A DNA stretch of 64,000 nucleotides from Frondihabitans sp. PhB188. Its GTDB lineage: Bacteria; Actinomycetota; Actinomycetes; Actinomycetales; Microbacteriaceae. The notes under the pieces were generated by a model. The model searched no databases, had not been told where the DNA came from, and worked only from the letters and a program-made list of their open reading frames with translations. How positions within the stretch are numbered: the stretch's first letter is position 1; the number at the start of each line of letters is the position of its first letter. The stretch lies in NCBI RefSeq assembly GCF_003752365.1, contig NZ_RJUO01000001.1, forward strand, positions 558,001 through 622,000, in the 5' to 3' direction. Positions 1 to 64,000 of the stretch are shown piece after piece. The translations under genes were made by a program, and so were the position numbers.

Positions 1-738
1 CTCGTGACGGCCCGCGCGCTGTTCGATCGCGTCGACCGCTCCGCCGTCACCGGAGTCGCCGGCCACTCGGTGGGCGAGCTCACCGCCGCCGCTCTCGCCG
101 GCGTGGTGTCGGAGGCCGACGCGGTCTCCCTCGTCACCGTCCGGGCGTCCGGCATGGCGGACGCTGCGGCCGCGGAGCCCACCGGAATGAGCGCCGTCCT
201 CGGCGGCGACGAGACCGAGGTCCTGCCGAAGCTCGCCGAGCTGGGCCTCGAGCCCGCCAACTTCAACGGCGGCGGCCAGATCGTCGTGGCCGGTGCGCTC
301 GACGCCCTCGCCCGCCTGGCCGAGGAGCCTCCGGCCAAGGCCCGCGTCATCGCCCTCCAGGTGGCCGGCGCCTTCCACACCCGCTACATGGGCTCGGCCG
401 TCGACCCCCTGCGCACGGCCGCAGCCGCCATCGCCACGTCCGACCCGACGACGCGCCTCTGGACCAACTTCGACGGGTCCGAGATCGCCGACGGCCGCCG
501 GTTCGTCGACCTGCTCGTCGACCAGGTCGCCTCGCCCGTCCGCTGGGACCGCACGATGGAGTCGTTCACCGCCGCCGGCGTGACCGGGCTCATCGAGCTG
601 GCCCCCGCCGGAGCCCTCGTCGGCCTCGCCAAGCGCGGTCTGAAGAGCCCGTCGGGCGAGAAGCTTCCGACCGTCGCCATCAAGACCCCCGACGACCTCC
701 AGGCCGCCGTCGACCTCCTGCAGGGAGCAGCCTCATGA
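1..738 (+). CDS. fabD: Malonyl-CoA:ACP S-malonyltransferase, 5' truncated by the window edge
   Basis: FabD transfers malonyl from CoA to acyl carrier protein, supplying the FAS II extender unit in the cytosol. The frame is open from base 1. The nucleophile motif GHSVGE lies about 22 codons in, where the full-length family has it near residue 90, so roughly 70 N-terminal residues are off-window. A later GAFHTRYM segment carries the catalytic His. The GTG at base 4 is only an internal Val codon. The stop overlaps the fabH start by 4 bp (ATGA), which implies translational coupling. The family call is confident; only the 5' end is missing. Confidence 0.95.
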   Translation, partial: LVTARALFDRVDRSAVTGVAGHSVGELTAAALAGVVSEADAVSLVTVRASGMADAAAAEPTGMSAVLGGDETEVLPKLAELGLEPANFNGGGQIVVAGALDALARLAEEPPAKARVIALQVAGAFHTRYMGSAVDPLRTAAAAIATSDPTTRLWTNFDGSEIADGRRFVDLLVDQVASPVRWDRTMESFTAAGVTGLIELAPAGALVGLAKRGLKSPSGEKLPTVAIKTPDDLQAAVDLLQGAAS

Positions 739-1742
739 CCCCGATCCTCCTCCAGAACCCCACCCGCGAGTTCACGCGCATCTACTCGTTCGGCGCCGCG
801 CGCGGCGACGTGGTGGTGCCTAACGCCGACATCATCGAGCCGATCAACTCGTCTGACGAGTGGATCCGCCAGCGCACCGGCGTCATCACCCGCATGCGCG
901 CCAGCCGCGACGTCGAGGCCATCGACCTCGCCGAGACCGCGTCGCGCGAGGCCATCGAGAAGGCCGGCATCGACCCGTCGCGGATCGGCGCCGTGCTCGT
1001 CGCCACGATCAGCAACACCGTGCCGACCCCGTCGATGGCCGCGCTCCTCGCCGAGCGCGTCGGGGCCAACCCCGCCGCGGCCTACGACATCAGCGCCGCC
1101 TGCGCCGGGTACGCCTACGGAATCGCCCAGGCCGACGCCCTCATCAAGTCGGGTATCGCCGAGTACGTCCTCGTCGTCGGCGCCGAGAAGCTCAGCGACA
1201 TCATCGAGCCGACCGACCGCTCCATCTCGTTCCTCCTCGCCGACGGCGCGGGCGCGGCGATCGTCGGCCCCAGCGACACCCCCGGCATCTCGCCCACCGT
1301 GTGGGGCTCCGACGGGTCGAAGTGGGACACCATCGGCATGACCGCCACGACCCGCGCCTACCGCGAGGGAGCCGGCGACATCGCCTGGCCGACCATCCGC
1401 CAGGAGGGCCAGACGGTCTTCCGCTGGGCCGTATGGGAGATGGCAAAGGCCGCAAAGCTCGCCCTCGAGAAGGCCGGCATCCAGGCCGCCGATCTCGCCG
1501 CCTTCGTGCCGCACCAGGCCAACATGCGCATCATCGACGAGTTCGCGAAGCAGCTCGGCCTGCCCGACACGGTCGTGATCGGGCGCGACATCGAGACCAC
1601 CGGCAACACCTCGGCGGCGAGCATCCCGCTCGCCACGCACCGCCTGCTCGCGGAGCACCCGGAGCTCTCGGGCGGACTCGCGCTCCAGATCGGGTTCGGG
1701 GCCGGCCTGGTGTTCGGGGCCCAGGTGGTCGTGCTGCCGTAG
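735..1742 (+). CDS. fabH: Beta-ketoacyl-ACP synthase III (KAS III)
   Basis: FabH starts FAS II by condensing a short acyl-CoA primer with malonyl-ACP; in actinobacteria the primers are usually branched. The 335-residue protein has the thiolase-fold triad: Cys123 in ISAACAGYAYG, His260 in PHQANMR, and Asn291 in TGNTSAAS. The start overlaps fabD by 4 bp. About 135 bases separate it from acpP, including a copy of the GTTCCTGCGC decamer directly after the stop. Length and motifs are typical of the family. Confidence 0.96.
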   Translation: MTPILLQNPTREFTRIYSFGAARGDVVVPNADIIEPINSSDEWIRQRTGVITRMRASRDVEAIDLAETASREAIEKAGIDPSRIGAVLVATISNTVPTPSMAALLAERVGANPAAAYDISAACAGYAYGIAQADALIKSGIAEYVLVVGAEKLSDIIEPTDRSISFLLADGAGAAIVGPSDTPGISPTVWGSDGSKWDTIGMTATTRAYREGAGDIAWPTIRQEGQTVFRWAVWEMAKAAKLALEKAGIQAADLAAFVPHQANMRIIDEFAKQLGLPDTVVIGRDIETTGNTSAASIPLATHRLLAEHPELSGGLALQIGFGAGLVFGAQVVVLP

Positions 1743-1750
1743 GGGCCCGA

Positions 1751-1762
1751 GTTCCTGCGCCC
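1751..1762 (+). repeat. GTTCCTGCGC decamer, intergenic copy
   Basis: An exact GTTCCTGCGC followed by CC lies 8 bases after the fabH stop. It is one of two intergenic copies of the dispersed decamer discussed in the findings. Confidence 0.6.
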
Positions 1763-1832
1763 TCGAAGCCGAGCGGAGCCCTTCGAAAACCACCGGTCCA
1801 GCGTGCCGTGCACCCGCGCTGACACCGTGCAA

Positions 1833-1838
1833 TAGGAT
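1833..1838 (+). promoter_or_regulatory. Candidate -10 hexamer for acpP
   Basis: TAGGAT lies 45 bases before the acpP start in the fabH-acpP gap. No good -35 is visible 17 bases upstream. It would give acpP-fabF their own promoter, consistent with the high ACP demand of the cell. This is a motif-only inference. Confidence 0.35.
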
Positions 1839-1877
1839 TTACCCCGGTCACAACGACACCTCAAGGAGAGAACAACA

Positions 1878-2126
1878 ATGGCACAGTCCACCGAAGAAGT
1901 CCTGGCCGGCCTGGCCGAGCTCATCAACGACGAGACCGGTATCGCCACCGACACCGTCGAGATGGACAAGTCGTTCACCGACGACCTCGACATCGACTCG
2001 ATCTCGATGATGACGATCGTCGTCAACGCCGAAGAGAAGTTCGACGTCAAGATCCCCGACGACGAGGTCAAGAACCTCAAGACCGTCGGCGACGCCGTGA
2101 CCTTCATCACCAAGGCTCAGGGCTAA
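1878..2126 (+). CDS. acpP: Acyl carrier protein
   Basis: This is an 82-residue acidic protein carrying growing acyl chains on 4'-phosphopantetheine. Ser41 in the DIDSISM motif is the attachment site. The ATG is preceded by AAGGAGAG at 1863-1870, one of the strongest ribosome binding sites in the window. It lies between fabH and fabF, the usual actinobacterial FAS II order. A hairpin follows the stop, which could raise acpP message relative to fabF. Confidence 0.97.
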   Translation: MAQSTEEVLAGLAELINDETGIATDTVEMDKSFTDDLDIDSISMMTIVVNAEEKFDVKIPDDEVKNLKTVGDAVTFITKAQG

Positions 2127-2136
2127 TCGTCCCGCA

Positions 2137-2169
2137 GCTCGGCCCGCGTCGTCTCGGCGCGGGCCGAGC
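2137..2169 (+). terminator. Hairpin between acpP and fabF, partial terminator or mRNA stabiliser
   Basis: Perfect 12-bp arms GCTCGGCCCGCG and CGCGGGCCGAGC flank a 9-base loop. There is only a short T run downstream. Its position after acpP suggests attenuated read-through into fabF or protection of the acpP message. Confidence 0.5.
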
Positions 2170-2212
2170 GCTGTTTCCGGGGCCTGACGCCCCGATCGTT
2201 TAGGAGACCATT

Positions 2213-3448
2213 GTGACCAAGAAGATCGTCGTCACCGGCATCGGTGCGACCACCCCCCTCGGCGGAACGTTCGCCGACACCTGGACCGCGCTGCTCGCTA
2301 AAGAGAGCGGCATCCGCACCGTCGACGAGCCGTGGGTCGAGACGTACGACCTCCCCATCCGCTTCGCGGGCAGCGTCAAGGTCTCGCCCGACGAGGTGCT
2401 GACCCGTCAAGAGACGAAGCGCCTCGACCCCTCCAGCCAGTACGCGCTCATCGCTGCGCGCGAGGCCTGGGCGGACGCAGGATCACCCGAGGTCGTGCCC
2501 GAGCGCTTCCTGGTCGACTGGGCCACCGGCATCGGGGGCATCTGGACCCTGACGGACGGCATGGACACCCTCCGCGAGAAGGGCGCCCGCCGCGTCCTCC
2601 CGATGACGATCCCCATGCTCATGCCGAACGGCCCGGCCGCCGCCGTCTCGATGGCGCTGGGTGCCCGTGCCGGTGCCCGGACCGTCGTGTCGGCCTGCGC
2701 CTCCAGCACCGAGTCGATCGCCAACGCCTACGACCACCTGCAGAACGGCGATGCCGACATCGTCATCGCCGGCGGGTCGGAGGCCTCGATCCACCCGCTC
2801 CCCCTCGCCGCCTTCGCGGCGATGCACGCTCTCTCCTCGCGCAGCGACGACCCGGCCACTGCATCGCGCCCGTACGACGTCACCCGCGACGGCTTCGTCC
2901 TGGGCGCAGGCGGTGCCGCCCTGGTCATCGAGACCGAGGAGCACGCCCTCGCCCGCGGTGCCCGGATCTACGCCGAGCTGCTCGGCGGCGCCGTCACCAG
3001 CGACGCCTTCCACATCACCGCTCCCGACCCGGAGGGCACCGGTGGTGCCCGCGCTGTGATCAACGCCCTGGAGCGCGCCGGAGTGGAGCGCACCGACGTC
3101 GCGCACATCAACGCGCACGCGACCTCGACGCCCGTCGGCGACATCGCCGAGATCCGCGCCCTCGAGCGCGTGTTCGGCGACCACCTCGGCAGCATCGCGA
3201 TCTCGGCCACCAAGTCGTCGACCGGTCACCTGCTCGGCGGTGCCGGGGCGATCGAGGCCGCGTTCACGGTCAAGGCCCTCGCCGAGAAGACTCTGCCGCC
3301 GACGATCAACACGACCCAGATGGACGACAGCATCCACATCGACCTCGTCACCGAGCCCCGCCCCATCGGCGACGAGCCGATCGTGGCGATCTCGACGTCG
3401 TTCGGGTTCGGCGGGCACAACGCGGTCGTCGCCCTCAGGTCCGTCTGA
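2213..3448 (+). CDS. fabF: Beta-ketoacyl-ACP synthase II (KAS II)
   Basis: FabF elongates acyl-ACP with malonyl-ACP. The 411-residue protein has the condensing-enzyme residues Cys162 (VSACASST), His302 (NAHATSTP), Lys334 and His339 (KSSTGHLLG). The GTG start is chosen because AGGAG lies at 2202-2206, seven bases before it, and because the N-terminus MTKKIVVTGIG is typical. It closes the fabD-fabH-acpP-fabF cluster. Its stop codon lies inside the first copy of a 78-bp repeat that continues downstream. Confidence 0.97.
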   Translation: MTKKIVVTGIGATTPLGGTFADTWTALLAKESGIRTVDEPWVETYDLPIRFAGSVKVSPDEVLTRQETKRLDPSSQYALIAAREAWADAGSPEVVPERFLVDWATGIGGIWTLTDGMDTLREKGARRVLPMTIPMLMPNGPAAAVSMALGARAGARTVVSACASSTESIANAYDHLQNGDADIVIAGGSEASIHPLPLAAFAAMHALSSRSDDPATASRPYDVTRDGFVLGAGGAALVIETEEHALARGARIYAELLGGAVTSDAFHITAPDPEGTGGARAVINALERAGVERTDVAHINAHATSTPVGDIAEIRALERVFGDHLGSIAISATKSSTGHLLGGAGAIEAAFTVKALAEKTLPPTINTTQMDDSIHIDLVTEPRPIGDEPIVAISTSFGFGGHNAVVALRSV

Positions 3449-3543
3449 GCGGCGGCCGCCTGCGGCGCCGGACCTTCGACAGGCTCCGGTCGTCCGGCGT
3501 CTCCGGTGACCACCACCGCCGTCTGAGCGGCGGCCGCCTGCGG
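3441..3543 (+). repeat. 78-bp repeat family, fabF locus (one full unit plus a truncated second)
   Basis: A 25-bp stretch at 3441-3465, covering the last fabF codons, recurs exactly at 3519-3543, giving a 78-bp period. The unit contains CGCCGGAC and GTCCGGCG, which can pair into a hairpin. The same unit with the same period occurs at 35992-36147. It has no coding potential and resembles a REP-type extragenic element. Confidence 0.7.
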
Positions 3544-3566
3544 CCGATCCGTGGTCTGGCGGACGC

Positions 3567-3598
3567 ACGAAGGCCCGGTCTCGCGACCGGGCCTTCGT
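3567..3598 (+). terminator. Intrinsic terminator of the FAS II operon, possibly bidirectional
   Basis: Perfect 14-bp arms, ACGAAGGCCCGGTC and its complement, flank a TCGC loop, followed by TCTTGC. It lies between the convergent fabF and DUF3145 genes. Confidence 0.8.
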
Positions 3599-3648
3599 CT
3601 TGCACGTCCCCGTGTCGATGGGGCCGCACGTGGTGCAGTCTGACGCGT

Positions 3649-4167
3649 CTAGCCGACCTTGTGGAGCCACACGACGGGGTTGCCCTCGCCGGCGTGGCGG
3701 AACGCCTCCAGCTCGTCGTCCCACGCCTGGCCGAGGGCGAGACGCAGCTCGCGGTGGAGCTCCAGGGTGTTCGATCCTGCGATCTCCATCGCGTAGCGGA
3801 TCCGGTCTTCGGGCACGACCGTGTTGCCCACGGAGTCGGTCTGCGCGAAGAAGACGCCGAGGTCGGGCGTGTGCATCCAGCGCCCGCCGTCAGCCCCGTC
3901 AGACGGGTCTTCGGTCACCTCGTAGCGCAGGTGCTCCCACCCGCGCAACGCGGACGCGATAGCCGCGCCGGTGCCGGCAGGGCCCTCCCAGTGGAACTCA
4001 GCGCGAAGCGAGCCCTTCAGGACAGGCTGATCAGCCCACAAGAAGTTGACCGCACGGCCGAGGGCACGACCAGCAGCCCACTCGACATGCGGGCTCAAAG
4101 CACGTGGGGACGAGTGGACGAAAAGGACGCCCTGCGCCACCGACGCAGTGTTGGTTATTGCAGCCAC
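3649..4167 (-). CDS. DUF3145 domain-containing protein
   Basis: This 172-residue protein of unknown function matches the actinobacterial DUF3145 family, as I recognise it, over its whole length (for example LFVHSSPRALSPHVEWA near the N-terminus and NPVVWLHKVG at the end). No signal peptide or membrane segment is visible. The family often neighbours fatty-acid synthesis genes, as here. The GTG start has GGAGG a few bases upstream, and a promoter lies at 4241-4270. The specific function is unknown. Confidence 0.85.
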   Translation of the reverse strand: MAAITNTASVAQGVLFVHSSPRALSPHVEWAAGRALGRAVNFLWADQPVLKGSLRAEFHWEGPAGTGAAIASALRGWEHLRYEVTEDPSDGADGGRWMHTPDLGVFFAQTDSVGNTVVPEDRIRYAMEIAGSNTLELHRELRLALGQAWDDELEAFRHAGEGNPVVWLHKVG

Positions 4168-4240
4168 GATTCCTCCGTTCGATTAGGTGCGACTTCCCCA
4201 TCGACCTGGTGAACGGATCCTTCGTGGTGGTTCTGTGTGA

Positions 4241-4270
4241 ATTATGGCCGATCAAGCCTGGAAATCACAA
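4241..4270 (-). promoter_or_regulatory. Candidate promoter of the DUF3145 gene
   Basis: On the minus strand TTGTGA (4265-4270) and CATAAT (4241-4246) are separated by 18 bases, in an unusually AT-rich gap. It would drive the DUF3145 gene with a leader of about 65 bases. Confidence 0.55.
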
Positions 4271-4302
4271 CTGTGTAATCCCCGGGAACCCGGAATCGCC
4301 CT

Positions 4303-5931
4303 CTACTTGGCATCGGCGTAGGAGCGCACGGTCGCCACCGTGACAGGGAACAGCACCGGAGCCGACCCGAACAGCAGGCGCCCGGCCTCCGCCGCGGCCT
4401 CCTCGACCAGGCCCGCGACCTCGGCCGCGCTCTGCTCGGGCGCGTGCACGACGACCTCGTCATGCAGGAAGAACACTAGGTGCGGCGCGTCGTCGTCGGT
4501 GCCGAAGCGCTCGGCCAGACGGCGCCGCAACGACCCCATCCAGCACAGGGCCCACTCGGCGGCGGTGCCCTGCACGACGAAGTTGCGCGTGAAACGGCCC
4601 CAGGCACGCTCAGCGGTGCCCACGTCTCCGGTGCCCATCTCCGGCGGGAGCGCCTCGCCACCCGGCTTGGGCGACGTCCGGCCGAGGAGGGTGTGCACCA
4701 CTCCCCCGTGCTCTCCCTCGCGCGCCGCCTTCTCGACGAACGCGATCGCGTCGGGGAACGCTCTCGTGAGGCGGGGCATGAGGCGGCCGCCGTCGCCCGA
4801 GGTCGCGCCGTACATCGCGCCCAGCATGGCGACCTTCGCCTCGGCGCGCGTGGCCACGGCCCCGGTCGCGACGATCCCCTCGTAGAGGTCTCCGGCGCCG
4901 GCCCGGGCCATGGCCCGGTCGCGCGAGAGGGCGGTCAGGATCCGCGGCTCGAGCTGCGACGCGTCGGCCACGACGAGCGTCCAGCCGTCGTCGGCGACCA
5001 CCGCGCCGCGTACGGCCTTCGGCAGCTGCAGCGCTCCGCCGCCCGAGGTGCCCCACCGGCCCGTCGCGGCGGCGGCCGGGACGTACTCCGGCCTGAACCG
5101 CCCGCCGACGATCCACTCGTCGACCCACGCCCAGCCGTTCGCGGCGAACAGGCGCTGCTTCTTCTTGTAGGCGAGCAGGGGCTCGATGACGGGATGCTCC
5201 AGCTCCCGGAGCTCCCACTGGCGGGTGGTCCGCACGTCGAGACCGGCGCCACGAAGGGCCTTCAGCAGCTCGCCGGGCGAGTCGGGGTTGAGGTCGGGTG
5301 ATGCGAGGGCCACGCGGATCTCGGCGAGGTCGCGCTGCATCGCGGCCGGCCGTGCGCCGATCGACGGCCGAGGCCCCAGCAGGGTCGTGAGCAGGTCGTC
5401 GTGGCGCTCAGACGACCACGGGATGCCCCGGTGCCGCATCTCGGCGGCGATCAGCGCGCCCGTCGACTCGGCCACCGCCAGCAGCTCCAGTCGCGGTCGC
5501 TCGACGCTGGCCTCGATCGCGGCCCTCTGGCGCAGGAACTCGCCCACGGGATCGGGCAGCGACTCCGGCTCGACGACGAACAGCACGCCGGAGTCGTGCG
5601 GAGCGGCCTGAGGGGCGTCCCACACGCCCGGGGCCTCCCCGTGGATCTCAGCGCCGACGGCGAAGGCGGAGCGCCGCAGGATCGCATGCAGCAGCCGGAG
5701 GTCGACGCAGCGCTCGACCCGGAGGCCGCGCTCCAGCAGCCGCGGGTACCAGCGCGCCGTGTCGTCCCACACCCAGCGCGTCGCCGCGTGCTCGCCCTCG
5801 ACGATCACGTCATCGATCTCGGACGGCAGGAACTCGCGCCCCTCGCCGACCTCCAGTGCGCCGCCGCGTCCCCGCGTCACCGGCGTCGCCCGAACCCCCT
5901 CGCCGGGCAGGCGGGCGAGCACGGTGAACAT
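4303..5931 (-). CDS. Family A DNA polymerase (bifunctional 3'-5' exonuclease/DNA polymerase type)
   Basis: The 542-residue protein has the polymerase motifs of family A: motif A around Asp323 (VADASQLEPR), motif B from Arg362 to about Gly375 (RAEAKVAMLGAMYG), and motif C HDE at 490-492. The 5' nuclease of full PolA is absent. The N-terminal 170 residues sit where the exonuclease domain should be, but I see no clear DxE acidic pair, so proofreading is doubtful. It is probably a second, repair-related polymerase, with classical PolA encoded elsewhere. The -10-like TAGAGT (5939-5944) ends 7 bases before the ATG, predicting a leaderless message. Confidence 0.88.
   Translation of the reverse strand: MFTVLARLPGEGVRATPVTRGRGGALEVGEGREFLPSEIDDVIVEGEHAATRWVWDDTARWYPRLLERGLRVERCVDLRLLHAILRRSAFAVGAEIHGEAPGVWDAPQAAPHDSGVLFVVEPESLPDPVGEFLRQRAAIEASVERPRLELLAVAESTGALIAAEMRHRGIPWSSERHDDLLTTLLGPRPSIGARPAAMQRDLAEIRVALASPDLNPDSPGELLKALRGAGLDVRTTRQWELRELEHPVIEPLLAYKKKQRLFAANGWAWVDEWIVGGRFRPEYVPAAAATGRWGTSGGGALQLPKAVRGAVVADDGWTLVVADASQLEPRILTALSRDRAMARAGAGDLYEGIVATGAVATRAEAKVAMLGAMYGATSGDGGRLMPRLTRAFPDAIAFVEKAAREGEHGGVVHTLLGRTSPKPGGEALPPEMGTGDVGTAERAWGRFTRNFVVQGTAAEWALCWMGSLRRRLAERFGTDDDAPHLVFFLHDEVVVHAPEQSAAEVAGLVEEAAAEAGRLLFGSAPVLFPVTVATVRSYADAK
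5530..5539 (-). repeat. GTTCCTGCGC decamer, in-phase coding copy
   Basis: The copy lies in the polymerase gene in the phase that reads Phe-Leu-Arg with common codons, so codon usage alone can explain it. Confidence 0.4.
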
Positions 5932-5967
5932 ACGTTCGACTCTACCGGCGCGCGGGATGTCGTCAGC

Positions 5968-6807
5968 CTAGGCGTGAAGCAGCGAGCCGTCTTTCGCGAG
6001 CACGTTCTTCTCGCCGGCCTCGATCGGGATCGCAAAGCGGTTTTGCTTCGGCGGTATCGGGCAGTTGAAGTTGTACGAGAAGGCGCAGGGCGGAAGGACC
6101 GCGCGGTTGAAGTCGAGCATGATCGTGCCGTCGTCGGATGGCGTCGGGAAGAGGAAGCGGCCGACCGAGTAGGTGCTGTCGCCGTTTGTCGCATCGCCGA
6201 ACACGAGCTGCAGGCGGTCGCCGTCGCCGGACGGGAAGGCGGCGAGCTCGTAGTCGACGCCGTCGCGACTGAAGCGGATCAGGCCGGGCAACGGCTGCGG
6301 GCGGCTCAGCTCGAGGTCTTTCTGGTGGCGGATGTCGACCTGCGCGCCCTCTTCGGTAGGGACGAAGTCGGCGGTGACCACCCACGACGGGTCGAAGTCG
6401 AACGAGTCGACGCTGCCGAACGCCTGCGCGGCGTCGGACGAGGTGTCCCACACCCGGAGGGCGTACGACGAGCGGTCGTCGTTGGCGATGACGGTGCCGG
6501 TCGCCCCCGACGCGAAGCGGAGCGTCGACGGCACCATGGCGTCGTCGCCGGCGACGTAGACCGTGCCGTCGACCACGTCGCCGTCGACGACGATGCCGTC
6601 GGCCTCCGTCGCCGTCAGGGCGAGGCCGCCGAGGCCCTTCGGCGCCGGAGCCCAGGTGCCCGGCACGCCCCACACCGGCTGCGCCGAGTCGACCCACTGC
6701 GTGTTCGTCAGGGCCAGGAAGCCCTGCGGGCCGGTGGCTCGCTCACGGCGGCGCTGGCGGTAGCGGTCGAGTTCGGCGGTGGCGGAGGCGATGGCGGTGT
6801 CGTTCAT
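5968..6807 (-). CDS. DUF1684 domain-containing protein
   Basis: A 279-residue cytosolic-looking protein whose C-terminal half has the DUF1684 hallmark (FNCPIPPKQNRFAIPIEAGEK, split here by the family cysteine). The family has unknown biochemistry. It lacks a signal peptide. It lies 36 bases upstream of the polymerase gene on the same strand, but the polymerase has its own predicted promoter, so joint transcription is uncertain. Confidence 0.85.
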   Translation of the reverse strand: MNDTAIASATAELDRYRQRRRERATGPQGFLALTNTQWVDSAQPVWGVPGTWAPAPKGLGGLALTATEADGIVVDGDVVDGTVYVAGDDAMVPSTLRFASGATGTVIANDDRSSYALRVWDTSSDAAQAFGSVDSFDFDPSWVVTADFVPTEEGAQVDIRHQKDLELSRPQPLPGLIRFSRDGVDYELAAFPSGDGDRLQLVFGDATNGDSTYSVGRFLFPTPSDDGTIMLDFNRAVLPPCAFSYNFNCPIPPKQNRFAIPIEAGEKNVLAKDGSLLHA

Positions 6808-6866
6808 GGTGGGCCCAACGTACGGGAGTCCTCCGACATTTCCTGCTGCCCCCGCCGAGACGGCAC

Positions 6867-6892
6867 GGCCCCTCCCGGGATCGGGAGGGGCC
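6867..6892 (-). terminator. Terminator of the flavin monooxygenase/reductase pair
   Basis: Perfect 11-bp arms, GGCCCCTCCCG and its complement, with a GGAT loop, lie 27 bases past the reductase stop on the minus strand. There is no clear T run. Confidence 0.65.
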
Positions 6893-6918
6893 GAGCCGAT
6901 CCGACGGGGGCGGGCCTG

Positions 6919-7569
6919 CTATTCGGCCGATAGGCGCCGGAGCTGCTCCTCGAACGGCACGACGGCGTCGGCGTCGAACGCACCCGGGCGGCGCGTCGTG
7001 TGACCGGCGACGAGGTCGGCGAGCTGCTCGCCGGCGCGGGCGACACGGTCGGGGAGGGTCGTGGTGGTCTCGTCGCCCGAGCCCCAGTCCTCCGATGCGG
7101 CGAAGACGCCGAGGGGCACGACGACCGAGCGCAGATACGCGAACAGGGGCCGGAGGGCGAGGTCGAGCACGAGGGAGTGGCGCGGGGAGCCGGCCGTGGC
7201 GCCGATGAGGACCGGAGTTCCTGCGAGCGAATCCTTGTCGACGACATCGAAGAACGACTTGAACAGGCCGCTGTACGACGCCGTGAACACCGGGCTGACG
7301 GCGATGACGCCGTCAGCGCTCGTGACGGCCGCGATGGCCGCCTCGAGGGCCGGCGACGGGAAGCCCGTCAGCAGGTTGTCGGTGATGTCGTGCGCCAGAT
7401 CGCGCAGCTCGATCACCTCGACGTCGGCCGACTCCCCGAGCGACGCCAGGCCGCGGGTCGTGGCCTCGGCGAGGCGGTCGGCGAGCAGACGGGTCGACGA
7501 GGGCTGGCTGAGCCCGGCCGAGACGACGGCGATGCGCTTGGCCGGCAGGCCCGAGGGTGCGGCGCTCAT
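6919..7569 (-). CDS. NADPH-dependent FMN reductase (CE1759-like)
   Basis: This 216-residue flavodoxin-fold reductase probably supplies reduced FMN to the adjacent monooxygenase. The N-terminus KRIAVVSAGLSQPSSTRLLAD holds the flavin phosphate loop, and FTASYSGLFKSFFDVVD is characteristic of the NAD(P)H:FMN reductase family. The ATG at 7569 is chosen because it overlaps the upstream stop by 4 bp (ATGA); frames extending further upstream are antisense-like. The two genes form a two-component flavin system; the substrate cannot be told. Confidence 0.88.
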   Translation of the reverse strand: MSAAPSGLPAKRIAVVSAGLSQPSSTRLLADRLAEATTRGLASLGESADVEVIELRDLAHDITDNLLTGFPSPALEAAIAAVTSADGVIAVSPVFTASYSGLFKSFFDVVDKDSLAGTPVLIGATAGSPRHSLVLDLALRPLFAYLRSVVVPLGVFAASEDWGSGDETTTTLPDRVARAGEQLADLVAGHTTRRPGAFDADAVVPFEEQLRRLSAE

Positions 7570-8711
7570 CGGAGCGCCGGGACAGCTGCGGGGTCGGCCG
7601 AGGAGACAGCCGGAGTCGCCTCGGCGGCGCGAGCCACCTGGTTCGCGTGCGTGGGTGCATCCGGCACGTCGGCTGGACGCCCGATGGCGAACTCGCGGCG
7701 GAGCACCGGCACCACCTCGGAGCCGAGCAGGTCGAGCTGCTCGAGCACGGTCTTGAGGGGCAGGCCGGCGTGGTCCATCAGGAAGAGCTGACGCTGGTAG
7801 TCGCCGACGTAGCCGCGGAAGCCGAGCGTGCGGTCGATGACCTCCTGCGGGCTGCCGACCGTGAGGGGCGTCTGCGCGGTGAAGTCCTCGAGCGAGGGTC
7901 CGTGGCCGTAGACCGGGGCGTTGTCGAAGTACGGACGGAACTGCCTGACCGCGTCCTGCGAGTTCTTGGCCATAAAGACCTGGCCGCCGAGGCCGACGTA
8001 GGCCTGGTGGGCCTTGCCGTGTCCGTAGTGCTCGAACCGCTCGCGGTAGAGCTGCACCATCTGAGCGGTGTGCGAGGCGGGCCAGAAGATGTGGTTGGCG
8101 AAGAACCCGTCGCCGTAGTACGCGGCCTGCTCGGCGATCTCGGTCGACCGGATCGAGCCGTGCCAGACGAACGGCGCGATGCCGTCGAGGGGGCGCGGCG
8201 TGGCTGTGAAGCCCTGCAGCGGGGTGCGGAAGTGGCCCTTCCAGTCGACGACCTCCTCCGTCCAGAGGCGGTGCAGCAGGGCGTAGTTCTCGATGGCGAG
8301 GTTGATGCCCTGGCGGATGTCCTTGCCGAACCACGGGTAGACCGGGCCGGTGTTGCCGCGTCCCAGCGTCAAGTCGACGCGCCCGTCGGTGATGTTCTGC
8401 AGGAGTGCGAAGTCCTCGGCGATCTTCACCGGGTCGTTCGTGGTGATCAGCGTGGTAGCCGTGCTCAGGATGATCTTCTCGGTCTGTGCCGCGATCATCG
8501 CGAGGAGCGTCGTGGGGCTCGAGTTCGCGAACGGCGGGTTGTGGTGCTCGCCGGCGGCGTACACGTCGAGGCCGACCTCCTCCGCGTGCTTGGCGATGGT
8601 GATCATCGCCTTCAGGCGCTCGTGCTCGGTCGGCGTGACGCCGGTCGTGGGGTCGGTGGTGATATCGCCGACGCTGAAGATTCCGAACTGCATGCCGCTC
8701 TCGTTGCTCAT
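7566..8711 (-). CDS. LLM class flavin-dependent oxidoreductase (CE1758-like)
   Basis: This 381-residue protein of the bacterial luciferase-like family uses FMNH2 and O2 on an organic substrate. The opening MQFGIFSVGDITTDP, the segment DVYAAGEHHNPPFANSSP and the LTLGRGNTGPVYPWFGKD region are family features. The ATG at 8711 is preferred because -10-like TAGGGT (8719-8724) ends 7 bases before it; an internal ATG at 8693 is the alternative. It is translationally coupled to the FMN reductase. A palindromic operator sits just upstream of the -10. The substrate is unknown. Confidence 0.88.
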   Translation of the reverse strand: MSNESGMQFGIFSVGDITTDPTTGVTPTEHERLKAMITIAKHAEEVGLDVYAAGEHHNPPFANSSPTTLLAMIAAQTEKIILSTATTLITTNDPVKIAEDFALLQNITDGRVDLTLGRGNTGPVYPWFGKDIRQGINLAIENYALLHRLWTEEVVDWKGHFRTPLQGFTATPRPLDGIAPFVWHGSIRSTEIAEQAAYYGDGFFANHIFWPASHTAQMVQLYRERFEHYGHGKAHQAYVGLGGQVFMAKNSQDAVRQFRPYFDNAPVYGHGPSLEDFTAQTPLTVGSPQEVIDRTLGFRGYVGDYQRQLFLMDHAGLPLKTVLEQLDLLGSEVVPVLRREFAIGRPADVPDAPTHANQVARAAEATPAVSSADPAAVPALR

Positions 8712-8732
8712 GACCTCTACCCTACCTCCGTT

Positions 8733-8750
8733 TGTATGCGTCTGCATACA
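8733..8750. promoter_or_regulatory. Operator-like inverted repeat upstream of the LLM gene
   Basis: TGTATGC-GTCT-GCATACA has perfect 7-bp arms in an AT-rich island, about 9 bases upstream of the predicted -10. Its position would allow a repressor of MarR, GntR or TetR type to block the promoter. No regulator gene lies next to it. Confidence 0.6.
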
Positions 8751-8779
8751 GTTCGGTTCAACGCGGCCCGGACGCAGAA

Positions 8780-8809
8780 ATTCCCGGCCTCTCGGGAGAG
8801 GTCGGGAAT
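8780..8809 (-). terminator. Terminator of the excalibur-protein gene
   Basis: Fourteen-bp arms with one G-T pair (ATTCCCGGCCTCTC against GAGAGGTCGGGAAT) and a GG loop lie 30 bases past the stop on the minus strand, followed by TTTCTGC. Confidence 0.7.
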
Positions 8810-8839
8810 CGCGCGCCGGCGGAGGAGAGAACGGGTCGC

Positions 8840-9181
8840 CTAAGACTTCTCGCAGGCGATGCCGTCCTTGTCGGCGTCCGACTTCTTGTTCGCGTTGTAG
8901 AGAGCAGTGTCGTGCTTGACCGTGCCCTTGAGCGCCCGGTGGTAGGTCTTGCCCTTGGAGTGCGTCGTGTTGGTGGTGACGCCCTTCTTGGCGATGCCAC
9001 CCGACCAGTGCTTGTGGATCTCGGTGCAGTTCTTGTACGTGGTCGACTTGGGGGTCACCTTGTTCACGGACGAGGTGTGAACGGTGCTGGCCGACGAGGC
9101 TTCGGCCGCGACGACGACCGACGGCACGGCGATGGCGACCGTGAGGACGGTGGCGGCGATGGCCAGGCGCGGAGAGATCAT
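8840..9181 (-). CDS. Secreted excalibur calcium-binding domain protein
   Basis: This 113-residue protein has a hydrophobic N-terminal export signal (about residues 7-27, ending ...VVVAAEA) and a C-terminal excalibur domain with DADKDGIACE, an EF-hand-like calcium loop plus the conserved Cys pair (Cys52 region and Cys near the end). The basic middle (KHW, KKG, KGKTYHRALKG) suits a cell-wall location. The role is unknown. The -10-like TACGGT (9188-9193) ends 6 bases before the ATG, so the message is probably leaderless. Confidence 0.85.
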   Translation of the reverse strand: MISPRLAIAATVLTVAIAVPSVVVAAEASSASTVHTSSVNKVTPKSTTYKNCTEIHKHWSGGIAKKGVTTNTTHSKGKTYHRALKGTVKHDTALYNANKKSDADKDGIACEKS

Positions 9182-9200
9182 GCGACGACCGTACGGGCCG

Positions 9201-9212
9201 GTTCCTGCGCCC
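9201..9212 (+). repeat. GTTCCTGCGC decamer, intergenic copy
   Basis: An exact decamer followed by CC lies in the 79-bp gap upstream of the excalibur gene, within its presumed promoter. See the findings. Confidence 0.6.
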
Positions 9213-9260
9213 TGGAAGTCCCATAACGAGCGCCCCTCGAACGGGTGACCCGCCTGCGGC

Positions 9261-9569
9261 TCAGCGATCGACGGGCGGTGCGAGGCGGAGCTGGCGCTCG
9301 GGAAGCTGGCACATCGCGATCGGCCCCTCGAGGTCGGGTGTGTACTGCGGGGTGTCGAACTGGATGGTCCAGACGCGCGACGACCCGCCGATGACCGAGA
9401 CCGGCTGCCAGGCCGAGCCGCCGGCGCGCACGACTATGCCGGTGGGTCCGTCGGGGAACGGCGAGGCGGGGTCTTCGAGCGAGTCCACCACATGCACCTG
9501 CGCCCCGATGCCGAATCCCGTGTCACGGGTGATGGGCGAGTCGGTGCCTCGCAGTCGTCTGCCGAACAT
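9261..9569 (-). CDS. Small hypothetical protein
   Basis: A 102-residue soluble protein that I do not recognise. It is rich in beta-prone segments (AQVHVVDS, GIVVRAGGSAW, VWTIQFDTP), suggesting a small beta-barrel or SH3-like fold. The ATG at 9569 is chosen because GAGAAT (9576-9581) ends 6 bases before it, matching the leaderless pattern seen elsewhere; a GTG at 9656 would add 29 unlikely residues. Coding status rests on length and codon use. Confidence 0.55.
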   Translation of the reverse strand: MFGRRLRGTDSPITRDTGFGIGAQVHVVDSLEDPASPFPDGPTGIVVRAGGSAWQPVSVIGGSSRVWTIQFDTPQYTPDLEGPIAMCQLPERQLRLAPPVDR

Positions 9570-9696
9570 GGGCTCATTCTCGCACCGCCGGCACGCCGCG
9601 GAGGGGTTCCATCGGATACTGCAACACACCTGAAACGCGTTTGCGCGCTCGTGCACGCCGATCGCGCCGGCATTCGACCCCTCTCAGCCGGCCGGA

Positions 9697-10215
9697 GTGC
9701 CGCCCGTGGCCCCACCCCCGCCTGAGGCGCCCTCGCGCGTCTCGCTGGTGATGCGGTCGCTGACCGGCCGCGACTGGATCGTCGCGGCCGTCACAGGCGT
9801 GGCCGGGTTCTTGGCGGCCTACGTCGTGGCGGTGCTGTCGCTCCTGCTGACGGCACTCGTGCTCGCTGCGTCGGCGTCCGGATCGGGAGCAGGATCGACC
9901 TCGACGGGCGGCGCATCACCCATGCCCGGAACGTCGTCGCTTCCGCAGGTCGACGCCTCGAGCATCTTCACGATCCTCGCCGGTGCGCCGGCCCAGCTGG
10001 TGCTGCTGGCCGACCTCGGCCGTCTCCGCATAGCGGGCAGCCTCGAGTACCTCACGACGGTGTCCGGCTCGGCCCACCTCGGCTCCGTCCCGGTGATGAT
10101 CGCGCTCGCCCAGATCGCCGCGATCGTGCTGCTCGCCCGTACGCGCGTCGACGTGGGCTCGATCGCGGCCAGACGCTGGTCACCTCGGCCGTCACCGGCC
10201 TGGCCCTGGCACTGA
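9697..10215 (+). pseudogene. Membrane protein, N-terminal part of a frame-disrupted locus
   Basis: This frame encodes a Pro-rich start (VPPVAPPPPEAPS), a transmembrane helix (WIVAAVTGVAGFLAAYVVAVLS and on), a Ser/Gly linker and a second helix (SVPVMIALAQIAAIVLLA). From about 10165 the best coding signal moves to another frame, where 10170-10250 reads QTLVTSAVTGLALALTTLLI, a further helix with G/C-ending codons. The domain order recalls TcaA-like proteins with a membrane anchor and exported domain. It is probably one gene with the next entry, broken by two frame changes; sequencing error is possible. Confidence 0.55.
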
Positions 10216-10258
10216 CGACCCTGCTGATCGGCCTGGCGCTCGGAATCCGCGGAGGATC

Positions 10259-11218
10259 CTGCTTCGATCTCTCATCGCGGCGGGCATCGTCATCGTGCTG
10301 GTCGTCGGCGGCGCCATCACCGCGACGACGCTCCGCACCAGCGTCTACGGCCCCGGGCCGGTGGCCGAGGCCTACCTCGGAGACCTGTCGCGCGGCGACG
10401 CAACTGCCGCGGCGAAGCTCGAAGGCAGCGCGAAAGCGTCGGGCGGCATGATGACGGACGCCGTCCTGTCGAAGGCGTCGGCGCGCATCACCGACGTCGC
10501 CATCGGAAAGGTGACCACGTCGGGCGACATCGCCACCGTGGCGGCGGCCTTCTCGGTGGGCGGGAAGCAGCAGGACGCCATCCTGCAGCTCACGCGCACC
10601 GGGACGAGCTGGTTCTTCAAGGACGAGTGGAAGGTCAAGCCCCTGACGTCTACCGTCGACGTGCGGGCCGACACGATCTTCGCGACCTCGGACGTGACCG
10701 CCGGCGGGACCGCGGTGGGCGCGCTGTCGGACAGCGGACTCGAGCTGACGGCCTACCCGGGCGTCTACGACCTGTCGATCGCGGGAACGGACTACTTCGG
10801 ATCGACCGTCCAGAAGATCGCGGTGGGCGCCGGCTCGTCGTCGTACGGGGCCTCGGCGCAGTTCGAGGCGAAGCCCACGGATCGGCTGACGACCGACGCC
10901 GAGAAGATCGTCACCGACCTGATCGATACGTGCGAGAAGTCGACTCGCGGCGACCTCGACTCGGACTGCCCCTTCTACGGACCGGGCTCGGGCTACACGA
11001 AGGTCTCGTACAAGGTCACGAAGCAGCCGACGCTGGCGGTGTCGCTGAACGGCGACTCGATCTCCGTGACGAGCGAGGGCGGCTCGGGCTCGGTCACGGA
11101 GAAGTACACCGACGAGTTCCTCGGTACCTCCTACCCCTACTCGTACGACACCACCTTCAACGTCTACGTCTCGCTCAAGGTCGTCGACGGCAAGCTCGTC
11201 GTGGACGACAGCTACTGA
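10259..11218 (+). pseudogene. Exported NTF2-like/TcaA-like domain, C-terminal part of the disrupted locus
   Basis: This frame begins with a membrane helix (LLRSLIAAGIVIVLVVGGA) that has no usable start codon before it. The first GTG, at 10295, falls inside the helix. The remaining 300 residues look extracytoplasmic: GPVAEAYLGDLSRGDATAA resembles an NTF2-like domain, and two Cys residues (DTCEKSTRGDLDSDCPF) may form a disulfide. It ends in an 18-bp tandem repeat that includes the stop codon. Either the upstream frame was once fused to it or its start was lost. Function is unknown. Confidence 0.55.
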
Positions 11219-11286
11219 CCCGATCTCAGCTGCTGACCCGATCTCAGCTGCAGACCCGATCTCAGCTACAGACCCAACCGCAGCTG
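11215..11286 (+). repeat. 18-bp tandem repeat, four units
   Basis: CTGACCCGATCTCAGCTG occurs at 11215-11232 and 11233-11250, then twice more with changes (11251-11268, 11269-11286). The first unit contains the stop codon of the preceding frame, so slippage here would change the 3' end of that gene. Confidence 0.85.
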
Positions 11287-11315
11287 ACGGGGCGGCTCCC
11301 CCCGGGGTTCTCGCT

Positions 11316-11361
11316 GGGACGCTTTCCCTGGGCGTGAATTCACGCCCAGGGAAAGCGTCCC
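11316..11361. terminator. Perfect 46-bp palindrome between convergent genes
   Basis: Arms GGGACGCTTTCCCTGGGCGTGAA and its exact complement meet at GAATTC with no spacer. With convergent genes on both sides it can act as a bidirectional terminator, but it has no T run and is longer than the other terminators here, so a mobile or recombination origin is also possible. Weaker complementarity continues outside the arms. Confidence 0.6.
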
Positions 11362-11443
11362 GAGACCGAACCCCCGCGGCTCGCGGACACAGTCTTCGTC
11401 TCGATCGCTTCAGGTCGGACGGGCGGATGCCCGGGGCGCGGCG

Positions 11444-12829
11444 TCAGCCGCCGTGGCCCGGCACGGTGCGGATCGCGGCCGTGTGCGTCTGAATGGTGCG
11501 GATCGATGACGTGATCACGGTCGGGATCGACGTCGTGATGGCCTGGATCGATGTCGTGATGACGGGGATCGACGTCGTCGACAGGGTCGCCTGCGAGTGA
11601 CCGTGGACCGGGAAGCCGCGGCGGGCTGCGAGGACGACGCCGAAGCTCACGACGAGCACGGCAGCGGCCGCGAGCGGAAGCACGCCCAGGCCGGCTCCGC
11701 TGTAGACGGCGCCGCCGACTGCGGCACCGCCGGCGATGCCGATGTTCGAGGCGCCGTTGATGATCGCGCCGGCGATGTCGGGGCTGACGCCGCCGGTGCG
11801 GATCGCCGCCGCCATGAACAGGGTGCCCGTCGTGCCGTTGGCGGCCATCCAGAGGCCCGCGACGACGAACGTGCCGACGAGCGAGCCGTGGACGAGCGGC
11901 AGGGCCGCGATCGAGGCGACCATGACGGCGACGGCCACCAGGAGCGTCTGCCGCGGCGCCCGGTCGACGAACGAGCCGGCCGCGACGAGCCCGATGATTC
12001 CGGTGCCGCCCAGGACGAGCAGCGCGCCGCCGATGTAGTCGTGACCGAGGCCCGCGCCCTCGAGGTACGGGCCGATGTAGGTGTAGACGACGTAGTGGCC
12101 GGCGAAGAGGAGCAGGTCGGCGATCGCGACCGCGATGAGGCCGGATCGCGCCCATGACTTCACGGAGCCCAGGTGAGGCTGGGACTCGCCGCGGACCGAC
12201 GGCAGGAACAGCAGTGCGACGACGGCCAGGAGCGCGCTCGCCACTGCGACGCCGCCGACGGCAAGGCGCCATCCTGCGTGCTCTCCGACTGTCGTGGCGA
12301 TGGGGACGCCGATCACGAAGCCGAGGGACGAGCCGGAGTAGACGAACGCGATCGCCCGGCCGGCCAGACGCGGCGGGACGATCTTCGTGGCGTACGCGGA
12401 TGCGACCGAGAAGAACAGGGCGTGGGCTACGCCGCCGATCACACGGCCCGCGCAGACCACGGCGAAGCTCGGCGCGAGCGCGATCAGCAGGTTCGAGAGC
12501 GCGTAGCCGCCCAGGGTGGCCACCAGGATCGCCCGACGCGGGAAGCGCGTGGTGGCGAGTGTGAGGGGCAGTGCGAGCACCGCGACGGCGACCGCATAGA
12601 CCGTGATGACGAGGCCCATCGACGAGACCGAGACGCCGAGGCTCGAGCTCATCGAACCGAGGAGCCCTACGGGCATGAGCTCGGTCGTGATGGCGAAGAA
12701 CGTGGCGAGGCCGAGCACGGCGATGCCGACGACGGCGCGGGGTGTCAGCTCGTGCGGCTGCCCGACGGCGGGCGCTGCGCCGGCGCGAGGCGTGCGCAGT
12801 GTGCGGGGTGCTGTGGAGGTGTCGGTCAC
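11444..12829 (-). CDS. MFS transporter, DHA1-like drug or sugar efflux
   Basis: The 461-residue protein has about 12 membrane helices and resembles the AraJ/YdhP-type DHA1 subfamily: the first helix region ends FFAITTELMPVGLLGSM and the helix 4-5 region has CAGRVIGGVAHALFF. It probably exports a small molecule using the proton gradient. The GTG at 12829 is preferred because GGGAG lies a few bases upstream; frames from 12958 add a non-hydrophobic tail. Its cytosolic C-terminus carries ITTSIxx heptads encoded by 21-bp repeats. The substrate is unknown. Confidence 0.85.
   Translation of the reverse strand: MTDTSTAPRTLRTPRAGAAPAVGQPHELTPRAVVGIAVLGLATFFAITTELMPVGLLGSMSSSLGVSVSSMGLVITVYAVAVAVLALPLTLATTRFPRRAILVATLGGYALSNLLIALAPSFAVVCAGRVIGGVAHALFFSVASAYATKIVPPRLAGRAIAFVYSGSSLGFVIGVPIATTVGEHAGWRLAVGGVAVASALLAVVALLFLPSVRGESQPHLGSVKSWARSGLIAVAIADLLLFAGHYVVYTYIGPYLEGAGLGHDYIGGALLVLGGTGIIGLVAAGSFVDRAPRQTLLVAVAVMVASIAALPLVHGSLVGTFVVAGLWMAANGTTGTLFMAAAIRTGGVSPDIAGAIINGASNIGIAGGAAVGGAVYSGAGLGVLPLAAAAVLVVSFGVVLAARRGFPVHGHSQATLSTTSIPVITTSIQAITTSIPTVITSSIRTIQTHTAAIRTVPGHGG
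11500..11586 (-). repeat. 21-bp coding tandem repeat in the MFS C-terminal tail
   Basis: GGATCG-containing units start at 11500, 11524, 11545 and 11566. On the minus strand they encode heptads such as ITTSIPV, ITTSIQA and ITTSIPT, a tail unrelated to transport. Confidence 0.7.
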
Positions 12830-13061
12830 GGGACTCCCGGGAGCGCGCGACGAAGCCGGGCGTCGGGGAACGCCGGAACCGCAGACCTGAATGCGGCCTG
12901 GCGGGGCAGTCTCGTCGTGGACTCGGATTGATGGTGGACGGTGGTGAGTGCGTTCCACTCCACGACGAGTGATGCCCTACCAGTGTTGCACGCACCCCTC
13001 CCCCGTGCGCAAGGCACCAGTCCTGGGGACTCCCCTAGAATTTCTTATATTGCTTCGATGA
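12830..13061. other. 232-bp gap between the MFS and HicB-like genes
   Basis: The gap holds the MFS leader and, near 13030-13056, an AT-rich patch (AGAATTTCTTATATTGCTTC) that may carry the minus-strand MFS promoter or the end of the HicB-like transcript. I could not fix a -35/-10 pair or a terminator. Confidence 0.4.
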
Positions 13062-13478
13062 CTACTGGGCGTCGAGGCGCGAGGTGTTCTCGCGAGCACC
13101 GCCGCGCAGGATCCTGCGGACGCGCGGGACGGCGAGCCCGAGGATGTCGCCGATGTCGCGCTTGGTCACGCCGGCCGCATCGAGCTGGTCGGCGGCGCGG
13201 CCGAGGGCGTTCCACTCGGCGTCGAGCGCCTCGTCGGACGCAGTGCGGAGCTGGGCGGCACGGTCGAGCTGAGCCTCGACGTCTCCCGGGTACTCGACGA
13301 CGATGTCGAGCTCGATCGTGTCGGGCTCGACATCTTCGAAGTCGGCGATGAAGGCACGTGCGACGTCGTCGGCCTCGCCCAGCCAGCGGGCTGTGGCCGT
13401 GCCGCCGATCGGGGCGATCTCGACGCGCCAGGCGTCCTCGTCGCGGGACACGGTCACGTCGTACTTCAGAGAAGGCAT
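13062..13478 (-). CDS. HicB-like protein with C-terminal helix-turn-helix
   Basis: A 138-residue protein. The N-terminal 60 residues (YDVTVSRDEDAWRVEIAPIGG...ADDVARAFIADFE) resemble the partly degraded RNase H-like fold of HicB antitoxins. The C-terminus TKRDIGDILGLAVPRVRRIL looks like a DNA-binding helix-turn-helix. No HicA toxin (small dsRBD-like ORF) lies beside it, so it is probably a solitary regulator of the kind common in actinobacteria. The start at 13478 is supported by CAGACT (13485-13490) ending 6 bases before the ATG. Confidence 0.65.
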   Translation of the reverse strand: MPSLKYDVTVSRDEDAWRVEIAPIGGTATARWLGEADDVARAFIADFEDVEPDTIELDIVVEYPGDVEAQLDRAAQLRTASDEALDAEWNALGRAADQLDAAGVTKRDIGDILGLAVPRVRRILRGGARENTSRLDAQ

Positions 13479-13560
13479 GCGTCGAGTCTGGCAGACCGCC
13501 GGGCCGCGCGTTCCGCCTGCCACCACGCGTCGAGACTCGCGACGGCGTAGGTTGAGGCCC

Positions 13561-13770
13561 ATGGACTCACGGACCGGGCGCATCACCCTCATCGTCGTCG
13601 GCGCGATCGTCGTGGTGGTCGGGGGCGTGTTCGCTGGCCAGGGGGCCGATCTGATCCCCGGCAGCTCCATGACCGGTGACCGGAAGTGGCTGGTCATCGG
13701 CGGCATTCTGGTGATCGTCGGGCTCGTGCTCGTGGTCCGGGGCCTTCGCAGGCGCCGTTCTGACACGTAG
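13561..13770 (+). CDS. Small two-helix membrane protein
   Basis: A 69-residue protein with two hydrophobic helices (about residues 9-25 and 43-60) and a basic C-terminus GLRRRRSDT. Similar short proteins are widespread in actinobacteria without known role. The -10-like TAGGTT (13548-13553) ends 7 bases before the ATG, predicting a leaderless message. Its stop codon TAG (13768-13770) overlaps the 3' end of the antisense tRNA gene by three bases. Confidence 0.75.
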   Translation: MDSRTGRITLIVVGAIVVVVGGVFAGQGADLIPGSSMTGDRKWLVIGGILVIVGLVLVVRGLRRRRSDT

Positions 13771-13841
13771 GGCGGACGGGACTTGAACCCGTGACCGAGC
13801 GATTATGAGTCGCCTGCTCTGACCAGCTGAGCTACCGCCCC
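13768..13841 (-). tRNA. tRNA-Ile2 with CAU anticodon (lysidine type)
   Basis: A complete cloverleaf: acceptor GGGGCGG pairs with CCGCCCT (G-U at the end), D arm GCTC/GAGC, anticodon arm GGCGA-CTCATAA-TCGCT, and T arm ACGGG-TTCAAGT-CCCGT. CCA is not encoded. The anticodon is CAU, but the anticodon arm and variable loop match the Ile2 type read after lysidine modification, as in E. coli ileX, rather than elongator Met. Charging identity is inferred. Confidence 0.85.
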
Positions 13842-13872
13842 GCATCCGCGCTCGGGCCGCTGGACGGCCCGG

Positions 13873-15147
13873 CTACGACGACGAAGAGGACTCGGTCTGC
13901 GAAGCACGCGCGGTGTCGGCGACCGGGTCGGCCACCGCCTGACCACGATACAGCTTCTCGAATGTGTCGAGTGTGCGGCCGATGTCGTGCGGCTCGATCA
14001 TCTTCAGGCTCGCCGTGCGCATCGCGACGTAGTTGGCATCGGACTTCTCGAGCACGAGAGTCAGCTTCTCAGCGAGGTCGTCGGCGTCGCCCGGGCGGAA
14101 CAGATAGCCGTTCGACCCGTCGTCGACGAGGTGCGGCAGGGCCATGGCGTCGGCCACGACGATGGGCAGCCCTGAGGCCATGGCCTCGAGGCTCGCGATG
14201 CTCTGGAGCTCGGCCGTCGACGGCATGCAGAAGACGGTCGCGTCGGTGAGCGTGCGGCGCAGCTCGTCGTCGGAGAGGTAGCCGGCGAACGTGACACGGT
14301 CGGCCAGACCGAGGTCGGCCGTCATCTGCGTGAGACGCCCGAGGAGGTCGCCGCCGCCGACGATGACGAGCTTCGCGTCGAGGGTGGGCGAGAGCTTGGT
14401 CATCGCCTGCAGGAGCACGTCGATGTGCTTCTCGCCAGTGACGCGGCCAACGAAGACGATGGTGTTGTCTTTCGGGCGTCCCGGCTTGGCCGTGTAGTCG
14501 GAGGCGTCGATTCCGCAGGAGATGGCGTAGACGCCGGTGATGTTCGTCGCCGCCTCCAGGAAGCCCGCGGCCTTCTTGGTCGGCGTCGTGATCTCCTGCA
14601 CGTACTCGTAGGTGTGAGCGGCGTCCTGCCAGGCCTTCGTCACGATCCAGTCTTTGAGGCGCTTCGGCATCGGAGGGAAGTGATCGACGAGGTTGTCGGG
14701 CATGAAGTGGTTGGTCGCGATGATCCGGATGCCGCGATCGTGGGCGACCTTGGTGAGGCCGCGACCGATGATGATGTGCGCCTGGATGTGCACGACGTCG
14801 GGCTTGAACGACTCGACGATGCGGCGGGAGTGGAATTTGACGGTCCACGGCGTCGCGAAGCGGAGCCAGTCGTGCAGCGGCCAGCGGGTCGAGTTGAGGC
14901 GGTGGACCGTGAGCACCTGCCCGTCGTGCTCCTCGCGGAAGGTGCCGTGCTTGCGAGTCGCTGCGGGAGCGACGACGTGCACGTCGTGGCCGCGTCCGGC
15001 GAGGCCGACCGCCAGGCGCTCGGTGAAGTTCGCCGCGCCGTTGACGTCGGGCGGAAACGTGTCGCCGGCGAGGAGCACCCGCAAGGGCCTCTGCGGGGTG
15101 ACGGTGGAGGGGGCGGGACTGTCGCCGGGGGCGGTGTCGTGGGTCAC
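13873..15147 (-). CDS. GT4-family glycosyltransferase
   Basis: A 424-residue GT-B retaining glycosyltransferase. The N-terminal domain has the acceptor-side motif DTFPPDVNGAANFTERLAVGLAGRGH; the C-terminal domain has the nucleotide-sugar loop GRVTGEKHIDVLLQA and the EX7E motif E-LQSIASL-E. No membrane helix is seen, so it probably works at the inner face of the membrane on a lipid such as a phosphoinositol mannoside or glycosyl diacylglycerol; that is inference. It lies downstream of the DMT transporter gene on the same strand. Confidence 0.85.
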   Translation of the reverse strand: MTHDTAPGDSPAPSTVTPQRPLRVLLAGDTFPPDVNGAANFTERLAVGLAGRGHDVHVVAPAATRKHGTFREEHDGQVLTVHRLNSTRWPLHDWLRFATPWTVKFHSRRIVESFKPDVVHIQAHIIIGRGLTKVAHDRGIRIIATNHFMPDNLVDHFPPMPKRLKDWIVTKAWQDAAHTYEYVQEITTPTKKAAGFLEAATNITGVYAISCGIDASDYTAKPGRPKDNTIVFVGRVTGEKHIDVLLQAMTKLSPTLDAKLVIVGGGDLLGRLTQMTADLGLADRVTFAGYLSDDELRRTLTDATVFCMPSTAELQSIASLEAMASGLPIVVADAMALPHLVDDGSNGYLFRPGDADDLAEKLTLVLEKSDANYVAMRTASLKMIEPHDIGRTLDTFEKLYRGQAVADPVADTARASQTESSSSS

Positions 15148-15224
15148 GGGGAGGTGGCGTCCTTACCGGTGGTGACGGGCGGCTGGAGAAACGGCCTGAG
15201 GCCAGTGGTTGGGCCCAGGCTAGC

Positions 15225-16139
15225 TCAGCGGCTCGCCTGCGGGTGGTGTTTGGCGAGCTGGAAGACGCCGTAGACGGCCAGAGCGCCCGCGGCGAGGTAG
15301 AAGATGGCAGCCCACCACGGGGCCGTCGAGGCCTCCCCCAGAACCAGGACGCCCACGCCGACGGCGACGAGCGGATCGACCACGGTGAGTCCCGCGATTA
15401 CCAGGTCGGGCGGTCCGGACGAGTAGGCGTTCTGCACGAAGTAACCGCCCAGGGAGCCCGCGGCGATGAGGAACGCGGCGCAGACGAACGTCAGAGCGTC
15501 GAAGTTCGACGACTCGATCCTGTTGATGATCACCTTCGCCAGTGTGGCCACGAAGCCGTACAGGAAGCCGGCGCCGATGATGTAGAACAGCGCCCGGATC
15601 CGGGTGCGGAAGAGCAGGAAGGCGGTCAGCCAGATCGCGAAGACGAATGCGAGGATCACCAGCACAGTCACGAGCTGGCCGGTCGTGATGGCGGGCTCGG
15701 TCGCCGTCAGGGCGGCGACGGTGACGAACAGGCCCACGCCGCCGACGCAGAACAGGATGGCGCGTTTCGACTGGCGGTCGAGACGCTGACGCGTCGTCCG
15801 GGAGTTCAGGATCGCCGTGACCACGAGGGCCACGGCGCCGAGGGGCTGCACGACGATCAGCGGCGCGAAGCTGAGGCTCGTGAGCTGGAACACGATGGCG
15901 AGCCCGAGCATGGCGCTGCCGATGACCCAGGACGGGCGACCGAGGAGACGCAGCATCTGGCCGACCTTGAGGCCCTTGGCGGCTCCGCCCGAGGCGCGCT
16001 CCACCTTGGCCACGCCGCGGTGCTGGAGCTGCGCGCCGACCGACAGGAAGATTGCTCCGACGAGCGCGATGGGGATCCCGATGGCCTGATGCGTGCTCAG
16101 CGTGACCGGCGTGGCGAGGACGTCGAGAGGCAGTGGCAC
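15225..16139 (-). CDS. DMT-superfamily membrane transporter (NIPA/EamA-like)
   Basis: This 304-residue protein has about nine to ten helices, starting with IGIPIALVGAIFLSVGAQLQHRG, whose polar GAQLQHRG end is typical of NIPA-like DMT proteins. The substrate (a cation, metabolite or lipid precursor) is unknown. The -10-like TAGCGT (16146-16151) ends 6 bases before the GTG start, so the message is predicted leaderless and divergent from def across 40 bp. The downstream glycosyltransferase gene could be co-transcribed. Confidence 0.8.
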   Translation of the reverse strand: MPLPLDVLATPVTLSTHQAIGIPIALVGAIFLSVGAQLQHRGVAKVERASGGAAKGLKVGQMLRLLGRPSWVIGSAMLGLAIVFQLTSLSFAPLIVVQPLGAVALVVTAILNSRTTRQRLDRQSKRAILFCVGGVGLFVTVAALTATEPAITTGQLVTVLVILAFVFAIWLTAFLLFRTRIRALFYIIGAGFLYGFVATLAKVIINRIESSNFDALTFVCAAFLIAAGSLGGYFVQNAYSSGPPDLVIAGLTVVDPLVAVGVGVLVLGEASTAPWWAAIFYLAAGALAVYGVFQLAKHHPQASR

Positions 16140-16179
16140 TCCCTCACGCTACCGCGACGGCCGCCGATAGGCTGAGTGA
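16140..16179. promoter_or_regulatory. Divergent leaderless promoters for the DMT transporter and def
   Basis: In this 40-bp gap TAGCGT (16146-16151, minus) and TAGGCT (16168-16173, plus) each end 6 bases before their gene's start codon. Their -35 regions would overlap the other gene's start region. Confidence 0.6.
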
Positions 16180-16755
16180 ATGGCTGTACGACCGATAACC
16201 ATCACCGGCGAGCCCGTGCTCCACGAGCCCGCTGCGCCCGTCACCGAGTTCGACGAGTCGCTCCGCGAGCTCGTCGCCGACATGTTCGACACGATGGACC
16301 AAGCGCCCGGCGTGGGCCTCGCCGGGCCGCAGGTCGGCGTGGGCCTGCGGCTCTTCGTCTACTCGTGGTCGGACGACGACGGCGAGGCCTGGCGCGGCGT
16401 CGCGATCAATCCGCAGCTGTGGCAGACGCCGCTCGTCCCCGAGTCGGTCGACGAGCTCGACGACGAGCTCGAGTCGGAGGGGTGCCTGTCGATCCCGGGC
16501 GAGCGGTTCCCGCTTCGACGCGCCGACGGCGTCCTCCTCCGCGCGGTCGACATCGACGGCGAGCCCTTCGAGATCGAGGCGTACGGCTGGCTGGCACGCA
16601 TCTTCCAGCACGAGTACGACCACCTCGACGGCCTTCTGTACGCCGATCGCGTCGACTACCCGTTCGCCAAGGCCATCTCGAAGGTGGCCAAGAAGAAGGG
16701 CTGGGGCGTGCCCGGCAACACCTGGATGCCCGGTCTCGACCACCCCGAGGGCTGA
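16180..16755 (+). CDS. def: Peptide deformylase
   Basis: Removes the N-formyl group from nascent proteins. The 191-residue protein has all three family motifs: GVGLAGPQVGV (usually GxGLAAPQ), EGCLSIPG with the metal-binding Cys, and QHEYDHLDG with the two His ligands and catalytic Glu. The -10-like TAGGCT sits 6 bases before the ATG, so the message is predicted leaderless. It is followed after 85 bases by tRNA-Asn on the same strand. Confidence 0.97.
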   Translation: MAVRPITITGEPVLHEPAAPVTEFDESLRELVADMFDTMDQAPGVGLAGPQVGVGLRLFVYSWSDDDGEAWRGVAINPQLWQTPLVPESVDELDDELESEGCLSIPGERFPLRRADGVLLRAVDIDGEPFEIEAYGWLARIFQHEYDHLDGLLYADRVDYPFAKAISKVAKKKGWGVPGNTWMPGLDHPEG

Positions 16756-16783
16756 GGTGTTCATCAGCGGCCGAAACGTTTGC

Positions 16784-16789
16784 TAGAGT
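16784..16789 (+). promoter_or_regulatory. Candidate -10 of the tRNA-Asn promoter
   Basis: TAGAGT lies about 50 bases before the tRNA. The -35 is unclear, so the call rests on the hexamer and position. Confidence 0.4.
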
Positions 16790-16840
16790 TGTGGTCGCTG
16801 TTCAAACGGATCACATCCAAGCGACACGAACAGCTGCCAT

Positions 16841-16913
16841 TCCTCGATAGCTCAATTGGCAGAGCAGCCGGCTGTTAACCGGCAGGTTCTTGGTTCGAGT
16901 CCAAGTCGGGGAG
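16841..16913 (+). tRNA. tRNA-Asn (GUU anticodon)
   Basis: A 73-base cloverleaf with acceptor TCCTCGA paired to TCGGGGA, anticodon arm CCGGCTGTTAACCGG and discriminator G. CCA is not encoded. A strong terminator follows directly. Confidence 0.95.
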
Positions 16914-16915
16914 CG

Positions 16916-16949
16916 AAGCCCCCACGGCTCCACCCGTGGGGGCTTTTTT
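16916..16949 (+). terminator. Intrinsic terminator of tRNA-Asn
   Basis: Twelve-bp arms (AAGCCCCCACGG and its complement) are followed by T residues through 16949, the best classical terminator in the window. Confidence 0.9.
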
Positions 16950-17044
16950 CCTGTCCGCGCGCTGATCACACGTGGGGCGGCGATCTATCGGGGCGGCCCC
17001 AGGGGCTGGTGCGGCGTCGGAGGCGGCTACCGCCCGGCGGCGGT

Positions 17045-18052
17045 CTAGTAGCCGGCCGCCGGGTCGACCACGCCGATGAACTCCCCGTCGCCCGAGAGGG
17101 CGGCGACATTGTGCCGGATCCGCTCGGCGAGGAGCGGAGCCGTCATCTCGGGCGTGTCGGCCTGGTGCGGCGTGATCAGGGCGCGGGGCTCGGTCCAGAG
17201 CGGGTGTCCGTCGGGCAGGGGCTCGGGGTCGGTGACGTCGAGTCCGGCGCCCCAGAGCGACTCGGCCCGGAGCGCCTCCACGAGCGCATCCGTGTCGACG
17301 AGGCCTCCTCGCGCGATGTTCACGAGCACCGCCGTGTCTTTCATCAGGTCGAACTGGCTCGCGCCGAACATCTTCGCGGTGTCGTCTGTCATCGCCGCGG
17401 CGACGATCACGACGTCGGCGTCGGGAAGGACCTCGTCGAGCGACGACGCCGCCACGGTGCGGGCGGCGCCCGGAACCGGCGACGTGCTGCGGCGCACCAC
17501 GGTGATCGACGTGTCGAACGGCTCGAGCAGGCGCATGATCTCGAGGCCGATGCCGCCGGCGCCGACGATCACGACGTTGAGGCCGTAGAGCGAGATGCCC
17601 TTGGGTACTGTCGCCCAGCTCGACGCGCGCACTCGTTCCGGGAACACGCGGAGGAGCGCCAGCGTCAGCGCGACGGCGTGCTCGGCGACCGGCTCGGAGT
17701 AGGCGCCCTTGGCACTCGTCCACAACGGCCGCGGCGAGTCGGCGTACTTCTTCATGATGGGCGCGAACATGTCGACACCGGCCATGGGCAGTTGCACCCA
17801 TTCGATGTTCGGGTGCGTCGTCAGCACCTCGTCGAGCTCGTCGATCGCCTTGTGCGACAGCCACATGAGCCCGCGGGTCTCGTCGTCGATCGGTCCGAGA
17901 GTCCCGCCGCCCGCCTCGACAGCGTCGACGACGTGCTGCTCGACCGACGGGCCGACGGCGATCGGGCCGGGGGTGGGGCGGCGCTCGTCGGGGACGACGG
18001 GGGACGGGGTCAGGACGGCGCGGTGGCCGCGCGCGGCGGAGCTGGAAGTCAC
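17045..18052 (-). CDS. D-isomer-specific 2-hydroxyacid dehydrogenase family protein
   Basis: The 335-residue protein reduces or oxidises a 2-keto/2-hydroxy acid with NAD(P)H. The Rossmann motif is VGAGGIG; the active-site residues fall in NIARGGLVD (Arg), DVTDPEPLPDG (Glu) and TPHQADT (His). The substrate is not predictable. The GTG start has AAAGG five bases upstream. It lies 41 bases after the peptide ABC importer genes on the same strand and may be the last gene of that operon, possibly handling a metabolite of the imported compound. Confidence 0.88.
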   Translation of the reverse strand: MTSSSAARGHRAVLTPSPVVPDERRPTPGPIAVGPSVEQHVVDAVEAGGGTLGPIDDETRGLMWLSHKAIDELDEVLTTHPNIEWVQLPMAGVDMFAPIMKKYADSPRPLWTSAKGAYSEPVAEHAVALTLALLRVFPERVRASSWATVPKGISLYGLNVVIVGAGGIGLEIMRLLEPFDTSITVVRRSTSPVPGAARTVAASSLDEVLPDADVVIVAAAMTDDTAKMFGASQFDLMKDTAVLVNIARGGLVDTDALVEALRAESLWGAGLDVTDPEPLPDGHPLWTEPRALITPHQADTPEMTAPLLAERIRHNVAALSGDGEFIGVVDPAAGY

Positions 18053-18093
18053 GGGTGCCTTTCTGGCGGTGGTGCTCGGGATCGGGCTCGGCC

Positions 18094-18945
18094 TCAGCGG
18101 TGTTTCTTGGGTGTGCGGTCGGATGCCGGGATGATGTCGATGGGCGACGTCTGCGACAGCACCTTCACGTACGGGTCGACCGTCTGCTCCAGCACGACGT
18201 CGAGCTCGCCGAGGCCGACCAGGCGCCCCGCCCGCAGGACGGCGACGCGGTCGGCCACCGCGCGGGCCTCGCCCACGGACGACGTCACGACGACGGCCGA
18301 GAACGAGCGGCCGGTGTGGATGCTCCTGAGCAGCTCGAGCACCGACTGGCGCACGAGGGCGTCGACGCCCCGGGCGGGCTCGTCGGCGATCAGGACGGTC
18401 GGCTCGAGCACGAGGCTGCGGGCCAGGGCGATGCGCTGGCGCTGGCCGGAGCTGAGCTCCCAGGTCTGCTTGCGCATCGTCGACATCGGAAGGTGGACGG
18501 CGTCGACGAGCTGGGCGACGCGGTGGCCCGCCTCGATGCGGTCGAAGCGGCGGTCGCGCTCGTACAGCGGCTCGGCGACGGCCTCGGCGACGGTCAGATC
18601 GGGCTTGAGCGCGTCGCCGTCGCTCTGCGACAGGTAGCCGACCCGCGAGGTCAGGCGGTCGCGTCGGCGCGACGAGATCGTGCGGATCCGCTCGCCGAGC
18701 ACGAAGAGCTCGCCGCCAGCGATCCGGGGCGAGCCCTCAGGTGGTCGTCGACCGTGGGCCAGACCGGCCAGAGCGCGTGCGAGCGTGGACTTGCCGGAGC
18801 CCGCCTCGCCCAGCACGCCGAGGATCTCCCCCGACGCGACGGTCAGCGTGACGCCGTCGACAGCCCGGACCTCCGCGTGGCCCGACCGGGCCGGGTACAG
18901 CAGCGACAGGTCGTCCGCCACGAGGACGGGAGCTTCGACGGCCAT
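18094..18945 (-). CDS. Degenerate ABC transporter ATP-binding protein
   Basis: A 283-residue nucleotide-binding domain of the peptide/opine importer class. Walker A GEAGSGKST and Walker B VLIADEP are intact. The signature is LSSGQ rather than LSGGQ, the D-loop reads ARGVDAL instead of SALD, and the switch His (ISHD in the neighbour) is replaced by Ser in VVVTSSVGEA. It is the third ATPase of a cluster whose other ATPase protein already carries two complete domains, so it may be a weak or regulatory site. The ATG has AGGAG nine bases upstream. Confidence 0.85.
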   Translation of the reverse strand: MAVEAPVLVADDLSLLYPARSGHAEVRAVDGVTLTVASGEILGVLGEAGSGKSTLARALAGLAHGRRPPEGSPRIAGGELFVLGERIRTISSRRRDRLTSRVGYLSQSDGDALKPDLTVAEAVAEPLYERDRRFDRIEAGHRVAQLVDAVHLPMSTMRKQTWELSSGQRQRIALARSLVLEPTVLIADEPARGVDALVRQSVLELLRSIHTGRSFSAVVVTSSVGEARAVADRVAVLRAGRLVGLGELDVVLEQTVDPYVKVLSQTSPIDIIPASDRTPKKHR

Positions 18946-18948
18946 GAC

Positions 18949-20634
18949 TCAGGACTCCTGGTTCGTTTCTGCTCGGGTGAGCGCAGCCAGAGCCTCGCGG
19001 CGCCGCGCCTGCTCGGCCGGATCCGGGACGGGGAGCGACGCGAGCAGGCGCTTGGTGTACGCGTGCTCCGGAGCCCCCAGGACCTGGTCGTTCGGCCCCG
19101 ATTCGACGAGGTCTCCATGGAACAGTACGCCGATCCGGTCAGCGAGGATGTTCACCACGGCCAGGTCGTGGCTGATGAAGAGCGCCGCGAAGCCCAGGTC
19201 TTTCTGCAGCTCGGCGAACAGCTCGAGCACGCGCGCCTGCACCGACACGTCGAGCGCGCTGGTCGGCTCGTCTGCGATCAGCAGCGTGGGGTCGAGGGCG
19301 AGCGATCGTGCGAGGCTGGCGCGCTGGCGCTGGCCGCCGCTGAGCTCGTGCGGGTAGCGGTCGCCGAACGCCTTGGGCAACTGCACCGCCTCCAGGAGCT
19401 CGTCGACCCTCCCCCGGGCCGCGCGGGCGTCGCCCGCTCGTCCATGCACGATGAGGGGCTCGGCCACGCACTCGGCGATCGTGAGCAGCGGGTTGAACGA
19501 CGAGGCCGGGTCTTGGAAGACGAACCCGATGTCGGCTCGCTTCGGCTTGAAGTCGCGCTCCCGGACGCCGTTCATCTCGACGCCGAGCACCTCGAGAGAC
19601 CCGCCCGTCACCCTGGTGAGACCCGCGATCGCCCGGCCGATGGTGGTCTTGCCCGAGCCGGACTCGCCGACGAGGCCGAGCACCTGCCCCTTCGCGATCG
19701 TGAAGTCGACGCCCTTGACGGCGCGGAAGCCGCCCCGGCCGAGCCGACCCGGGTACTCGATCTCGAGCCCCGAGGCGCGTACGACGACCTCGGCGTCGGC
19801 GGCAGGCGCCGCCTGGTGGCCGCGCGCCTCGAGACGCGGCACGCTGCCGAGCAGGCGCTTCGTGTAGTCGTCCTGCGGGCTGGCGAACAGCGTCGCTGCG
19901 TCGGCCTCCTCGACGACCCCCCCGAGGTACATCACGGCGACGCGGTCGGCGAGGTCGGCGACCACGCCCATGTTGTGCGTGATCAGCACGATCGCGGCGC
20001 CGAACTCGTCGCGGCACCGGCGCAGCAGGTCGAGGATCTCGGCCTGGACCGTCACGTCGAGCGCGGTGGTCGGCTCGTCGGCCACGATCACCGACGGGTT
20101 GAGCACGAGGGCCATCGCGATGACGACCCGCTGCTTCTGGCCGCCCGAGAACTGGTGCGGGTAGTAGTCGACACGGGTCGCAGGATCAGGGATGCCGACG
20201 CGACGCAGGATGTCGATCGCCCGCTTCCTCGCCTCGCGCCTCGACACCTTGCCGTGCGCGCGGATGCCCTCCGCGATCTGCCAGCCGACCGTGTAGACGG
20301 GGTTGAGGGCCGTGGAGGGCTCCTGGAACACCATCGCGACATCGGTGCCGCGCAGCTCGCGCACGCGCTTGGGCCCGACCGAGAGAACGTCTTCGCCAGT
20401 GAGGAGCACCGCACCCGAGGCGACGGCGGTGTCGGGGAGGAGGCCCAGGATCGTCTTGGCGGTGACGGTCTTGCCCGATCCTGACTCCCCTACGATCGCG
20501 AGGACCTCGCCGGCTCTCACCTCGAGCGACACTCCCTGGACGGCGGGCACGTCGCCGCCGTCGGTGGCGAAGGTGACCTCGAGGTCTCGGATGTCGACGG
20601 CCTTCAGGCGGTCGTCGTGAGCGGTGTCGGTCAT
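18949..20634 (-). CDS. Dipeptide/oligopeptide ABC transporter, fused double ATPase (DppD-DppF type)
   Basis: At 561 residues it carries two complete nucleotide-binding domains in one chain. Each half has Walker A GESGSGKT, signature (FSGGQKQ and LSGGQRQ), Walker B with DEPTTALD or DEPTSALD, and the switch His (ITHNMG and ISHDLA). It should power import through the two permeases encoded upstream. The start overlaps the permease stop by 4 bp (ATGA). The degenerate third ATPase follows after 3 bases. Confidence 0.93.
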   Translation of the reverse strand: MTDTAHDDRLKAVDIRDLEVTFATDGGDVPAVQGVSLEVRAGEVLAIVGESGSGKTVTAKTILGLLPDTAVASGAVLLTGEDVLSVGPKRVRELRGTDVAMVFQEPSTALNPVYTVGWQIAEGIRAHGKVSRREARKRAIDILRRVGIPDPATRVDYYPHQFSGGQKQRVVIAMALVLNPSVIVADEPTTALDVTVQAEILDLLRRCRDEFGAAIVLITHNMGVVADLADRVAVMYLGGVVEEADAATLFASPQDDYTKRLLGSVPRLEARGHQAAPAADAEVVVRASGLEIEYPGRLGRGGFRAVKGVDFTIAKGQVLGLVGESGSGKTTIGRAIAGLTRVTGGSLEVLGVEMNGVRERDFKPKRADIGFVFQDPASSFNPLLTIAECVAEPLIVHGRAGDARAARGRVDELLEAVQLPKAFGDRYPHELSGGQRQRASLARSLALDPTLLIADEPTSALDVSVQARVLELFAELQKDLGFAALFISHDLAVVNILADRIGVLFHGDLVESGPNDQVLGAPEHAYTKRLLASLPVPDPAEQARRREALAALTRAETNQES

Positions 20635-21641
20635 GCTCCGGCCCCTTCGGTCGTGGCGGCCGCTGGCAGCGGCGTGGTCGCGGCTGTGCGCCGCTTGGCC
20701 CGGCGTCGGGTGCGGAGGCGCGGGTCAGCCAGGTCGTTCAGGCTCTCGCCGACGAGGGTGACGCCGAGCACGAGCAGCACGATCGCCGCGCCGGGGAAGA
20801 CGCCCGTCCACCAGATGCCGCTCGCCGTGTCGGAGAGGGCCCGGTTGAGGTCGTAGCCCCACTCGGCGGCGGCGGTGGGACCGATGCCGAAGCCGAGGAA
20901 CCCGAGGCTGGCGAGGGTGAGGATGGCCTCGGACGCGTTCAGCGTCAGGATGAGCGGAAGGCTGCGCGTGGCGTTCCTGAGCACGTGCTTGAACATGATG
21001 CGGGCGGTCGACGAGCCCACCACCTTGGACGACTCGACGAAGGCCTCGGCCTTGAGCCGGACCGCCTCGGCGCGGACCACGCGGAAGTACTGCGGCACGA
21101 ACACGACCGTGATCGAGATCCCGGCCGCGACGATGCCCCCGAGCAGGCTCGACTGGCCGCCCGAGATCACGATCGACACGACGATCGCGAGCAGGAGCGA
21201 CGGGAAGGCGTAGACCGCGTCGGCGATGACCACGAGAACGCGGTCGAGCCAGCCGCCGAGGTAGCCGGAGACGAGTCCGAGCACGACGCCGATGGTGACC
21301 GACAGGATCACGGCCACGATGACGACCGAGATCGCCGTCTGCGCGCCCCAGACCACGCGGCTGAACACGTCGTACCCGCCGACGGTCGTTCCCCAGATGT
21401 GCTCGCCGCCCGGCGCCGCCTGGCGGGGGAAGGCTCCCGCGTCGTCGCGGAGCTGGCCGAACCCGAACGGGGCGATCAGCGGGGCGAAGATCGCGGTGAG
21501 GATGAACACCAGGCAGATGACGATGCCGGTGATGAGCATGCCGCGCTGGAGGCCGACGCTCCGGCGGAGCTGCGCGACGACGGGGAGGCGCTTGTACCAG
21601 GGTGCGCGCTTGTCTTTGGCTGCGGCGAGGACGTTCGTCAT
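20631..21641 (-). CDS. Peptide ABC transporter permease (DppC type)
   Basis: A 336-residue inner-membrane permease with an N-terminal cytosolic stretch, about six helices and the EAA loop in the segment GSSTARIMFKHVLRNATRSLPLIL. The GINTEGRATED extracytoplasmic N-domain typical of DppC (PFGFGQLRDDAGAFP...GTTVGGYDVF) is present. It pairs with the next upstream permease. It overlaps the double ATPase gene by 4 bp and follows the DppB-like gene by 2 bases. Confidence 0.92.
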   Translation of the reverse strand: MTNVLAAAKDKRAPWYKRLPVVAQLRRSVGLQRGMLITGIVICLVFILTAIFAPLIAPFGFGQLRDDAGAFPRQAAPGGEHIWGTTVGGYDVFSRVVWGAQTAISVVIVAVILSVTIGVVLGLVSGYLGGWLDRVLVVIADAVYAFPSLLLAIVVSIVISGGQSSLLGGIVAAGISITVVFVPQYFRVVRAEAVRLKAEAFVESSKVVGSSTARIMFKHVLRNATRSLPLILTLNASEAILTLASLGFLGFGIGPTAAAEWGYDLNRALSDTASGIWWTGVFPGAAIVLLVLGVTLVGESLNDLADPRLRTRRRAKRRTAATTPLPAAATTEGAGA

Positions 21642-21643
21642 GA

Positions 21644-22735
21644 TCAGTACCTCACTCGCGGGTCGATGAACGCCGCGACGATGTCGACGATGAAGTTGGT
21701 GACCGCGACGATGACCGCGAGAAGGGCGACGATGCCCTGCACCGCCACGAAGTCGCGTGCCGAGAGGTACTGCTGGAGCTCGAAGCCGAGGCCGCGCCAG
21801 CCGAACGTGGTCTCGGTCAGGACGGATCCGCCGAGCAGCATGGCGATCTGCAGGCCCATGACCGTGATGATCGGGATGAGCGCCGGCTTGAGGGCGTGTG
21901 CGCGCACGAGCTTGATCTCGGAGACCCCGCGCGAGCGGGCGGCGTCGATGTAGTCGGCGCCGAGCGTGCCGATGACGTTCGTGCGGACGAGGCGCAGGAA
22001 CACGCCGCCGGTGATCAGGCCGAGGGCGAGGGCGGGCATGACCGCGTGGGCGAGGACGTCGGTGATGATCGTCGGGTTTCCCGTGCGGAGCGCGTCGATG
22101 ATGTAGATGCCCGTCGGGTTCGGGATGCCGCCGAGCGCCAGCTCGATCCGGGTCGACGCGCGGCCGCCGAGCGGGAGCCAGCCGAGCCAGACCGAGAAGA
22201 CGAGCTTGAGCAGGAGGCCGGCGAAGAACACCGGGGTCGCGTAGGTGAAGATCGCGAAGACGCGGAGGATCACGTCGGGCCAGCGGTCGCGCACGTAGGC
22301 GGCCAGCATGCCGAGCGGGATGCCCACGATGAGCGCGACGATGAGCGCGTAGAACACCAGCTCGATCGTGGCGCCGCCGTAGGTCAGGAGGATGTCGATG
22401 ATCTTCTGGTGATCGGTCAGCGTCGTGCCGAAGTCTCCGCGAGCGAGCTGCCCGAGGTACTCGCCGTACTGGACGATGATCGGCCGGTCGTAGCCGGCGG
22501 CGTGCAGCCGCTCCTGCAGCTGGGCCGGGGTCAGGCGTCCGCCGACCGCGGCCGTGATCGGGTTGCCGACCACGCGCATGAGGAAGAACACGAGGGTGAC
22601 GAGGATGAACACCGTCGGGAAGATCAGCAGGAAGCGGATCAGGACGTAGCGCCCGAGCCCGCCTCCCCGCGTTCGCTCGCGGCGGGGGCCGGACACGGCG
22701 GGCGCCGTCGGCGAGGTGTCGTTGAGAACTGTCAC
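21644..22735 (-). CDS. Peptide ABC transporter permease (DppB type)
   Basis: A 363-residue permease with about six helices; the first is LIRFLLIFPTVFILVTLVFFLM. The TM domain has the loop LGADYIDAARSRGVSEIKLVRAHALKPALIPIITVMG, the EAA-type coupling helix of the DppB family, here quoted only in part by its key residues Asp-Ala-Ala-Arg-Gly. It is separated from the binding-protein gene by a strong hairpin, the common arrangement that keeps binding protein more abundant than permease. Confidence 0.92.
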   Translation of the reverse strand: MTVLNDTSPTAPAVSGPRRERTRGGGLGRYVLIRFLLIFPTVFILVTLVFFLMRVVGNPITAAVGGRLTPAQLQERLHAAGYDRPIIVQYGEYLGQLARGDFGTTLTDHQKIIDILLTYGGATIELVFYALIVALIVGIPLGMLAAYVRDRWPDVILRVFAIFTYATPVFFAGLLLKLVFSVWLGWLPLGGRASTRIELALGGIPNPTGIYIIDALRTGNPTIITDVLAHAVMPALALGLITGGVFLRLVRTNVIGTLGADYIDAARSRGVSEIKLVRAHALKPALIPIITVMGLQIAMLLGGSVLTETTFGWRGLGFELQQYLSARDFVAVQGIVALLAVIVAVTNFIVDIVAAFIDPRVRY

Positions 22736-22759
22736 GTCACTCCTGGGATTGCGAGGGAA

Positions 22760-22803
22760 GGGGTGTCTGCCCCGACGACTGAGGTCGCCGGGGCAGACAC
22801 CCC
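22760..22803 (-). terminator. Hairpin between binding-protein and permease genes (partial terminator)
   Basis: Perfect 15-bp arms, GGGGTGTCTGCCCCG and its complement, with a 14-base loop. It follows the binding-protein stop and would limit read-through into the permease genes. Confidence 0.75.
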
Positions 22804-22816
22804 GATGGAGCTGCTG

Positions 22817-24475
22817 CTACTTCGAGAGAGCGGCGTAGCGGAACTTGAAGGAGGCGTCGAGCGTGTCGTCGACACCCTTGACGTCCTTGCCGGAGACCGC
22901 GACCTGAGCACCCTGCAGGAGGGGCAGCGTCGAGATGTCGCCCGCCTCGAGGGTCTGGATCTCCTGGATGTCCTTGGTGCGCGTCGCCTTGTCGGTCTCG
23001 CTGCGCTGAGCCTCGATCAGCGAGTTGACCTTCGAGTCGCTGTAGTGGTTCAGCAGGAATCCGCCGGGGACGTCCTTGCCGTCCGATCCCGGCGAGGGGA
23101 GGAAGAACGGCGTCAGGTAGTTGTCGGCGTCGCTGTAGTCGGGGAACCAGCCCAGCTGGTACAGCGGGTAGGCGTCTTTGGTGCGCTGCGTGCTGTACGT
23201 GTCGTAGAGCGTCGACTGGAGGTTGACCGTGAAGAGACCGGTCTCTTCGAGCTGCGACTTGATCAGGGCGTACTCGTCGTCGGAGGACGCGCCGTAGTGG
23301 TCGGGCGTGTACTGCAGGTTTAGCGTGACCTTGCCCGAGATGCCGGCGTCTTTCAGGGTCGACTTGGCCTTGTCGGCGTCGGGGCCGCCGTCGCCGTCGC
23401 CGTAGAGGGTCTTGAACGGCGTGATGGCGCCGGTCAGGCCGTCGGGCACGGGCGAGTAGAGCGGCGTGTAGCTGCCCTTGTAGACGTCCTCGGAGAGCGC
23501 CTGGCGGTCGACCGAGTCGGCGACGGCCTTGCGGACCGCGAGAGCCTTCGCGGCGTCGGCGTCGGCGGTCTTGGCGCCGTAGGGCATGGTGTCGAAGTTG
23601 AAGACGATGTAGCGGATCTCGCCACCGGGACCGTTGTGCACGGTGACGTTGGAGTCTTTCTTCAGCGAGGCCAGGTCGGTCGGGCTCAGCGAGCGGTACG
23701 CCACGTCGACGTCGCCCTTCTGGACGGCCAGCTTGAGGTCGGTCTCGTCGGTGAAGTACTGGGCGGTGACCGACTTCGACTTCGGGGTTCCGAGAAGGCC
23801 CTTGTAGCCGTCGAACGCCTTGTACTGGATCAGCTCTTTCGGCTTGTACTGGGTGATCGAGTACTGACCGGCGAAGCCCTCGCCCTTGACGATGGCGGCA
23901 TCGGAGGTCACCTTGGTGGCGCTGAAGACCTGCTCGTCGACGATCGGGCCCGCGGGGCTCGACAGCACCTGCGGCCAGGTCTGGTCGTTCGCCGTCTTGA
24001 GCGTGAACACGACGGTGGTGGGGTCGGGGGCCGCGGTGCTCTTGAGGTTGGAGAGCAGCGACGACGGGCCGTTCGCGTCGGCGATGGCCAGCTGGCGGTC
24101 GAACGTGAACTTCACATCGGACGACGTGAGGTCGTCGCCGTTCGCGAACTTCAGGCCGCTCTTGAGCTTGACCGTGTACTCGGTCGGGGCCGTGAACGAG
24201 GCGCTGGTCGCGATGTCGGGCTTGACGTCGGGCGAGCCGTACGGGGTGTTCAGGAGGAACGGGTACACCTGGTTCATCACGGCGAAGGAGCCGTTGTCGT
24301 ACGAGCCCGCCGGGTCGAGCGAGGTGATGACGTCGGAGGTGCCGACGATCACGCCGTCGAGGCTGTCGGTGGTGGTGGAGCCGCCGGAGGCGCAGCCTGC
24401 GAGGACCAGGGCGGCAGCGACAGCGCCGCCCACTCCGATCGCGGCGCGACGACCGAGCGAAGACTTCGAATTCAC
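22817..24475 (-). CDS. Peptide ABC transporter substrate-binding lipoprotein (SBP family 5)
   Basis: A 552-residue lipoprotein with a signal peptide ending in the lipobox LVLAGC, then a Ser/Thr linker and a family 5 binding domain (for example YTVKLKSGLKFANGDDLTSSDV and RQALSEDVYKG). It should capture peptides or similar oligomers outside the membrane and hand them to the permeases. The GTG at 24475 is preferred because AAAGGGG lies 8 bases upstream; an earlier ATG would put extra residues before the signal. Confidence 0.92.
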   Translation of the reverse strand: MNSKSSLGRRAAIGVGGAVAAALVLAGCASGGSTTTDSLDGVIVGTSDVITSLDPAGSYDNGSFAVMNQVYPFLLNTPYGSPDVKPDIATSASFTAPTEYTVKLKSGLKFANGDDLTSSDVKFTFDRQLAIADANGPSSLLSNLKSTAAPDPTTVVFTLKTANDQTWPQVLSSPAGPIVDEQVFSATKVTSDAAIVKGEGFAGQYSITQYKPKELIQYKAFDGYKGLLGTPKSKSVTAQYFTDETDLKLAVQKGDVDVAYRSLSPTDLASLKKDSNVTVHNGPGGEIRYIVFNFDTMPYGAKTADADAAKALAVRKAVADSVDRQALSEDVYKGSYTPLYSPVPDGLTGAITPFKTLYGDGDGGPDADKAKSTLKDAGISGKVTLNLQYTPDHYGASSDDEYALIKSQLEETGLFTVNLQSTLYDTYSTQRTKDAYPLYQLGWFPDYSDADNYLTPFFLPSPGSDGKDVPGGFLLNHYSDSKVNSLIEAQRSETDKATRTKDIQEIQTLEAGDISTLPLLQGAQVAVSGKDVKGVDDTLDASFKFRYAALSK

Positions 24476-24503
24476 GTGGTGTACCCCTTTGTGTCGGTGC
24501 GTG

Positions 24504-24542
24504 AGCCCCGCGGCTGCCGATGCTGTGATCGCCGGCGGGGCT
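24504..24542 (-). promoter_or_regulatory. Hairpin in the leader of the binding-protein gene
   Basis: Arms AGCCCCGC and GCGGGGCT enclose a 23-base loop, 30-70 bases before the binding-protein start. I do not recognise a riboswitch; it may just be leader structure. Confidence 0.35.
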
Positions 24543-24611
24543 TTCATTCTTTCGATAGGACCGGGCCGCTGCGCAATTTGAGGCGAAGTGTTTACAGGCC
24601 CGCAACGAGCC

Positions 24612-24647
24612 GCGCACGACTTGTGCGTCAGCGCACGACTTTTGCGT
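24612..24647. repeat. Two 17-bp direct repeats between dnaG and the binding-protein gene
   Basis: GCGCACGACTTGTGCGT (24612-24628) and GCGCACGACTTTTGCGT (24631-24647) differ at one base and are two bases apart. Each can form a small hairpin. They lie between the dnaG stop and the binding-protein promoter region, so they could be operator half-sites or part of the dnaG terminator. Confidence 0.6.
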
Positions 24648-24655
24648 GCACGAGC

Positions 24656-26557
24656 CTACTCGTTGCGCAGAGTGCGTCGTGCCGCCTCGACGGACACGAG
24701 CTTCTCTCCGATCTCGCGCCGCCGCTCGGGCTCGGTCTTCGCGTCGGTGCGGTGCATCTGGCCGAGGAGCTCGGCCTTCTGCCGGAGCAGGTCGCGCTCG
24801 ACGAGCGACGACAGGATCCCCTGACAGTAGGTCGCGACGTCGCGCCCCTCGCGCTCGGGAAGGGGCCCGCCGGCGAGCTCCTTCACCAGCCCCAGGAAGG
24901 GAGCAGGCGTCTGCTCCAGCACGGCCTCGACGAAGTCGCGGTCGGTCAGGCGGTCGAGGCTGGCGGCGACGGCGTCGCGGACGACGGCGAGCGAGCCGTT
25001 GACGAAGACGGCGAAGGCCGCCTGGGCGGTCAGCTCGGACGGCACCGCGTCAGGGTGCTGCAGGATCGCCATCAGGGCGTCTCGCTCGAGGCGGGTCGAC
25101 GGGTCGTCGGGCAGCCGCAGGATGCTCGGACCCTCGTCGATCGGCCCGGCCGGCCGCTCGGGAAGACTGGTGATGGACTGCCGCGAGGAGTCGCTGGACG
25201 GCGCGAGCCGCTCGATCGCCTTGGGGGCGGTCTTGGCCGCGAACACGGCCGGCTCGACGTCGGACGGGTCGAGGCCGAGCCAGCCCGCGAGCTGTCGGAT
25301 GTACCCCTGGAACAGCGCCGTGTCGCGAATGCCCGCGACGACGGGTGCGGCGCTCCGGAGCGCAGACGATCGACCCTCGACGGTCTCGAGGTCGAAGCCC
25401 TCGAGCGTGCGCTTGATCATGAACTCGAACATCGGACGGCGGCTGGTCACCAGTCGACGGACGGCGTCGTCGCCGCGGTTCAGGCGCAGATCGCAGGGGT
25501 CGAGCCCGTCGGGAGCGACTGCGACGAAGGTCTGGGCCGCGAAGCGCTGCTCCTCGGCGAAGGCGCGGCTCGCCGCGTTCTGCCCCGCCGCGTCGGGGTC
25601 GAACGTGAATACGACCTCGCCGGCGACCGACTGGTCGAGCCCGCTCAGGTCGCCGAGCATCGGCCGCAGCGCCTTGATGTGGTCGACGCCGAACGAGGTG
25701 CCGCAGGTGGCGACGGCCGTGGTGACCCCGGCGAGATGGCAGGCCATGACGTCGGTGTAGCCCTCGACGATGACGACCTGCTTCTGCTTCGAGATGTCGC
25801 GGCGGGCGAGATCGAGCCCGTAGAGCACCTGCGACTTGTGGTAGATCGGCGTCTCGGGCGTGTTGAGGTACTTCGGGCCCTGGTCGTCGTCGAGGAGCCG
25901 CCGGGCGCCGAACCCGATGGTGGCGCCGGTCACGTCGCGGATCGGCCACAGGAGACGCCCGCGGAACCGGTCGTAGGGGCTGCGGTCGCCCTGGCTGAGG
26001 AGCCCGGCGGTGACGAGCTCCTCGTCGCTGAAGCCGCGGCCCTTGAGGTGCGACCGGAGCGCGTCGAACGACTTCGGTGCGAAGCCGGTGCCGAAGCGGG
26101 CGGCCGCTGCCGGGTCGAAGCCGCGCTCCCCCAGGAACCGGCGCGCCGGATCGGCGTCGGGTGCGGTCAGGTGCTCGACGAAGAACTCGCCCGCGGCCTG
26201 GTTGGCCGCGAGCAGCCGCGCGCGGTTGCCGTGGTCGCTGGCCTGGCCGCCGTCTTCGTAGTGGAGGGTGAAGCCGACGCGGGCGGCCATGCGCTCGACG
26301 GCCTCCTGGAACGTCGTGTGGTCCATCTGCTGCACGAAGCTGAAGACGTCGCCGTCTTCGCCGCAGCCGAAGCAGTGGTAGCGGCCCACCTGCGGGCGCA
26401 CGTGGAAGCTCGGGCTGCGCTCGTCGTGGAACGGGCACAGGCCCTTCATCGAGCCGATGCCGGCGCCCTTGAGGGTCACGTAGTCGGAGACGATGTCGAC
26501 GATGTTGATGCGACTGCGCACCTCGTCGATGTCGGCGCGCTTGATCAGCCCCGGCAC
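24656..26557 (-). CDS. dnaG: DNA primase
   Basis: The 633-residue primase makes RNA primers for replication. It has the N-terminal CHC2 zinc finger (CPFHDERSPSFHV then CFGCGEDGDVF), the RNA polymerase core, the TOPRIM motif VIVEGYTDVMA with downstream FDPDAAG, and a C-terminal helicase-interaction region. The GTG start has AAAGGGG upstream, and -10-like TAGAGT at 26582-26587. It is followed downstream by the peptide importer genes but separated by repeats. Confidence 0.97.
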   Translation of the reverse strand: MPGLIKRADIDEVRSRINIVDIVSDYVTLKGAGIGSMKGLCPFHDERSPSFHVRPQVGRYHCFGCGEDGDVFSFVQQMDHTTFQEAVERMAARVGFTLHYEDGGQASDHGNRARLLAANQAAGEFFVEHLTAPDADPARRFLGERGFDPAAAARFGTGFAPKSFDALRSHLKGRGFSDEELVTAGLLSQGDRSPYDRFRGRLLWPIRDVTGATIGFGARRLLDDDQGPKYLNTPETPIYHKSQVLYGLDLARRDISKQKQVVIVEGYTDVMACHLAGVTTAVATCGTSFGVDHIKALRPMLGDLSGLDQSVAGEVVFTFDPDAAGQNAASRAFAEEQRFAAQTFVAVAPDGLDPCDLRLNRGDDAVRRLVTSRRPMFEFMIKRTLEGFDLETVEGRSSALRSAAPVVAGIRDTALFQGYIRQLAGWLGLDPSDVEPAVFAAKTAPKAIERLAPSSDSSRQSITSLPERPAGPIDEGPSILRLPDDPSTRLERDALMAILQHPDAVPSELTAQAAFAVFVNGSLAVVRDAVAASLDRLTDRDFVEAVLEQTPAPFLGLVKELAGGPLPEREGRDVATYCQGILSSLVERDLLRQKAELLGQMHRTDAKTEPERRREIGEKLVSVEAARRTLRNE

Positions 26558-26618
26558 GCGGCACCCCTTTCGAACTCGCTCACTCTACGGCCGCCCACCG
26601 ACGTTCGCGACGCGGGCA

Positions 26619-27932
26619 CTACGGCCGCACGAGGCGGTCATGCCAGGCCATCGCGCTCTGGTCGGTGAGCGACGCCACCTGGTCGACGATCACGCGCCTG
26701 CGAGCGTCGTCGTCGACGGCGACGGCCCAGTCGGCGCGGAATCCGGCGTCGAGCTCGGAGGACCCCGTCGCCCACAGTGCGTCGGCGAGGCTCGAGAGCA
26801 CCTCGCGCTGCTGCACGTAGATCGGCTGGCGGGTGTTGCGGGTCATCACGAAGGCGGCGACGATGCCCTTGAGGGCGGCGATCTCGCCGATGATCTCGGC
26901 GGGGATCACGACGCTGGCCGAGAAGCGCGTCAGGCTCGCCTGCGGGTAGTGCTGGTGCGTCGCCTCGGTGGCCGAGCCGGCGAAGCGGCCGATCAGCTGG
27001 CTGGTGAGGTTCTTCAGCCTGGCCTGGTCGAGGCGGCCGCCGTCGTAGTCGTGCAGCCAGACGTCGAGCGATCGCAGGCGGTCGAAGGCCTCGGTCAGCT
27101 CGTCTCGGCTGAGCTCGCCGCCCACCCACGCGTGCATCGCGTCGATGAGCGAGTCGTGACCCACCTTCGACGAGAGCGAAGCCACGTCGATGTAGCCGTT
27201 GACCACGGCGTCTTCCAGGTCGTGGACGGAGTACGCGATGTCGTCGCTGAGGTCCATCACCTGGGCCTCGATGCAGCGCTGGCGACGCGGGGCGCCCAGG
27301 CGGAGCCAGTCGAACGCCGGGGTGTCATCGTCGTAGAAGCCGAACTTGGTGCGACCGCCGGGGTCGGCGACACCCTGGGCCGCGGGCCACGGGTACTTGC
27401 AGCTCGCGTCGAGGCTGGCCCGGGTGAGATTGAGCCCGTAGCTGCGACCCGAGCCGTCGATGACCTTGGGCTCGATCCGGGTCAGGAGCCGGAGCGTCTG
27501 GGCGTTGCCCTCGAAGCCGCCGATGCCCTCGGCCCAGTCGTTCAGGGCCTTCTCGCCGTTGTGCCCGAACGGCGGGTGCCCGAGATCGTGGGCCAGGCAC
27601 GCGGTGTCGACGACGTCGGGATCGAGGCCGAGGCTCGTGGCGAGCTCTCGACCCACCTGCGCGACCTCGAGCGAGTGCGTGAGGCGGTTGCGGGCGAAGT
27701 CGAGACCCGCGGTCGGGCTCAGCACCTGCGTCTTGGCGGCGAGTCGCCGGAGCGCGCTCGAGTGGAGGAGGCGCGCTCGGTCCCGGGCGAAGTCGCTGCG
27801 GCGGTTCGAGTGCTCCTCCGGGAGCCAGCGGTCGCTGTCGCGCTCGTCGTAGCCCGCAGCGGGCTCGGCGAACCGGGCGTTGCCGGCCGCGGTCGTCGAC
27901 TCGGACGCGGTGACGTGTGTGCTGTTGTCGAT
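26619..27932 (-). CDS. dgt: dGTP triphosphohydrolase family protein, apparent ATC start
   Basis: An HD-domain dNTP triphosphohydrolase, expected to cleave dNTPs to nucleoside and triphosphate. HSLEVAQ and AHDLGHPPFGHNGE supply the metal-binding His/Asp set, and the conserved N-terminal region YDERDSDRWLPEEHSNRRSD precedes it. That region lies upstream of the first GTG (27725), so that GTG is internal. No ATG, GTG or TTG exists between 27725 and the dusB stop. ATC at 27930-27932 is in frame and has GAAGGG seven bases upstream, giving 437 residues. It follows dusB by 51 bases in the same frame. Confidence 0.85.
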   Translation of the reverse strand: MDNSTHVTASESTTAAGNARFAEPAAGYDERDSDRWLPEEHSNRRSDFARDRARLLHSSALRRLAAKTQVLSPTAGLDFARNRLTHSLEVAQVGRELATSLGLDPDVVDTACLAHDLGHPPFGHNGEKALNDWAEGIGGFEGNAQTLRLLTRIEPKVIDGSGRSYGLNLTRASLDASCKYPWPAAQGVADPGGRTKFGFYDDDTPAFDWLRLGAPRRQRCIEAQVMDLSDDIAYSVHDLEDAVVNGYIDVASLSSKVGHDSLIDAMHAWVGGELSRDELTEAFDRLRSLDVWLHDYDGGRLDQARLKNLTSQLIGRFAGSATEATHQHYPQASLTRFSASVVIPAEIIGEIAALKGIVAAFVMTRNTRQPIYVQQREVLSSLADALWATGSSELDAGFRADWAVAVDDDARRRVIVDQVASLTDQSAMAWHDRLVRP

Positions 27933-27983
27933 GACTGTGCCCTTCGGGCGGTGGGAGGACGGTCGGGTGGAGCGGCGGACGCG

Positions 27984-29204
27984 TCAGCCCCCGCTGTGGT
28001 GCAGCTCGGCGGCGGCCAGCTCTTCGCGGAACGACTCGTCGAGCTCGCGGCTCTCGAGCCAGCGGTCCGGGAGCGACGGGCGCTTCGGGCTGCCGGCGCG
28101 CCCGCGCGGGCCCTCGGCGTCAAGGCCCGGGTAGCCCTGCGACCAGTCCATGGTGCCGAGCAGGTCGTCGATCTCGGGGAGGCTCGACGAGGCGGCCAGC
28201 GCCGCGCGGACGTCGCCGCCGACCGGGTAGCCCTTGAAGTACCAGGCGACGTGCTTGCGCATGTCTCGGCAGGCGCGCCCCTCGTCGCCCTCGTAGAACT
28301 CGATCAGCAGCTCGGCGTGCCGGCGGAAGGCCTGCGCGACCTCGCCGAGCGTGGGCTCGGCCTTCAGGTCTTCACCGCGGAACGCAGCCGCCAGGTCGCC
28401 GAACAGCCAGGGCCGCCCGAGGCAGCCGCGGCCGACGACGACGCCGTCGCAGCCGGTCTCGGCGACCATGCGAATGGCGTCGGCGGCCGACCAGATGTCG
28501 CCGTTGCCGAGCACCGGGACGTCGGTGATCGCCTCTTTGAGGGTCGCGATGGCCGACCAGTCGGCGTGCCCCGAGTAGAACTCGGCGGCTGTCCGCGCGT
28601 GGAGCGCGATCGACGCCACGCCGGCGCCCTCGGCGGCCTTGCCGGCCTCGAGGTACGTCAGGTGGTCGTCGTCGATGCCCTTGCGCATCTTGATCGTCAG
28701 GGGGACGTCGCCGGCGGCCTTCACGGCCCGCTCGACGATCTCGCGGAACAGCCCGAGCTTCCAGGGCAGAGCCGACCCGCCGCCGCGCCGCGTGACCTTG
28801 GGCACCGGGCAGCCGAAGTTGAGATCGATGTGGTCGGCGCGGTCTTCGGCGACGAGCATCGTGACGGCCTCGGCGACGGTGTTGGGCTCCACCCCGTAGA
28901 GCTGGATGCTGCGCAGGGTCTCGCTCTCATGGTGCTTGATGAGGCGCATCGACTCCGGGGTGCGCTCGACGAGGGCACGGCTGGTGATCATCTCGCTGAC
29001 GTAGAGCCCGGCGCCGTACTCGCGGCACAGCCTGCGGTACGCCGTGTTGGTGATGCCCGCCATCGGCGCGAGTACGACGGGCGAGCCGACCTCGATGGGG
29101 CCGATTCGCAGCGGGGCGGTCGGCAGCGCCATGGCGCGTGCGGGCGGAGTGGCCGCCGCAGGAGCTGGCGACACCGGTACCGGGTGCGAGAGAGTTGTTG
29201 TCAT
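27984..29204 (-). CDS. dusB: tRNA-dihydrouridine synthase
   Basis: The 406-residue flavoenzyme reduces specific uridines in tRNA D-loops. The FMN barrel has VVLAPMAGITNTAYR at the start and the active-site cysteine in LNFGCPVPKVTRRGGG. A Pro/Ala-rich 25-residue N-terminus precedes the conserved region, so the true start may be the later MALPTAP. The -10-like GATAAT lies eight bases before the first ATG. The stop is in the same frame as the downstream dgt gene. Confidence 0.93.
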   Translation of the reverse strand: MTTTLSHPVPVSPAPAAATPPARAMALPTAPLRIGPIEVGSPVVLAPMAGITNTAYRRLCREYGAGLYVSEMITSRALVERTPESMRLIKHHESETLRSIQLYGVEPNTVAEAVTMLVAEDRADHIDLNFGCPVPKVTRRGGGSALPWKLGLFREIVERAVKAAGDVPLTIKMRKGIDDDHLTYLEAGKAAEGAGVASIALHARTAAEFYSGHADWSAIATLKEAITDVPVLGNGDIWSAADAIRMVAETGCDGVVVGRGCLGRPWLFGDLAAAFRGEDLKAEPTLGEVAQAFRRHAELLIEFYEGDEGRACRDMRKHVAWYFKGYPVGGDVRAALAASSSLPEIDDLLGTMDWSQGYPGLDAEGPRGRAGSPKRPSLPDRWLESRELDESFREELAAAELHHSGG

Positions 29205-29299
29205 CGGGATCGATTATCCCATCCCCTCGTACGTCCCACCGGCTGAGCGCCCAGCCTGTGGAGACCGTCCCCCTCTGTGGCGACCCGTGGAGAGACCAG

Positions 29300-29788
29300 A
29301 TGACCGCAACGCCCGGAACCGACCGTCTGCTCGCCGACGCCGAGGCGCGAGGGCTGGCCGTCGAGGTCGTCGACCGTCCCGAGGCGGGGAGCCTGGTGGA
29401 GGCCGCTTCGGTGCTGGGAATCGACCCGTCGACGATCGTGAAGAGCCTCGTGGTGAAGAGGCACGACGGGCAGTTCCTGTTCGCGCTGGTTCCCGGTGGT
29501 CGGCAGATCTCGTGGTCGAAGCTGCGCGCGGTGGTGGGGGTGAACAAGCTGTCGATGCCGTCGCCCGACGTCGCCCTCGAGGCGACGGGCTACGAGCGCG
29601 GCACGATCACGCCGATCGGGAGCACGACGGCGTGGCCGGTGTACGCCGACGAGCGGATCGCAGGAACCCGCGTCGCCCTCGGAGCCGGAGCCCACGGGCG
29701 CAGCGCCTTCGTCGAGGCCGACGCGCTCCTCGCCGCCTACGGGGCGACCGTCGCCGACATCACCGACGACGAGAGGCCGCGCGACTAG
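29300..29788 (+). CDS. YbaK/EbsC family aminoacyl-tRNA deacylase
   Basis: A 162-residue protein related to the ProRS editing domain, which hydrolyses mischarged tRNA. The conserved segments are PSTIVKSLVVKRHDGQFLFALVPGG (quoted by its core VKSLVVK with the catalytic-type Lys) and GYERGTITPIG. The ATG at 29300 is chosen because GGAGAG lies 7 bases upstream; frames starting at 29138 overlap the dusB promoter. It is divergent from dusB and convergent with the small ORF at 29796. Confidence 0.88.
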   Translation: MTATPGTDRLLADAEARGLAVEVVDRPEAGSLVEAASVLGIDPSTIVKSLVVKRHDGQFLFALVPGGRQISWSKLRAVVGVNKLSMPSPDVALEATGYERGTITPIGSTTAWPVYADERIAGTRVALGAGAHGRSAFVEADALLAAYGATVADITDDERPRD

Positions 29789-29795
29789 CGCCCGT

Positions 29796-29984
29796 TCAGA
29801 GGGCTGCGCCCTCGTCGAGAGCCGCGGCCACGGCACGGGCCGAAGCCGCTGCGGCCTCGTCATGGGTGGGCTCGATGTCGACGTCGCCCGCCGTCACTCC
29901 GTTGAGAGGCAGCGGCACCAGGCAGGAGTCGCCCTCGCACGCCATCGCGTCGGCATCGCCGAGCATGGTGAACGGGGTGCTCAC
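29796..29984 (-). CDS. Small conserved-looking protein coupled to the DsbA-like gene
   Basis: A 62-residue acidic protein with a Cys pair in MACEGDSCLVPLP. Its GTG start overlaps the DsbA-like stop by 4 bp (GTGA), which argues that it is translated. I do not recognise a named family. Two closely spaced Cys residues next to an oxidoreductase suggest a redox partner or substrate, but this is conjecture. Confidence 0.6.
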   Translation of the reverse strand: MSTPFTMLGDADAMACEGDSCLVPLPLNGVTAGDVDIEPTHDEAAAASARAVAAALDEGAAL

Positions 29985-30652
29985 TCGGCGCCCGTCGGCT
30001 GGGGCGCGGCCTCGGCGGCCACCGTCTCGAGCACGTTCGCGAACGTCGCGGGATCCTGCGCCCCCGACACCCCGTACTTGCCCTCGAAGACGAAGAACGG
30101 CACGCCGTTGATGCCGAAGGCCCGCGCCTGCTCCTGATCGGCACGCACCGACGGCAGGAACTCGCCCGACTCGAGCGCAGCCAGCGCCTCCGCGCGGTCC
30201 AGCCCCGCCTCGGCGGCGACGTCGGCGAGCACATCCAGGCGGCCGAGGTGCCGGCCGTCCTCGAAGTAGGCCTGGAGCAGGCGCTCCTTCATGTCGACCT
30301 GCATGCCCTTCGACTTCGCGAAGTGGATCAGCTCATGCGCCTTCACGGTGTTGGTGTGGTGCATGGCCTCGAAGTCGTAGGCGAGTCCCACCGATGCGGC
30401 GATGCCGCGGACGTTGTCGAGCATGCCCTGGGCCCGGTCGGTCGGGATGCCCTTGTGGACGGCGAGGAACTCGGCCTCGTTGCCCTCGAAGTCGACGGGG
30501 GTGTCGGGCGACAGCTCGAACGAGTGGTACTCGACCTCGACGTCGCCGTCGAACGCGTCGACGGCCTTCTCGAACTTGCGCTTGCCGATGAAGCACCAGG
30601 GGCAGGCGATGTCGGACCAGATGTCGACCTTGATGGGGGCTGCAGAACTCAC
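29981..30652 (-). CDS. DsbA family oxidoreductase (FrnE-like)
   Basis: The 223-residue thioredoxin-fold protein has the redox motif CPWC in DIACPWCFIGKRKFE and lacks a signal peptide, so it is the cytosolic FrnE-like type rather than a periplasmic thiol oxidase. The helical insert (RAQGMLDNVRGIAASVGLAYDFE) is typical. The start GTG has no clear ribosome binding site. It is coupled to the small downstream ORF. Confidence 0.9.
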   Translation of the reverse strand: MSSAAPIKVDIWSDIACPWCFIGKRKFEKAVDAFDGDVEVEYHSFELSPDTPVDFEGNEAEFLAVHKGIPTDRAQGMLDNVRGIAASVGLAYDFEAMHHTNTVKAHELIHFAKSKGMQVDMKERLLQAYFEDGRHLGRLDVLADVAAEAGLDRAEALAALESGEFLPSVRADQEQARAFGINGVPFFVFEGKYGVSGAQDPATFANVLETVAAEAAPQPTGAE

Positions 30653-30703
30653 GGTGGCCCGAACACGGCACGGCTCGCCCGTATTCCGGCCTTCAGCCAG
30701 TCG

Positions 30704-31552
30704 TTACCTGCGCGGCCGTGGTCGTGATCGCCGAGGCGCCCAATGCGTGGTCAGTGCCGTCTCGATTGCGCCCAGGACCCTCGGCCAATCGGCGCGCACC
30801 ATCGCGTAGGAGGCGCGCATCGCGATCCGGCCATCGGTCAGGATAGCGAGGTCCTTGAGCCGGTCGGTCTCGAACGTGTCGGCGTGGAACGTGCGGCCAT
30901 CGAGCTCGAGAGCGACGACACCGTCGATGACCAGGTCTATTGCGCCCAGGCCGAGCGGCACCTGAGAGGTCACGTGGTGTCCCGCGCTTCGAACGCGAGT
31001 TCGGACGATGCTCTCGAGCACGCTCTCGCACGAGATGTCGACCCAAGCGGCGATGTCTCGCAGAGGCGTCGGTAGCCCCGCTGCGAACACATGGAGATCG
31101 ACGACGTCGAGCTGGTCGGTGTGGTGGGCCCAGTCGAGCACCGCCACGGCCTCCTCGAAGGGCAAACGCCTCACCGCGTGGCCCAGGGCCTCGGCGAGAG
31201 GCACGACCGGAGATCCCCGGGGGGCGCGCCCGTGAAAGATCCGGACGTTTCGCGGGATGGACGGAGGCACGGGCGATCCAGCAGTCAGGACGACGTCGAT
31301 GACACAGGCACGATTCCAGAGCCACGAGCCATAGAGCTGCAGCGCGGAGACGCCGGTGAGGGAACCTCCGAGGCTTACCGCGATAACCCGGGGGTCATGG
31401 GGTGGAAGCGTCGAGTACCAGCCGCGGATAACCCGACGCACTTGACCGGAACGCACGGCGCGGGTGAGGTCGGCACCCGTGAGGCCGCTCGCTACGAGCT
31501 GCTGCCGGGTGGCCAGGCCGCCGAGGGTGCGGACGGCGGGTGCGGCTTCCAT
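30704..31552 (-). CDS. AbiEi-like N-terminal domain fused to a DUF559/PD-(D/E)XK-like nuclease domain
   Basis: A 282-residue protein. Residues 1-60 (GLATRQQLVASGLTGADLTRAVRSGQ) form the winged-helix AbiEi-type antitoxin domain; the C-terminus has SVLESIVRTRVRSAG and AIDLVIDGVVALELDG, the spaced acidic residues of a DUF559/Vsr-like nuclease. No AbiEii toxin gene is adjacent. Such solo proteins are frequent in actinobacteria and are probably defence-related or regulatory. Codon use is a little less GC-biased than its neighbours, hinting at transfer. CAGGCT (31559-31564) ends 6 bases before the ATG. Confidence 0.72.
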   Translation of the reverse strand: MEAAPAVRTLGGLATRQQLVASGLTGADLTRAVRSGQVRRVIRGWYSTLPPHDPRVIAVSLGGSLTGVSALQLYGSWLWNRACVIDVVLTAGSPVPPSIPRNVRIFHGRAPRGSPVVPLAEALGHAVRRLPFEEAVAVLDWAHHTDQLDVVDLHVFAAGLPTPLRDIAAWVDISCESVLESIVRTRVRSAGHHVTSQVPLGLGAIDLVIDGVVALELDGRTFHADTFETDRLKDLAILTDGRIAMRASYAMVRADWPRVLGAIETALTTHWAPRRSRPRPRR

Positions 31553-31604
31553 CCGTCAAGCCTGGCGGAGGCGGGCGGGTTCCTGCTCGCGCTCTCCACA
31601 GGAG

Positions 31605-31674
31605 CAGAAAAATGGCAAAACCGACCCGGAAGGCTCCGCGAGGGGCGATCTGGGCCGGTTTTGCCAGATTTCTG
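31605..31674 (-). terminator. Terminator of glyS
   Basis: Arms of about 23 bp with small mismatches (31605-31627 and 31652-31674), including GGCAAAACCG and its complement. On the minus strand the stem ends in a T-rich run (ATTTTTCT). It separates glyS from the AbiEi-like gene. Confidence 0.8.
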
Positions 31675-31688
31675 GAGACAGGGCGGGG

Positions 31689-33074
31689 TCAGCAGCCGAG
31701 CAGCCGCGCCCCGAGGTACGCGTCGAGCTGGTCGAGCGGCACGCGCTCCTGCGACATCGTGTCGCGCTCGCGCACGGTCACCGCGTTGTCGTCGAGCGAG
31801 TCGAAGTCGACCGTGACGCAGAACGGCGTGCCGATCTCGTCTTGGCGGCGGTAGCGGCGGCCGATGGCTCCGGCGTCGTCGAAGTCGATGTTCCAGAGCT
31901 TGCGGAGGCCGGCTGCGACCGAGCGGGCCAGCGGCGAGAGGTTCTCGTTGCGCGAGAGCGGCAGCACGGCGACCTTGACCGGCGCGAGGCGACGGTCGAG
32001 CTTGAGCACGGTGCGCTTGTCGACGCCGCCCTTGGCGTTGGGGGCCTCGTCTTCGTGGTACGCGTCGACCAGGAACGCCATCAGCGCGCGGGTGAGGCCG
32101 AACGCCGGCTCGATGACGAACGGGGTCCAGCGCTCGTTCTTGCCCTGGTCGAAGTACGACAGGTCGACGCCCGATGCCTTCGAGTGGGTGGTGAGGTCGA
32201 AGTCGGTGCGGTTCGCGACGCCCATGAGTTCGCCCCACTCCGACCCGGTGAAGCGGAACTTGTACTCGAGGTCGACGGTGCGCTTCGAGTAGTGCGACAG
32301 CTTCTCGGTCGGGTGCTCGTACCGGCGCATGTTCTCGGGGGTGATGCCGAGGTCGAGGTACCAGGCCTCGCAGGCGTCGATCCAGTAGTCGAACCAGGTG
32401 TCGTCGGTGCCGGGCTCGACGAAGAACTCCATCTCCATCTGCTCGAACTCGCGCGTGCGGAAGATGAAGTTGCCGGGGGTGATCTCGTTGCGGAACGACT
32501 TGCCGACCTGCGCGATGCCGAAGGGCGGCTTCATGCGGGCCGCGCCCATGACGTTGTTGAAGTTCACGAAGATGCCCTGGGCCGTCTCGGGGCGGAGATA
32601 GGCCATGCCCTGCTCGTTGTCGACGGGGCCGAGGAAGGTCTTGAGCAGGCCCGAGAAGTTCTGCGGCTCGGTCCACGAGCCCTCCTGGCCGGTGTCGGGG
32701 TCGCGGATGTCGGCGAGGCCGTTGACCGGAGGGTGGCCGTGCTTGGCCTCGTACGCCTCGAGCAGGTGGTCGGCGCGGTAGCGCTTGTGCGTGTGGAGCG
32801 ACTCGACGAGCGGGTCGCTGAAGACCTCGACGTGACCGGAGGCCTCCCACACGGTCCGGGGCAGGATCACGGAGGAGTCGAGCCCGACGATGTCGTCGCG
32901 GCCCTGGACCATGAACTTCCACCACTGCTGCTTGATGTTCTCCTTCAGCGCAGTGCCGAGGGGCCCGTAGTCCCATGCGGAGCGGCTGCCGCCGTAGATC
33001 TCGCCCGCCTGGAAGACGAAGCCGCGGCGCTTGGCCAGGGCGATGACGGAATCGAGACGGTTCGGTGCTGCCAC
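31689..33074 (-). CDS. glyS: Glycyl-tRNA synthetase, single-chain homodimeric type
   Basis: Charges tRNA-Gly. The class II motifs are visible: motif 1 region near [15 protein letters not shown], motif 2 [25 protein letters not shown] (key residues FRNE and REFEQ), and motif 3 with the Arg in the [11 protein letters not shown] segment. The GTG at 33074 gives 461 residues, the usual actinobacterial length, and has GGGAG eight bases upstream; the upstream ATG would add an unlikely tail. A long hairpin terminates it. Confidence 0.96.
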
Positions 33075-33142
33075 GTGAGGTACTCCCAGAGTTCTGCCCG
33101 AGCTGGATGCGCGGGGATGCGACAAAGCCTATGGCACAGCGC

Positions 33143-34168
33143 CTACCTGCCGACGGCGCGGAGCACGGCCTCGACGTCGGCTCCGTCGTTCCAGACGTGG
33201 AACGCGACTCTCACCCGCCCGGCCCGCCCCGACACGGTCAGCCCGGCCTCGGTCAGACGTACGAGGTCATCGCCGGACTGGTCGGGCCAGGTCACGATCG
33301 CCTGCCCCTGGCGGCCGATCCCGAGCCCGTCGCACAGCGCGTCGCCGAGCGCCGTCGCGTGCTCCCACGACGCCTGGGCCGATGTCGAGGCGAACAGCTC
33401 GAGCGCGGGCGCCGCCCCGACGACGGCCTGCCACGCGGGCGACACGTCGAATCGCCGCGCCGACGATGCGAGCTCGAATCGGCTGCCGTAGCAGGACGCC
33501 CACACGTCCTGCCCCGCGTACCAGCCGGCCTGGATCGGCACGAGAGCCGCCGCGAACGCCGGTGACAGCGTCAGGAACGACACCCCGCGCGGGCAGCACA
33601 GCCACTTGTAGGCGTGGGTGACCGTCGCATCGTAGAGCGACGCGTCGACCGGCAGGACGCCCGCCGCCTGGGTGAGGTCGACGAGGGTGCGGACACCCGC
33701 CGCGCGCGCGACGGGCGCGATGCGCGGTGACGCGACCTCGCCGGTCGCCGACTGCACGAGCGAGTAGGCGACGAGCCAGGTCTGGTCGGTGAGGGAGTCG
33801 GCGAGGGCGGCGAGCGGCACGGCGCGCACCCGCAGCCCGTACGCCGCGAAGGGTGCGACGACGGACGAGAACTCGCCCTCGGCGCAGAGGATCTCGGCGC
33901 CGTCGGGCGCGGCGGCCGCGATGACCGACACCTGCGCCGACACCTGAGACCCGATGGCGATGTCGTCGACGGGGACTCCGACGATCCGGGCGAACGCGGC
34001 GCGGCAGTCGTCGGCCACGCGGCCGTATTCGGCCGGCGACACGACCCCCGACTCCCACGCGTCGAGGTCGGCGCGCAGGGCGTCGAGCGTCGGCCGGGCG
34101 GGGAGCCCGCCGGTGCAGGCGGCGAGGTAGCCGGTGCCCGACGGAAAGAGCGCTGCGAGGGGGTGCAT
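33143..34168 (-). CDS. Class V aminotransferase-fold PLP enzyme
   Basis: A 341-residue enzyme related to cysteine desulfurase and kynureninase-type proteins. The PLP lysine is in THAYKWLCCPRG, and the conserved Asp is in TLVDLTQAAG. The specific reaction is unknown. It is divergent from a LysR-type regulator, which probably controls it. GACGCT (34175-34180) ends 6 bases before the ATG but is a weak -10 match. Confidence 0.82.
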   Translation of the reverse strand: MHPLAALFPSGTGYLAACTGGLPARPTLDALRADLDAWESGVVSPAEYGRVADDCRAAFARIVGVPVDDIAIGSQVSAQVSVIAAAAPDGAEILCAEGEFSSVVAPFAAYGLRVRAVPLAALADSLTDQTWLVAYSLVQSATGEVASPRIAPVARAAGVRTLVDLTQAAGVLPVDASLYDATVTHAYKWLCCPRGVSFLTLSPAFAAALVPIQAGWYAGQDVWASCYGSRFELASSARRFDVSPAWQAVVGAAPALELFASTSAQASWEHATALGDALCDGLGIGRQGQAIVTWPDQSGDDLVRLTEAGLTVSGRAGRVRVAFHVWNDGADVEAVLRAVGR

Positions 34169-34223
34169 GCACCCAGCGTCCCGGGAAGCCGCCCATCACA
34201 CAACGGCCAGCTGCGACGGGAGG

Positions 34224-34242
34224 CCATAACATCGGGTTATGG
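34224..34242. promoter_or_regulatory. LysR-type operator overlapping the regulator start
   Basis: CCATAAC-ATCGG-GTTATGG is a perfect interrupted palindrome with the ATAAC-N5-GTTAT form typical of LysR boxes. It contains the regulator's predicted -10 (TAACAT) and its ATG, which fits autoregulation and control of the divergent aminotransferase. Confidence 0.65.
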
Positions 34243-35186
34243 ATGTCCACGACCTCCGCGCCCTCCGCGCCCTCGCCGAGACCGGCAGCATCACCGCCGC
34301 CGCAGCGCGACTCGGCTACAGCCAGCCCGCGATCACCCAGCGCCTGCGCCGGGCCGAGGCGGAGGCCGGCCAGCCTCTTCTGCTCCGAACCGGCCGCACC
34401 GCGACGCTGACCGAGGCTGGTCGGCGCCTCGCGCGCCACGCCGTGCACGTCGAGGCCGCCCTGGCCGCGGCGCACGACGAGCTCGACGCCCTCGCCGGCA
34501 CCGAGAGCGGGGCACTCCGCCTGGCCGGGTTCCCGAGCGCCTCCCCCACCCTCGTGCCGGCCCTGCTCGCCGACCTGGCCGCGCGGCACCCGGGGCTGAC
34601 CACGTCGTACCTCGAGGCCGAGCCTCCCGAGGCCGTCGAGCTTCTGCGCCGGGGCGAGATCGACCTCGCGCTCACGTTCACCTACCCCGGCGACGGCGGG
34701 CTGCCCGACGCGGACGTGGTCGAGGTGCCCCTCTTCCGCGACACGATGCTGGCGGTGGCGCCCGCCGGGACGTTCCCGGCGCAAGATGCCGGCCATCTCG
34801 AGTTCCTGCGCGAGATGCCCTTCATCGCGGGGTGCCCCCGCTGCCGCGGCCACCTGCTCGCCGTGTGCCGCCTCGCCGGGTTCGAGCCGCGCATCGTGCT
34901 CGAGACCGACAACGCCCTGGCCGTGACGGGGCTCGTCGCGGCCGGACTCGGCGTGGCCCTGCTGCCCTCGCTCTCGCTCGTGCCCGCAGCGCTTCCCGAC
35001 GGCGTCGAGGTGCGAGCCCTGGGCGATGACAGCGACCGGATCGTGGCCGTCGCGCACGCTCGCGGTGCGGAGGGGATCCCCGCGGTGGGGGCCGGGCTCC
35101 GTGCTGCCCGCCGGATCGCTCCCGCGTCGTTCGGGCTCCGTGCGGCCGAGCGCCGTCGCGCCGAGCAGCCCGCCGCCGCCGGCTGA
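34239..35186 (+). CDS. LysR family transcriptional regulator
   Basis: A 315-residue regulator. The N-terminal winged helix-turn-helix is at about residues 3-60 (LRALRALAETGSITAAAARLGYSQPAITQRLRRAE, core GSITAAAARLGYSQPAITQ). The C-terminal effector-binding fold (DLAARHPGLTTSYLEAEPPE) follows. The start has TAACAT six bases upstream and is inside its own operator, so the message is probably leaderless and autoregulated. The effector is unknown; the target is probably the divergent PLP enzyme gene. Confidence 0.9.
   Translation: MDVHDLRALRALAETGSITAAAARLGYSQPAITQRLRRAEAEAGQPLLLRTGRTATLTEAGRRLARHAVHVEAALAAAHDELDALAGTESGALRLAGFPSASPTLVPALLADLAARHPGLTTSYLEAEPPEAVELLRRGEIDLALTFTYPGDGGLPDADVVEVPLFRDTMLAVAPAGTFPAQDAGHLEFLREMPFIAGCPRCRGHLLAVCRLAGFEPRIVLETDNALAVTGLVAAGLGVALLPSLSLVPAALPDGVEVRALGDDSDRIVAVAHARGAEGIPAVGAGLRAARRIAPASFGLRAAERRRAEQPAAAG
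34802..34811 (+). repeat. GTTCCTGCGC decamer, in-phase coding copy
   Basis: Within the LysR gene; reads Glu-Phe-Leu-Arg with common codons, so codon usage can explain it. Confidence 0.4.
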
Positions 35187-35311
35187 GCCCGGGCGGGGCC
35201 CCGCGCCGTGCCGCCGTCGTGCCCTCCGCCCCGGCAGGCCCCGCGCCGCCCCGCCGCCCGCCCAGCCCCCGCCGGTTAGGCTTGACGCGTTCCCACCGAA
35301 AGGCCCGACCC

Positions 35312-35989
35312 GTGCGCAGACGACTCCCCGCGGCGCTCACCGCCGCCGCCCTCGTGGCCGTGCTCGCCGGGTGCGCTCCGAGCGTCGGAACCCTGACGCC
35401 CCTCGGCGACAGCGGCTCGCAGGCGGGCACCGGCACGGGCGGATCGACCTCCGCTCCGCAGCCGCAGGTGACGGGCGGTACCGGCTCGGGCGGCTCCTCG
35501 TCGTCGAGCGTCGACCCGCAGACCCTCGCGCCGGGCGGCACGCTTCTCAACCAGGTCAACTACAAGGACCTCACGATCTACGTGTACCGCGTCGGCGAGA
35601 TCACGACCTCGGCGAAGTCGATCTACGCCCGCCCGGACGGCACCGATCCGTACCCCGCCGGCACGAAGGTGGAGGTGACGGCCTACGTGCTCGTCAACGA
35701 CTCCAACCAGCGGCTCGACCTCACCGACCTCTCGGCCGACTACTCGTCGTACGGCAACAAGCTCGCCACGCAGGACACCTTCGCCGGCCAGGACCTCCTG
35801 GAGAAAGACGGCTACTCGACCGACCTCGGCTCGCAGTTCCCGGCCGGGTCGTCGACCTGGTACCTCCTGCCGGGCAAGGGCGTCGTCTTCGCCAACGCGT
35901 GGTTCCACCGCACGAGCGACGGACCTCTCACGTTGCAGTTCCTGTGGCCGTCCGAGCGGATCTTCCTCGGCGCGAACATCACCTTCTGA
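35312..35989 (+). CDS. Secreted lipoprotein of unknown function
   Basis: The 225-residue protein has a short basic signal peptide (VRRRLPAALTAAALVAVLAGC) ending in a lipobox, then a Gly/Ser/Thr-rich linker to about residue 65. The folded part (TIYVYRVGEITTSAKSIYA...VVFANAWFHRTSDG) looks like a beta-sandwich. I do not recognise a family. The GTG start has GAAAGG upstream. Two 78-bp repeats begin three bases after the stop. Confidence 0.78.
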   Translation: MRRRLPAALTAAALVAVLAGCAPSVGTLTPLGDSGSQAGTGTGGSTSAPQPQVTGGTGSGGSSSSSVDPQTLAPGGTLLNQVNYKDLTIYVYRVGEITTSAKSIYARPDGTDPYPAGTKVEVTAYVLVNDSNQRLDLTDLSADYSSYGNKLATQDTFAGQDLLEKDGYSTDLGSQFPAGSSTWYLLPGKGVVFANAWFHRTSDGPLTLQFLWPSERIFLGANITF

Positions 35990-35991
35990 AT

Positions 35992-36147
35992 TTATCGCGG
36001 CGCCGCGCAGTGGCGCCGGACCTCGGACACGCCTCGGTCGTCCGGCGTCACGGCGAGCCACCACCGGTCTTATCGCGGCGCCGCGCAGTTGCGCCGGACC
36101 TCGGACAAGCCTCGGTCGTCCGGCGTCACTGCGAGCCACCACCGCGG
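35992..36147 (+). repeat. 78-bp repeat family, two tandem units
   Basis: Units at 35992-36069 and 36070-36147 differ at a few positions. Each holds the hairpin CGCCGGAC...GTCCGGCG found also after fabF (3441-3543), with the same 78-bp period. The units fill the gap between the convergent lipoprotein and uppS genes. Confidence 0.8.
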
Positions 36148-36157
36148 CGCCTCGGGA

Positions 36158-37036
36158 TCAGGCGGGCGACGGCGCGTCGACAGCGCCGCCGAACCTCCGG
36201 CCTCGGTTCGTGTACTGGTCGATCGCGCCCCACAGGTCGTCGCGCGTGAAGTCGGGCCAGAGCCGGTCGAGGAACACCATCTCGGCGTACGCCGACTCCC
36301 AGAGCTGGAAGTTCGACGTCCGCTGCTCGCCCGACGACCGCACGAACAGGTCGACGTCGGGCAGCTGCGACTGGTACAGGTGACGCTGGATCACCTTCTC
36401 GGTGATGCCCGTCGGCTTGAGCCGGCCGGCCGCCACCTCAGCGGCGATGGACTGCATCGCGTCGGTCAGCTCGTTCCTGCCGCCGTAGTTGACGCACATG
36501 TTGAGCGTCATGGTGCTGTTGCCCCGCGTGGCCTCTTCGGCGACACGGAGCTCGTTGATCACGGAGGCCCAGAGCTTGGGGCGGCGGCCCGACCAGACGA
36601 TCTTGACGCCCCACGCGTTGAGCTGCTCGCGGCGGCGGTGCAGCACCTCGCGGTTGAAGCCCATGAGAAAGCGGACCTCTTCGGGCGAGCGCTTCCAGTT
36701 CTCGGTCGAGAAGACGTAGACGCTGAGGTGCTCGACACCGGCCTGGATCGCGCCCGCGACGACTTCGAGCAGCGCCGCCTCGCCCGCCTTGTGTCCCTCG
36801 ATCCGCGGCAGCCCGCGGGCGTTGGCCCAGCGCCCGTTGCCGTCCATGACGACCGCGACGTGCTTCGGCACCGTGCCCGGCGCGTAGCTCGGCGGGGTGC
36901 CTCCCTGCCAGTCGAGCGCCTTGTACTCCATGTCGGCGGGCATCATCGAGGCGGGAGCGCTGACCGGTGCGGCCGAGCGGCGGAAGAGTCCGCGCTTGGG
37001 AGCCGGCGGGGTCGAGATCGGCGGGGTGGAGCTCAA
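36158..37036 (-). CDS. uppS: Isoprenyl transferase (cis-prenyl transferase, UppS type)
   Basis: Elongates polyprenyl diphosphate for cell-wall lipid carriers. The 292-residue protein has the catalytic P-loop MDGNGRWA, the RxE motifs ([11 protein letters not shown]), and a Pro-rich N-terminal extension. The TTG at 37036 is chosen because it overlaps the recO stop by 4 bp (TTGA) and has AGGAG seven bases upstream. It lies downstream of recO in the common actinobacterial order. Confidence 0.93.
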
Positions 37037-37791
37037 AGGACTTCTCCTGTTCGTGCGACGACCGACGGCGTGCGGTCGAGGTGCGGCAACGACCGGAGCC
37101 CGCGCTCCAGGTGCCACTGCGTGTAGGCCGCGACGACGCCGCTGGCCTGATTGCGGGTGTCGTCGGGTGCTGCCTCGGCGATGCCCCAGTCGCCGCTCAG
37201 CAGGGCGCCGAGCAGTTCGAGGGTCGCAGGATTCAGGCGCGGCGCCCCGGGGGGTGCCGCGGCGTCGGCCACCACCCCGCCGAGCTGCACCACGAACGCG
37301 CTGTGCGGCCCGGGGGCTCCGGTCACGGCGCAGTCGCCGAAGCTCGGCGCCCACCCGGCGATCGAGAGGGCGCGGAGCAGGTACGAGTCGAGGATCAGCT
37401 GCGGGTCGTGCTCCCGCCGCGCCAGGGACCGGAGCGCCCCGACGAGCAGGAGGTACTGCTGCAGGCCGGCCTCGGCGTCGGTGAGCTTGTCGGCGGTCTC
37501 GACCATGACGTTCGCGGCCGTGTAGCTGGCGTAGTCCGAGACGATGTCGGCCCCGTACGAGCCGAGCGACACGGCCTGAGTGACGATGTCGAGCGAGCGG
37601 CCCTCGTAGAGCTGCAGGTCGGCGACCATGAACGGCTCGAGCCGGGCGCCGAACTTCGAGGCGGTGCGGCGCACGCCCTTCGCGACGGCGCGGATCTTGC
37701 CGTGCTGACGGCTGAGCATCGTGAGGATGCGGTCGGCCTCACCCAGCTTGTGGGTGCGCAGGATCACGCATTCGTCTCGGTACACGGGCAC
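37033..37791 (-). CDS. recO: DNA repair protein RecO
   Basis: Loads RecA at gaps in recombinational repair. The 252-residue protein begins with the OB-fold segment [21 protein letters not shown] and then a helical domain. The C-terminal zinc site of many RecO proteins is missing (only one Cys in [10 protein letters not shown]). GATACT (37798-37803) ends 6 bases before its GTG, so it is predicted leaderless and divergent from the TRIC-family gene. Confidence 0.92.
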
Positions 37792-37825
37792 CGTCCCAGT
37801 ATCCCCCGCATGGCAGAATCACTGG
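37792..37825. promoter_or_regulatory. Two back-to-back leaderless promoters in 34 bp
   Basis: GATACT (minus) and CAGAAT (37814-37819, plus) each end 6 bases before the start codon of recO and of the TRIC-family gene. Simultaneous use would require overlapping polymerase footprints. Confidence 0.5.
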
Positions 37826-38521
37826 GTGTCCGCCACAGCCTTCTCCATCCCCCTCTGGGCGGATCTTCTGGCCGTAGCGATCGGCAGCCTGCAGGGCGCG
37901 CTGTTCGCGAGCCAGTTCCGTGAGCGCCGGGTCGACCTGCTCGGCGTCGCGATCATCGGCACGGCGACCGGGCTCGGCGGCGGGATCCTGCGCGACGTCC
38001 TGATCGGCGAGGTGCCCCGGGCGATGCAGAGCAACTGGTATCTGCTGACGGCTGTGCTCGCGGCGCTGCTCGGCATGCTCCTGCAGCGGATCTTCACCCG
38101 CCTGGCCGGCTTCATCACCGTGCTCGACGCGCTCACCATCGGCCTCTTCGGGGCCATCGGGTCGACCAAGGCGCTCGCTCTCGGCCTGCCCGAGATCCCC
38201 GCCGTGTTCGTCGGCGTCATCTCGGCCGTCGGCGGCTCGGTGCTGCGCGACCTCCTGATGAATCTGACGATCGCGATGATGCACGTCGGCTCGCTCTACG
38301 CCGTGGCGGCGGGCGCCGGCACGGCCGTGCTCGTGGCGCTCGTCACGTTCGGCGTGCCCACCCTGGCCGCAGCGATCGCAGGAACTGCCACGACCTTCAG
38401 CATCCGCCTTCTCGCGGTGCGCTTCGGGTGGAGCCTGCCGGAGCAGCGCGCCCTCTCGCGGCTGCCCCGCTGGCGCACCCGCACGCCGAAGACTCCCGAG
38501 ACGCACGAAGACACCGCCTAG
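37826..38521 (+). CDS. TRIC cation channel family protein (UPF0126/YicG-like)
   Basis: The 231-residue membrane protein has about seven helices in two similar halves with the repeated motifs GLGGGILRDVLIGE and SAVGGSVLRDLLMN, the signature of bacterial TRIC-like channels. It is probably a cation channel or transporter. The GTG at 37826 has CAGAAT six bases upstream; other starts lie in the recO region. The stop lies in the loop of a terminator hairpin. Confidence 0.85.
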   Translation: MSATAFSIPLWADLLAVAIGSLQGALFASQFRERRVDLLGVAIIGTATGLGGGILRDVLIGEVPRAMQSNWYLLTAVLAALLGMLLQRIFTRLAGFITVLDALTIGLFGAIGSTKALALGLPEIPAVFVGVISAVGGSVLRDLLMNLTIAMMHVGSLYAVAAGAGTAVLVALVTFGVPTLAAAIAGTATTFSIRLLAVRFGWSLPEQRALSRLPRWRTRTPKTPETHEDTA

Positions 38522-38535
38522 CGACGGTGTCTTCG
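38506..38535. terminator. Bidirectional terminator between the TRIC gene and leuA
   Basis: Perfect 11-bp arms, CGAAGACACCG and its complement, flank an 8-base loop that contains the TRIC stop codon. Confidence 0.65.
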
Positions 38536-38554
38536 CGCGAGAGCGGTATCGGGG

Positions 38555-40378
<1,824 letters not shown>

Positions 40379-40400
<22 letters not shown>

Positions 40401-40429
40401 CAGCTAAGAAGGAGCAGGCCGAACAGCAC
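40379..40429 (-). CDS. leuA leader peptide
   Basis: A 16-residue ORF, MLFGLLLLSCRDETSF, with five Leu codons, four of them consecutive and including two CTT codons rare in this genome. It ends in TAA 63 bases before leuA. TAGCGT (40436-40441) ends 6 bases before its GTG, so it is probably leaderless. Leucine starvation would stall ribosomes on the Leu run and shift the downstream hairpin. Such leaders are known for leu genes in other actinobacteria. Confidence 0.65.
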
Positions 40430-40435
40430 GAGAAC

Positions 40436-40441
40436 ACGCTA
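40436..40441 (-). promoter_or_regulatory. -10 hexamer of the leuA leader transcript
   Basis: TAGCGT lies 6 bases before the leader GTG. It fits the leaderless pattern used throughout the window. Confidence 0.5.
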
Positions 40442-40453
40442 GCACTGGTTTTG

Positions 40454-41161
40454 TTATGAGGTCAGCCCGTGCTCGTACGCGTAGACGACGAGCTGCACGC
40501 GATCGCGCAGCGACAGCTTGGCCAGGATCCGCGAGATGTGCGTCTTGACCGTCGCCTCGCTGAGGAACTCCCGCTGGGCGATCTCGGAGTTCGACAGGCC
40601 GCGCGCCGCCGACTGGAAGATGTCGCGCTCGCGCGTGGTGAGCGACTCGAACGCCTCGGGCACGGCCTTCGAGCCGGCGCTCCCGCCGTCGAAGTGCTCG
40701 AAGAGCTCGCGCGTGGCCGATGCCGCGATGACCGCCGTGCCGGCGTGCACGGTCCTGATCGCGGCGAGCAGGAACTCGGGGTCGCTGTCTTTGAGCACGA
40801 AGCCGCTGGCCCCGCCCCGGATCGCCCGGGTCGCCGCCTCGTCGAGGTCGAACGTGGTGAGGACGAGGATGCGCGGCGCTGGCCTGCCCTCGCGGTCGGC
40901 CTGCTCGAGGATCGCCGTCGTCGCCGCGATGCCGTCCATGACGGGCATGCGGATGTCCATCAGGACGACGTCGGGGCGGGTCCGCGCCACGACCTCGACA
41001 CCCTCCGCGCCGTCGCCCGCCTCCCCCACGAACTCGAGGTCTCGCTGCGACGAGACGACCATGCGGATTCCCGCGCGGAAAAGCGCCTGGTCGTCGACGA
41101 GCACGACCTTGATCGTGGTGGACGGAGCCGCGGTCGCGGTGGATTCGGGGGCAGAGCTCAT
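40454..41161 (-). CDS. LuxR/NarL-family response regulator
   Basis: A 235-residue regulator. The receiver has the phosphorylation Asp in VVLMDIRMPVMDG and the Lys in SGFVLKDSD; the C-terminal LuxR helix-turn-helix is LTTRERDIFQSAARGLSNSEIA. A Gly/Ser linker (FDGGSAGSKA) joins them. The start overlaps the kinase stop by 4 bp. It presumably acts with the kinase encoded upstream; targets are unknown. Confidence 0.9.
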   Translation of the reverse strand: MSSAPESTATAAPSTTIKVVLVDDQALFRAGIRMVVSSQRDLEFVGEAGDGAEGVEVVARTRPDVVLMDIRMPVMDGIAATTAILEQADREGRPAPRILVLTTFDLDEAATRAIRGGASGFVLKDSDPEFLLAAIRTVHAGTAVIAASATRELFEHFDGGSAGSKAVPEAFESLTTRERDIFQSAARGLSNSEIAQREFLSEATVKTHISRILAKLSLRDRVQLVVYAYEHGLTS

Positions 41162-42441
41162 CGGAGGCGGACTTCCTGGGTCAGGGCGGTCGACGGAATG
41201 GTCGCGCGGACGATGAAGCGCCCGCCGGCCTGGTGCGTGGTGAGAGTTCCGCCGGCGAGGGACGCGCGCTCGCGCATCCCCACGATGCCATGTCCGCGGC
41301 GCTCGTCGGGTCGGAACTGGCCGCTCGTCGTCAGAGCGGAAGGGTCGATCGCCTCGGTCGGGAGCACGGTCGACGCGATCACGATGATGAGGTCGTCGGG
41401 CCGCCAGTCGAAGAGCACGTCGACGGTGGAGCTGCGGTCGCCGTGGCGGAGGACGTTCGTGAGCGACTCCTGCACGATGCGGTAGATCGCGAGCTGGCGG
41501 TTGCCGCCGAGCTGGGCGGGAGTGCCGCTCGAGCGCAGGTCGATCGAGAGGCCGGCGGTCGTCATCTGGTCGACGAGCTTCTCGAGGTCGCCGAGGACGG
41601 GCTGCGGCGCCGCGCCCTGACTGTGCCGCAGCTGGCCCAGGAGCACCCGCACCTCCACCAGGGACTCCCGGGCGGTCGCCGCGATGGTGCTCAGGCTGTC
41701 CTCGACGGAGCCCGGGTCGGCGCGGTAGGCGTACCGGGCGCCGTCGGCCTGGGCGATGACGACGGCGAGCGAGTGGGCGACCACGTCGTGCATGTCGCGC
41801 GCGATGCGCGAGCGCTCCTGCTCGACGGCGATGTCGCGCTCGGCGCGGGCCGCGTCGCTGGCCGCGCGGGCGGCCTCGCTCTCGGCGCGAGCCGCTTCGC
41901 GCTCGGCGACGAGCTGGGCGTCGCGGCTCTCGCGGGCGGCGTAGCGCGTGCGGACCAGCTGACCGCCGACCCACGGGAGCCCCAGGAGCGCGAGGAAGCC
42001 GAGGAAGGTGATGCCGATCTGCAGGAGCAGCTGGATCAGGTCGGTCGCATTCGTCACGTCGTGCGGCACGCCGAAGAGCGACAGCTGGGCGAAGGTCACG
42101 TAGAACATGCCGACGGCGGCCCCGACGCCGACCGAGCCGAGTCCGAGCCACTTGACGCGCGGGCTGCCGTGGGCGGCGGTCGCGTAGAGCACGGCGCAGA
42201 TCGCGAGATTCGAGACCTGGGGCGTCGACAGGGTGAGCATCTCGAACGCCGCCGTCGCCCACGCGAGCGAGAGCGCGGCCGCCGGCGACAGGCGGCGGAA
42301 CACGAGGCAGAGGACCATGCCGAGCGTGATGACGAGCGACAGCGGATTGGCGTGCAGATCGAACGGGAGGCTCGCGAGCCCGACGACCACGGCGATCGCG
42401 ATGTCGGCGACGATCTGAGAGGTGCGGAGGCGGACGTTCAC
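41158..42441 (-). CDS. DesK/NarX-type histidine kinase
   Basis: A 427-residue kinase with an N-terminal block of about five membrane helices and no large sensor domain. The phosphorylated His lies in SRIARDMHDVVAHSLAVV, preceded by a long Ala/Arg/Glu coiled coil (residues about 165-205). The C-terminal ATPase (HGDRSSTVDVLFDWRPDD...GHGIVGMRERA) is complete. TACCGT (42448-42453) ends 6 bases before the GTG start, so the operon is predicted leaderless. The signal may be sensed in the membrane. Confidence 0.88.
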   Translation of the reverse strand: MNVRLRTSQIVADIAIAVVVGLASLPFDLHANPLSLVITLGMVLCLVFRRLSPAAALSLAWATAAFEMLTLSTPQVSNLAICAVLYATAAHGSPRVKWLGLGSVGVGAAVGMFYVTFAQLSLFGVPHDVTNATDLIQLLLQIGITFLGFLALLGLPWVGGQLVRTRYAARESRDAQLVAEREAARAESEAARAASDAARAERDIAVEQERSRIARDMHDVVAHSLAVVIAQADGARYAYRADPGSVEDSLSTIAATARESLVEVRVLLGQLRHSQGAAPQPVLGDLEKLVDQMTTAGLSIDLRSSGTPAQLGGNRQLAIYRIVQESLTNVLRHGDRSSTVDVLFDWRPDDLIIVIASTVLPTEAIDPSALTTSGQFRPDERRGHGIVGMRERASLAGGTLTTHQAGGRFIVRATIPSTALTQEVRLR

Positions 42442-42545
42442 CCCACCACGGTACGGGGTCGAGGCTTCTCGATCAGGCTCTGCGAGGCGGCGTGCGACTC
42501 GCGGCGGCCGGAATCATCCCGGGGATGTAGTCCGAGCCGGCCCGG

Positions 42546-43466
42546 CTAGAAGCCGAGGCGCCCCAGGAGCTTCGGGTCGCGCTGCCAGTCCTTCGCGACC
42601 TTGACGCGGATCGACAGGAAGACCTGCTTGCCGACCAGGGGCTCGATCTGCGCCCGAGCCCGTTCGCCGACCTCGCGGAGCCGCTGCCCCCTGTGGCCGA
42701 TGACGATGCCCTTCTGGCTGTCGCGCTCGACGAAGAGGTTCGCGTAGATCTCGACGAGCTCCTTGTCGTCGCGCTCGACGATGTCGTCGATGGTGACGGC
42801 CAGCGAGTGCGGCAGCTCGTCTTCGACGCCCTCGAGCGCGGCCTCGCGGATGAGCTCGCCGACGCGGTCCTCCAGGACCTCCTCGGTCGCGACGTCGGAC
42901 GGGTAGAGCTGGGGTGAGAGCGGCAGCAGCTTGATCAGCTCGGTGACGATCGTGTCGAGCTGGATGCCGGTGACGGCCGACACCGGGATGATGGTGTCCC
43001 AGTCGCGGAGCTGGCTGACGGCCTGCAGCTGCTCGGCGACGGCCGGCCGCGAGGTGGCATCGACCTTCGTGACGATGGCGACCTTCTTCGCGCGCGGGAA
43101 CGCGTCGAGCTGCTCGTTGATGAAGCGGTCGCCGGGGCCGAGCTTCTCGTCGGCGGGCACGCAGAAGCCGATGACGTCGACGTCGCCCAGGGTGTCCTGG
43201 ACCACGCTGTTCAGCCGCTCCCCCAGCAGGGTGCGGGGCCGGTGCATGCCCGGCGTGTCGACGAGGACCAGCTGGCCCGTCGCCGAGTGCACGATGCCGC
43301 GGATCGCCCGGCGGGTCGTCTGCGGCTTGGACGACGTGATGGCGACCTTCTCGCCGACGAGGGCGTTGGTCAGGGTCGACTTGCCGACATTGGGGCGGCC
43401 GACGAACGAGACGAAGCCCGCTCGGAAGCCGGCGGGTGACTCGGGGATGGAGCTGGAGGTGGTCAT
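42546..43466 (-). CDS. era: GTPase Era
   Basis: A 306-residue GTPase that binds 16S rRNA and aids 30S maturation. G motifs: GRPNVGKST, DTPGMH, TKVD; the C-terminal KH domain has VIGHRGQRLREVG. The ATG at 43466 overlaps the CNNM stop by 4 bp. It ends the phoH-ybeY-CNNM-era cluster, a conserved ribosome-maturation neighbourhood. Confidence 0.96.
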   Translation of the reverse strand: MTTSSSIPESPAGFRAGFVSFVGRPNVGKSTLTNALVGEKVAITSSKPQTTRRAIRGIVHSATGQLVLVDTPGMHRPRTLLGERLNSVVQDTLGDVDVIGFCVPADEKLGPGDRFINEQLDAFPRAKKVAIVTKVDATSRPAVAEQLQAVSQLRDWDTIIPVSAVTGIQLDTIVTELIKLLPLSPQLYPSDVATEEVLEDRVGELIREAALEGVEDELPHSLAVTIDDIVERDDKELVEIYANLFVERDSQKGIVIGHRGQRLREVGERARAQIEPLVGKQVFLSIRVKVAKDWQRDPKLLGRLGF

Positions 43467-44845
43467 CGGGTGGTCCGATCGCTGGTGGTGCTGGTGGCTG
43501 TGCTGGTGGGAGACGAGGAGGCAGAGGCCGCGGCGAACGCCGCCTGGGAGGCCTCGAGGGCGGCGTCCCGCTTGACCAGCACGGTCTGCAGGTCGCGGCG
43601 GCGGCCCTCGGTGCGGTTGGCGGTGAGGATGAGGCCCGACACGGTGACCTGCGAGCCGCGCTCCGGGAGGCGCCCGAGCGCCTTGGTGAGCAGGCCGCCG
43701 ACCGAGTCGACGTCGTCGTCGTCGAGCTCGATGCCGAAGAGGTCGCCGAGCTCGTCGACCGGGAAGCGGGCGCTGACGAGGAACGTGCCCTCGCCCATCG
43801 GACGGTACGAGACCACGGTCTGGTCGTACTCGTCGCTGATGTCGCCGACGAGCTCCTCGATGAGGTCTTCCATCGTGACCAGGCCGGCGATGCCGCCGTA
43901 CTCGTCGACGACCATCGCGAGGTGGTTCTTCTCGGTCTGCATCTGGCGCAGGGTCTCGTCGGCGCGCTTCGACTCGGGGATGAACACGGCCGGCTTCGAG
44001 AAGTCGGCGGCGAGGCGGTCTGCTCCAGGGCGCCCCTCGAACAGGCTGTGCCCCTCGAAGATCCAGCGCGTGACGTCGCGCAGATACACGATGCCGAGAA
44101 CGTCGTCGCTGTCGCGGCCGATCACGGGGATGCGCGACACGCCCTTGCCGAGGAACGTCGACATGGTCTGCTCGATGGTCGCGTCGGAGTCGACGGTGAC
44201 CATGTCGGTGCGCGGGATCATGACCTCGCGCACGACGGTCTCGCTGAACTCGAAGATGGAGTGGATCAGCGTCCTGTCGTCTTCGTCGAGCACGTCGAGC
44301 TCGGTGGCCTCGTCGACCATGCTGAGCAGCTGCTCCTCCGACGAGAACTGGGCGCTCCGCGGGCGGCCGGGCGTGACGCGGTTGCCCAGCCAGACGAGGG
44401 CCGCGGCGACAGGCCCGAGGACCACGCGCAGCGCGCGCAGGAAGCCGGCGACGACGCCGACCAGGGTGCGCGCGTGGGCCCGGCCGACACTCCGCGGACT
44501 CGACCCGACGAGCACGAACGAGACGGCGGTCATGATCAGAGCCGAGAGCAGCAGCGCGAGCCACCACTCGGCGAACGAGTAGGCGAACGCGAGCGAGACG
44601 AGCACGGCGGCGGCGGTCTCGGCGAGCACGCGGACGAAGTTGATGGCGTTCACCTGCGCGCCGACGTCGTCGGCGATGGCGAGGATCGCGCGGGCGCTGC
44701 CCTCGCGCCGTGCGGCGCGGCGCTGCTCGGCGAGCTCGATCAGGTCGTGGCGGCTGAGGACCCCGAGGGCGGAGTCGCTGGCGGCGAGGAGCCCGCCGAT
44801 GACGACGAGGACGACGGCCGCGGTGATGAAGATCGCGATCATCAT
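43463..44845 (-). CDS. Hemolysin-family/CNNM transport protein with CBS pair
   Basis: A 460-residue membrane protein: N-terminal CNNM domain with about three to four helices, then two CBS domains (VMIPRTDMVTVDSD and ESKRADETLRQMQTEKNHLA) and a C-terminal CorC/HlyC domain. It is probably a magnesium-related transporter, not a toxin. The start is 6 bases after the ybeY stop; it overlaps era by 4 bp. Confidence 0.88.
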   Translation of the reverse strand: MMIAIFITAAVVLVVIGGLLAASDSALGVLSRHDLIELAEQRRAARREGSARAILAIADDVGAQVNAINFVRVLAETAAAVLVSLAFAYSFAEWWLALLLSALIMTAVSFVLVGSSPRSVGRAHARTLVGVVAGFLRALRVVLGPVAAALVWLGNRVTPGRPRSAQFSSEEQLLSMVDEATELDVLDEDDRTLIHSIFEFSETVVREVMIPRTDMVTVDSDATIEQTMSTFLGKGVSRIPVIGRDSDDVLGIVYLRDVTRWIFEGHSLFEGRPGADRLAADFSKPAVFIPESKRADETLRQMQTEKNHLAMVVDEYGGIAGLVTMEDLIEELVGDISDEYDQTVVSYRPMGEGTFLVSARFPVDELGDLFGIELDDDDVDSVGGLLTKALGRLPERGSQVTVSGLILTANRTEGRRRDLQTVLVKRDAALEASQAAFAAASASSSPTSTATSTTSDRTTR

Positions 44846-44851
44846 CGGCGG

Positions 44852-45313
44852 CTACCTCTGCGCGTCGGACGCGGCGAAAGCGGCGAGGATCTCGCCCTGG
44901 ATGCCGAACATCTCTGCCTTCTCGTCGGGCTCCGCGTGGTCGAAGCCGAGAAGGTGCAGGATCCCGTGCGTCGTGAGCAGCAGGAGCTCGTCGAGCGTCG
45001 AGTGCCCGGCCGTGACGGCCTGGGGCGCGGCGACCTGGGGGCAGAGCACGATGTCGCCGAGCAGCCCGGGCGGCGTCGGCTCGCCTTCCGTGCCGGGACG
45101 GAGTTCGTCCATCGGGAAGCTCAGCACGTCGGTGGGGCCCGGTTCGTCCATCCACTGCACGTGCAGCTGCTCCATGGCGCCCTCGTCGACGAGCACGATC
45201 GCGAGCTCGGCCTCAGGGTGCACGTGCATCTGGTCGAGGGCGAAGGTCGCCAGGCGGAGGATCGCCGCTTCGTCGACCTCGACGCCGGACTCGTTGTTCA
45301 GCTCGATGGTCAT
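44852..45313 (-). CDS. ybeY: Endoribonuclease YbeY
   Basis: A 153-residue rRNA-maturation RNase with the zinc motif [11 protein letters not shown]. The ATG overlaps the phoH stop by 4 bp. It belongs to the phoH-ybeY-CNNM-era group. Confidence 0.95.
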
Positions 45314-46401
45314 GCGGGGGTCTCCTGGTCGGCAGCGGTCACCTGGTCGGCCGCGGTCACCTGGTCGGCAGCCGGCCGCGCAGCCGGCGAGGCGGCCTCG
45401 GTGCGCGCGTGCAGCCGCGCCATCTTCTCGGCGTCGAACTTCGTGTACGCGTCGACGATCTTCGCGACCAGGGTGTGCCTGACCACGTCGTCGCTCGTGA
45501 GGCGGGCGAAGTGGATGTCGTCGACGTCGCCGAGCACGCGGGTGACGAGCTGGAGCCCGCTGGAGCCGGTCGGGAGGTCGACCTGCGTGATGTCGCCGGT
45601 GACGACCATCTTGCTGCCGAAGCCGAGGCGGGTGAGGAACATCTTCATCTGCTCGGGAGTGGTGTTCTGCGCCTCGTCGAGCACGACGAAGGCGTCGTTG
45701 AGCGTCCGGCCGCGCATGTAGGCGAGCGGAGCCACCTCCACCGTTCCCGCGGCGAGGAGCTTGGGGACGATCTCAGGGTCCATCATCTCGTTGAGCGCGT
45801 CGTAGAGCGGCCGCAGGTACGGGTCGATCTTGTCGGTGAGCGTGCCGGGCAGGAAGCCCAGGCGCTCCCCCGCCTCGACCGCCGGACGCGTCAGGATGAT
45901 CCGCGACACCTCGCGACGCTGAAGCGCCTGAACAGCCTTCGCCATCGCGAGGTACGTCTTGCCGGTGCCGGCGGGGCCGATGCCGAAGACGATCGTGTTG
46001 TCGTCGATCGCGTCGACGTACTCCTTCTGGCCGAGGGTCTTGGCGCGGACGCTCTTGCCCTTGTTCGTCACGATGGCGGCGCCGAACAGCTCGGCGGGGT
46101 GGCCCTGCCCGTCGGCGAGGATGCGGCCGGTGGTGCGCACCTCGGCAGGGCCGACGTCGTGGCCCTGGCGCACCATCGTCACGAGCTCGTCGACGAGCTC
46201 GCGGGCGCGGCGGACGTCGTCGGCCGGACCCTCGAGGGCGACCTCGTTGCCTCGGACGAGGACTCGGACTGAGGGGTACTGCTGCTCGACGGCGCGGAGC
46301 AGGCGGTCCTGCGGGCCGAGGAGCTGCACCATGGCGACCCCGTCGACGATGAGGTCGTCGCGAATGGCCCCGTCGGGGATGTTGCTGGAGGAGCTAGGCA
46401 A
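45310..46401 (-). CDS. phoH: PhoH family ATPase with repetitive C-terminal tail
   Basis: A 363-residue predicted RNA-related ATPase with Walker [12 protein letters not shown] and Walker B VVLDEAQN. The N-terminal 90 residues form a small nucleic-acid-binding-like domain. A TTG start at 46401 is chosen because AGGAAGG lies about five bases upstream and it overlaps the HIT gene by 8 bp. The last 20 residues are AADQVT repeats encoded by 18-bp units. Confidence 0.88.
45325..45376 (-). repeat. 18-bp coding tandem repeat at the phoH 3' end
   Basis: CTGGTCGGCAGCGGTCAC (45325-45342), a variant (45343-45360) and a partial third copy encode AADQVT units. The repeats lie just upstream of the ybeY start, so copy-number change would alter spacing at this junction. 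Confidence 0.8.
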
Positions 46402-46759
46402 GTGAGCCTTCCTGGAGGTTCCCCGCCATGACGTGCGCATGGACGTGGAAGACGGTCTGACCGACGGCTTCGCCGGTGTTGAAGATCAAACGGAATTGAC
46501 CGCGCGGATAGTCCCCGAACAGCTCGGAATCCTCCGAGAGGGCCTTCGCGACGGCCACCATGTCGGCCAGGAGGGCCGGATCGCCAGCCGCGAGCTCCGC
46601 GACGTCTGCGTACTGCGGGTCCTTCGGGATCACGAGCAGGTGCACCGGCGCCTTGGGCGCGATGTCTCGGATCGCGATGACCGTCTCGGTCTCGTGCACG
46701 ATCGTCGCAGGGATCTCGCGCGCGATGATCCGAGAAAAGACTGAAGGCTCCGAACTCAT
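46394..46759 (-). CDS. HIT family hydrolase
   Basis: A 121-residue histidine-triad protein with the catalytic triad in VFHVHAHVMAG. It hydrolyses nucleotide phosphoramidates or related bonds. The ATG at 46759 has TACGAT (46766-46771) six bases upstream, so it is predicted leaderless. It overlaps phoH by 8 bp. Confidence 0.92.
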   Translation of the reverse strand: MSSEPSVFSRIIAREIPATIVHETETVIAIRDIAPKAPVHLLVIPKDPQYADVAELAAGDPALLADMVAVAKALSEDSELFGDYPRGQFRLIFNTGEAVGQTVFHVHAHVMAGNLQEGSLA

Positions 46760-46805
46760 GCGCTCATCGTAACGAAGGCCGCCGACACGGGGCCGGGGCG
46801 CCGGC

Positions 46806-47537
46806 TCACCAGCGGCCGAGGCGGACGCTGAGCACGGCGATAGCGGCGGGCCCCGCGGTGGAGGTGCGCAGCACGCTGTCGCCGAGCCGCACCGCGACCG
46901 CACCCGCGGCGACCAGGCCGTCGACCTCGTGGGGGGTGATGCCGCCCTCCGGGCCGACCACGACGACGACGTCGCCGACGTCGGGCAGGGCGACGCTCGA
47001 CAGCGCCTCCGTGGCGGTGGGGTCGAGCACGAGGACCCGCGCGGTTCCTGCGCGCGATTCGAGCTGTCTGGTGGTCGCCACGTCGCCGACCCGCGGCTGC
47101 CACGCCCGCACCGACTGCTTCGTCGCCTCGCGCACGATGGCGCTCCAGCGGGCGAGGCCCTTGGCGACCTTCGGGCCCTCCCACTTCGAGATGCTGCGGG
47201 CGGCGGCCCACGGCACGATCTCGTCGACGCCGAGCTCGGTGGCGGCCTGCACGGCCAGCTCGTCGCGGTCGCCCTTGGCGAGGGCCTGGGCCAGGACGAG
47301 GCGGCGATCGGGCGCAGGAACGTGCCCGACCTCCGCCGCTTCCAGCACCAGGCGGTCGCCCGAGGCCTCGAGCACCTCCCCCTCGACGACCAGCCCGCGG
47401 CCGTTGCCGACCCGGAGGGTCTCGCCGACCCGAACCCGGCTCACCGTCACCGCGTGGCGAGCCTCGGGGCCGGTGACGACCACCTGGGCGCCGACCCCGG
47501 TGTCGCCGAGCTCTTCGACGAGGTAGAAGTGCGCCAC
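46806..47537 (-). CDS. rsmE: 16S rRNA (uracil1498-N3)-methyltransferase
   Basis: A 243-residue SPOUT methyltransferase with the knot motifs VVVVGPEGGITPHEVD and VRLGDSVLRTSTAGPAAIAVL. The GTG at 47537 starts 2 bases after the dnaJ stop. It contains two off-phase copies of the decamer, at 47044 and 47312. Confidence 0.93.
   Translation of the reverse strand: MAHFYLVEELGDTGVGAQVVVTGPEARHAVTVSRVRVGETLRVGNGRGLVVEGEVLEASGDRLVLEAAEVGHVPAPDRRLVLAQALAKGDRDELAVQAATELGVDEIVPWAAARSISKWEGPKVAKGLARWSAIVREATKQSVRAWQPRVGDVATTRQLESRAGTARVLVLDPTATEALSSVALPDVGDVVVVVGPEGGITPHEVDGLVAAGAVAVRLGDSVLRTSTAGPAAIAVLSVRLGRW
47044..47053 (+). repeat. GTTCCTGCGC decamer, off-phase coding copy
   Basis: Within rsmE the minus strand reads GCA-GGA-ACC (Ala-Gly-Thr). 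GCA and GGA are rare codons in this genome. Confidence 0.55.
47312..47321 (-). repeat. GTTCCTGCGC decamer, off-phase coding copy
   Basis: Within rsmE the minus strand reads GTT-CCT-GCG-CCC (Val-Pro-Ala-Pro), using rare GTT and CCT. Confidence 0.55.
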
Positions 47538-47539
47538 GA

Positions 47540-48646
47540 TCAGAAGTTCAGGAAGCGATCGCGGAGCTTGCCGAACAGGCCCTGCTGGAACTGCGAGAGC
47601 TGGGGCGAGTCGTGCTTGCGGCCCGAGGCGAACTTCTCGATCAGGTCCTTCTCCTTGTGGCTGAGCTTGGTCGGGGTCACGACCTGCACGCCGATCTTGA
47701 GGTCGCCGCGGCCGGAGCCGCGCAGGCGCGTCACGCCGCGGTCTTTGATCGTGATGACGTCGGCGCTCTGCGAGCCGGGCTTCACCTCGACCGTCACGTC
47801 GCCGTCGAGCGCCTCGACGGTGGTCGTCGTGCCGAGGATCGCGTCGGCCATCTGCACCTCGAGGGTCGCGAGGAGGTCGTCGCCGTTGCGGCTGTACACA
47901 TCGTGGTGGCGCACCTTGACCTCGAGGTAGAGGTCGCCGTTCGGGCCGCCGGCGGGGCCGACCTCGCCCTGGCCGGGCATCTGGAGGCGGATCCCGGTGT
48001 CGACGCCCGCGGGGATGTCGACGGGAATCGTGCGGCGAGCCCGGACGCGGCCCTGGCCCTGGCAGGTGGGGCAGGGGTTGGGGATGACGGTGCCGTAGCC
48101 GCGGCAGGTGCCGCAGGGACTCGACGTCATGACGTTGCCGAGGAGCGAGCGCACCTGGCGGTTGATCGAGCCGGTGCCGTGGCAGATGTCGCAGGTCTGC
48201 GGGCTGGTGCCCGGGGCGCAGCACGAGCCGTTGCAGGTGTCGCAGAGGACGGCCGTGTCGACCTCGATGTCGCGCTGGACGCCGAAGACGATGTCGTCGA
48301 GGTCGACCTCGAGGCGGAGCAGGGCGTCCTGCCCGCGCTCACGGCGCGACCGCGGACCCTGCCGCTGCTGCTGGCCGCCGCCGAAGAACGCGTCGAAGAT
48401 GTCGCCGAACCCGGCCGCGCCGGCACCGCCGCCGAACCCGGCCTGCGGGCCGAGGTCGTAGCGCTCCCGCTGCTGCGGATCGCTCAGCACGTCGTACGCG
48501 TGTGTCACCTCCTTGAAGCGCTCCGATGCCTCGGGGCTGGGGTTCACGTCGGGGTGGAGCTGGCGCGCCAGCTTCCGGTAGGCCTTCTTGATCTCGTCGG
48601 AGCTGGCCTTGCGGTCGACTCCGAGGACGTCGTAGTGATCTGCCAC
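47540..48646 (-). CDS. dnaJ: Chaperone DnaJ
   Basis: A 368-residue co-chaperone of DnaK. The J domain has the HPD motif in LHPDVN, followed by a Gly-rich linker, four Cys-rich zinc repeats and the substrate-binding C-terminal domains. The first repeat reads CDTCNGSC, with Cys where Gly is usual. It follows hrcA by 45 bases and is likely heat-induced through HrcA. Confidence 0.95.
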
Positions 48647-48691
48647 TTGTCTCCGTGCTCGTTCTCGTGGGGGTTTCGGGGCGGACTCGGC

Positions 48692-49729
48692 TCAGCGTTC
48701 GCCGAGGAGGCCGCTCAGGTAGCGGGCGACGGCGCGAACGGCCGCCATGTTGGTCGAGTAGTCCATGCGGGTCGGGCCGAGAACGCCCAACCGGGCGATC
48801 TCACCACCCGATGCCGTGTATCCGCTGGCGAGCACCGACGTCTGGGCGAGCCCGAACGACTCGTTCTCGCGGCCGATGCTGGCGATGACGCTGTCACCGC
48901 CGGCGAGATCGGCGCCCTGGTGCATCTCGCCGAAGAGGCGCAGCAGCGTGACCTGCTCCTCGATCGCCTCGAGCACCGGGAAGAGGTTGCCGGCGAAGTC
49001 CTCCTCGGTGAGCACGAGGTTCGCGGCGCCCGCCATGACGAGCTTCTCCTGGCGACCCGCCTTCGCCTCTTCGACGAGGGCCCGGCACACCGCCTCGACG
49101 AAGGGGGCGCGATCGGGCAGGAACTCGACGGTGAGAGTGGAGAGGACGGCGGCGGCCTCGGCCAGCGTCCTGCCGCCGACGCGGGTGTTCAGCTTGGCTC
49201 GCAGCTCGCCCACGAACAGCTCGTCGATCTCGTGGCCCGCGTCGATCGTGCGCTGCTCGACGTGGCCGGCGTCGGTGATGAGCACCGTCATGAGGCGGGT
49301 GTCGCTGAGTCGCACGAGCTCGATGTGCCGGACGGTCGCCGCCGAGAACGTCGGGTACTGGACCAGCGCCACCTGGTTGGTGAGCTGCGAGAGCAGGCGC
49401 ACCGTGCGCGAGAGCACCTCGTCGAGGTCGGACGAGTTGCCGAGGAACGTCTCGATCGCCGTCCGCTGCGCCGCCGTGAGCGGTCGCAGGTCGGCGAGCT
49501 GGTTCACGAACAGCCGGTAGCCCTTGTCGGTCGGCACCCGACCCGACGAGGTGTGCGGGGCTGCGATCAGCTCCTCCTCTTCGAGCAGGGCCATGTCGTT
49601 GCGGATCGTCGCCGCCGAGACGCCGAACTGGTGCCGCTCGACGATCGACTTCGAGCCGACCGGCTCGCGCGACTCGACGTAGTCGTGGACGATGACGCGG
49701 AGCACTTCGAGACCTCGTTCGCTGACCAC
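48692..49729 (-). CDS. hrcA: Heat-inducible transcription repressor HrcA
   Basis: A 345-residue repressor of CIRCE-controlled chaperone genes. The winged-helix N-terminus (RGLEVLRVIVHDYVESREPVGSK) and C-terminal GAF-like domain (residues about 100-340) are typical. The GTG at 49729 is chosen because GGGAGG lies five bases upstream. A degenerate CIRCE element precedes it, so it is probably autoregulated. Confidence 0.94.
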   Translation of the reverse strand: MVSERGLEVLRVIVHDYVESREPVGSKSIVERHQFGVSAATIRNDMALLEEEELIAAPHTSSGRVPTDKGYRLFVNQLADLRPLTAAQRTAIETFLGNSSDLDEVLSRTVRLLSQLTNQVALVQYPTFSAATVRHIELVRLSDTRLMTVLITDAGHVEQRTIDAGHEIDELFVGELRAKLNTRVGGRTLAEAAAVLSTLTVEFLPDRAPFVEAVCRALVEEAKAGRQEKLVMAGAANLVLTEEDFAGNLFPVLEAIEEQVTLLRLFGEMHQGADLAGGDSVIASIGRENESFGLAQTSVLASGYTASGGEIARLGVLGPTRMDYSTNMAAVRAVARYLSGLLGER

Positions 49730-49749
49730 GCAGGCCTCCCATCGTCTGT

Positions 49750-49776
49750 CTGGCACTCGCTGAGTAAGACTGCCAA
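49750..49776. promoter_or_regulatory. CIRCE-like operator
   Basis: On the minus strand TTGGCAGTC-N9-GAGTGCCAG fits the CIRCE layout TTAGCACTC-N9-GAGTGCTAA with a 9-base spacer and most arm positions. It lies 21 bases before the hrcA start. A -10-like TACGAT overlaps just upstream. Confidence 0.75.
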
Positions 49777-49893
49777 TCGTACTCCACGGGGCACCGCAAC
49801 CCTGGTTGCGGGGACGCGTCCGCCGCTAAGCTCGGCGCGAACTCGGTGCCCGGGACCCCGCGCACCGCCAGCGCAGACGATTGGTGAGATCAC

Positions 49894-50367
49894 ATGACCG
49901 ACGCCCCGCCCCCGCCCAAGGACGACCAGCCCACGCCGCCGCCCACCGGCTCCTACGGCAATCCCGGTCAGTACGGTCAGTCCGGTCAGTCCGGACAGGC
50001 TCCCTACGGCGGCACGCCCGGCTACCAGCCGCCGCAGCCCCTGCGCCCGGAAGACGAGAAGCTGTGGGCGACCCTGATCCACATCGGCGGGATCCCCTTC
50101 GGGTTCATCCCCGCGCTGATCGGCTACCTGGTGCTGCGCGACCGGGGCCCCTTCATTAAGGAGCACACCCGCGTCGCCCTTAACTTCCAGATCACGATGG
50201 CCATCGCGTACGCCGTGGGAGCCGTCCTGACGGCGGTCGTCATCGGCGGCTTCATCATCTTCGCCGTGCTCGTCGTCAACGTGATCTTCTCGATCATCGC
50301 CGCCGTCGCCGCCAACCGCGGCCAGTACTACAAGTACCCGCTGTCGATCGAGTTCATCAAGCCGTAA
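49894..50367 (+). CDS. DUF4870 (Tic20-like) membrane protein
   Basis: A 157-residue protein. The first 50 residues are Pro/Gly/Tyr/Gln-rich (GQYGQSGQSGQAPYGG). Three hydrophobic helices follow in the DUF4870 order, with the motif DRGPFIKEHTRVALNFQIT between them. Function is unknown. The ATG has a GGTGAG-type binding site. Confidence 0.85.
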   Translation: MTDAPPPPKDDQPTPPPTGSYGNPGQYGQSGQSGQAPYGGTPGYQPPQPLRPEDEKLWATLIHIGGIPFGFIPALIGYLVLRDRGPFIKEHTRVALNFQITMAIAYAVGAVLTAVVIGGFIIFAVLVVNVIFSIIAAVAANRGQYYKYPLSIEFIKP

Positions 50368-50376
50368 CAGTCGCCG

Positions 50377-50424
50377 GCCGTCGCCGTCGCCGTGGTCCGC
50401 CCCCGTCGCGGCGACGGCGGCGGC
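50377..50424. terminator. GC-rich hairpin between convergent DUF4870 and hemW genes
   Basis: Sixteen-base arms (50377-50392 and 50409-50424) pair at 14 positions. No T run. It could end both transcripts. Confidence 0.5.
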
Positions 50425-50435
50425 CCGACGGCGGA

Positions 50436-51662
50436 TCAGTCGGGGAGGAGGCGGCGGACGACCGCGTCGGCGAGCAGCCGGCCCCGGAGGGTGAGGCGGA
50501 GCGCGCCGGCGATCGCCGTGCGACCGTCGATCAGCCCGTCGGCGATCAGGCCGGCCACCTCGGCGCGGCCCGTGTCGCCGAGCTCGGCGATGCGCAGGCC
50601 GTCGCGGATGCGGACGGCGAGGAGCACGCGCTCCGTAGCCCGCGTCTCGGCGTCGAGCGTCTCGCGTCCGGCCGCGGGCGACAGCCCGGCGACGATCCGC
50701 TCGGCGTAGGCCGCGGGGTGCTTGACGTTCCACCAGCGGACCCCGCCGACGTGGCTGTGCGCGCCGGGGCCGACGCCCCACCAGTCGTGGCCGCGCCAGT
50801 ACGACAGGTTGTGCCGGCTCTCGTGGCCCTCGCCCCGCGCCCAGTTGCTGACCTCGTACCACTCGTAGCCGGCGGCGGCGAGCACCTCGTCGGCCAGCTC
50901 GTACATGTCGGCGGCGGTGTCGTCGTCGGGCTGGGCGACCTCGCCGCGGCGGATCTGCCGTGCGAGCTTCGTGCCGTCCTCGACGATCAGCGAGTACGCC
51001 GACAGGTGGTCGGGCTCCTGCGCGATGGCGTGGTCGAGCGAGCGGCGCCAGTCGTCGAGCGACTCCCCCGGCGTGCTGTAGATCAGGTCGAGGCTCACGT
51101 CGAGCCCGGCGTCGCGCGCCCAGGCCACGACCAGCGGGATCCGAGCCGGATCGTGAGTGCGCTCCAGGGTGGCCAGCACGTGCGGCACGGCGGACTGCAT
51201 GCCGAAGCTCACCCGCGTGAAGCCGGCGCGCTTCAGGTCGACGAGGTAGTCGGCGTCGACGGAGTCGGGGTTCGCCTCGGTCGTGACCTCGGCGCCGGGC
51301 TCGATGCCCCAGGTGTCGCGGACGGCCGTCAGCATGCCGCCGAGATCGGAGGAGGGCAGCATCGTCGGGGTCCCGCCCCCGAAGAAGACCGACGAGGCCG
51401 AGCGTGGCGGGAGCCCGGCGTCGTGCAGCACCCGGTCGGCCCCCCGGATCTCGGCGATGGCCTGCGAGGCGTAGTCGCTCCGCTTGGCGCCTCGCAGCTC
51501 GTCGCCGGTGTAGGTGTTGAAGTCGCAGTAGCCGCAGCGGACACGGCAGAAGGGCACGTGAACGTAGACGCCGAAGTCGCGCGACTCGACACCGTCGACG
51601 ACGCTCGCCGGCAGGCTGCCGTCGGCGGGTGCCGGGTCGGCGAGCGGAAGGGCGCTCGGCAC
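50436..51662 (-). CDS. hemW: Radical SAM heme chaperone HemW
   Basis: The 408-residue radical SAM protein has CRVRCGYC (Cx3Cx2C) in VHVPFCRVRCGYCDFN and the HemN C-terminal domain. HemW-type proteins carry heme to target enzymes and are not the coproporphyrinogen oxidase. The GTG at 51662 follows the DUF1990 stop by 2 bases. Confidence 0.9.
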   Translation of the reverse strand: MPSALPLADPAPADGSLPASVVDGVESRDFGVYVHVPFCRVRCGYCDFNTYTGDELRGAKRSDYASQAIAEIRGADRVLHDAGLPPRSASSVFFGGGTPTMLPSSDLGGMLTAVRDTWGIEPGAEVTTEANPDSVDADYLVDLKRAGFTRVSFGMQSAVPHVLATLERTHDPARIPLVVAWARDAGLDVSLDLIYSTPGESLDDWRRSLDHAIAQEPDHLSAYSLIVEDGTKLARQIRRGEVAQPDDDTAADMYELADEVLAAAGYEWYEVSNWARGEGHESRHNLSYWRGHDWWGVGPGAHSHVGGVRWWNVKHPAAYAERIVAGLSPAAGRETLDAETRATERVLLAVRIRDGLRIAELGDTGRAEVAGLIADGLIDGRTAIAGALRLTLRGRLLADAVVRRLLPD

Positions 51663-51664
51663 TG

Positions 51665-52315
51665 TCAGTCGCCCACCAGCACGCGGAGGTAGCGCTGGGT
51701 GTACTTCGTCTGCTGGAGGCGCAGGAACGGCGCGACCAGGCGCCACTTCCAGTTCGCCGGCTTCGAGAACACCCGCACGGTCAGCCAGACGGAGCCGTCG
51801 TCGGTCTGGTCGATGACCCAGCTCTCCTCGCCGCTCTCGGGGTGGCCGTCGAGCGTGCCGTAGGCGAAGCCCTTGCGCGTCGGGTCGTCGATCACGTAGA
51901 CGACGCGGACCGGCGCGTGGACGGTGCGGCCGTAGGCGTGGATGTCGAGGACGGCCTCGGTTCCGGCGACCAGGAACGGCTCGCCCTCGGGGCTGAAGTG
52001 CGACTCGCCGGTCGGAGCGGCGTAGTCGGCGGGGTCGAGCGGGTTGCCCTCGTCGTCGAAGGTGACGGGCGTGTACGCACCCTCCTCGAACGACGGGGTG
52101 CTGGTGACGCGCACGCGGATGCCGCTGCGCTCCTGGACCTTCCACGTCATGATCGCGGCCCAGGCGGCCTCGAAGCGGGCGTCGCCGTGGCCGATGCGCG
52201 TGCGGTACTCGGCGGGGCGGAATCCCTTCGGCGGGTACTGCAGGAGGTCGGGCGCCTGGGTAGCCCCGACCTGCCCGTAGGTGGTCTGGATCTCGGTGTG
52301 GGTCTGACGGCGCAT
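51665..52315 (-). CDS. DUF1990 family protein
   Basis: A 216-residue protein. The N-terminus (LQYPPKGFRPAEYRTRIGHG) and the later DDPTRKGFAYGTLDGHPESGEESW are DUF1990 features; the fold is START-like. Function is unknown. TAGAAT (52322-52327) ends 6 bases before its ATG, one of the cleanest leaderless signals here. Stop and hemW start are 2 bases apart. Confidence 0.82.
   Translation of the reverse strand: MRRQTHTEIQTTYGQVGATQAPDLLQYPPKGFRPAEYRTRIGHGDARFEAAWAAIMTWKVQERSGIRVRVTSTPSFEEGAYTPVTFDDEGNPLDPADYAAPTGESHFSPEGEPFLVAGTEAVLDIHAYGRTVHAPVRVVYVIDDPTRKGFAYGTLDGHPESGEESWVIDQTDDGSVWLTVRVFSKPANWKWRLVAPFLRLQQTKYTQRYLRVLVGD
51719..51728 (-). repeat. GTTCCTGCGC decamer, in-phase coding copy
   Basis: Within the DUF1990 gene; reads Phe-Leu-Arg with common codons, so codon usage can explain it. 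Confidence 0.4.
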
Positions 52316-52382
52316 CCGACGATTCTAGACGGGGCCGCGTCGCCGCGTCCCGGTCACGTGGTGGCCGCAGGCGCAGCGGCAT

Positions 52383-52439
52383 CGAGATGGCCGTGGCCGT
52401 CGCCACCCTGGCGGGCGGGCGACGGCCACGGCCATCTCG
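52383..52439 (-). terminator. Perfect 22-bp hairpin downstream of the small membrane protein
   Basis: Arms at 52383-52404 and 52418-52439 are exact complements (CGAGATGGCCGTGGCCGTCG... and partner) with a 13-base loop. No T run follows. Probable terminator of the 53-residue protein gene. Confidence 0.6.
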
Positions 52440-52448
52440 CGACGCGGG

Positions 52449-52610
52449 TCAGGCCTTGCGGCCCGTGAGCGCGCGCACGATCCAGCCGATGATCCCGATC
52501 GCGACGATGATGAGGCCGACGAAGAGCAGGAACTTCAGGGCGGCGCCGAGGAAGCTGAGCCCGAAGACGATGATTCCGACGATGATGATGACGATGAAGA
52601 GAGCAGGCAT
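52449..52610 (-). CDS. 53-residue small membrane protein
   Basis: The minus strand encodes MPALFIVIIIVGIIVFG, a Phe/Leu-rich middle, a second helix and a basic end ALTGRKA. Third positions are almost all G or C, as in real genes here. CATGCT (52617-52622) ends 6 bases before the ATG. The protein is too short for most gene finders. Function is unknown. Confidence 0.65.
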   Translation of the reverse strand: MPALFIVIIIVGIIVFGLSFLGAALKFLLFVGLIIVAIGIIGWIVRALTGRKA

Positions 52611-52654
52611 GCGTCCAGCATGCTCCCAGCGGCCGGCGAGTGCCGCCCCGCCGC

Positions 52655-54505
<1,851 letters not shown>

Positions 54506-54584
54506 GTGGTCTCTCTGGCGCAGTCGGTCTAGCGGTCGGGACATTCTCCCACGAGCGCGCTCGGGCGGGGACCGCGGCCTTCCG

Positions 54585-55727
54585 TCAGGCGGGGACCGGC
54601 AGGGCGCGCAGGCCGCGCTCGAGCACGTCGAGGGGTGCCGCGAGGCTGATCCTGATCCAGCCCTCGCCCGAGCGGCCGAAGGCGCTGCCGGGGGCGATGG
54701 CGACGCGCTCGGCGATCAGGAAGTCCTCCGCCCATTGAGCGACGTCGCCCCGGGAGGCGTGCGAGACGTCGACCCAGAGGTAGAAGGCGCCGGCCGGGTC
54801 GAGGAAGGCCAGACCCCGCTGGCGCAGGATCTCCCGAGCCGCCTCGAGGTTCTCCCGGTAGTGCTCGCGCGCATCGGCGACGGGCTGGTTGTCGCCGGTG
54901 ACGGCGGCAAGGGCCGCCCACTGGTCGGGCTCGGCGACGCAGCTGATCTGCGCCTCCTGCACCGTTCTCATCGTCTCGGAGAGCCCTCGGGGCGTGACGA
55001 GGTAGCCCACACGCACGCCGGTCATCGCGTAGGTCTTGCTCAGGGAGAAGACGCTGAACACCCGGTCGTCGTCGTCGAGCGCCGCGAGGCTCACGTGCGC
55101 CGTGCCGTAGGTGAAGTACTCGTACACCTCGTCGCTGATCACCCAGAGGTCGTGGCGGCGGGCGAAGTCGAGGATCCGGCGCAGCAGCGCCTCGCCGAAC
55201 ACCGTGCCGAGGGGGTTCGAGGGCGAGTTGACGATGATGGCGCGCGTCCGGTCGGTGACCAGGGGCTCCAGGGCGTCGACGTCCGGCTCGAAACCGTGCT
55301 CGGCCGAGAGCGCGTACGGCACCGCGTGCGCGTCGAGCATGTGCGCGTTCATGGTAAAGGTCGTGTAGCCGGGATCAGGAACGAGCACCTCGTCGCCCGG
55401 CCCGAGCAGCAGGCCCATCGCCTGGTGCAGGGCCTGAGTCGCCCCGACGGTCACCCAGACCTGCTCCTCGGCCACGTGCACGTCGTTCTCGCGCGCCAGC
55501 TTGGCCACCAGGGCGGCCCGGAGCGGCGCGATGCCGCCGTTGGGCGTGTAGCTCGTGCGGTCCTCGGCCCAGGCGCGCCGGGCGGCGTCGATGATGTGGC
55601 GGGCGACCGGCACGTCGGGCTCGCCGACGACCAGCATCGCGACGTCGTCGAGCTTCATCGCGATCTCGAACACCCGTCGGATACCGGAGCCGGGCACGGA
55701 CAGGATGTGCGGGGCGAGGGAAGGCAT
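54585..55727 (-). CDS. Class I/II pyridoxal-phosphate aminotransferase
   Basis: A 380-residue fold type I aminotransferase. The PLP Lys is in [16 protein letters not shown], the Asn in NSPSNPLG, and the substrate-carboxylate Arg near WIRISLAAP. The amino acid specificity is not clear. It is divergent from rpsT. Confidence 0.9.
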
Positions 55728-55763
55728 GCCGAGACGTTACTACGACACGCTCGGCCCGCTTGA

Positions 55764-55792
55764 TTGCCGCTCGGCAGACGCCCTGGTAGTGT
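55764..55792 (+). promoter_or_regulatory. rpsT promoter
   Basis: TTGCCG (55764-55769) and TAGTGT (55787-55792) with a 17-base spacer. The predicted leader is about 130 bases, long enough for S20 feedback control. Confidence 0.6.
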
Positions 55793-55929
55793 TGATTCTT
55801 GGCTTCCGCCGCCGCTTCCCCGCTGCGCGGCGATTCGCAGTCAGTTCGCCTAGGCGACCAGGTCCACCCTCTATGGGCCTGATCGGCTGCGTACACACTC
55901 TTATCAATCCAGACAGAAGGTTCACCACA

Positions 55930-56190
55930 GTGGCAAACATCAAGTCGCAGATCAAGCGCATCGGCACCAACAAGAAGGCCCAGGACCGCAACAAGGCCGT
56001 CAAGAGCGAGCTGAAGACCGTCATTCGCTCGACGCACGCCGCCATCACCGGCGGCGACAAGGCCGCTGCGACCGCCGCTCTCGTCGTCGCGACGAAGAAG
56101 CTCGACAAGGCCGTCAGCAAGGGTGTCATCCACCAGAACCAGGCTGCCAACCGCAAGTCGGCGATCGCCAAGCAGGTCGCGGCCCTCTAG
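55930..56190 (+). CDS. rpsT: 30S ribosomal protein S20
   Basis: An 86-residue basic protein, [20 protein letters not shown] at the start, matching S20. The GTG has AGAAGG nine bases upstream. A strong terminator follows at 56206. Confidence 0.97.
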
Positions 56191-56205
56191 GTCCCGCGCC
56201 GCTGT

Positions 56206-56246
56206 ACGAAGGCCCCGCCTCCCGATTCGGGAGGCGGGGCCTTCGT
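56206..56246 (+). terminator. rpsT terminator
   Basis: Perfect 19-bp arms (ACGAAGGCCCCGCCTCCCG and its complement) around ATT. The stretch 56247-56382 beyond it is GC-rich with no gene visible. Confidence 0.85.
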
Positions 56247-56382
56247 CGTGCGGGGGCGTCGGCCCCCGGGACCGGCTCGAGCGCGCCCTGCGGCGACTCG
56301 GCCCCGCCGCAACGGCTCAGCCCCGCCGTCGCGACGGCGGGCGCGTGCCGATTCGGCGGGCCCGAGCTGCCGGGCCCCGCCT

Positions 56383-57411
56383 CTAGCGCGTAGCGCCTCG
56401 ACGGCTGACGACGCTGACCATGCGCTCGAGGGCGTACACGGCGTCGCGCTCGGCGCCCTTGACGGCGGCGTCGGTGGTGGCGATGAGGTCGATGGCGCGG
56501 CCGAGCCCCTCGTCGGACCACCCGCCGAGGTCGCGCTGCGCGCGCTGCACCTGCCAGGGCGCCAGCCCGAACCGCGACGCCAGCTCGCCCTGGCTGGAGC
56601 GCCCGCCGCCGCTGACCTTGGCCATGGTCCGGAGCTTGGACGCGAAGGCGGCGACGATCGGCACGGGGTCCTGCCCCGAGGCCAGCGCATGCCGCAGCAG
56701 GATCAGGGCCTCACCCTGCCGCCCGGCGATCGCGGTGTCGGCGACCTTGAACGCGTTGGTCTCGACGCGACCCGAGTAGTACTTCTCGACGGTCACCTCG
56801 GTGATCTCGGCGGCCCCGTCGGCAAGGAGCTGCTGGCACGCGGAGGCGAGCTCCGAGAGGTCGTCCTGGAACGCCTGCACCAGCGCACGAAGGGCTCCGG
56901 CCGATACGCGCCGCCCCTCGGCGGCGAACTCGGCGGCGGCGAAGTCGAGCTTCTCGGTGTCTTTCTTGAGCTCGGCGCAGATGACCTCGATGCCGCCGCC
57001 GAGGCCGCCGCGGAGCGCGTCGAGCAGCTTCTTGCCTCGGACTCCCCCGCCGTGGCGGAGCACGAGGTAGGTGTCGTCGGCCGGCGCCTCCAGGTACGAG
57101 AGCGCCTCCTGCAGGAATGCGTCGGTGCACTTCTCGACGTTGGCGACTCGGATGAGGCGCGGCTCGGCGAACAGCGACGGGCTTGCCAGCGTGATCAGCT
57201 CACCGGGGCCGTACTGGTCGGCCGAGAGATCGTGGACCTCGAGCCGAGGGTCTTCGGCGACAAGCTGGTCGCGCAGCTGCCGGACGGACCGGTCGGCGAG
57301 AAACTGCTCGGGCCCCGAGACCAGGATCACGGGCGCCGGACGAATGGCGTCCCATCCGACCTGGGCGATCTGGACGGCCTTCGTCGCCTTGCCCGCGGTT
57401 CGCGCTGCCAT
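56383..57411 (-). CDS. holA: DNA polymerase III subunit delta
   Basis: A 342-residue clamp-loader subunit with the N-terminal segment PVILVSGPEQFLADR and the helical C-terminus. The ATG at 57411 has GGAGGAGAG upstream. The comEC frame runs over its first 212 bases. Confidence 0.92.
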   Translation of the reverse strand: MAARTAGKATKAVQIAQVGWDAIRPAPVILVSGPEQFLADRSVRQLRDQLVAEDPRLEVHDLSADQYGPGELITLASPSLFAEPRLIRVANVEKCTDAFLQEALSYLEAPADDTYLVLRHGGGVRGKKLLDALRGGLGGGIEVICAELKKDTEKLDFAAAEFAAEGRRVSAGALRALVQAFQDDLSELASACQQLLADGAAEITEVTVEKYYSGRVETNAFKVADTAIAGRQGEALILLRHALASGQDPVPIVAAFASKLRTMAKVSGGGRSSQGELASRFGLAPWQVQRAQRDLGGWSDEGLGRAIDLIATTDAAVKGAERDAVYALERMVSVVSRRGATR

Positions 57412-59737
57412 GTCTCTCCTCCGGGCGGTCCGTGCCGGGCCGTGTCGAGCGGCCCGGGGCCGCGACCGGTTCGGCGAGGCCGGGGTCAAGCCTAGGTGCA
57501 CCGGCCGTCACGCGTGCTCCTGCGCGCCAGACGGCGATGCCGCCGTCGGAGTCGCGGGCGAGGGCGACGGTGCCGTCCTCGTCGCTGCGGACGACGGCGG
57601 CGCCGACCGACTGCAGCAGGTCGACGGTCTGCGCGACGGGGTGGCCGTAGGTGTTGTCGGCCCCGACGCCGATCAGGGCGATGCGGGGCCGTAGTTCCTG
57701 GTACAGAGAAGGGCTCTGGTCGCGCGACCCGTGGTGCGACACCTTGACGACGTCGACCGGGCCGAAGTCGGTGCGTCCGCGCAGGCGCGCCTGCTCGCGT
57801 TCGCCGAGGTCGCCCAGCAGCACCGCGGTCAGCTGCGCCGGCGCGCAGACCGAGGCGCACGAGACCGAGAGCACGACGCTCGCCTCGTTGCCCGGCGTCG
57901 TCCCGTCAGGCGGCCACAGCATGGTGAGCCGCGCGTCGCCCAGCCGAGTCGACGCACCCGGCGTCGCGGCGACCACCGCCCGAGCCCTGAGCGCAGGAAC
58001 GACGTCGCCACCGCCCGGCCCCACGAGCACGGTCTCCACCCGCCCGGCCAGCGACCCGGACGCGCCGACGTGGTCGGCGTCGAAGTGGGTGAGCACGAGG
58101 AGGTCGATCCGGCCGATGCCGAAGGACTGCAGGCAGGTGGCCAGCAAAGCCGCATCGTCGCCGGTGTCGACGAGCGCCACCCTGCCCGCCGACCGGACGA
58201 GCACGGCGTCGCCCTGGCCCACGTCGCACTGCGCGATCTGCCAGTCGGCGGGGAGGGTCGCGCGGCGGCCGAGCGTGCCGCCGGCGGTGGTCGCGGCCAG
58301 GGGCACGAGGAGCGCGAGCAGGGCGGAGGTCGCGACACGGCGGGCGCGGCGGTGCGACGGCGCGAGCACCGCGGCGGCGGCCAGCAGCACGACGAGTGCG
58401 GCGACCCCGACGGCGAGAGCGCCCGCGCCCCACTCGAGCCGCGCCCCGGGGACGCCGGCCGCGAACCGGGCCACCGCGGCGATCCAGGTCGAGGGGAGCC
58501 CCGCGGCGTGAGACACGGCGACCGCGGCGGCGGGCCAGACGGGGCCGAGCAGGCACGCGACCAGGCCGAGGACCGTCGCGACGGGTGCCGCCGGTTCGGC
58601 GAGGACGTTGGCGGGGATGCCGACGAGCGGCACACCGGGGTCGAGCAGGAGCAGCAGCGGCTGGCAGGCCAGCTGCGCCGCGATCGGCACGGCGAGAGCG
58701 ACTGCGATCGGCGACGGCACGACCCGGGCCAGGACGAGGCTGAGCGGCCCGGTCAGCACCACGAGCCCCGCGGTCGCCAGCACCGACAGGGCGAACCCGA
58801 ACGATCGCGCGAGCCACGGGTCGCTCAGCAGGAGCACGACGACGGCGAGCGACACCAGAGGGAGCCCGCGCACGGGTCGTCCCCACGCAGTCAGGGCGAG
58901 CCCCGCCAGAGCCATGACGGCGGCGCGCTGGACGCTCGGCTCGGGAGTCACCAGCACCACGAATCCGCCGAGCACCAGGGCGGCTGCCCCGTAGCGAACG
59001 AGCCGCGGCACCCCGAGCGCGGCCGCCAGCATTAGCGTGACGGCGACGACGACGGCGCAGTTCGCACCCGACACCGCCGTGAGGTGGGCCAGAGACGACC
59101 GTTTCATCGCCTGGTCGAGGTCGGCCGAGACGCGTGCCGTGTCGCCGAGCGTCAGCCCCGGGAGCAGGTCGCCGCCGTCGCCCGGGAGACCGGCGGTGGT
59201 GCGCGCGAAGCCGTCGCGTAGGTCGGCGGCCCACCCGCCGAGCCCCGACGCAGGCCTCACCACCTCGACCGGCGAGGACGGCCGCAACGCCAGCGCATGG
59301 GGATCGCCGGGGGTGAACTCGGAGAGCCGGCCGGTCACGGCGACGGTGTCGCCGGCGGTGGGCCAGGCGGCGCCCGGCTCCGCGCCGAGGACGAGGGTGC
59401 GGAGGGGGTGGGCGGGTTCCTGCGCCCCGACCCTGCTGATCGACAGGGTGAGCGTGCCGGTACGCGGATCGGGCAGGCCGACGACCTCGCCGACGACGGC
59501 CGTCGAGGTGTTCGGCAGCGACTCCGGCGACGGCAGGCGGATCCACGCCGACCCGGCGAGGGCTGCGACGACGCCGAGCATCACGGCCACGAGCCCGAGC
59601 CGCCGACCGACGAGCAGCACGCACGACCCGACCGCGGCGACTCCCGCGATCATCGGCAGCGCGGCAGGGTGAGGCAGCGCGAGCACCAGCGCACCCCACC
59701 CCGCCGCCGCCGGCGCCGCCAGCCGCACGTCGATCAC
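57200..59737 (-). CDS. comEC: ComEC/Rec2 DNA-uptake channel, frame running into holA
   Basis: A competence membrane channel for single-stranded DNA. N-terminal helices, then a ComEC core (SLAHLTAVSGANCAVVVAV) and a C-terminal metallo-beta-lactamase domain (THFDADHVG and VSHHGSRDQSPS). The family homology ends around DEDGTVALARDSDGGIAVWR near 57520, but the frame has no stop for another 100 codons. The last 212 bases overlap holA. The GTG at 59737 overlaps comEA by 4 bp. A lost stop or a sequencing error is possible. Confidence 0.88.
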   Translation of the reverse strand: MIDVRLAAPAAAGWGALVLALPHPAALPMIAGVAAVGSCVLLVGRRLGLVAVMLGVVAALAGSAWIRLPSPESLPNTSTAVVGEVVGLPDPRTGTLTLSISRVGAQEPAHPLRTLVLGAEPGAAWPTAGDTVAVTGRLSEFTPGDPHALALRPSSPVEVVRPASGLGGWAADLRDGFARTTAGLPGDGGDLLPGLTLGDTARVSADLDQAMKRSSLAHLTAVSGANCAVVVAVTLMLAAALGVPRLVRYGAAALVLGGFVVLVTPEPSVQRAAVMALAGLALTAWGRPVRGLPLVSLAVVVLLLSDPWLARSFGFALSVLATAGLVVLTGPLSLVLARVVPSPIAVALAVPIAAQLACQPLLLLLDPGVPLVGIPANVLAEPAAPVATVLGLVACLLGPVWPAAAVAVSHAAGLPSTWIAAVARFAAGVPGARLEWGAGALAVGVAALVVLLAAAAVLAPSHRRARRVATSALLALLVPLAATTAGGTLGRRATLPADWQIAQCDVGQGDAVLVRSAGRVALVDTGDDAALLATCLQSFGIGRIDLLVLTHFDADHVGASGSLAGRVETVLVGPGGGDVVPALRARAVVAATPGASTRLGDARLTMLWPPDGTTPGNEASVVLSVSCASVCAPAQLTAVLLGDLGEREQARLRGRTDFGPVDVVKVSHHGSRDQSPSLYQELRPRIALIGVGADNTYGHPVAQTVDLLQSVGAAVVRSDEDGTVALARDSDGGIAVWRAGARVTAGAPRLDPGLAEPVAAPGRSTRPGTDRPEERHGSANRGQGDEGRPDRPGRMGRHSSGARDPGLGARAVSRRPVRPAAARPACRRRPSARGPRSLGRPVRPR
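57991..58000 (-). repeat. GTTCCTGCGC decamer in comEC, off-phase
   Basis: The minus strand reads GTT-CCT-GCG (Val-Pro-Ala), using rare GTT and CCT. Confidence 0.6.
59416..59425 (+). repeat. GTTCCTGCGC decamer in comEC, off-phase
   Basis: The minus strand reads GCG-CAG-GAA (Ala-Gln-Glu). GAA is a rare codon in this genome. Confidence 0.6.
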
Positions 59738-60387
59738 CCCGCCACCACGCTCTCCCGCAGCGCCTCGAGCTTCTTCTCGCCGATCCCCGGCACGTCGAGA
59801 AGGTCTTCGACGGCGGCGAACCGCCCGTGCTCGTCGCGCCACGCGAGAATCGCGGCGCTCGTCGCCGGCCCGACGCCCGACAGCGTCTCGAGGGTCGCGG
59901 CGTCGGCCGCGTTGAGGTCGACCATGCCCGAAGGCGCCGACGACGACGACGTGCCGGCTGGCGGCACCGGCGAAGCCGACTCCCCCACCCTCGGCACGAC
60001 GATCTGCTCGCCGTCGGCGACCGTGCGAGCGAGGTTCAGCGCTGTCTGGTCGGCATCGCCGCGAAACCCGCCGGCCCGGGCCACCACGTCGACCGCCCGC
60101 GACCCGGACGCCACCTCGTACAGTCCGGGCCGCTCGACCCGCCCCAGGATGTGCACGAACACCCGCCCCGGCGAAGGCGTCGAGAGCGCCGGGGCCGGCG
60201 TCGTGAACGACGACACGGGCGCAGGAACATCGGCTACCGCCTGCCGCCCCGCCGTGATGGCCGACACCGCCACCACGATCCCGACCAGGACCACCGCCGC
60301 CACGACCGCCGCGCCCACGGCCACCCGCCACCGCGGCGCCGACCCCGGCTCGCGGAAGTCCGGCGTGCGCCCCTCTGAACTGCTCAT
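59734..60387 (-). CDS. comEA: ComEA DNA-binding competence protein
   Basis: A 217-residue membrane-anchored DNA receptor for uptake: a helix near residues 24-45, an SLBB-like domain (FVHILGRVERPGLYEVASG) and the C-terminal helix-hairpin-helix pair (LNAADAATLETLSGVGPATSAAI and VPGIGEKKLEALR). It overlaps comEC by 4 bp. Pilus genes are not in the window. Confidence 0.93.
   Translation of the reverse strand: MSSSEGRTPDFREPGSAPRWRVAVGAAVVAAVVLVGIVVAVSAITAGRQAVADVPAPVSSFTTPAPALSTPSPGRVFVHILGRVERPGLYEVASGSRAVDVVARAGGFRGDADQTALNLARTVADGEQIVVPRVGESASPVPPAGTSSSSAPSGMVDLNAADAATLETLSGVGPATSAAILAWRDEHGRFAAVEDLLDVPGIGEKKLEALRESVVAG
60219..60228 (-). repeat. GTTCCTGCGC decamer in comEA, off-phase
   Basis: The minus strand reads GTT-CCT-GCG-CCC (Val-Pro-Ala-Pro) with two rare codons. 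Confidence 0.6.
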
Positions 60388-60423
60388 GCGGCCACGCTAG
60401 GAAAGCGGCGGCCCCGGAGACGA

Positions 60424-60459
60424 CGGAGCCGCCGATCTGTGCAGAGATCGGCGGCTCCG
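60424..60459 (-). terminator. Terminator hairpin of leuS
   Basis: Perfect 15-bp arms (CGGAGCCGCCGATCT and its complement) with a GTGCAG loop, 28 bases past the leuS stop. No T run. Confidence 0.7.
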
Positions 60460-60487
60460 AGGCCCTGTGGAGAACAGGACGACAGCG

Positions 60488-63100
60488 TTACTTCACGGCG
60501 ATGTTCACCACGCGCGGCGCCCGCACGATCACGTTGACGATCTCTTTGTCGCCGACGGCGCGCCTCACGGCCGCCGACTCGCGAGCCAAGGCCTCCAGCT
60601 CGTCGGCGCCGATCTTCGGCGAGACCTCGAGACGGTCGCGCACCTTGCCGTTGACCTGGATCACCGCGGTGACGCTGGTCTCGACGAGCAGCGTCGGGTC
60701 GGCCTTGCGCCAGCCGAAGGTCGCGACGTCGGAGTCGTAGCCGAGGCGCTCCCACATCTCGGCCGCGGTGTGCGGCGAGAACAGCGACAGAGCGAGAGCC
60801 ACGGTCTCGGTGGCCTCTCGCACGGCCGGGTCGGCGGGGCCCGCGCCCGAGTCGACGGCCTTGCGGATCGTGTTGACGAGCTCCATGAGGCGCGCGACGA
60901 CGACGTTGAACTTGAACGCCTCGACCAGGCTCGGGGCCTCCGACAGGAAGCGGTGCGTCGAGCGGCGGAGGTTCTGGTCGCCCTCGGCCCACACGGCGTC
61001 GGGCGTCGAGGCGACGTCGTTCGCCAGGCGGAAGGCCCGCGCCAGGAACTTGGCGGCGCCGGCGGGCGACACGTCTTCCCAGTTGATGTCGTCTTCGGGC
61101 GGGCCGGCGAACGCCATGGTGAGGCGGATCGCGTCGACGCCGTGCTCGGCGAGCTCGTCGCTCAGGTTGACGCCGCCCTTCGACTTCGACATCTTCGAGC
61201 CGCCCGAGAGCACCATGCCCTGGTTCAGCAGCGCGCTGAAGGGCTCGGTGAAGCCCACGTAGCCGAGGTCGAACAGCACCTTGGTGATGAAGCGCGCGTA
61301 CAGCAGGTGCAGGATCGCATGCTCGACACCGCCGACGTACTGGTCGACGGGCGCCCACTTGTCGGCCTCCTTCGGGTCGAAGGCCATGGTGTCGTCGTTC
61401 GGGTTGAGGTAGCGCAGGTAATACCACGACGAGTCGACGAAGGTGTCCATCGTGTCGGGGTCGCGGAGGGCCGGACTGCCGTCGCGAGGGTCCTCGACGG
61501 TGACCCACTCGGTGGCGGCGCCCAGCGGCGACTGGCCCTTGGGCTTGAGGTCGAGGCCCTCGGTCGACGGCAGCTCGACGGGGAGCTGGTCGAGCGGAAC
61601 AGGGATCTCGACGCCGTCGGCGCCGTGGATGATCGGGATCGGGGTGCCCCAGAAGCGCTGGCGCGAGATGAGCCAGTCCCGGAGGCGGTACGTCTTGGCG
61701 GCGCGGCCGTCGCCGGCGGTCTCCAGCGCCTCGATGATGCGCTTGATGCCGTTCGACTTGCTCAGCCCGGTGAAGACGCCCGAGTTCAGCAGGCGGCCCT
61801 CGCCGGTCAGGGCGGTGCCCGTCTCGGCGGGGTCGGTCGGCTCCAGATCGTCGGGCAGGATCGCCTGGCCGTTCTCGTCCAGCTCGAGCGCGGGGATCAC
61901 ACCGGTCACGGGCGCGTTCACGTCGACGACGACGCGCACGGGCAGGTCGTACTTCAGGGCGAAGTCGAGGTCGCGCTGGTCGTGCGCCGGCACGGCCATG
62001 ACGGCGCCGTGGCCGTAGTCGGGCAGGACGTAGTCGGCGGCCCACACCGGGATCCGCTCGCCGGTCAGCGGGTTCTTGGCGTAGCGGCCGAGGAAGACGC
62101 CCTGCTTCGGGCGGTCGGCGGTCTGGCGCTCGATCTCGGTGCTCTTCTGCACCTCGGTCAGGAATGCCTGGAACGTCTCGGCGATCGCGGCGTCGTCCGC
62201 GCCGGCGACGAGCTCCGCCGCCAGGTCGGACTCCGGCGCGACGACCATGAAGGTGACGCCGTGCAGGGTGTCGGGGCGCGTCGTGAAGACCGTGATCTTC
62301 TCGGCGCGGCCCTCGACGGCGAAGTCGACGTCGGCACCCGTCGAGCGCCCGATCCAGTTGCGCTGCATCGCCAGCACCTTCGACGGCCAGCGGCCCTCGA
62401 GCTGGTTCAGGTCGTCGAGCAGGCGGTCGGCGTAGTCGGTGATCTTGAAGTACCACTGCGTGAGCTTCTTCTTCACCACGACGGCGCCCGAGCGGTCGGA
62501 CGTGCCGTCGGCGAGCACCTGCTCGTTGGCGAGGACGGTCTGGTCCACAGGGTCCCAGTTGACCCAGCTGTCTTTCCGGTAGGCCAGGCCCTTCTCGTAC
62601 ATCTTGAGGAACAGCCACTGGTTCCACTTGTAGTACTCGGGGTCGGAGGTGTGGATCTCGCGGGTCCAGTCGACCGACACGCCGTACGCCTTCATGGCGG
62701 CGCGCTGCTGGTCGATGTTCGCGTACGTCCACTCGCGCGGGTCGGTGCCGCGCTTGATCGCGGCGTTCTCGGCGGGCAGCCCGAAGCTGTCCCAGCCCAC
62801 GGGGTGCAGCACCTGGAAGCCCTGCTGCCACCAGTAGCGGGCAACGATGTCGCCGAACGCGAACGCCTCGGCGTGACCCATGTGCAGGTCGCCCGACGGG
62901 TACGAGAACATGTCCATGATGTACTTGCGCGGGCGCTTGTCGGTCGGGTCGTCGATCGTGAACGGCTGGCGCTCCTCCCAGACGGCCTGCCACTTCGTCT
63001 GCAGGGCGGCGAAGTCGTAGGCGTTCGGGTCGACGACGGTCGACTCGCCGTCATCGCCGGCGGCGTCGGTCGTCAGGTTCTGCTCGTGCTCGTGTGCCAC
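60488..63100 (-). CDS. leuS: Leucyl-tRNA synthetase
   Basis: An 870-residue class I synthetase. HIGH-like motif [13 protein letters not shown] in SKMSKSKGG, the CP1 editing domain ([17 protein letters not shown]) and the anticodon domain are all present. The GTG at 63100 is preferred, since the frame upstream ([15 protein letters not shown]) looks like leader. The start is uncertain by about 15 codons. Confidence 0.95.
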
Positions 63101-63174
63101 GGAGGTTCTCAATTCACGTCTGGGGGTGCGGGCCCAGGAGCGCATCGCACTGGCGACGCCGCGGACCCAAGGAT

Positions 63175-64000
63175 CTAGATTAGCGAGTCCGGCACGCCGG
63201 AGGCGCCGAGGGCGGTCAGCAGGGCGCGGGCCTTGATCGCGACCTCGGCCAGCTCGTCGGCCGGGTCGGACTCGTTCGTGATCCCGCCGCCGACGCCGAC
63301 GCCGGCCTCGCCGGTGGGGAGGTCGAGCACGATCGACCGGATCACGACGGCCAGATCGACCGTGCCGTCGAATCCGAACCGCCCCGCGACCCCCGAGTAG
63401 AGTCCGCGAGGCCCGGCCTCCAGCCCCGCCAGGATCCGCACCACGCTGTGCTTCGGCGCCCCGGTCATCGACCCCGGCGGGAACGTCGCCCGCAGCACGT
63501 CGATGCCGGTGAGCCCGGGCCGCACCACGGCCGTCACCGTGCTGACGAGCTGGTGCACGTGCTCGAAGCCCTCGACGGCGAACAGCGACGACACGGCGAC
63601 GTGCTCGGGCCGCGACACCCGCGAGAGGTCGTTGCGCATGAGGTCGACGATCATCAGGTTCTCGGCGCGCTCCTTGCGGTTCGACGCGAGTTCCTGCGCC
63701 CGGGCCTCGTCGAGTCGCGAATCGGCCGAGCGCTCGCGAGTGCCCTTGATCGGCGACGTCGAGACCCGGCCCTCGGCATCGATGCGCAGGAACTCCTCGG
63801 GACTCGCCCCCAGCACGGCCGTCTCGCCGAGCCTGATGAACGACGCCCTCGGCGCCGGAGACGACCGCCGCAGCCGCGCGTAGAGGTCGAGGTCGCTCTC
63901 GCCGGTCACGACGGAGGCGCTCGTCGTCAGGCAGATGACGAAGGCGTCGCCGCGGTCGATCGCGGCCAGGCAGCCGGCGATCAGGTCGAGGTAGCGGGCG
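63175..64000 (-). CDS. pabB: Aminodeoxychorismate synthase component I, 5' truncated by the window edge
   Basis: A chorismate-binding enzyme of folate synthesis. The visible part begins [21 protein letters not shown] and has PIKGTRERS, where Lys rather than Ala marks PabB as opposed to TrpE. The motif [16 protein letters not shown] follows. The frame is open to the window edge. GTG at 63909 is internal, not the start. Confidence 0.88.
63690..63699 (+). repeat. GTTCCTGCGC decamer in pabB, off-phase
   Basis: On the minus strand it reads GCG-CAG-GAA (Ala-Gln-Glu) with rare GAA. Confidence 0.55.
63784..63793 (-). repeat. GTTCCTGCGC decamer, in-phase coding copy
   Basis: Within pabB; reads Phe-Leu-Arg with common codons, so codon usage can explain it. 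Confidence 0.4.

Follow-up and report, generated by a model that had tools for sequence, protein, structure and literature searches.

A short DNA word spelled in dialects across Frondihabitans and other Microbacteriaceae is a candidate DNA uptake sequence

The DUS of the Neisseriaceae, which is read by the minor pilin ComP, is described as a short, asymmetric word of high copy number. It lies on both strands, within genes and between them, and related species carry dialects of it around a common core (PMC3630211, PMC12616744). The word described here has all of these traits, and in Frondihabitans, too, com genes accompany a pilus that includes minor pilins. It is unrelated to the DUS in sequence, its host is a Gram-positive with high GC, and it is known here from genomes, with a putative receptor. 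The USS of the Pasteurellaceae fall into two broad types that share part of the word (Hin-USS and Apl-USS; PMC12616744). The Microbacteriaceae also have two types, CGGATGC and CAGGATGC/CAGGATC, which share GGAT and have graded flanks as the USS do. The sequence and the phylum differ, and the receptor is putative in both families.

Micrococcus luteus belongs to the same order as Frondihabitans, the Micrococcales. Its natural transformation, an actinobacterial case, depends on pili of the Flp/Tad kind, and the terms "uptake sequence" and "uptake signal" are absent from the main text of the paper (PMC4322843). Frondihabitans, in contrast, has ATPases of the PilB/PilT type plus a weaker, Tad-like one. 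Natural transformation has also been reported in two Microbacteriaceae, which come from a group whose genomes are smaller than 2 Mb (PMC11577799). A literature search found no uptake sequence described for Actinobacteria or Microbacteriaceae; subscription papers and preprints lay outside its coverage.

KOPS and AIMS show strong polarity towards the terminus. The Chi sequence of E. coli is polarised on the leading strand, a polarity that has served as a criterion for it, and it is called well conserved in Enterobacteriaceae (PMC8022716).

The window, a 64-kb stretch of Frondihabitans sp. PhB188 (G000), contains 14 exact copies of GCGCAGGAAC, seven per strand, against a mean of 0.24 and a maximum of 2 in 100 dinucleotide shuffles. 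The first-pass annotation had listed 13 copies, split 7 to 6 between the strands. All 13 coordinates are exact and the near equality holds, but the copy at 21992-22001 (+) was overlooked. Two copies are intergenic (1751-1760 and 9201-9210, both -). The 12 genic copies include five in the Phe-Leu-Arg phase: 5530-5539 (+, in the gene at 4303-5931), 21992-22001, 34802-34811 (-), 51719-51728 (+) and 63784-63793 (+); the annotation had assigned four of these correctly and lacked the one at 21992. Three are in the Val-Pro-Ala phase (47312-47321, 57991-58000 and 60219-60228, all +), two in the Arg-Ala-Gly-Thr phase (38844-38853, with the codons GCA GGA, and 47044-47053, both -) and two in the Ala-Gln-Glu phase (59416-59425 and 63690-63699, both -). 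As had also been noted, three copies lie in competence genes: those at 57991 and 59416 in comEC (57200-59737, -; Competence and Lactamase_B domains) and that at 60219 in comEA (59734-60324, -; SLBB and helix-hairpin-helix domains).

One explanation for this abundance is that the word arises incidentally from codon usage and a preference for certain codon pairs (Phe-Leu-Arg, Ile-Leu-Arg, Leu-Leu-Arg). The preferred-codon phase is indeed the largest class, with 45 of 123 genic copies of GCAGGAAC in G000 and 50 of 137 of the congener's word GCAGGATC in G006. Synonymous shuffling nevertheless leaves a large excess. The called genes of the window hold 12 copies of GCGCAGGAAC where 300 synonymous shuffles gave a mean of 1.26 and a maximum of 5. 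Across the six phases of G000, the ratios of observed to shuffled copies of GCAGGAAC are 24/0.3, 3/0.9, 26/3.4, 45/19.7, 24/0.1 and 1/0.2, and 23 intergenic copies stand against 1.35 expected. Two rare-codon phases and the intergenic class are thus enriched approximately 17-fold to more than 200-fold, and a third phase (26/3.4) approximately 8-fold. In G006, GCAGGATC occurs 152 times in 160 kb (137/13.5 in coding sequence, 15/0.54 intergenic), and in the remaining five Frondihabitans species their own words likewise exceed the phase-resolved synonymous shuffle. The codon null is imperfect because other k-mers (CTGCTCG and CGTCGACG) exceed it too. One earlier version retained intergenic copies, which made its expected values too high. 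In G002 no CAGGA word was among the top k-mers of the first Markov screen.

The whole genome of G000 carries 734 copies of GCGCAGGAAC (391 + 343), one per 5.2 kb, against 7 of the reversed pattern, while the six congeners have 14 to 39. The 12-mer form occurs 388 times in G000, whereas none of 298 other genomes from the family has more than 18 copies, so that G000 alone of the 299 has an excess; the genomes for this search, and for a 120-genome family search, were sampled evenly from a larger group. Since the excess persists after synonymous shuffling, in intergenic DNA as well as in several phases, codon use fails to account for it; the congeners also differ in their word. We regard the codon explanation as very improbable, and for the bulk of copies the phase-resolved and window shuffles reject it. 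A frequency equal to the codon-shuffled null, which the annotation had named as the result that would speak against it, was found neither in the window nor in the genome phases, and its claim of selection on DNA rather than protein is supported.

The high copy number in one species could also suggest a dispersed mobile repeat such as a REP, a MITE or an insertion scar. In 71 aligned copies, however, the conserved flank reaches no further than approximately 3 bases on either side, and the longer conserved element expected of a REP or MITE was not found in them. Several aligned sites, such as those at 21992 and 51719, differ between congeners by substitution with length unchanged, although other sites align with gaps. 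The random flanks argue that the word is no REP or transposon, and together with the substitution-type differences they leave a mobile origin barely credible.

The CAGGA-core word is present in all seven Frondihabitans species, each with its own spelling: GCAGGAAC in G000, and GCAGGATC, GCAGGATG/GCAGGAGC or CAGGATCCG in the others. Words that contain or overlap CAGGA rank first among 7-mers in 7/7 Frondihabitans, where CGGATGC ranks 297 to 2559. In the other genera of the family the ranking differs, with CGGATGC at rank 1 to 3 of approximately 8,200 7-mers in 13 of 18 genomes. It was among the top three in none of nine genomes from other families, ranking 127 or worse in each. GGAT is common to both kinds of word. 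Raw counts of ACGGATGCC, made with no codon null, are 24 to 66 in the seven Frondihabitans and 90 to 1194 in 21 of 33 other genomes; three of the 40 genomes counted exceed 1,000 copies. In the four family members sampled at genome sizes of 0.9-1.5 Mb, the count is 3 to 8. Given these counts and the small genomes (below 2 Mb) of the group to which the transformed species belong, the word may be dispensable for transformation in this family. G033, G043 and G070, with no or too little sequence, were left out, as was stretch L028, which overlaps L041, from later counts. From these genome comparisons, GCGCAGGAAC appears as the spelling that one species gives to an element spread through the family, and a scattered short word whose spelling shifts between lineages looks like the "self" labels of DNA-importing bacteria.

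Individual sites turn over fast, as GCAGGA is conserved in position barely more than are 6-mers matched to it in composition (39.5% against 35.5%; rank 15 of 60). At 47312, G000 and each of its six congeners have a CAGGA-core word (with alignment gaps in G002 and G006), and the site at 47044 has GCGCAGGATC in G002, G005 and G006 and GGCAGGATC in G001. Off-phase conservation in relatives, to which the annotation had also pointed, therefore holds for these two of the 14 sites, but most others are unshared. At 5530, AGGAAC stands at the same place in 6/6 congeners, where the protein constrains it. A copy of the second word GCAGGATC at 2477-2484 (+), off phase with the codons GCA GGA, is shared by G006 alone of the six congeners.

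The annotation had taken the even strand totals to speak against a polar Chi or KOPS-type motif. Equal totals alone cannot exclude a motif that is polar by replichore, but a test per stretch finds no polarity: for 1,558 sites in 83 stretches of 11 genomes, chi2 is 66.1 (p 0.91), and the largest lean, in G011, has p 0.23. The majority-strand fraction is 0.578, against 0.589 +- 0.008 simulated for 50:50, 0.623 for 60:40 and 0.752 for 75:25. If each stretch of 20-64 kb lies within one replichore, as the test assumes, a polarity of 60:40 or stronger is excluded. This argues against Chi and KOPS: neither the leading-strand polarity of Chi nor the terminus-directed polarity of KOPS and AIMS is seen.

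The main rival explanation is a non-polar, Chi-like recombination signal, at which a helicase-nuclease of the RecBCD/AddAB/AdnAB type would read the word, stop degrading DNA and start to load RecA. All seven Frondihabitans encode a pair of PDDEXK_1 nucleases that we take for AdnAB, and the spacing of GCGCAGGAAC in G000 is close to the one per 5 kb given for E. coli Chi (PMC8022716). A scarcity in foreign DNA would suit Chi as well. The low-GC stretch L011, which is without synteny and is a likely foreign island, has one site, against 9 to 22 in 13 of the 14 other stretches and 4 in L015. The gene decile of low GC3 is also poor in sites in G000 and seven other genomes, but not depleted in G001, G006 and G045. 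Set against this are the non-polarity, the respelling among species of one genus where Chi is called well conserved in Enterobacteriaceae, and the density of the 8-mer GCAGGATC in G006, approximately five times that of the G000 decamer (the word lengths differ). We consider a Chi-like signal unlikely.

Alternatively, the word could be bound by a protein, whether one that organises the chromosome or another, or be a target of DNA modification, and owe its abundance to a role that has nothing to do with uptake. Scans of three genomes show a sharp core of 7-8 bases with graded flanks, as expected of any sequence-specific protein. Yet KOPS-type guides should be polar, which the word is not, a change of dialect within the genus would demand coordinated change of the protein and very many sites, and no rule is known to us by which modification targets would become so frequent, both in intergenic DNA and in several phases. 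This explanation seems to us improbable. Terminator-type pairs are rare. Inverted pairs within 40 bp, frequent in the Neisseriaceae, where they act as terminators, are few here, numbering 57 against 35.6 expected in 11 genomes (1.6-fold, some being self-overlapping palindromes); 16 of the 57 are at least partly intergenic, and G004 has two intergenic stem-like pairs.

The machinery for import is present in Frondihabitans. ComEC was found in 7/7 species (split in G002) and ComEA in 4/4 checked; genomes free of the motif also carry ComEC. The type IV pilus locus encodes extension (PilB) and retraction (PilT) ATPases, whose matches are adjacent in 7/7 species, and three minor-pilin-like proteins; the pilin operon was traced to PilO in three species and to PilM in four. 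PilB is 92-96% identical among the species and the minor pilins 32-80%. The minor-pilin trees conflict with the core tree, and the minor pilins diverge in all seven species, so that their replacement was not upheld as a simple cause of the G000 dialect. Nor do dialects track pilin relationships cleanly, because G004 and G006 have minor pilins 76-80% identical and different words. The pilC of G005 appears interrupted in its stretch, yet the motif there is strong. G002, with its split comEC, has the lowest excess of GCAGGATC among the four species that have it as main word.

Outside Frondihabitans, PilB occurs in 7 of 13 motif-positive genomes. The other six have no match of PilB strength among the candidates scored (up to 48 per genome), only weaker ones of 125-147 bits that are taken for Tad-type. 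G021 has PilB and no motif. The CGGATGC excess has a median of 0.65 per kb in eight genomes with PilB and 0.36 in ten without it (one-sided p 0.017), a comparison that was chosen post hoc, ignores kinship and left out G025, G028 and G031, genomes of other families that have PilB.

The DNA uptake signal first proposed for this decamer is the best-supported reading, on circumstantial grounds: the dialects, the non-polarity, one island, probably foreign, that all but lacks sites, and the pilus and com genes. We infer that GCGCAGGAAC is probably how this species spells a DNA uptake sequence that extends across the family. The word would be bound by a minor pilin at the pilus tip, or by ComEA, the pilus would then retract, and ComEA and ComEC would import one DNA strand. 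Self DNA imported by preference would recombine, multiplying the copies by molecular drive, and a change in receptor specificity would shift the dialect. We see an even chance that the Microbacteriaceae possess a third, independently evolved uptake-sequence system, the first in Gram-positives, in which a CGGATGC word passed into the Frondihabitans dialects CAGGATGC, CAGGATCC, GCAGGATC and GCAGGAAC, read by fast-evolving type IV minor pilins, with DNA exchange fenced by dialect. As far as we have found, such a dialect-bearing system would be new for Gram-positive bacteria.

Even with recombination machinery as the reader, a non-polar signal respelled within one genus would be unexpected. If the uptake reading is true, a third case, in Gram-positives without an outer membrane, would mean that such labels arise repeatedly and independently of passage through that membrane. 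With its numerous naturally occurring dialects and candidate receptors, the family would lend itself to the study of co-evolution between label and reader, and the dialects would account for gene-flow barriers in a large family.

The window contains 14 copies of the decamer GCGCAGGAAC, seven per strand, where 100 shuffles gave a mean of 0.24 copies and a largest count of 2. The word flagged by the first-pass annotation is thus real and over-represented, although its tally of 13 overlooked the copy at 21992. The whole genome of Frondihabitans sp. PhB188 (G000; 3,793,925 bp in 10 contigs) contains 391 + 343 = 734 copies versus 7 of the reversed pattern. The decamer is present 14-39 times per genome in the six congeners (G001-G006) and 1-110 times in 33 other genomes of the order. 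The 12-mer GCGCAGGAACTC has 388 copies in G000, and none of 298 other family genomes has more than 18. Alignment of 71 decamer copies from 364 kb (the window and 15 stretches) revealed that G is favoured at -1 and -2 and T, C and G/C on the 3' side, beyond which the flanks are random.

Codon use was evaluated by shuffling synonymous codons within genes predicted with our own gene caller (90% coding; GC by codon position 70/49/93%). The window has 12 in-gene decamers versus a mean of 1.26 and a maximum of 5 in 300 shuffles. Genes of G000 contain 123 copies of GCAGGAAC, with 24.5 expected. Observed/expected counts are 24/0.3, 3/0.9 and 26/3.4 in the same-strand phases, 45/19.7, 24/0.1 and 1/0.2 in the opposite-strand phases, and 23/1.35 between genes. 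Part of the Phe-Leu-Arg class is all that codon use accounts for. TGCTGCTCG/CTGCTCG words also exceed this null in several Micrococcales (G041 and others), perhaps as codon-pair effects, and make its noise level visible.

One low-GC stretch of G000 (L011, C2:1-20000; 62.8% GC) has a single site. Thirteen of the 14 other stretches have 9-22 and the remaining one (L015, 65.6% GC) has 4. L011 has no syntenic block in the congeners, only scattered matches, and is likely a foreign island. The low-GC3 decile of G000 genes contains 5 sites versus 3.5 expected, a trend seen also in G002, G003, G004, G005, G011, G041 and G255 and absent from G001, G006 and G045. Other repeats were encountered. An inverted repeat of ~70-80 bp at window 11300-11384 recurs at G000 C2:43653-43742 and may be a small palindromic repeat element. 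The G000 sample also contains 11-14 copies of TTTGCGGCTTTGCGG-type repeats and 9-14 of AGTCCCGATCGTGG-type words, both probably repeated in tandem or locally.

At window 47312 a CAGGA-core word occupies the aligned place in every Frondihabitans species. The place aligned with 47044 reads GCGCAGGATC in G002, G005 and G006 and GGCAGGATC in G001. Among the 12 other window sites, 5530 and 21992 lie under protein constraint and match the congeners in part, the place aligned with 63784 carries GCAGGAAC in G004 only, no alignment with congeners was obtained for 59416, and the remaining sites are mostly unshared. Because most aligned sites are unshared, site turnover is high.

Stretches of all six congeners contain words other than the G000 decamer that exceed the codon null. 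GCAGGATC is enriched in genes and between genes (observed/expected) in G006 (137/13.5, 15/0.54), G005 (35/4.1, 9/0.34), G001 (73/9.8, 5/0.50) and G002 (50/9.3, 4/0.52), and is the second word of G000 (84/19.3). G001 is also enriched for GCAGGAGC (66/20.7), G003 for GCAGGATG (50/10.3) and GCAGGAGC (55/16.2), and G004 for CAGGATCCG (29/2.7 in genes, 7/0.24 between). In an earlier screen against a Markov null, four of the five congeners sampled at that stage yielded CAGGA words and the fifth, G002, yielded none. CGCAGGATCG is present 406 times in G001 and 123 times in G000; none of the remaining 118 genomes drawn, among them G004 (27), exceeds 107, the draw having left out G002, G003, G005 and G006. 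The core is sharp. In single-substitution scans of G000, G006 and G045 (a genome outside the genus) most inner changes returned counts to expectation and the outer bases were free; the G006 word respelled with the G000 base gave 0/0.4.

Outside of Frondihabitans, the sample comprised 40-140 kb per genome for 18 other Microbacteriaceae and 40 kb per genome for nine members of other Micrococcales families. Strand-merged 7-mers (~8,200) were ordered by how far they exceeded the codon null in the six phases and the compositional expectation between genes, with the best category dropped. CGGATGC is among the top three in 13 of the 18 (the others being G019, G021, G022, G065 and G069), 127th or lower in all nine genomes of other families, and between 297th and 2559th in Frondihabitans. 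Against a third-order Markov null, its observed/expected counts are 99/42 in Agromyces loci, 67/26 in Cryobacterium, 20/6 in Gryllotalpicola, 20/9 in Glaciihabitans, 18/9 in Pseudolysinimonas, 14/9 (weak) in Frigoribacterium, 8/5 (weak) in Labedella and 3/5.5 in Frondihabitans. Raw whole-genome counts of ACGGATGCC (40 genomes) are 24-66 in the seven Frondihabitans, 90-1194 in 21 of 33 other genomes (three above 1,000) and 3-67 in the remaining 12, with 3-8 in four genomes of 0.9-1.5 Mb. Because GGAT is common to the family word and to CGGATGCC, CAGGATGCC and CAGGATCC of Frondihabitans, these words may be read as one series. Three other Micrococcales families (G030, G031, G035; L121-L124, L127-L128) show an excess of the palindrome CACCGGTG.

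The strands of 1,558 sites (83 stretches, 11 genomes) fit 50:50 (chi2 66.1, p 0.91; per genome, p 0.23-0.95). The majority fraction is 0.578, whereas 60:40 polarity would give 0.623 +- 0.010, assuming that every stretch lies within one replichore. This differs from E. coli Chi, described as polar in PMC8022716. The motif family is real, DNA-level, non-polar and spelled by lineage. The main rival to a role in DNA uptake is that the word is a non-polar signal for an AdnAB-type enzyme.

The competence proteins ComEC and ComEA are both encoded in the window. ComEA is present also in G002, G004 and G006, and ComEC in 29 of 30 genomes tested, including motif-free ones. A frame change near residue 318 divides the comEC of G002 in two (L153, G002:C1:2979001-2987000, about positions 1210-3827), which could be either real competence loss or sequencing error; the GCAGGATC excess is lowest in G002 among the four species with this main word. 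All seven Frondihabitans have a type IV pilus operon (L165-L171, L154-L160) with adjoining strong (~460 bits) and weaker (~170 bits) T2SSE matches. The second of these proteins in G000 is PilT (440.6 bits, cut-off 319.1) and the first is PilB-like (631.8 bits, under the curated cut-off of 675.65). Downstream in all seven are PilC, 1-3 major pilins, three minor-pilin-like proteins (the third without a family match), prepilin peptidase and PilM. The three species whose stretches extend far enough (G000, G004, G006) also have a PilN-position gene (its call shorter in G006) and PilO. In G005 the PilC match is limited to the first 208 residues in one frame, and the part after it was called in another (L171, G005:C1:1197301-1205300, around 293-1518), so from the sequence pilC may be interrupted. 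Identity between species is 92-96% for PilB and 32-80% for the fast-diverging minor pilins, whose trees disagree with the core tree (31,774 columns). rpsL lies just 3' of the operon in the only stretches extending that far, those of G000 and G006.

With at most 48 candidates scored per genome, a PilB-strength match was found in eight of the 18 other family genomes and was not found in six motif-positive ones. Genomes with PilB have the higher CGGATGC excess, at a median of 0.65 per kb versus 0.36 without (p 0.017, one-sided, uncorrected for relatedness, in a comparison chosen post hoc).

Natural transformation is reported for two Microbacteriaceae (PMC11577799); competence therefore exists in the family, though both species have small genomes, and the word is missing from the small genomes of the present sample. 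According to a 2025 paper (PMC12616744), such motifs are known from no families other than Neisseriaceae and Pasteurellaceae. Taken together, the dialects, non-polarity, sharp core and pilus and competence genes place the Microbacteriaceae motifs closest to the uptake words of those two families (DUS/USS), and we infer that they are used in DNA uptake.
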